This document shows positions 1 through 18,109 of a DNA stretch of 18,109 nt, piece after piece. The stretch's first letter is position 1, and each line of letters starts with the position of its first letter. Location: NCBI GenBank assembly GCA_934630735.1, contig CAKTWK010000042.1, forward strand, positions 1 to 18,109. Reading direction: 5' to 3'. The DNA is from an uncultured Collinsella sp. GTDB taxonomy: Bacteria > Actinomycetota > Coriobacteriia > Coriobacteriales > Coriobacteriaceae. The position numbers and the translations under genes were made by a program. A model generated the notes under the pieces. The model was not told the DNA's origin. It made no database searches and was given only the letters and a program-made list of their open reading frames with translations.

Positions 1-68
1 CGATGGACGGGGATAGCCCGATTATTTTCCGGTTCGACGAACAGCCGATCGTGTCAAACTTGGTCTAA
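1..68 (+). CDS. 3' end of an unidentified gene (partial)
   Basis: An open frame enters from the left edge (codons in phase with position 3) and stops at TAA 66-68. It encodes about 21 visible residues ending in FDEQPIVSNLV. The piece is too short to assign to a family. No T-rich terminator for this strand follows it, because the hairpin at 84-111 lacks a T run on the plus strand. It could be a chance frame. Confidence 0.35.
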   Translation, partial: MDGDSPIIFRFDEQPIVSNLV

Positions 69-78
69 CAGAGCCTAG

Positions 79-111
79 AAAAACGCCCGTCGGCGGCGGT
101 GCCGGCGGGCG
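79..111 (-). terminator. Rho-independent terminator of galM
   Basis: Stem arms at 84-94 and 101-111 pair over 11 bp with one G-U and a 6-nt loop. A79-A83 gives a U run on the minus-strand transcript. It lies about 30 bp past the galM stop. Confidence 0.8.
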
Positions 112-139
112 CTACTGTGCGATATGTTGCGCCGTGCGT

Positions 140-1192
140 TTAGTGCCTCATAAAGTGGTACTCGATCACATTGCTGTAGGGGTGACCCGGGCCCACAATG
201 CCCTGCGGGAACAGCGGCTGGTGCGGCGTGTCGGGGTACATCTCTGCCTCGAGGGCAAAGCCGGCACCCCAGCCATAGTTGGCATCGTCCTTGGCGTGCT
301 CGTCGCCCAGCCAGTTGCCGGTGTAGAGCTGCACGCCCGGGGCGGTGGTGTAGTAGTCCAGCTCACGACCGGTCCACATCTCCTCGACGTGCATCGCGCG
401 GCGCAGATTACGGCCGTACTGATAGCCATCGATGCACAGACAGTGATCGTAGCCACGGGTCTGCTTAATCTGCGGGTCGTCGGCCTCCATGCCGGGAGCG
501 ACGGGGCGCAGCTCGCGAAAGTCAAACGGCGTTCCCTCGACCGGAGCAATCTCGCCGGTGGGGATGTTCTGCTCGTTAATGGGCAAGTAGTGGGCAGCGT
601 TGGCAACAAAGAAGTGCTCGCAGTCCATGCCGGCGTTATGGCCGGCAAGGTTAAAGTACGTGTGGTTAGTCATGGACACGTAGGTGGCGCGGTCGCTCTC
701 GCAGCCATACTCAATGCGAAAGACGCCGGTGCGCGTCACGGTAAACACGGCCGTAAAGGTGCGGTTGCCGGGGAGACCAAGCTCGCCATCCTCAAGTGAG
801 GTGGTCATGCGCACGGCATTGTGGACCTCGTCGAGTTCAACATCCCATACGCGCTTGTGCAGGCCGTGCTCAAGATCGCTGTGCAGGTTGTTGACGCCTT
901 CGTTGGCCGGCATATGCCAGTCCGTACTGTCGATGGTGATCGTGGCGCCCGCGGTGCGGTTTGCCACGGGGCCGATGGTCGCGCCAAAGCAGGCGGGGTT
1001 GTCAAAGTAATCCTCGAGCTTATCGAAGCCCAGCACCACATCGCGCACGTTGCCGGGAATGTCGGGCACATCGATGCCCAACACAGTGGCGCCATAGTCC
1101 ATAATGCGAACGCAGATCTCGGGCCCGTTGAGGGTGTAACGATGAACGGGGGTACCGCACGGCGCGGTGCCGAAAAGCTCGGAAGTGATCAT
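140..1192 (-). CDS. galM: Galactose mutarotase (aldose 1-epimerase)
   Basis: A 350-residue cytoplasmic enzyme that interconverts alpha and beta anomers of galactose (or glucose). It shows the family landmarks: NRT at 79-81, the catalytic-His motif NHTYFNL (His177), YDH at 248-250, and a C-terminal Glu315 followed by MYPDTP, matching the His/Glu pair known in E. coli GalM. The frame stays open up to 1252, but ATG at 1192 has AGGAA just upstream and begins where the family normally begins. It is transcribed divergently from the DeoR regulator gene, in a lactose island, and ends at its own terminator. A role in anomer exchange of sugar from lactose hydrolysis is inferred. Confidence 0.93.
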   Translation of the reverse strand: MITSELFGTAPCGTPVHRYTLNGPEICVRIMDYGATVLGIDVPDIPGNVRDVVLGFDKLEDYFDNPACFGATIGPVANRTAGATITIDSTDWHMPANEGVNNLHSDLEHGLHKRVWDVELDEVHNAVRMTTSLEDGELGLPGNRTFTAVFTVTRTGVFRIEYGCESDRATYVSMTNHTYFNLAGHNAGMDCEHFFVANAAHYLPINEQNIPTGEIAPVEGTPFDFRELRPVAPGMEADDPQIKQTRGYDHCLCIDGYQYGRNLRRAMHVEEMWTGRELDYYTTAPGVQLYTGNWLGDEHAKDDANYGWGAGFALEAEMYPDTPHQPLFPQGIVGPGHPYSNVIEYHFMRH

Positions 1193-1244
1193 TTGGTTCC
1201 TAACATCGAGGTATTTCCGACAAACTGTAGCGCGAACAGGCAAG

Positions 1245-1253
1245 ATTATCACT
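1245..1253 (-). promoter_or_regulatory. Possible galM -10 region
   Basis: On the minus strand this reads TGATAATCT-like, so either GATAAT or an extended TG-N-TAATCT could act as a -10 box about 55 bp upstream of the galM start. I found no convincing -35 element. Confidence 0.3.
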
Positions 1254-1337
1254 ACACCCCACTAAAGCAGGGGGTATTTTTCTCAAAAAAGTGATGATTG
1301 GAGCTGTGCGGGCGTTCATTTTTGAGGCGCACGAGTC

Positions 1338-1346
1338 TGATACAAT
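1338..1346 (+). promoter_or_regulatory. Extended -10 promoter of the DeoR regulator gene
   Basis: TGATACAAT is an extended -10 (TG-N-TACAAT), which would start transcription near 1353. The -35 region is weak, as is common with extended -10 promoters. The DeoR-type box at 1348-1363 covers the predicted start point. Confidence 0.55.
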
Positions 1347-1347
1347 T

Positions 1348-1363
1348 TGTTCGTTACTGTTTG
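1348..1363 (+). promoter_or_regulatory. Phased TGTTC boxes, probable DeoR autoregulatory operator
   Basis: TGTTCG and TGTTTG lie four bases apart, a 10-bp (one helical turn) period. The same arrangement occurs upstream of lacF and lacA. The stretch TTGTTC-N5-TGTTTGAATG from 1347 recurs at 12788-12808 before lacF. Its position directly downstream of the -10 box suggests autorepression. Confidence 0.55.
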
Positions 1364-1398
1364 AATGATATGCGCGCAAAGAACGGCGAGGATTCATC

Positions 1399-2163
1399 GT
1401 GATTAAGGCAGAGCGACAGGATAAGGTTCGGCAGCTGCTCGAGGAACAGGGAACGGTTTCGGTCAAGGAGATCTCAGATGCGTTAGGTGTCTCGGATATG
1501 ACGATTCGCCGCGATCTTGAGGAGCTTGCGAGCCTGGGTGAGATTGAGCGCGTGCACGGCGGAGCCCGCAGTGCACAGGGCCGTCCACACGCTATGTTGC
1601 GCCATGAGTATTCGCACAGCGAAAAGCGCACTAAGCATGCCGAGGAAAAGCTGCAGATCGCGCGCCGTGCTGTGGAGCTTATCGAGGAGGGCTCGACCAT
1701 CTTTTTGGGTACGGGCACTACGGTTGAGCAGATGGCCTCGATGCTGCCGGCGTTTCGCCTGCGTATCGTGACCAATTCGCTTTCGGTGTTTAATCTGCTC
1801 GAGGCGCGCGAGGACTGCGACCTGTGCCTCGTGGGCGGTATGTACCGTCGCCGCACCGCCGCTTTTGTGGGACCAACGGCCGAGGATACCCTGCGTGCGC
1901 TGGGCATCGATGCGGCGTTTATCGGCGCCAACGGCATTCTGGATGGCGATGTGTCTACGTCCAACATGGATGAGGGCCGTATCCAGCAGCTCGCTTTTAG
2001 CAAGGCAGACTCGCGCTATCTGATCGCCGACTCCAGCAAGATCGGCAAGCGCGACTTCTATACCTTTTGCCGCCTGGACAGCTTGGATGCCGTTGTGTGC
2101 GAGCCGGGTATTACCGCCGAGGACCGCACTGCCATCGAGGAGCACACGCAGGTCATCTGCTAG
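1399..2163 (+). CDS. DeoR-family sugar regulator, LacR-like
   Basis: A 254-residue DeoR-type transcription regulator. Residues 1-57 form the family helix-turn-helix, including VSVKEISDALGVSDMTIRRD and an RVHGGA end. The rest is the sugar-phosphate sensor fold, with GTGTTVEQMA (phosphate-loop region) and the LGIDAAFIGANGI segment typical of DeoR C-terminal domains. The start is GTG with GGCGAGGA just upstream. In lactococci and streptococci the DeoR protein LacR represses lacABCDFEG and is released by tagatose-6-phosphate. The setting here fits that role, but LacR identity is inferred from context rather than a diagnostic motif. It probably controls itself, lacF and lacABXC through the TGTTC boxes. 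Confidence 0.88.
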   Translation: MIKAERQDKVRQLLEEQGTVSVKEISDALGVSDMTIRRDLEELASLGEIERVHGGARSAQGRPHAMLRHEYSHSEKRTKHAEEKLQIARRAVELIEEGSTIFLGTGTTVEQMASMLPAFRLRIVTNSLSVFNLLEAREDCDLCLVGGMYRRRTAAFVGPTAEDTLRALGIDAAFIGANGILDGDVSTSNMDEGRIQQLAFSKADSRYLIADSSKIGKRDFYTFCRLDSLDAVVCEPGITAEDRTAIEEHTQVIC

Positions 2164-2164
2164 C

Positions 2165-2181
2165 TATCGCTGCAGGCGATA
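2165..2181 (+). terminator. Weak stem-loop after the DeoR gene
   Basis: TATCGC and GCGATA form a perfect 6-bp stem with a 5-nt loop just after the regulator stop. What follows is pyrimidine-rich but not a T run, so termination is uncertain. Confidence 0.3.
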
Positions 2182-2260
2182 CTTCTGCCCTCTGCCGCGC
2201 GGGGATTATCGCTTCAATATGACGTGCAAATGTGCTTGGATTAAGCATTCAGCTTACAAA

Positions 2261-2566
2261 CTAGACCAGGCGGGCGTAGTCCTGTGACTGATGAAAGATG
2301 TGGGCGATATAGATTGTTTCGTGCTCAAACTTGTATAGACACACGTAGTTGTTGACGGGAAACGATCGGTAATTACGTGCCGCCAGCTCTTGCATGTGCG
2401 AGAGGGGACGTAAAAGCGGCTGCTCGCGAAGCAGGTCAAGCTGATATTCAAACTCAGCGACAAAATTGCCTGCTGCACGCGGATTCTTGAGGATTTGAGC
2501 AAGGTATCCGACAATACTCTCGTACTCATATCGCGCGCTTTTGAGGATTACGACGTTATAGGTCAT
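2261..2566 (-). CDS. ParE/RelE-superfamily toxin
   Basis: A 101-residue protein starting MTYNVVILKSARYEYESIVGYLAQ, the N-terminal strand and helix pattern of the ParE/RelE fold (plasmid-stabilisation toxins). It ends with the short C-terminal strands YVCLYKFEHETIYIAHIFHQSQDY seen in the family. The frame extends upstream to 2629, but ATG 2566 fits the family N-terminus and overlaps the antitoxin stop by 11 bp, a normal coupled arrangement. Whether it acts on gyrase (ParE-like) or on mRNA (RelE-like) cannot be told by eye. The surrounding DNA has lower GC than the lac genes, which may indicate acquisition. Confidence 0.85.
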   Translation of the reverse strand: MTYNVVILKSARYEYESIVGYLAQILKNPRAAGNFVAEFEYQLDLLREQPLLRPLSHMQELAARNYRSFPVNNYVCLYKFEHETIYIAHIFHQSQDYARLV

Positions 2567-2822
2567 ATTTGTCTCGTATCGAAGCCGCGAAAGAGTCGTA
2601 GTCGCTGTAGTCGCCTTGCGATATCTCATCTTCTGCCAACATCATGCGAGACAGCAGCTTGGCTTTGGCGATTTCGTCTTGCATGAGGCGATACTGGTCA
2701 TTGCTGATGCAGTGCATGGCCTCGTAGCCGTTCTTGGTTACGGTGACGTCGCGCTCAGACTCAACGAGCGCGGTAAATGCAGCGGTGTCCTTCATGTCAC
2801 GGACAGGCACACAGGCGGGCAT
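2556..2822 (-). CDS. Phd/YefM-family antitoxin
   Basis: An 88-residue antitoxin placed before its toxin. The N-terminal two-thirds has the Phd/YefM pattern: VPVRDMKDTAAFTALVESE, then a VTVTKNGYEAMHCIS strand-turn-strand, then a helix around QYRLMQDEIAKAKL. The acidic tail (AEDEISQGDYSDYD) is typical of the segment that wraps the toxin. The frame is open to 2858, but ATG 2822 is preceded by a near-perfect AAAGGAGG at the right spacing. The antitoxin and complex normally repress their own promoter, and a palindrome sits there at 2853-2862. Confidence 0.85.
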   Translation of the reverse strand: MPACVPVRDMKDTAAFTALVESERDVTVTKNGYEAMHCISNDQYRLMQDEIAKAKLLSRMMLAEDEISQGDYSDYDSFAASIRDKYDL

Positions 2823-2848
2823 AGGTACCTCCTTTGCGTTGGGACACA

Positions 2849-2862
2849 ATTGTACCACGGTA
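2849..2862 (-). promoter_or_regulatory. Toxin-antitoxin promoter -10 and palindromic operator
   Basis: On the minus strand TACAAT (2849-2854) is a good -10 box. It abuts the palindrome TACC-GT-GGTA (2853-2862), a likely antitoxin binding site. The -35 region is not clear. Confidence 0.5.
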
Positions 2863-2888
2863 TATTAAAACGTCGGCGTCGACGAATT

Positions 2889-3025
2889 ATCTCAATCTGT
2901 AACAGTTGGGAGTAGAAAACCGGGTTAGATGTTACAGATCGAGATCTTCAAGTTCGGGCCGCTCGTTTGTCTTGATCTGTAACAGGTAGGACCGAAAATC
3001 CCTGCTAGATGTTACAGATCGAGAC
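2889..3025. repeat. Array 1: two copies of a 57-bp palindromic repeat
   Basis: Copies lie at 2889-2945 and 2969-3025, starting 80 bp apart. Each is flanked by complementary arms close to TCTCGATCTGTAACA and its reverse complement (about 15 bp, few mismatches) around a 25-nt centre with a GAAAA core. In the second copy the arms extend to about 21 bp (2964-2984 with 3010-3030). Three more copies form array 2 at 7700-7915. There is no coding potential. The array fills the gap between the toxin-antitoxin promoter and the lacG1 terminator. Confidence 0.85.
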
Positions 3026-3048
3026 AAACGGTCTGCTCGGGCCGAGCC

Positions 3049-3096
3049 AAAACAAAAAGGCCGCATGCGATCCCGTGGAGGGACTCACATGCGGCC
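3049..3096 (-). terminator. Rho-independent terminator of lacG1
   Basis: A perfect 9-bp stem GGCCGCATG/CATGCGGCC (3059-3067, 3088-3096) is followed on the minus strand by a U-rich run from 3049-3058. It lies 22 bp past the lacG1 stop. Confidence 0.85.
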
Positions 3097-3118
3097 GACA
3101 GGGGGTACGCGGCAAAAG

Positions 3119-4540
3119 TTAGGCCATGAGCAGGCCGGTCTCCGCGACGTTCTTGTACCAGTACGCGCTCGCCTTGGGATAGCGCTTCTGGGTCTCGAAG
3201 TCGATGTAGAACAGGCCGTAGCGCTTGTTGTAGCCGTTGGTCCAGGAGAACTGGTCCTGCAGCGACCACACAAAGTAGCCGTCGACGTTCACGCCGCCGT
3301 CGATCGCCTTGAGGATCCATGCGAGATGCTGGCGCATATAGTCGATGCGAGGGGCGTCGTCGATAAAGCCGTCCTCAAAGTCGTCCTTATAGCCCATGCC
3401 GTTCTCGGTGATGTAGATCTTCTTGTAGTTGGGGTAATCGTTCTTAATGCGCAGCAGCAGGTCGTAGAGACCCTCGGGATAGATAATCCAGTCCCAATCG
3501 GTGGTGGGTACGCCTTCGCGCACGCATGACTCGCCCACGCCCTTGAGGAACCAGCGCGAGGAGCCCTTGTCGCCGGTGCCATTGTGGTTGATGTCGTTTT
3601 CGCCCTCGGCGGCACGTAGGAACTGGCACTTGTAGGTGTTGACGCCCAGGCAATCGTTGTAGGGGAGCGCAGCGGTCAGCGCGGCGATGTCCTCGTCGCG
3701 GACGTCGAGCTCGCCGCCGGCGATGTGGGCCAGCTTGGTCGCAGCCTCCATGGTGTCAGCTGCATAGTGGCCGCGGAAGGTAGCGTCGAGTACCCAGCGG
3801 TTGTTGATGACGTCGGCCATGCGAGCTGCCTCGCAGTCGGCGGCGTTGTTGGGGTCGAGGGGATACTTGGGCTCCAGGTTCTGGACAATGCCGATCTCGC
3901 CCTCAAAGCCGCCCTCATGGAAGGCGACGACAGCCTTGGCGTGGGCCACCATCATGTTGTGCATGAGCTGGAAGGCCTTGTCCAGGCGATACTTCTCGCC
4001 GTGCGGCCAGTTGCCGACGATAAAGCTGCCCTCGGCGGTCGCGGGGATCTCGTTAAACGTGAACCAGTGCTTGACCTCGGTGAACTCGGCAAAGCAGAAC
4101 TTGGCGTACTCGACAAAGGCGTCGATCGTCGTGCGCGTCAGGAATCCCTCGCCGCCGTTCTGGTAAAAGGCCTCGGGCGTATCGAAGTGATCGAGCGTGA
4201 CATAGGGGATAACGCCGGCTTTATTGCAGGTGGCAAAGAGCTCGTGATAGAAAGCGACGCCCTCGGGGTTAATCTCGCCAGTGCCGTTGGGGAAGATGCG
4301 GCTCCAAGCGATGGAGACGCGGATACCGTTGATGCCGAAGCGCTGGCACAGGTCGATATCGACCGGGTATTTGTTGTAGAAATCGCTTGCGGGGTCGGGG
4401 GAGAAGCGACCCTGGGCTGCCAGGAAATCGTCCCAGGGCACTTTGCCCTTGCCGTGCGTACGGGTCTCGCCCTCAACCTGGTAAGCAGCAGTGGCGCCGC
4501 CAAACACAAAGCCGTCGGGGAACTGCATGGGGTTGGTCAT
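3119..4540 (-). CDS. lacG: 6-phospho-beta-galactosidase, GH1 (copy 1)
   Basis: A 473-residue cytoplasmic glycoside hydrolase family 1 enzyme that cleaves 6-phosphorylated beta-galactosides, such as lactose-6-phosphate, into galactose-6-phosphate and an aglycone. It aligns end to end with lactococcal LacG as I recall that sequence. The acid/base is Glu164 (TFNEI) and the nucleophile Glu379 (ITENG). The phosphate-site residues Ser432, Lys439 and Tyr441 lie in SWTNGYNKRY, and Trp433 is the residue that marks galactosidase rather than glucosidase specificity. The segment after the acid/base (PATAEGSFIVGNWPHGEKY) differs strongly from copy 2, so the aglycone preference probably differs. AAAGGA precedes the ATG. 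It lies downstream of lacE1 in one operon, separated by a 76-bp gap with a stem-loop. Confidence 0.93.
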   Translation of the reverse strand: MTNPMQFPDGFVFGGATAAYQVEGETRTHGKGKVPWDDFLAAQGRFSPDPASDFYNKYPVDIDLCQRFGINGIRVSIAWSRIFPNGTGEINPEGVAFYHELFATCNKAGVIPYVTLDHFDTPEAFYQNGGEGFLTRTTIDAFVEYAKFCFAEFTEVKHWFTFNEIPATAEGSFIVGNWPHGEKYRLDKAFQLMHNMMVAHAKAVVAFHEGGFEGEIGIVQNLEPKYPLDPNNAADCEAARMADVINNRWVLDATFRGHYAADTMEAATKLAHIAGGELDVRDEDIAALTAALPYNDCLGVNTYKCQFLRAAEGENDINHNGTGDKGSSRWFLKGVGESCVREGVPTTDWDWIIYPEGLYDLLLRIKNDYPNYKKIYITENGMGYKDDFEDGFIDDAPRIDYMRQHLAWILKAIDGGVNVDGYFVWSLQDQFSWTNGYNKRYGLFYIDFETQKRYPKASAYWYKNVAETGLLMA

Positions 4541-4574
4541 GAGTCATCCTTTCTGTGGGATTCGAATAGGGAGA

Positions 4575-4601
4575 GGTGCCCGAACAGGGGATCCGGGCAC
4601 C
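4575..4601 (-). other. Intercistronic stem-loop between lacE1 and lacG1
   Basis: GGTGCCCG/CGGGCACC is a perfect 8-bp stem with an 11-nt loop in the gap between the two genes. No U run follows on the minus strand, so it is more likely an mRNA processing or stability element, or a weak attenuator, than a full terminator. The equivalent gap in unit 2 also holds a stem-loop. Confidence 0.6.
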
Positions 4602-4616
4602 AACAGAGGGAGGAAA

Positions 4617-6395
4617 CTAGTCGAGGTTCTCGCGGAGCCACTTAATGGCGCCAGCGGGGTCGCGAGTAAGGTCGATATATTCCTTACCGCGCGGGGCGAG
4701 CAGCTTAATGCCCAGGCGATCGGTGTCGGCCTTCATGTCGTTGTAGTAGCTACGGACTTGCGGGGCGAGCACGATAACGTCGTACTGATCCATGATGGCA
4801 GTGTGCTGGCCATAGGCGCCTGCGGAGGAAGCGATGTTCTCTCCGGTCTGCGCAGCACCTTCCTTGATGGCGTTGGCGAGCATGGCAGAGGTGCCGGCGC
4901 CGGCGCACAGGACGAGGACCTTCAGACCGTCGACACCCTTCTTAGCGGATGCGTCGGCGGCGGGCTCGGGCTGATCGGCGACAGGCTTGCTGTCGGCGGC
5001 AGCGGCGGTCGGCTCGACGGAAGCGGTAGTCTGCTCGACAGCGGGCGCAGAGGTGCTGGCGGCGATGGTGGCAGCACCATCGGACTCAAGACCCAGCTCG
5101 GCGGCGCGCTCGGCCTCCTGGTCGCAGAGCAGCTTATCGTATGCCTTCAAGAACGGCAGGTAGATGATGGCGTCCAGCAAGATGATGATCGCGACAAACA
5201 CCAGGGCGATAAGCTGGAAGTTTGTGGTGATGAAGATGCCGATGGGGGCGGGGGTGGCCCAAGGCACCACGAAGGAGAAGCCGTTCATGCCCACATTATC
5301 GATAAAGAACTTGGCAACGCTTACGTTGACGCAGCCGGCGGCAACAAAGGGGATGAGCACGTAGGGGTTAAGAATCATCGGCGCGCCAAAGAGCAGCGGT
5401 TCGTTGACGGCGAAGGCAACAGGAACAATCGAGGCCTTACCGACGGCTTTGAGCTGCTTGGACTTCATAAAGAGAATCAGCAGAAGCGGCACGATGAACG
5501 TGGCGCCGGTGCCGCCGAACTCACCCACGAGCGACATGTTAAAGGTGAGGGAATGGGCGGGGTGACCACCGGCCAGCAGAACCTGCAGGTTCTCGGCCTG
5601 GTTGGCAAGACGGATGGGGTCGATGCCCGGCTGGACAATCGAGGGGCCGTGGACGCCGATGAACCAGAAGAACGCGGTGGCTGCCTGGATAAGGATAAGG
5701 CCAGGATAGGTTTCTGCTGCGGTAAAGAGTGGGGAGAGCAGTTTGATAAGCAGCTCGGAGAACGGAACGCCTATGAGGTTGCGCACGACGACATCGATGA
5801 TGCCGCAGATGATGACGGCGCCGCCAAAGGGGATGATGTCGCGGAAGTTCTGAGCGATGGCGCCCGGGACCTCCTTGGGCAGCTTAATGGTCAGATCGCG
5901 CGAGACGCAGAATTTATAGACCCACACGGTAATGAACGCGGCGATATAGGCCGAGAACAGACCGCGCGTACCCATGCTGGTGCAATCGAAGACCGAAAGC
6001 TCGGAGCCGTTGAGCTTGGTGGTGAACTGCGTGACTGCGAGCAACAGCATGCTGCACTGGGCGGCCACCATGGTGGAACCGTCGTTGAGCACTTTGCCGG
6101 CGGGCATGCGACGGTTCATAGAAGCCGTCAAGTTCTTGGCAGTGGTGCCGGCGACCATGATGCCCATGACGCCCATGGTGAAGTTGTACAGCTTGTTGCA
6201 CCAGTCGATGAGCGGTTGGGGCAGCGTGATGCCAACCACGCCGGGAAGCGTGGCGATCAGCAGGAAAATCGAAGAGGTGAGGACGATTGGCATGCACCCA
6301 AGGAATCCGTCTTTGATGGCCTGGAGGTAGATGTTCCTCGAGATCTTCTCAAAGAACGGTTGATGCTTTTCGAGCATCTTTACGATGGCGTCCAT
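4617..6395 (-). CDS. lacE: PTS lactose-type EIICB permease (copy 1)
   Basis: A 592-residue inner-membrane PTS transporter that imports and 6-phosphorylates a disaccharide. Residues 1 to about 425 are the multi-spanning EIIC domain of the lactose/cellobiose family, with GVHGPSIV (His249) and NEPLLFG (Glu332), the positions known to bind sugar in ChbC-type EIIC structures. An Ala/Pro-rich linker (about 437-489) leads to a C-terminal EIIB domain whose phosphoryl-carrying Cys497 lies in LCAGAGTSAMLANAI. It is slightly longer than lactococcal LacE because of the linker. AAAGGAG precedes the ATG. No EIIA is encoded in this operon, so it must use LacF at 12891 or another EIIA. Probably repressed by the divergent LacI protein at 6672. 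Confidence 0.93.
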   Translation of the reverse strand: MDAIVKMLEKHQPFFEKISRNIYLQAIKDGFLGCMPIVLTSSIFLLIATLPGVVGITLPQPLIDWCNKLYNFTMGVMGIMVAGTTAKNLTASMNRRMPAGKVLNDGSTMVAAQCSMLLLAVTQFTTKLNGSELSVFDCTSMGTRGLFSAYIAAFITVWVYKFCVSRDLTIKLPKEVPGAIAQNFRDIIPFGGAVIICGIIDVVVRNLIGVPFSELLIKLLSPLFTAAETYPGLILIQAATAFFWFIGVHGPSIVQPGIDPIRLANQAENLQVLLAGGHPAHSLTFNMSLVGEFGGTGATFIVPLLLILFMKSKQLKAVGKASIVPVAFAVNEPLLFGAPMILNPYVLIPFVAAGCVNVSVAKFFIDNVGMNGFSFVVPWATPAPIGIFITTNFQLIALVFVAIIILLDAIIYLPFLKAYDKLLCDQEAERAAELGLESDGAATIAASTSAPAVEQTTASVEPTAAAADSKPVADQPEPAADASAKKGVDGLKVLVLCAGAGTSAMLANAIKEGAAQTGENIASSAGAYGQHTAIMDQYDVIVLAPQVRSYYNDMKADTDRLGIKLLAPRGKEYIDLTRDPAGAIKWLRENLD

Positions 6396-6499
6396 AGAGC
6401 TCCTTTGCTGCTTGATGCGTGATGCACGTGGATGGAACTGGTCGTCGATGGATGGTCAGGACTGCCCGGAAACCTTCCTGCTTAAGGAAGGCATTGCGA

Positions 6500-6543
6500 A
6501 ATGACAACGTAAGACATTTCGTTAATGACAACGTAAGACATTT
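6500..6543. promoter_or_regulatory. Tandem operator for the LacI-1/lacE1 divergent promoter region
   Basis: The 20-mer AATGACAACGTAAGACATTT occurs twice (6500-6519 and 6524-6543), a 24-bp period. Each copy is a partial palindrome with AATG/CATT ends and a central CG, as expected of LacI-family sites, and resembles the sites before LacI-2. Both copies contain TTGTCA on the minus strand, a possible -35 box for lacE1, so binding would block that promoter. The exact -10 is unclear. Confidence 0.65.
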
Positions 6544-6602
6544 TTGGAAGAGCAACAAGGATTTACGGGTGAGTGGTCGATATTGTCCGGTAAACGGCTG
6601 AT

Positions 6603-6629
6603 TTGTCAGTTGGGCAGGTAGTGTATGCT
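6603..6629 (+). promoter_or_regulatory. Possible promoter of LacI-1 gene
   Basis: TTGTCA (6603-6608) and TATGCT (6624-6629) are separated by only 15 bp, a short spacing, so this is a weak call. It lies about 40 bp before the coding start. Confidence 0.3.
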
Positions 6630-6671
6630 AGAACGCAAAAAACAAGCGATGCAAAACCGACTGGAGAAGTA

Positions 6672-7682
6672 GTGGCAACGATGGACAAGAAAAATGTCTC
6701 AATGAACGATGTGGCAGTTGCCGCGGGCGTTTCTCTCAAGACGGTGTCGCGCGTGATCAACGAGCCCGATAGCGTGCGCGAGTCGACGCGTGATAGGGTC
6801 CATGCTGCCATGGAGGCGCTCGGGTTTCGAACCAACTTTGCCGCGCGTTCACTCAAGTTGGGCCGTTACGGGTGCATTGGCGTCGTGCTGTTTCACTTGT
6901 CAGGCGGTGCCGTGGATATGATTGACGGCATCGCCGATGCCGCCGAAGAACGTGGCTTTGCGCTTACGATGATCAAAAAGCGGGCGGGGGAGAAGATGAC
7001 CCTTGCCGAAGCAGCGCGTAGGATGTCGCAGCTTCCCGTCGACGGCATGATTTTCAACCTGCGCCAGATGGTCGATGACTTTGAAACCTTTGAGGCGCCG
7101 AAAGACCTCAAGACGGTGATTATCACACCAATGGAACATCCTACCTGCTCCACCGTCAGTGACGATCAAGAGGGCGGCGCGCATATGGCGTGCGAGTACT
7201 TTTTGGACCACGGTCACAAGAACGTGTACTTCGTTTCTGGTAAAAAAGAGTCGCTGTCGAGCCAGTGCCGTATGAAAGGTTGGCGTGCGGCACTCGAGAC
7301 GCGTGGCATTGAGCCGCCCGAGCCTCTGCAAGGCGATTGGAATGCGGATAGTGGCTATGCCGCGGGCCTTGTGCTTGCCGATAAACCCGATTGCACGGCG
7401 GTCCTCGCTGCTAACGACAGCATGGCAAACGGCGTGATGATGGCTCTACGTGACAAAGGGCTCAGTGTGCCCGACGACGTGTCCGTGATCGGCTTCGACG
7501 ATGAGCTCTACAAGACGATCCCCAACTCGATTCTGACGTCAGTGAAGTTTCGCCATCGCGAGCTGGGCATCCGTGCGCTTAACGAGGTCGTCGCAGGTCT
7601 GGGAGCCCCGAGCTCCAGAAGCCGTACGCTCGTCTCGGGCGTGCTGGTCGAGCGTTCCAGCGTAAAGGACCTGCGAGCGTAG
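6672..7682 (+). CDS. LacI-family regulator 1
   Basis: A 336-residue LacI-type repressor. The helix-turn-helix is at 11-30 (MNDVAVAAGVSLKTVSRVIN), with the hinge around GFRTNFAARSLKLG, then a periplasmic-binding-like effector domain with GDWNADSGYAAG, ANDSMANG and DVSVIGFDDE. I chose GTG 6672 because GGAGAAG (6663-6669) is correctly spaced from it. The ATG at 6681 is in frame but too far from that site, and an earlier in-frame ATG at 6603 would add residues outside the family. It is divergent from lacE1-lacG1 and clearly paralogous to LacI-2 in the effector domain. Its inducer is unknown, though a phosphorylated or free galactoside is plausible. Confidence 0.88.
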   Translation: MATMDKKNVSMNDVAVAAGVSLKTVSRVINEPDSVRESTRDRVHAAMEALGFRTNFAARSLKLGRYGCIGVVLFHLSGGAVDMIDGIADAAEERGFALTMIKKRAGEKMTLAEAARRMSQLPVDGMIFNLRQMVDDFETFEAPKDLKTVIITPMEHPTCSTVSDDQEGGAHMACEYFLDHGHKNVYFVSGKKESLSSQCRMKGWRAALETRGIEPPEPLQGDWNADSGYAAGLVLADKPDCTAVLAANDSMANGVMMALRDKGLSVPDDVSVIGFDDELYKTIPNSILTSVKFRHRELGIRALNEVVAGLGAPSSRSRTLVSGVLVERSSVKDLRA

Positions 7683-7699
7683 ACGTGCTCGGCTCGTTC

Positions 7700-7915
7700 A
7701 TCTCAATCTGTAACAGTTAGGGCCGAAATATTCGGCTAGATGTTACAGATCGAGATTTTTGGCCCGGCCTATTCTGTTTGTCTTGATCTGTAACAGGTAG
7801 ACGGTCAAAAGCGGGCTACGTGTTACAGATTTAGATTTTCGGCTTGGCCTGTGCGTTCATCTCGATTTGTAACAGCTAGGAACGAAAAACTCGGTCAGAT
7901 GTTACAGATCGAGAC
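7700..7915. repeat. Array 2: three copies of the 57-bp palindromic repeat
   Basis: Copies lie at 7700-7756, 7780-7836 and 7859-7915, with starts 80 and 79 bp apart. They share the CTGTAACA/TGTTACAG arms and length of array 1; the arms of the middle and last copies carry a few mismatches. The gaps of about 23 bp also resemble each other, with a GGCCT or GGGCC core and GTTTGTC or GTTCATC just before the next copy. The array lies in the 352-bp gap between the convergent LacI-1 and lacG2 genes and is otherwise non-coding. Confidence 0.85.
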
Positions 7916-7937
7916 AAACGTGCGACACGGCCCGCCC

Positions 7938-7981
7938 AAAAAGGCCGGGGGCGGCGCGCTGTGTGACGTGCCGCCCCCGGC
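7938..7981 (-). terminator. Rho-independent terminator of lacG2
   Basis: A perfect 12-bp stem GCCGGGGGCGGC/GCCGCCCCCGGC (7944-7955, 7970-7981) is followed on the minus strand by U5 from A7938-A7942. The array 2 repeats end 22 bp beyond it, the same offset (within 1 bp) as at lacG1. Confidence 0.88.
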
Positions 7982-8034
7982 TGAGAAATGGGGACAGGTT
8001 ATGTGAGCGGGGCAATTCCACTGGTCGCGAGCCG

Positions 8035-9474
8035 CTAGTCCAGACGACGGGTCTGCGCCACGTGCTTGTACCAGTAGGCGCTTGCCTTGGGCGTGCGCTT
8101 CTGGGTTTCAAAGTCAACGTAGAAGAAGCCGTAACGCTTGTTATAGCCATTTGTCCAGGAGAACTGGTCCTGCAGGCTCCACAGGAAGTAGCCGCCCACG
8201 TTGACGCCCACCTCCATAGCCTTGAGCAGCCAACGCAGGTGCTGCTCGATGTAGTCGATGCGCGGCTGGTCGTCCACAAAACCGTCCTTGTAGGGGTCCT
8301 TGTAGCCCATGCCGTTCTCGGTGATGAAGATCTGCTTGTAGTTGGGGTAGCGCTGCTTAATGTAGACGAGCAGATCGAACAGACCCTCGGGATAGATGAT
8401 CCAGTCCCAGTCGGTGGTGGGGATGCCGGGCTTGTTCACATGCTCGCCAATGCCCTTGACGCGCCAGCGACCGGTGCCCTTCTCGCCCGTACCGTTGTGG
8501 TGCAGGTCGTTCTCGCCATCGTAAGCCTTCAAAAAACGGCACTGGTAGTTGTTAACGCCCAGGTAGTCGTTGTAGAGCGCTGCTTCGCGCATAATCTTGA
8601 GGTCCTCGTCCAGGATCTCGATGGTGCCGCCCGAGATGGCGGCCAGGCGGTTGGCGCACTCGAGGGTGTCGGGGGCATAGTCGCCGCGGAAGGTGGCGTC
8701 GAGCAAAAACTGGTTCTGCAGCACGTGCTCGTTGTTGGCGGCCTTGATGTCGGCGGGGTCGTTCTCGTTAAGCGGGTACTTGAACTCCAGCGACTGGATG
8801 ACGCCGATCTTGCCCTTGAAGCCGCCGTTATGGAAGGCCAGTACTGCCTTGGCGTGGGCGAGCATCATGTTGTGCTCGCACTGGAAAGCCTCGGCCAGAT
8901 GCGCCTTGACGCCGCCGGGGAAGGTGCCCTCGATGTAGGTGTTGGAGGCGTCGGCCCAGATCTCGTTAAAGGTGAACCAGTAGGTCACCTGGTCGGCGTA
9001 CTCCTTAAAGCAAAAGGTGGCAAAGTCCACAAAGGCGTCGATGGTCTCGCGGTTGAGGAAGTCGCCCTTCTCAAAGAGGGGAAGCGGCGTGTCAAAGTGA
9101 TGCAGCGTGACAAACGGCTCAACGTGGTGCTTGTGGCACTCGGCAAAGAGGTCGTGGTAGAACTGCACACCCTCGGCGTTGATCTCGCCGGTGCCGTTGG
9201 GGAAGATGCGGCTCCAGGCAATGGAGAGGCGGATGCCGTTGATGCCGAACTCCTCGCACAGCTCCAGATCGACGGGGTACTGGTTGTAGAAGTCGGAAGC
9301 GGGATCGGGGGAGAAACGGCCCTGGGCCTCCAGGAAGTCGTCCCAGGCAACCTTGCCCTTACCGTGAGTGCGGGTCTCGCCCTCTACCTGGTAGGCAGCA
9401 GTGGCGCCGCCAAAGACAAAGTCCTCTGGAAACTGCGCAGGCGGGTTGGTGACGCTAGCAGGATTAACGGACAT
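8035..9474 (-). CDS. lacG: 6-phospho-beta-galactosidase, GH1 (copy 2)
   Basis: A 479-residue paralogue of the enzyme at 3119. The acid/base is Glu171 (TFNEI), the nucleophile Glu386 (ITENG), and the phosphate-site residues Ser439, Lys446 and Tyr448 sit with galactosidase-marking Trp440 in SWTNGYNKRY. It keeps the LHHFD loop of lactococcal LacG, where copy 1 has LDHFD. The aglycone-side loop after the acid/base (NEIWADASNTYIEGTFPGG) differs from both copy 1 and LacG. The N-terminus has about seven extra residues, and the ATG has only a weak GGAT site, so the exact start is less sure and translation may depend on the upstream lacE2 transcript. A 66-bp gap with a stem-loop separates it from lacE2. 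Confidence 0.92.
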   Translation of the reverse strand: MSVNPASVTNPPAQFPEDFVFGGATAAYQVEGETRTHGKGKVAWDDFLEAQGRFSPDPASDFYNQYPVDLELCEEFGINGIRLSIAWSRIFPNGTGEINAEGVQFYHDLFAECHKHHVEPFVTLHHFDTPLPLFEKGDFLNRETIDAFVDFATFCFKEYADQVTYWFTFNEIWADASNTYIEGTFPGGVKAHLAEAFQCEHNMMLAHAKAVLAFHNGGFKGKIGVIQSLEFKYPLNENDPADIKAANNEHVLQNQFLLDATFRGDYAPDTLECANRLAAISGGTIEILDEDLKIMREAALYNDYLGVNNYQCRFLKAYDGENDLHHNGTGEKGTGRWRVKGIGEHVNKPGIPTTDWDWIIYPEGLFDLLVYIKQRYPNYKQIFITENGMGYKDPYKDGFVDDQPRIDYIEQHLRWLLKAMEVGVNVGGYFLWSLQDQFSWTNGYNKRYGFFYVDFETQKRTPKASAYWYKHVAQTRRLD

Positions 9475-9498
9475 TATGATCCAATCGTCTAAATCGAA

Positions 9499-9530
9499 GG
9501 GCCAGCCGGTCTTGGATAGTCGGCTGGCCC
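9499..9530 (-). other. Intercistronic stem-loop between lacE2 and lacG2
   Basis: GGGCCAGCCG/CGGCTGGCCC is a perfect 10-bp stem with a 12-nt loop, 10 bp after the lacE2 stop. No clear U run follows on the minus strand. It occupies the same place as the stem-loop in unit 1 but has a different sequence. Confidence 0.62.
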
Positions 9531-9540
9531 TAAGCGTTAC

Positions 9541-11316
9541 TTACTTCGACAGTTGCTCGCTCACGAAGGTGAGAGACTTGTCGCCGTTCTGGGAGAGCTC
9601 GATGTACTGCTTACCGCGGCAGGCGACGCACTTGTTGCCCACACGCTCGCAGTCTTTCTGCAGGTCGGCCAGGTAGCTGGCGGCCTGCGGGGCCAGGACG
9701 ACCAGGTCAAAGTCGGGGAGCATGTCGACGTGGTTGCCATATGCCTCGGCAGCGGTTTCGAGGTTAATGCCGCGATCCTTGGCGGCCTTGGCCAGCGCGT
9801 TGGCGAGCAGGCCCGAGGTGCCGCCGCCCTGGCAGAGCACGAGCACGCGCTTGCCGTTGAGGTCGCTGGCGGTCGTAGCCTCGGCAGCGGGTGCTGTGGA
9901 AGCGGCGGGGGCGTCGGCCTTCACGGCCTCGGCTGCGGCGCCGGCGGCAACGCTCTTGGCATCGGCCTTGCCCTGGAAGGCGTCGTTGAGCTTGGCGGCC
10001 TTCTCGGCGTTCTTGGCGGCGAGCTCCTCTTGGGAGATCTCGGCCTCCTCGGCGCACTTCTGGGCGTCATAGGCACGGAAGAACGGATAGTACAGGACAA
10101 AGTCGACGACCAAGATGAGGGCGAGCATCACAAAGGCGAGCGGCTGGAAGCCCAAGCCCATGATGGTGCTGATGGGGCCGGGAACGGTCCAAGGCAGGGT
10201 GTACATAAAGCCGTTCATGCCCAAGAAGTCGATAAAGATTTTGAGGATCCAGATGTTGGCGATCGGAGCAAAGACAAACGGGACAAAGAAGACGGGGTTG
10301 AGCACGATGGGTGCGGCGAACAGCAGCGGCTCGTTGACGGCAAAGCACACGGGGACGATGGCTGCCTTACCGACGGCACGCATCTCCTGGGATTTGGCCA
10401 GGAAGCAGAACATAAAGACCAGGACGAGCGTGGCGCCGGTGCCGCCCATGCAGACGACGAAGTACTGGGCACCCTGGGTCAGGACAGCGGAAGCGTGCTG
10501 ACCAGCCTGGAACGCAGCTAGGTTGTCGGTCATGTTGGCAACGAGGGCGGCGGCGATGGCGGGCTCGACGATCGAGGGGCCGTGGACGCCGACGAACCAG
10601 AACAGGCTCATAGCGCCGTAGATCACAGCGAGGCCGATGTAGCCGTCGGCAGCGGTGAACAGGGGCTGGAACACTTGGATGACGCCCTGGGCAAAGCAGA
10701 AGCCAAAGGCAGCGCGGAAGACGATGTCAAAGACCCAAAAGACGGTGATGCAGACGGAGAAGGGGATGATGTCCTTAAAGGTCTGCGAGATGTTGGGCGG
10801 AACCTGCTCGGGCATCTTGACGGTGATGTTGCGCTTAATGAAGAACTTGTAGATGATGCCGGTCACAAACGCAGCGATGAAGGCGGTCAGCAGGCCCTTG
10901 GAACCAAGGTAGGTGGTGTTGAAGCCGCTGGCGGCATCCGTGGCGATGGTGTCGCTCGAAAGGAGCAGGAAGCCGATGATGGCCGCGCACATGCACGAGA
11001 TGAAGTTGATCTGGTTGTTCTTGGGCAGATCGCGGTTCTGGGCGTCGGCGAAGTGCTTGGCAGTGGTGGCGGCGCAGGCGATGGCCAGGATACCCATGGA
11101 GTAGTTGTAGCACTTCCACAGGGCGTTGTTGATGTCATCGGGCCAGTAGAAACCCCAGATGTTGGGGACCGAGGCTACCAGACAGAAGATGGACGAGAAG
11201 ATGATGATGGGGATGACGGAGATAAAGCCGTCGCGGATCGCCTTGAGGTACTTGTTGCGGGCGATCGCGTTGAAAAAGGGCTGGCCCTTTTCGATGATGG
11301 CGATGAGTTGCTCCAT
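9541..11316 (-). CDS. lacE: PTS lactose-type EIICB permease (copy 2)
   Basis: A 591-residue membrane permease with the same architecture as copy 1: EIIC to about residue 415 with GVHGPSIV (His245) and NEPLLFA (Glu329), an Ala-rich charged linker to about 488, and EIIB with Cys495 in LCQGGGTSGLLANAL. This last motif is closer to the classical lactose EIIB (CAGGGTSGLLANAL) than that of copy 1, so this may be the main lactose carrier and copy 1 a variant. AGGAG precedes the ATG. It is followed by lacG2 and divergent from LacI-2. The substrate is inferred from the partner hydrolase and the family, not proven. Confidence 0.93.
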   Translation of the reverse strand: MEQLIAIIEKGQPFFNAIARNKYLKAIRDGFISVIPIIIFSSIFCLVASVPNIWGFYWPDDINNALWKCYNYSMGILAIACAATTAKHFADAQNRDLPKNNQINFISCMCAAIIGFLLLSSDTIATDAASGFNTTYLGSKGLLTAFIAAFVTGIIYKFFIKRNITVKMPEQVPPNISQTFKDIIPFSVCITVFWVFDIVFRAAFGFCFAQGVIQVFQPLFTAADGYIGLAVIYGAMSLFWFVGVHGPSIVEPAIAAALVANMTDNLAAFQAGQHASAVLTQGAQYFVVCMGGTGATLVLVFMFCFLAKSQEMRAVGKAAIVPVCFAVNEPLLFAAPIVLNPVFFVPFVFAPIANIWILKIFIDFLGMNGFMYTLPWTVPGPISTIMGLGFQPLAFVMLALILVVDFVLYYPFFRAYDAQKCAEEAEISQEELAAKNAEKAAKLNDAFQGKADAKSVAAGAAAEAVKADAPAASTAPAAEATTASDLNGKRVLVLCQGGGTSGLLANALAKAAKDRGINLETAAEAYGNHVDMLPDFDLVVLAPQAASYLADLQKDCERVGNKCVACRGKQYIELSQNGDKSLTFVSEQLSK

Positions 11317-11374
11317 ACAATGCTCCTAAGAGTCGGTGGGTTAGCAACGATGGTAGCTCTTGGCGTTCGGTTGC

Positions 11375-11398
11375 CAAAATGTTGACGTTGCCATTTTG
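11375..11398. promoter_or_regulatory. LacI-2 operator O1, proximal to lacE2
   Basis: CAAAATG-N10-CATTTTG has perfect 7-bp arms around a central CG (11386-11387). The core AATGTT-GACGTTGCCATT matches 17 of 18 bases of the reverse complement of O2. It lies about 60 bp before the lacE2 start. Confidence 0.7.
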
Positions 11399-11497
11399 CG
11401 ACACAAAAAAAGACGCGAACCGGTGGTTCCTGTGCCTGCGAACCATCGATTCCTTACGCGTGAACGTTTGAGCCGCCCGGTGGCCCTGTGTTTGCGC

Positions 11498-11515
11498 AAT
11501 GGCAACGTTAACATT
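11498..11515. promoter_or_regulatory. LacI-2 operator O2
   Basis: AATGGCAACGTTAACATT is a quasi-palindrome around CG at 11506-11507, exactly 120 bp from the centre of O1 and in the opposite orientation. A central CpG with A/T flanks is the general pattern of LacI-family operators. Confidence 0.65.
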
Positions 11516-11600
11516 TGGACGACAAAAGCCGTCCGGGGAAGCGGGATTGTCGGTGAACGGTAGGTTTTGGGTGGTAAGCGTATTGCGGGGAGGCGTTGGA

Positions 11601-11606
11601 TATACT
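11601..11606 (+). promoter_or_regulatory. Possible -10 box of LacI-2 gene
   Basis: TATACT is a good -10 match about 65 bp before the coding start. No strong -35 is visible at 16-18 bp. A start near 11613 would put O3 inside the leader. Confidence 0.4.
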
Positions 11607-11640
11607 TGGAGGCGTTCATTTTGTCTGTTGGGATGTCCGC

Positions 11641-11658
11641 GATGGCATCGTTGACATA
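11641..11658. promoter_or_regulatory. LacI-2 operator O3, probable autoregulatory site
   Basis: GATGGCATCGTTGACATA matches O2 at 14 of 18 positions, with its CG centred at 11649-11650, 143 bp from O2. It ends 13 bp before the LacI-2 start codon, where bound repressor could block transcription. Confidence 0.5.
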
Positions 11659-11671
11659 GAAAGATCGACCT

Positions 11672-12676
11672 ATGGCCGCTGTTAAAAAATCGGTTTCCGT
11701 TAAGGACGTGGCGCGTCTCGCGGGCGTCTCGGAGCAGACGGTCTCGCGCACCGTGCACGATTCGCCCAGCGTGCGTCCCGAGACCAAGGAGCGCGTGCGT
11801 GCCGCCATGCGCGAGCTGGGGTATCGTCCAAACTTTGCCGGCCGTTCGCTGCGTCGCGGCAAGTTTAAGACCGTCGGCGTCGCCATGTTCAACATTACCG
11901 GCACCGGCAACCTCGACCGTATGGAGGGCTTTACCGCTGCGGCCGACAAACACGGCTATGCCATCACTCTCACTAAAGTAGACGGGCATCCGTATACCCT
12001 CGAGAGTGCATCGTCGCGCATGAGCGCGCTGCCGGTGGATGGCATGGTTGTGATCATGAATCGCATGCCGGCGGACTTTGGCTCCTTCGAGCCACTGCCC
12101 GGTATGCAGACGGTGCTCGTTACTATGCTGGAGCACCCGCTGTGCTCGACGGTTGATAACGATCAGTTCGATTGCTCGCGCCAGGTGGTCGAGTACTTGT
12201 TGGAGCAGGGGCACAAGACCGTGCACTTTATCTCATGCCCCGAGCGCTCGCTTTCGGGCATGCAGCGCGAGGAGGGCTGGCGCGAGACATTGCGTGCGCA
12301 TGGTATTGAGCCGCCGCGACTCGTCCGTGGCGATTGGACGGCACAGAGCGGATATGCCGCCGGTCAGGCTCTGGCGGACGATCCGACCTGTACGGCCATT
12401 TATGCTTCCAACGACGCCATGGCCTACGGCTGCATTCGCGGGCTCGAATCGCGCGGAAAGCGCGTGCCCGAGGACGTGAGCGTGGCGGGTGTTGATGACA
12501 GCCTGGGCGACATCGTGCCCGACCGTCGCCTGACCACGGTGCGCTTTGACAACAAGCGCGTCGGCATGTGGGCTGTCGACAAGATTGCCGGCGCCGAGGG
12601 GGTTGCGTCTGGCGTGGAGCACATGCTGATCCCCGGCATGCTCGTAGAGGGTGATACGGTGCGCGATGTACGCTAG
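11672..12676 (+). CDS. LacI-family regulator 2
   Basis: A 334-residue LacI-type repressor. The helix-turn-helix is at 10-29 (VKDVARLAGVSEQTVSRTVH), with the hinge YRPNFAGRSLRRG, then the sugar-sensing domain. It shares GIEPP, GDWTAQSGYAAG, ANDxMAxG-like (SNDAMAYG) and DVSVAGVDD with LacI-1, showing that the two are paralogues, but the recognition helices differ (SLKTVSRV versus SEQTVSRT). The ATG has only a weak AAAGA-type site, and no better start is visible. It is divergent from lacE2-lacG2 with three related operators between, so control of that operon and of itself is the simplest reading. The inducer is unknown. Confidence 0.9.
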   Translation: MAAVKKSVSVKDVARLAGVSEQTVSRTVHDSPSVRPETKERVRAAMRELGYRPNFAGRSLRRGKFKTVGVAMFNITGTGNLDRMEGFTAAADKHGYAITLTKVDGHPYTLESASSRMSALPVDGMVVIMNRMPADFGSFEPLPGMQTVLVTMLEHPLCSTVDNDQFDCSRQVVEYLLEQGHKTVHFISCPERSLSGMQREEGWRETLRAHGIEPPRLVRGDWTAQSGYAAGQALADDPTCTAIYASNDAMAYGCIRGLESRGKRVPEDVSVAGVDDSLGDIVPDRRLTTVRFDNKRVGMWAVDKIAGAEGVASGVEHMLIPGMLVEGDTVRDVR

Positions 12677-12707
12677 GGTGTGGACCTGTTTGGGTTGCCA
12701 CTAATTG

Positions 12708-12723
12708 TGTTCGATATTGTTCG
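12708..12723 (+). promoter_or_regulatory. Phased TGTTCG boxes upstream of lacF (distal)
   Basis: TGTTCG-ATAT-TGTTCG is a perfect direct repeat with 10-bp period, like those at the DeoR gene and lacA. Probably a DeoR/LacR site. Confidence 0.5.
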
Positions 12724-12788
12724 CATTGGTTTAAAAACCGTTCACGGGCGAAAATCGACCGTTCATAGCTCGAAATTGCGTTTTGCAT

Positions 12789-12804
12789 TGTTCTGTTTTG
12801 TTTG
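12789..12804 (+). promoter_or_regulatory. Phased TGTTC boxes upstream of lacF (proximal)
   Basis: TGTTCT-GTTT-TGTTTG has a 10-bp period. With its flanks it matches the operator at the DeoR promoter as TTGTTC-N5-TGTTTGAATG. The lacF -10/-35 could not be placed confidently. Confidence 0.5.
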
Positions 12805-12890
12805 AATGTTAATGTTTCTGTCATACACAACGCAGCGCGTATGCCCGGACGCGATGCTCTCCATTGGTTCATATGTGAAAGGAACGCAAT

Positions 12891-13229
12891 ATGGCAACCA
12901 AAGAAGAAATCTCGATGGTTGGATTCGAGATCGTCGCATACGCGGGTGACGCCCAGACTGATCTGCTTGCAGCGCTCGATGCTGCTCGCGAGGGTGATTT
13001 TGAGAAGGCCGAACAGCTGCACAAGGATGCGAGCGATGCACTCATTGGCGCCCACGACACGCAGACCAAGCTGCTTTCGCAGGAGGCCGGCGGCGGCGAG
13101 ATGGAGATGACCTTCATCATGGCCCACGCTCAGGACACCCTCATGACCACCATGATCTTGGAGAAGCAGACCCGCTTTACCATCGATGCCTACAAGCGCA
13201 TCGCTGAGCTCGAGGCCAAGCTCGCCTAA
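12891..13229 (+). CDS. lacF: PTS lactose-specific EIIA
   Basis: A 112-residue cytoplasmic phosphocarrier that takes phosphate from HPr and passes it to EIIB. All-helical Lac/Chb EIIA: His79 in FIMAHAQDTLMTTM is the phosphorylated residue, and Asp82 corresponds to the Mg-binding aspartate at the trimer axis. The N-terminal VGFEIVAYAGDAQTDLLAAL helix is also typical. AAAGGA precedes the ATG. It is a single-gene unit with its own terminator, so its level is set independently of either permease. It is the only EIIA in the window and therefore probably serves both EIICB proteins. Confidence 0.95.
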   Translation: MATKEEISMVGFEIVAYAGDAQTDLLAALDAAREGDFEKAEQLHKDASDALIGAHDTQTKLLSQEAGGGEMEMTFIMAHAQDTLMTTMILEKQTRFTIDAYKRIAELEAKLA

Positions 13230-13256
13230 CGAACCCTCACAACCTCGTCCCCTTCC

Positions 13257-13289
13257 AAAAACCCTGCCGCTATCCGCGGCAGGGTTTTT
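13257..13289. terminator. Terminator of lacF (symmetric)
   Basis: ACCCTGCCGC/GCGGCAGGGT is a perfect 10-bp stem with loop TATCC. It is flanked by A4 and T4, so it could work on both strands. Confidence 0.9.
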
Positions 13290-13394
13290 CTGTATCCCAC
13301 CTATCTAGGTTGCGGCGAAATAGGGGCCGACAGCCCCAAATGACCCGCTTTTCCCGTCCCCGGAGGATCGGTTGGCAGCGCTCGCCACGAAACT

Positions 13395-13532
13395 GGCTCA
13401 TCTACTACGTTTAACCCGATACCCTCGAACACACCCGCGTTTCATGAAAAATCGCAGGACTTCTACCTGCGGTTTTGTTTTTTCGCTTTGTGGCATGGTC
13501 GGGGATGGGCGGTTAAACGTAGTAGATGGGCC
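13395..13532. repeat. 138-bp element bounded by 22-bp inverted repeats
   Basis: Arms at 13395-13416 and 13511-13532 are inverted copies matching at 21 of 22 positions, with an 18-bp perfect core CATCTACTACGTTTAACC. Between them is a terminator-like hairpin (13446-13478). There is no plausible gene and no obvious target-site duplication. It could be a small mobile (MITE-like) element or a structured RNA. The rest of the 416-bp gap 13230-13645 also holds a small GGGGC/GCCCC hairpin at 13323-13337 and nothing else I can name. Confidence 0.65.
13446..13478 (+). terminator. Terminator-like hairpin inside the inverted-repeat element
   Basis: CGCAGG and CCTGCG pair around a 7-nt loop and are followed by GTTTTGTTTTTT. 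It has the form of a good plus-strand terminator but follows no recognised gene, so a short transcript from 13290 onward is possible. Confidence 0.6.
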
Positions 13533-13601
13533 CATTTCATGGCGGGCGGATCATGCAGCAGCTTGTTGCGCCTCCTGCCGTTCGGTTTTTCGATGGGTGG
13601 G

Positions 13602-13607
13602 TATACT
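13602..13607 (+). promoter_or_regulatory. Possible -10 box of the membrane-protein gene
   Basis: TATACT lies 39 bp before the start codon. The -35 region is poor. Confidence 0.4.
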
Positions 13608-13645
13608 TCCATCCGCAATACAGGCCGGAATGAGGAGGTATCCAA

Positions 13646-14659
13646 ATGCCGGACAACGGATCAATTCAAAAAAGAGACGCGTATGAGATGGCTCATGGGC
13701 GTCCTGTCCAGATAACCGAGCATACGACGGTAACCGAGCTGCAGCCCAGCCTGTCCGATGTCGTGTGCGCAAACAAAAAGCTCCAGATTGGCTTTATCGT
13801 TGCGCTCGTGGTGCTGGCGCTGCTGTCGGGCTTTGTAGCTCGTCCGCATTTTGCCGATACCAAGACTTGGGACTCCACCATCGAGGTCATCGATCAAAAG
13901 AAAGGTAACGTACTGGCGCTCACGACCTCGTGCGTGGCGCTATCTGCGGGCATTACCGCGCTGCCGGGTGATACGGGAACGCCGGTTGCCGAGCAGCTCG
14001 CGCAGCTTTCAGGCAACTTGGGCATCGTGCTTGCCGTGCTCTATCTCGAGAAATATCTGCTGACTATTTTGTGGTCGGTTGGCCTAGGCATCTTAATCCC
14101 GTTTGCGTTGGTGCTCTTTGCGGTGTCGCTTGGCATTCATGGGCGCTGGAGCACGAGCGCCGTCCTGCGCCGCGTGGCGACGCGCGTGCTGGTGGTTGCC
14201 GTGATCGGCATGGCGCTTGTACCCGCGAGTGTGTGGGTATCGCAAAAGGTCGACGAAACGTATCGAGTGAGCATCGAAGCGGCGGAGCAAAAGGCGGCCG
14301 ACGCTGCGGGTACGGCAGATAGCGACAGCTCCAAGGCAAGCAAGAAAAAGACCGAGTCCACAGAGTCCAAGAACGTGCTTGAACAGCTTGCCGACGGTGC
14401 CTCGAGCCTGTTCACGTCGGTAACCAGTGGTGCCAAGCAAATGACCGACGAGATCGTGCAACAGGTGACCGACCTAATTGAAGGCGTCATCGTGATGATC
14501 GTGACCTCGTGCGTTATCCCGCTGCTGGTGCTTGTGGCGTTTCTGTGGCTGGGCCACACCCTGCTGGGGATTGATATCTCCGGCCCGGCGAACTATTTGA
14601 CGGGCCGCTTTCTGAGTGCTCCGTCCAAGCACGCCAAAAAGGGTGGGCAGTCTGAGTAG
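13646..14659 (+). CDS. Uncharacterised multipass membrane protein
   Basis: A 337-residue protein I cannot assign to a named family. GAGGAGG gives a strong ribosome site before ATG 13646. There is a hydrophilic N-terminus (1-46), a membrane segment at about 47-65, and a 20-residue polar loop. A conserved-looking hydrophobic block at 88-106 is followed by LPGDTGTPVAEQLAQLSGN, then hydrophobic segments at about 124-142, 143-163 and 177-197. A Lys/Ser/Glu-rich linker (about 200-250) precedes a last segment at 279-308. The hydrophobic pair around a G-D-T-G-T-P motif looks like a functional core. It has its own promoter and terminator between lacF and lacA, and no link to sugar transport is evident. 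Confidence 0.85.
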   Translation: MPDNGSIQKRDAYEMAHGRPVQITEHTTVTELQPSLSDVVCANKKLQIGFIVALVVLALLSGFVARPHFADTKTWDSTIEVIDQKKGNVLALTTSCVALSAGITALPGDTGTPVAEQLAQLSGNLGIVLAVLYLEKYLLTILWSVGLGILIPFALVLFAVSLGIHGRWSTSAVLRRVATRVLVVAVIGMALVPASVWVSQKVDETYRVSIEAAEQKAADAAGTADSDSSKASKKKTESTESKNVLEQLADGASSLFTSVTSGAKQMTDEIVQQVTDLIEGVIVMIVTSCVIPLLVLVAFLWLGHTLLGIDISGPANYLTGRFLSAPSKHAKKGGQSE

Positions 14660-14695
14660 ATAAAAAGGCTGGATTTGCTGGGGCATACCGCCATA

Positions 14696-14733
14696 GGGCG
14701 GCCGAGATGCGTTCTCGGCCGCCCTTTCTATTT
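14696..14733 (+). terminator. Terminator of the membrane-protein gene
   Basis: GGGCGGCCGAG/CTCGGCCGCCC is a perfect 11-bp stem (14696-14706, 14714-14724) followed by TTTCTATTT. It lies 37 bp past the stop codon. Confidence 0.88.
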
Positions 14734-14798
14734 GTTGAATACGTGGCAGGCCGGGCCTTTCTCGAGCCCAAACGGTCGGCAATCATCCGTGAACGGTA

Positions 14799-14818
14799 TT
14801 TGTTCAAAAAAGAACAAA
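14799..14818. promoter_or_regulatory. Palindromic operator upstream of lacA (distal)
   Basis: TTTGTTC-N6-GAACAAA is a perfect 7-bp inverted repeat. Its TGTTC half-site is the same as in the phased boxes. It lies 56 bp centre to centre from the second palindrome. Confidence 0.6.
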
Positions 14819-14834
14819 GTTAAACAAATAATGG

Positions 14835-14863
14835 TTGCACCCGATGTTCGAATGTGTTCAAAT
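14835..14863 (+). promoter_or_regulatory. Possible lacA promoter
   Basis: TTGCAC (14835-14840), a 17-bp spacer, then TCAAAT (14858-14863, four of six matches to the -10 consensus). The -10 lies inside the palindrome at 14855-14874, which would explain repression. It would give a leader of about 100 nt. Confidence 0.4.
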
Positions 14864-14874
14864 AAACATGAACA
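14845..14874. promoter_or_regulatory. Phased TGTTC boxes and palindrome upstream of lacA (proximal)
   Basis: TGTTCG-AATG-TGTTCA (14845-14860) repeats the 10-bp-phased direct boxes found at the DeoR gene and lacF. Its second box also forms a perfect inverted repeat, TGTTCA-N8-TGAACA (14855-14874). Probably the main LacR operator of the lacAB operon. Confidence 0.6.
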
Positions 14875-14968
14875 GTGAAGAACCGCACATTCAGATGCCC
14901 GGACCTGAGCGCGATTCAACACTTCCAAACAGAAACTACGCACCTGCGTATCTCTCAAGGAGGATGTC

Positions 14969-15397
14969 ATGAGGGTTGTAATCGCTTCCGATGCCGACGG
15001 TATGTCGATGAAGGAGTCCATCAAGGAGATGCTCATCGCCGACGGTCACGAGGTCGTCGACTATTCCGAGACCCCTGCCGCGGACTTTGTCGATTCCGCG
15101 ACCGCCGTTGCCAAGGATCTGCTGGAGCACAAGGATTCCCAGGGCTTCGCATTCGATAAGTACGGCGTCGGCTCCTATATGGCCGCCGTCAAGATCAAGG
15201 GCATGGTCGTCGCCAACATTTCCGACGAGCGTTCCGCCTACATGACCCGTGAGCACAACGGCTCGCGCATGGTCACCATGGGCCCGGGCGTTGTGGGCAC
15301 CGAGGTCGCCAAGAAGATCGCCCGCGAGTTCCTGCGCGCCCAGTACGCCGGCGGCCGTCACCAGATCCGTGTCGACATGCTCAACAAGATGGCCTAA
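14969..15397 (+). CDS. lacA: Galactose-6-phosphate isomerase subunit LacA
   Basis: A 142-residue subunit of the heteromeric isomerase that converts D-galactose-6-phosphate to D-tagatose-6-phosphate. It has the RpiB/LacA fold, starting MRVVIASDADGMSMKESIKEML, and the usual family length. As in other LacA proteins, the CGTGIG loop of RpiB is replaced (FDKYGVGSYMAAVKIKG), so the Cys-bearing loop comes from LacB. The REHNGSRMVTMG segment with His96 is kept. AAGGAGG is ideally spaced before the ATG. First gene of a four-gene operon (lacA-lacB-lacX-lacC) behind the TGTTC operators. Confidence 0.94.
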   Translation: MRVVIASDADGMSMKESIKEMLIADGHEVVDYSETPAADFVDSATAVAKDLLEHKDSQGFAFDKYGVGSYMAAVKIKGMVVANISDERSAYMTREHNGSRMVTMGPGVVGTEVAKKIAREFLRAQYAGGRHQIRVDMLNKMA

Positions 15398-15460
15398 CGA
15401 GAGCCACCGAGAACTCGAACTTCTACCTCAACTTGTGAATTCAGACGAAAGGACGTTCTG

Positions 15461-15985
15461 ATGAAGAAGACCATCGCAATCGGTTGCGACCATATCGTTA
15501 CGGACGAGAAGATCTATCTGGCCGACCGCCTGGAGCAGGCTGGCTACAAGGTGCTCGACTGTGGCACCTACAGCCACACCCGTACGCACTATCCCATCTA
15601 CGGTAAGGCCGTGGGCGAGGCTGTTGCCAGCGGCAAGGCCGACTTTGGCGTGGCCCTGTGCGGCACCGGCATCGGCATCACCAACGCCGTCAACAAGGTT
15701 CCCGGCGCCCGTTGCGCCCTGGTTCGCGACATGACCTCTGCCCTGTATGCCCGTCGCGAGCTCAACGCCAACATCGTGGGCTTTGGCGGCAAGATTACCG
15801 GTGAGTTCCTGATGGCCGACATCATGCTTGCCTTCCTGGAGGAGCCCTACGAGAAGACCCCCGAGCACGATGCCCTGATCGCCAAGATCGACGCTTGCAA
15901 TAAGGCCGACGCCGAGGCTCAGGCTGACCCGCACTTCTTTGACGAGTTCCTCGAGAAGTGGGACCGCGGCGAATACCATGACTAG
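15461..15985 (+). CDS. lacB: Galactose-6-phosphate isomerase subunit LacB
   Basis: A 174-residue partner of LacA. It begins [17 protein letters not shown], with the Asp10-His11 pair of the RpiB family, and carries the active loop [16 protein letters not shown] (Cys67). The C-terminal extension, [31 protein letters not shown] and ending [12 protein letters not shown], is the feature separating LacB from LacA and RpiB. It starts 63 bp after lacA with AAAGGA before the ATG, consistent with co-transcription. Length is close to the usual 171 residues. Confidence 0.95.
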
Positions 15986-16017
15986 CGGGTATCCGGCGTA
16001 ATTTACTAGTCCGTTGA

Positions 16018-16058
16018 CGGCTCGCGTTTCTGTGAGGGGGCGCGGGCCGGTTTTCTAT
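16018..16058 (+). terminator. Partial terminator or attenuator between lacB and lacX
   Basis: CGGCTCGCG pairs with CGCGGGCCG (one G-U) around a 14-nt loop, followed by GTTTTCTAT. A second small stem, CAGCCC/GGGCTG, lies at about 16060-16083. It could reduce read-through so that lacAB is expressed above lacX-lacC. Confidence 0.5.
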
Positions 16059-16104
16059 CAGCCCTATTGACTTGGCGGGCTGTCGTAAGAAAGGGAAGGC
16101 TCCT

Positions 16105-16986
16105 ATGGAGTTTGTTCTTGATAACGGTTCTATTCGTGTGGCACTGAGCACGGCTGGTGGATCGTTCACTTCGATTAAAGCCAACGGCCGCGAGTACCTG
16201 TGGCAGGGTGACCCGGCGGTCTGGTCGGGCCAAGCTCCCATTTGCTTCCCGATCTGCGGCGGCCTTCGTGACGGTCACGCAATGACCGTGGGCGGCCGCG
16301 AGGTAAAGCTCGCCCGCCACGGCTTTGCTCGCAAGCAGGAGTGGAAGCTCGAGGAGCAGAGCGACAACATGGTTGCGCTGAGCCTGAGCTCTGCCGACCA
16401 TGCCGAGTTGCTCGAGCAGTACCCGTATCCGTTTAAGATCGTTGCTCGTTACACGATCGATTTGGAAAAGGTGGCCGTGTCGTACGAGGTGACCAATGAG
16501 GGCACCGAGGACATGCCGTTCTTTGTGGGCGGTCACCCCGGCTTTAAGTGCCCGCTCGACGAGGGCGAGTCCTATGACGATTATGAGCTTCGTTTTGAGC
16601 AGCGTGAGGCCACCGAGCTCTGTACTGCCGTTCCCTCGACGGGCCTGATTGATGTTGAGCATCGCAGCAAGAACCCCATGATCGGCCAGAACCTGCCGCT
16701 TACCCACGAACTCTTCGACTTCGCGGAGACCATCTTTGACGTGCTCGAGAGCCGCGTGGTTACGTTGACCAAGAAAACCGAGGACAAGGGCGTGCGCCTG
16801 ACGTTCCCCGATATGCCGTACCTGATTGTGTGGAGCAAGCCCGAGGGCGACTTTGTGGCTGTTGAACCGTGGGGTGGTCTGTCCACCTGCTCCGACGAGG
16901 ACGATATTCTGGAGCACAAGCGTGGCTGCCTGGTGGCCAAGCCGGGAGAGACCGTCACTCGCGGCTTTGAGATCGAGATCCTTTAA
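16105..16986 (+). CDS. lacX: Aldose 1-epimerase family protein, LacX-like
   Basis: A 293-residue protein of the GalM-like superfamily, in the LacX branch seen next to lactose genes in lactococci. Landmarks are ARHGFAR (His72), GGHPGF (His144, the usual catalytic-His motif of this branch) and VAVEPWGG (Glu254). It differs from galM at 140-1192, which has NHTYFNL, so the two are not duplicates. It probably interconverts anomers of a phosphorylated sugar such as galactose-6-phosphate, but the substrate of LacX proteins is not well established. ATG 16105 follows GGGAAGG; the open frame extends to 16072 without a better start. Confidence 0.88.
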   Translation: MEFVLDNGSIRVALSTAGGSFTSIKANGREYLWQGDPAVWSGQAPICFPICGGLRDGHAMTVGGREVKLARHGFARKQEWKLEEQSDNMVALSLSSADHAELLEQYPYPFKIVARYTIDLEKVAVSYEVTNEGTEDMPFFVGGHPGFKCPLDEGESYDDYELRFEQREATELCTAVPSTGLIDVEHRSKNPMIGQNLPLTHELFDFAETIFDVLESRVVTLTKKTEDKGVRLTFPDMPYLIVWSKPEGDFVAVEPWGGLSTCSDEDDILEHKRGCLVAKPGETVTRGFEIEIL

Positions 16987-17039
16987 CGAGTTATCGTATG
17001 TTTGGGGCGGGTTATGCCGCCCCGGAACAGGAGTTCAAC

Positions 17040-17975
17040 ATGATTCTGACCGTTACCATGAACCCGTCGATCGATACGCGCTATCAACTCGACAAGCTGA
17101 TCATCGACGACGTGAACCGCGTGACGCCCGAAAAGACCGCTGGCGGCAAGGGCCTCAACGTGAGCCGTGTGCTGCTGCAGTTGGGCGACGATGTGCTCGC
17201 GACCGGCCTGCTCGGCGGCCACATGGGTGCCTATATGGCCGAGCTTATGGATGCCGACGGCGTCAAGAACGACTTTGTGCCCATCGCCGGTGAGACGCGT
17301 ATTTGCCTGAATATTCTGCACGAGGGTAATCAGACCGAGCTGCTGGAGAGCGGCCCGCAGATCGCCCCGGCCGAGCTCGAGGCCTTTACGGCTAAGTTCG
17401 CCGAGCTTGCAGCGAAGGCGGACGTTGTGACGCTTTCAGGCTCACTGCCGCGTGGCGTCGATGCCGGTTACTATGCCGAGCTGGTGAAGATCGCCGAGGA
17501 GGCGGGCGCCAAGGTGCTGCTCGACACCTCGGGCGCATCGCTGGAGGCCGCGCTGGAGTCCGACGCTAAGCCCGAGCTCGTAAAGCCTAACCTGACCGAG
17601 ATTAACGGCCTGCTGGGTACGTCCTTTACGACCGATGATGTCGATGCCCTGCGCGAGGCGCTTGCCGCCGATGGCCGCTTTGCCGGTATCCCCTGGGTTG
17701 TCGTTTCGATGGGCGCTGCCGGTTCGGTGGGCTTCCATGAGGGTCGCGCGTTCCGCGCCAAGACGCCCGCGATTGCGGCTGTGAACGCGACGGGTTCCGG
17801 CGACTCGACCATCGCCGGCTTTGCGCATGCCATTGCTGCTGGTGCCGACGATGTCACGGTGCTCAAGACCGCCAATACCTGCGGCAAGCTCAACGCCATG
17901 GATCCCAAGACCGGCCACCTGGTCATGGACCGCTGGGACGAGATCTACAACAGCGTTGTCGTGACTGAACTGTAG
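17040..17975 (+). CDS. lacC: Tagatose-6-phosphate kinase, PfkB family
   Basis: A 311-residue kinase that phosphorylates tagatose-6-phosphate to tagatose-1,6-bisphosphate. PfkB landmarks: MILTVTMNPSIDTRYQ start, GGKGLNVSR (35-43), TLSGSLPRG (131-139), KPN-E (182-187), and the anion-hole/catalytic motif NATGSGDS with base Asp255. LacC and 1-phosphofructokinase (FruK) are close relatives; the position after lacA-lacB-lacX decides for LacC. ATG 17040 has AGGAG before it, while an in-frame ATG at 16998 has no such site. The partner aldolase lacD is not in the window and may follow or be elsewhere. Confidence 0.9.
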   Translation: MILTVTMNPSIDTRYQLDKLIIDDVNRVTPEKTAGGKGLNVSRVLLQLGDDVLATGLLGGHMGAYMAELMDADGVKNDFVPIAGETRICLNILHEGNQTELLESGPQIAPAELEAFTAKFAELAAKADVVTLSGSLPRGVDAGYYAELVKIAEEAGAKVLLDTSGASLEAALESDAKPELVKPNLTEINGLLGTSFTTDDVDALREALAADGRFAGIPWVVVSMGAAGSVGFHEGRAFRAKTPAIAAVNATGSGDSTIAGFAHAIAAGADDVTVLKTANTCGKLNAMDPKTGHLVMDRWDEIYNSVVVTEL

Positions 17976-17976
17976 G

Positions 17977-18049
17977 GTTACGCGGTTTTACCAAACCGCG
18001 TAACGGCTCGACGCTGCGCCTCAGGTTCCGCCGTTCTGCCGAACGGCGG
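17977..18049. repeat. Two perfect hairpins with a shared connector after lacC
   Basis: GTTACGCGGTTT/AAACCGCGTAAC (17977-17988, 17993-18004) has a TACC loop. CCGCCGTTC/GAACGGCGG (18028-18036, 18041-18049) has a TGCC loop. Each is followed within 3-7 bp by the nonamer CGACGCTGC (near 18009 and 18056). No T run follows either, so they are not classical terminators. They may form an intergenic repeat that continues past the window; CCGCC and GGCGG at the end suggest a third stem. Confidence 0.65.
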
Positions 18050-18109
18050 ACCGGTCGACGCTGCAAACCCGCCAGAGCGGCAATCTGCCTTTCAACTTCG
18101 GCGGCATGA

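Follow-up and report, generated by a model that had tools for sequence, protein, structure and literature searches.

The window, an 18,109-nucleotide stretch of an uncultured Collinsella sp. contig (GCA_934630735.1, CAKTWK010000042.1), holds a lac-type locus with a deoR gene, two lacG-lacE cassettes with two lacI genes, and genes for a lactose-type EIIA and the tagatose pathway (Table 1). The lactococcal-type set of lacAB, lacC, lacF, lacE and lacG is present, with best models below their cut-offs for lacF (TIGR00823, 118.5 bits against 136.95) and the lacC-like gene (NF010033, 362 bits against 469). The deoR product falls in the DeoR family (PF08220 and PF00455 over cut-off) and both lacI products carry the LacI family domains (PF00356 and PF13377 over cut-off). 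No LacR model is among the 15 NCBIfam matches of the deoR product, none of which exceeds its cut-off (best, NF041397, at 187 of 300 bits), so that the label LacR-like is drawn from context only. Relatives carry one to three lacG/lacE cassettes, each with its own lacI, and some have an extra lacE unit.

Table 1. Genes and candidate regulatory sites of the lac-type locus (window coordinates)
Feature	Coordinates	Strand	Basis
deoR, DeoR-family regulator (LacR-like by context)	1399..2163	+	Pfam DeoRC, HTH_DeoR over cut-off
lacG1, 6-phospho-beta-galactosidase, cassette 1	3119..4540	-	TIGR01233 over cut-off
lacE1, EIICB, cassette 1	4617..6395	-	TIGR00410 over cut-off; best model, TIGR00394, under its cut-off
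lacI1	6672..7682	+	Pfam LacI, Peripla_BP_3 over cut-off
lacG2, cassette 2	8035..9474	-	TIGR01233 over cut-off
lacE2, EIICB, cassette 2	9541..11316	-	TIGR00410 over cut-off
lacI2	11672..12676	+	Pfam LacI, Peripla_BP_3 over cut-off
lacF, lactose-type EIIA common to the cassettes	12891..13229	+	Pfam PTS_IIA over cut-off
lacA	14969..15397	+	NF006380 over cut-off
lacB	15461..15985	+	NF006381 over cut-off
aldose-1-epimerase-like gene between lacB and lacC	16105..16986	+	weak NF011719, 34.5 bits vs cut-off 251
lacC-like tagatose-6-phosphate kinase	17040..17975	+	TIGR03168 hexose kinase over cut-off
DeoR-type box TGTTC-N5-TGTTT before deoR	1348..1362	+	14/14 rows above null maximum
DeoR-type box 1 before lacF	12708..12722	+	exact pattern, matrix
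DeoR-type box 2 before lacF	12789..12803	+	exact pattern, matrix
DeoR-type boxes before lacA	14802..14826	-	14802-14816 matrix only; 14812-14826 exact; 10-bp phase
DeoR-type box before lacA	14845..14859	+	exact pattern, matrix
presumed LacI1 operator pair	6500..6542	+	6500-6518 and 6524-6542
presumed LacI2 operator AATGTTGACGTTGCCATT	11378..11395	+	exact AATGN3ACGTN3CATT; 9/9 rows
presumed LacI2 operator AATGGCAACGTTAACATT	11498..11515	+	exact AATGN3ACGTN3CATT

The window has five copies of the pattern TGTTY-N5-TGTTY, the expected number being 0.07, and none of 200 dinucleotide shuffles reaches five; one exact match lies upstream of deoR and two each lie upstream of lacF and lacA. The four TGTTC-like pairs that the initial annotation had placed at 1348, 12708, 12789 and 14845 are all there, with units exactly 10 bp apart. 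With a matrix built from relatives' sites, the ten top matches in the window all fall between galM and deoR, between lacI2 and lacF, or between hyp and lacA. The matrix adds box units at 12718 (+), 14802 (-) and 14860 (-), the first of which (12718-12732, 19.0 bits) overlaps lacF box 1 and is in phase with it. The initial annotation had not found the boxes in the two lacE-lacI regions, where the matrix gives maxima of 8.2 and 3.2 bits. A fifth exact box, at 14812-14826 on the minus strand before lacA, had not been listed; its exact match is kept in 9/9 rows.

The arrangement appears genuine and conserved. In the window and its relatives, 32 of 32 sequences lying upstream of deoR, lacF or lacA outscore all 1000 null sequences (14/14 deoR, 9/9 lacF and 9/9 lacA rows above the null maximum, with the window counted in each); these scores are not independent, because some of these relatives' upstream regions also went into training the matrix, with some training sites identical to the window's own, and the 13 close relatives behave as a single clade. 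Among 67 exact TGTTY matches in the genomes of four relatives, 23 lie at the lac locus (three of these being the cassette-3 site discussed below), 8 before a gene for a DUF4867 protein, and 36 elsewhere, compared with 31 for the reversed control, so that outside the lac locus and DUF4867 the motif occurs at about the control level.

These boxes could serve a regulator other than the DeoR protein encoded here, such as a DeoR paralogue or a GntR protein. Relatives do have further DeoR paralogues (~26-41% identity), a similar string, TGTTCTATGTTGTTC, sits beside GntR-like and SIS-like genes in three genomes (gene names assigned by eye), and in genome G021 lacF is still boxed (26.5 bits), yet the best DeoR match reaches only 28% identity. 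What weighs against another regulator is the constant association of the box with deoR itself, both in every row of the lac-type clade and in each of six loci where the DeoR protein is only ~50-55% identical. At these diverged loci the box is exact in four of six (two of the four having nearly the same sequence), and it is the top matrix match of ~20 kb in all five stretches scanned in this way, which have other neighbours and three of which helped train the matrix; locus L046 was scanned by pattern only. A box before deoR, even in diverged loci, fits the expectation for autoregulation, and we consider it improbable that the sites belong to a different protein.

A second motif marks the cassettes. 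AATG...CATT sites had been claimed for both lacE-lacI regions and are found in both, exact in the second (IG2) and in altered form in the first (IG1). The two presumed LacI2 operators lie 120 bp apart, a spacing identical in 4/4 genomes. In IG1, the tandem sites at 6500 and 6524 have a 19-bp form, AATGACAACGTAAGACATT, three mismatches off the 18-bp pattern; we regard the window's first copy as altered because the other IG1 rows, all ten from relatives, hold the perfect palindrome AATGACAACGTTGTCATT at this site. A palindromic operator of even length, with CG at its centre and close to its own lacI, is therefore seen in the window's IG2 and in the relatives' IG1 (10/10), and the 3-bp linkers of the palindrome vary from cassette to cassette. 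In four relatives' genomes AATGN3ACGTN3CATT has 15 distinct sites, all 15 in lacE/lacG-lacI regions, and the control has none, the pattern having been drawn from sites already seen in cassette intergenic regions. The alignment of LacI1 with the Lac repressor (chain 4rzs_A) extends through GDW.A.SG, AND.MA and G.DD, stretches with a role in inducer contact.

Some sites cross the boundary between the two sets of genes. Cassette 3, which relatives have and the window lacks, contains TGTTTGAAGTTGTTT, an exact match to TGTTY, in eight genomes, a further 16.6-bit matrix match in 5/6 rows and an 11.4-bit match, and a degenerate IG1 copy, GGTCGATATTGTCC, scores 13.6 bits in one relative. Such sites would be expected if the DeoR regulator governed all promoters, cassettes included, as in L. 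lactis, and the LacI proteins merely fine-tuned. However, none of the 26 cassette intergenic rows from the window and relatives passes the 99% null level of 17.8 (one of the six IG3 rows, L059 of G001, is cut short where its contig stops and does not represent a genuine IG3, the real one being on another contig), and the IG2 maximum is at most 3.2 bits across 9 rows. Genome G056, which lies outside the training set and has a DeoR protein 68% identical, two cassettes and the same layout, gives only three matrix matches above 13 across 19.9 kb. All three fall in the interval from deoR to lacF and none in the cassette regions, both of which contain LacI sites. DeoR control of every promoter is, in our judgement, quite unlikely.

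The crossing also occurs in the other direction. In G023 an exact LacI-type palindrome, AATGAGCACGTGCTCATT, lies 35 bp upstream of lacF, and in G056 a two-mismatch version, TTTGAGCACGTGCTCATT, was recognized by eye before lacF; thus, LacI is predicted to reach the shared gene in these sister species. We give little credence to the same arrangement, with EIIA under both tiers, in the window's own species: its lacF region has no site within 3 mismatches, the best site has at least 4 mismatches in 9/9 aligned rows, and none of the 23 remaining loci with a lacF of this type has one within 1 mismatch. The diverged lacF of G049 (67%) lacks a neighbouring matrix match above 13, and its 19.9-kb stretch is free of LacI sites at up to one mismatch. 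Judged by these predicted sites, the partition between shared genes and cassettes is not absolute.

The initial annotation had proposed two tiers, a LacR-like protein on EIIA and the tagatose genes and LacI proteins on the cassettes. The core of this scheme is supported by the motifs, their positions and conservation, their placement in four genomes, and G056, and the strict split fails at cassette 3 and at lacF of G023 and G056. We favor, with a probability of about 0.75, a locus built as a shared chassis under a DeoR/LacR-type repressor plus plug-in cassettes under their own LacI repressors. In this model, the DeoR/LacR-type repressor would bind the phased TGTTY direct repeats before deoR, lacF and lacA-lacB-epimerase-lacC, and a phosphorylated compound formed as galactosides are broken down would presumably release it; lacF, encoding the EIIA that all the permeases would need, would belong to the shared tier, and the distant DUF4867 gene would be controlled as well. 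Each lacG-lacE cassette is divergent from its own lacI, whose product would bind AATG-NNN-ACGT-NNN-CATT palindromes between lacE and lacI. Since the linkers differ among cassettes, a given LacI is expected to repress the permease/hydrolase pair of its own cassette and no other, until the sugar specific to it is present. The pairing of proteins with sites, repression, inducers, effectors, expression and orthogonality we infer from the DNA sequence.

If this model is true, the locus is a compact natural example of sugar-specific modules added without rewiring shared metabolism, and orthogonality could readily be tested on the paralogous LacI/operator pairs, which differ in three linker bases. 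The model suggests a way in which gut Collinsella may distinguish lactose from other beta-galactosides, and it offers a regulon-based lead on DUF4867, an uncharacterised cupin family whose function is left open in the consulted text of PMC11968277. Given the same DeoR boxes before its gene, the DUF4867 protein is predicted to act on a tagatose- or galactose-phosphate intermediate. We give even odds to the fuller version, a modular regulon in which linker-coded LacI cassettes come and go next to a DeoR chassis that stays fixed, and DUF4867 has been recruited for such a role. Placing lacD under the same boxes was rejected, as the LacD aldolase (TIGR01232) is unmatched in the 13 lac-type relatives; the model has matches in 2 of 24 genomes, over cut-off in G002 and just under in G021, neither among the 13. 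In G024 a class II aldolase resembling GatY lies ~8.6 kb past lacC, its best model, NF006626, staying under the cut-off; it was not added to the regulon because its stretch has only a 13.5-bit matrix match.

Splitting tagatose from transport genes is already known in S. pneumoniae and L. casei. The L. lactis lac genes are classically placed under LacR alone, as the initial annotation had stated for lactococcal operons in general; this stands for L. lactis and not as a general rule, since L. casei and S. pneumoniae differ. The genes lacRABCDFEG have been named for Lactococcus lactis and Streptococcus mutans (PMC5940811), and GlaR is reported to be a further activator of lac genes in L. lactis (PMC6528599). 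The Collinsella locus resembles these in its lacR-type regulator, lacAB, lacC, lacF, lacE, lacG and tagatose-6-phosphate route, and differs from their one operon in its separate units, its cassettes with their own LacI (one to three in relatives) and the lack of lacD in 13 relatives. In S. pneumoniae, LacR represses lacABCD and LacT activates lacTFEG, according to the title of Afzal et al. (2014; cited in PMC5018945; gene order in PMC3302838). There too, tagatose and transport/hydrolase genes have two different regulators, but the second is an antiterminator and lacF goes with the transport genes. Lacticaseibacillus casei similarly keeps lacTEGF apart from lacR1ABD2C, the tagatose-6-phosphate operon including LacR1, and has a second PTS/phospho-beta-galactosidase set in a separate gnb operon (PMC5940811); unlike here, its lacF is in its own operon, LacT rather than LacI forms the specific tier, and tandem cassettes are not described in the consulted passages of that paper. 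Local regulators of the LacI family mostly have even palindromes with central CG and are mostly autoregulated (Ravcheev et al., 2014; PMC4052901), whereas the present case combines paralogues with related operators, tandem cassettes and one common EIIA gene. DeoR-type control of PTS genes recalls Corynebacterium glutamicum SugR and L. lactis FruR, the latter with potential binding to four repeating non-palindromic sequences (PMC2222622); the SugR motif, as given in the consulted text, differs in being an AC-rich non-palindromic 21-mer with other targets. Neither the operator sequences of L. lactis LacR nor a paper on such an arrangement in Collinsella was found in a literature search that covered few subscription papers.

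Other types of control were also considered. A third shared motif, ACCGTTCA / CCGTTYACSG, noticed by eye at several of the promoters here, is not clearly enriched genome-wide (matches against control: 46/38 in G024, 49/47 in G008, 48/43 in G015), and was set aside. For RNA-based control, an Rfam search of the window returned no match that reached its gathering score. A sigma-70 scan gave 5 promoter-like sites in the window against 6.5 expected, and we therefore assign no promoters from it. By eye, an extended -10-like sequence, TGATACAAT, which is not on the list from that scan, is found at 1338-1346, directly preceding the box before deoR.

Control in two tiers, with DeoR acting on the shared genes (deoR, lacF for EIIA, and lacA-lacB-epimerase-lacC for the tagatose-6-phosphate route) and LacI on the cassettes (lacG-lacE pairs, each divergent from its own lacI), is the best explanation of this locus, and we predict it from sequence with a probability of about three in four. 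Sixteen genes were read in the window: first galM and the gene of a DeoR-family regulator, next a small gene pair and two lacG-lacE-lacI cassettes, then lacF and the gene of a protein without family matches, and finally lacA, lacB, an epimerase-like gene and a lacC-like kinase. Its context, rather than any protein-family model, makes the DeoR LacR-like. The initial annotation reported phased DeoR-type TGTTC boxes before deoR, lacF and lacA, and this observation is confirmed: its four TGTTC-like pairs are all exact in the sequence, and a fifth box lies beyond them. Five exact matches to TGTTY-N5-TGTTY compare with 0.07 expected, and none of 200 shuffles reached five. When a 24-column matrix built from 21 sites in relatives (none from the window, some identical to the window's) was run across the window, its ten best matches, 29.5 to 13.7 bits, all fell within the galM/deoR, lacI2/lacF and hyp/lacA regions; the maximum was 8.2 in IG1 and 3.2 in IG2, the lacE-lacI intergenic regions of cassettes 1 and 2.

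The closest genome compared has 71% of sampled words in common with the window. With the DUF4867 protein of a relative as query, in a search limited to close relatives, every one of the 20 named loci was from Collinsella, the genus to which the window probably belongs. Among 24 genomes of the nearest genus, the DeoR is present at 96-98% identity in 13, which are also the ones with lacA at 99-100%. The boxes are kept in aligned upstream stretches of 14 deoR, 9 lacF and 9 lacA genes, window included. Every one of these rows (14/14, 9/9 and 9/9) scored above the maximum of 21.6 bits in 1000 model sequences of 300 bp, and no cassette row passed the 99% null level of 17.8 (IG1, 0/11; IG2, 0/9; IG3, from a third cassette found in relatives, 0/6); since some of these rows were among the training data and one of those for IG3 is a contig end, we place the main weight on the exact pattern and on diverged loci.

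The exact pattern has 21, 14, 15 and 17 matches in four relatives. Counted from printed positions, 23 of these 67 lie at the lac locus (three being the cassette-3 site) and 8 lie before DUF4867, a distant gene, two per genome; the remaining 36 compare with 31 for a reversed control. The initial annotation had raised the prospect that the motif is equally common before unrelated genes; in these four relatives it is at about background away from the lac locus and DUF4867. The LacI-type palindrome AATGN3ACGTN3CATT, a pattern drawn up after the sites had been seen, occurs at 3, 4, 4 and 4 distinct sites, 15/15 in lacE/lacG-lacI regions (control, 0). By eye, TGAACGGT/ACCGTTCA recurs in promoters of the locus; genome-wide enrichment of the related CCGTTYACSG is not clear.

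Six diverged loci have a DeoR of about 50-55% identity beside galK/galT-like genes (named by eye) and a box upstream of deoR, which is exact in L043, L045, L046 and L048 (L045 and L046 being nearly identical sequences), one letter off in L047 and degenerate in L044. Of the five diverged loci scanned with the matrix, three had contributed to its training; in all five this box is the top match of about 20 kb. In three genomes whose lacA is 77-78% identical, triple units in phase precede lacA. The best independent support for the two-tier layout is a relative, G056, in which lacB-lacA-deoR (68%) is divergent from lacF (77%). It carries two lacI-lacE-lacG cassettes, and its 19.9 kb hold three matrix matches over 13, every one between deoR and lacF, and LacI sites at both cassettes. 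Five stretches (L049, L050, L051, L167 and L168) carry lacA/lacB (77-78%/88-90%) next to genes assigned by eye as PTS, sulfatase-like and paired DeoR genes, with phased TGTTY units in triples.

The split is not clean everywhere. Cassette 3, which the window lacks, matches the TGTTY pattern exactly in eight genomes (matrix scores, 16.6 and 11.4 bits). With 25 of 26 lacF loci read, that of G023 has AATGAGCACGTGCTCATT 35 bp upstream plus a DeoR-like box of 13.8 bits, that of G056 has the LacI-type TTTGAGCACGTGCTCATT, read by eye, and 23 others have two DeoR-type boxes apiece, of 17 bits or more, with no LacI site within one mismatch. The simplest reading, a guess from few arrangements, is that lacF passed to DeoR-only control when serving several cassettes; against this, G056 has two cassettes yet a LacI-type site at lacF. 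The lacF of G021 is boxed (26.5 bits), yet the best DeoR match there has only 28% identity; near the G049 lacF (67%) no matrix match exceeds 13, and 17/43 genomes lack a lacF match at E 1e-30.

Within the fetched stretches, relatives carry one to three cassettes between deoR and lacF, and 4/13 have an additional lacE4 unit there. AATG-ACGT-CATT is common to all putative operators, and the linkers vary by cassette: ACA/TGT in IG1, GCA/TAA and TTG/TGC in IG2, and AGC/GAA in IG3. The three LacI proteins share about 46-49% pairwise identity; where the recognition helix begins they diverge, with LK, EQ or RQ before TVSR, residues that may read the linkers. A spacing of 120 bp separates the two IG2 sites in 4/4 genomes. 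The first IG1 site of the window is AATGACAACGTAAGACATT, where 10/10 relatives have a perfect palindrome; the altered operator is now identical to the neighbouring site, like a local copy event. Past the lacE4 unit or other insertions lie fragments of deoR (86-93% identity), which suggest that units enter just downstream of deoR.

Positions of features in the window and in relatives
Feature	Position	Strand	Remark
Small gene pair	2261-2822	minus	overlapping; toxin-antitoxin-like by eye; no NCBIfam match
58-61-nt repeats between gene units	2887-3024, 7695-7914		inverted CTGTAACA/TGTTACAG arms, ~80-bp spacing; similar strings near DUF4867 in some relatives
First IG1 site	6500-6518
TGAACGGT/ACCGTTCA	11554-11561, 12737-12744, 12758-12765, 14790-14797
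337-aa protein between lacF and lacA	13646-14659		92-98% identity in eight relatives' stretches; no Pfam or NCBIfam match
Fifth DeoR-type box	14812-14826	minus
G056 LacI sites, first cassette	10694, 10714
G056 LacI sites, second cassette	16889, 16912		one mismatch
deoR fragments	L057:6477-6761, L061:13542-13826, L065:13715-13999, L067:14431-14580
DUF4867 gene	L032:3346-3990 and relatives		far from lac locus, not in window; paired DeoR-type boxes

The locus would work like a split lac regulon, a type known elsewhere: PMC5940811 describes lacTEGF and lacR1ABD2C as separate units in L. casei; for S. pneumoniae, PMC3302838 gives the lac gene order, and the title of Afzal et al. 2014 assigns lacABCD to LacR and lacTFEG to LacT. 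Ours would be a variant, differing from both in having LacI as the specific tier, cassettes in tandem and EIIA within the shared tier.

The DUF4867 gene (PF16161), a candidate distant member of the DeoR regulon, occurs in 13/24 genomes, exactly those with the lac-type DeoR and lacA; as these behave as one clade, they do not count as 13 separate events. Upstream of the gene lie a forward box (-45) and a reverse box (-14) in 12/13 and 18/20 loci, two sets that may share members. The ribosome-binding region is overlapped by the reverse box, part of whose conservation may therefore have another cause. PMC11968277 reports that no activity was found for DUF4867, suggests ketose mutarotation and places a tagatose-related cluster among the DUF4867 network clusters. 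Our prediction is that DUF4867 acts on tagatose or galactose phosphates. LacD has no match in the 13 lac-type relatives. About 8.6 kb beyond lacC, G024 (L172) has a GatY-like class II aldolase, below the model cut-off, with a divergent DeoR paralogue.
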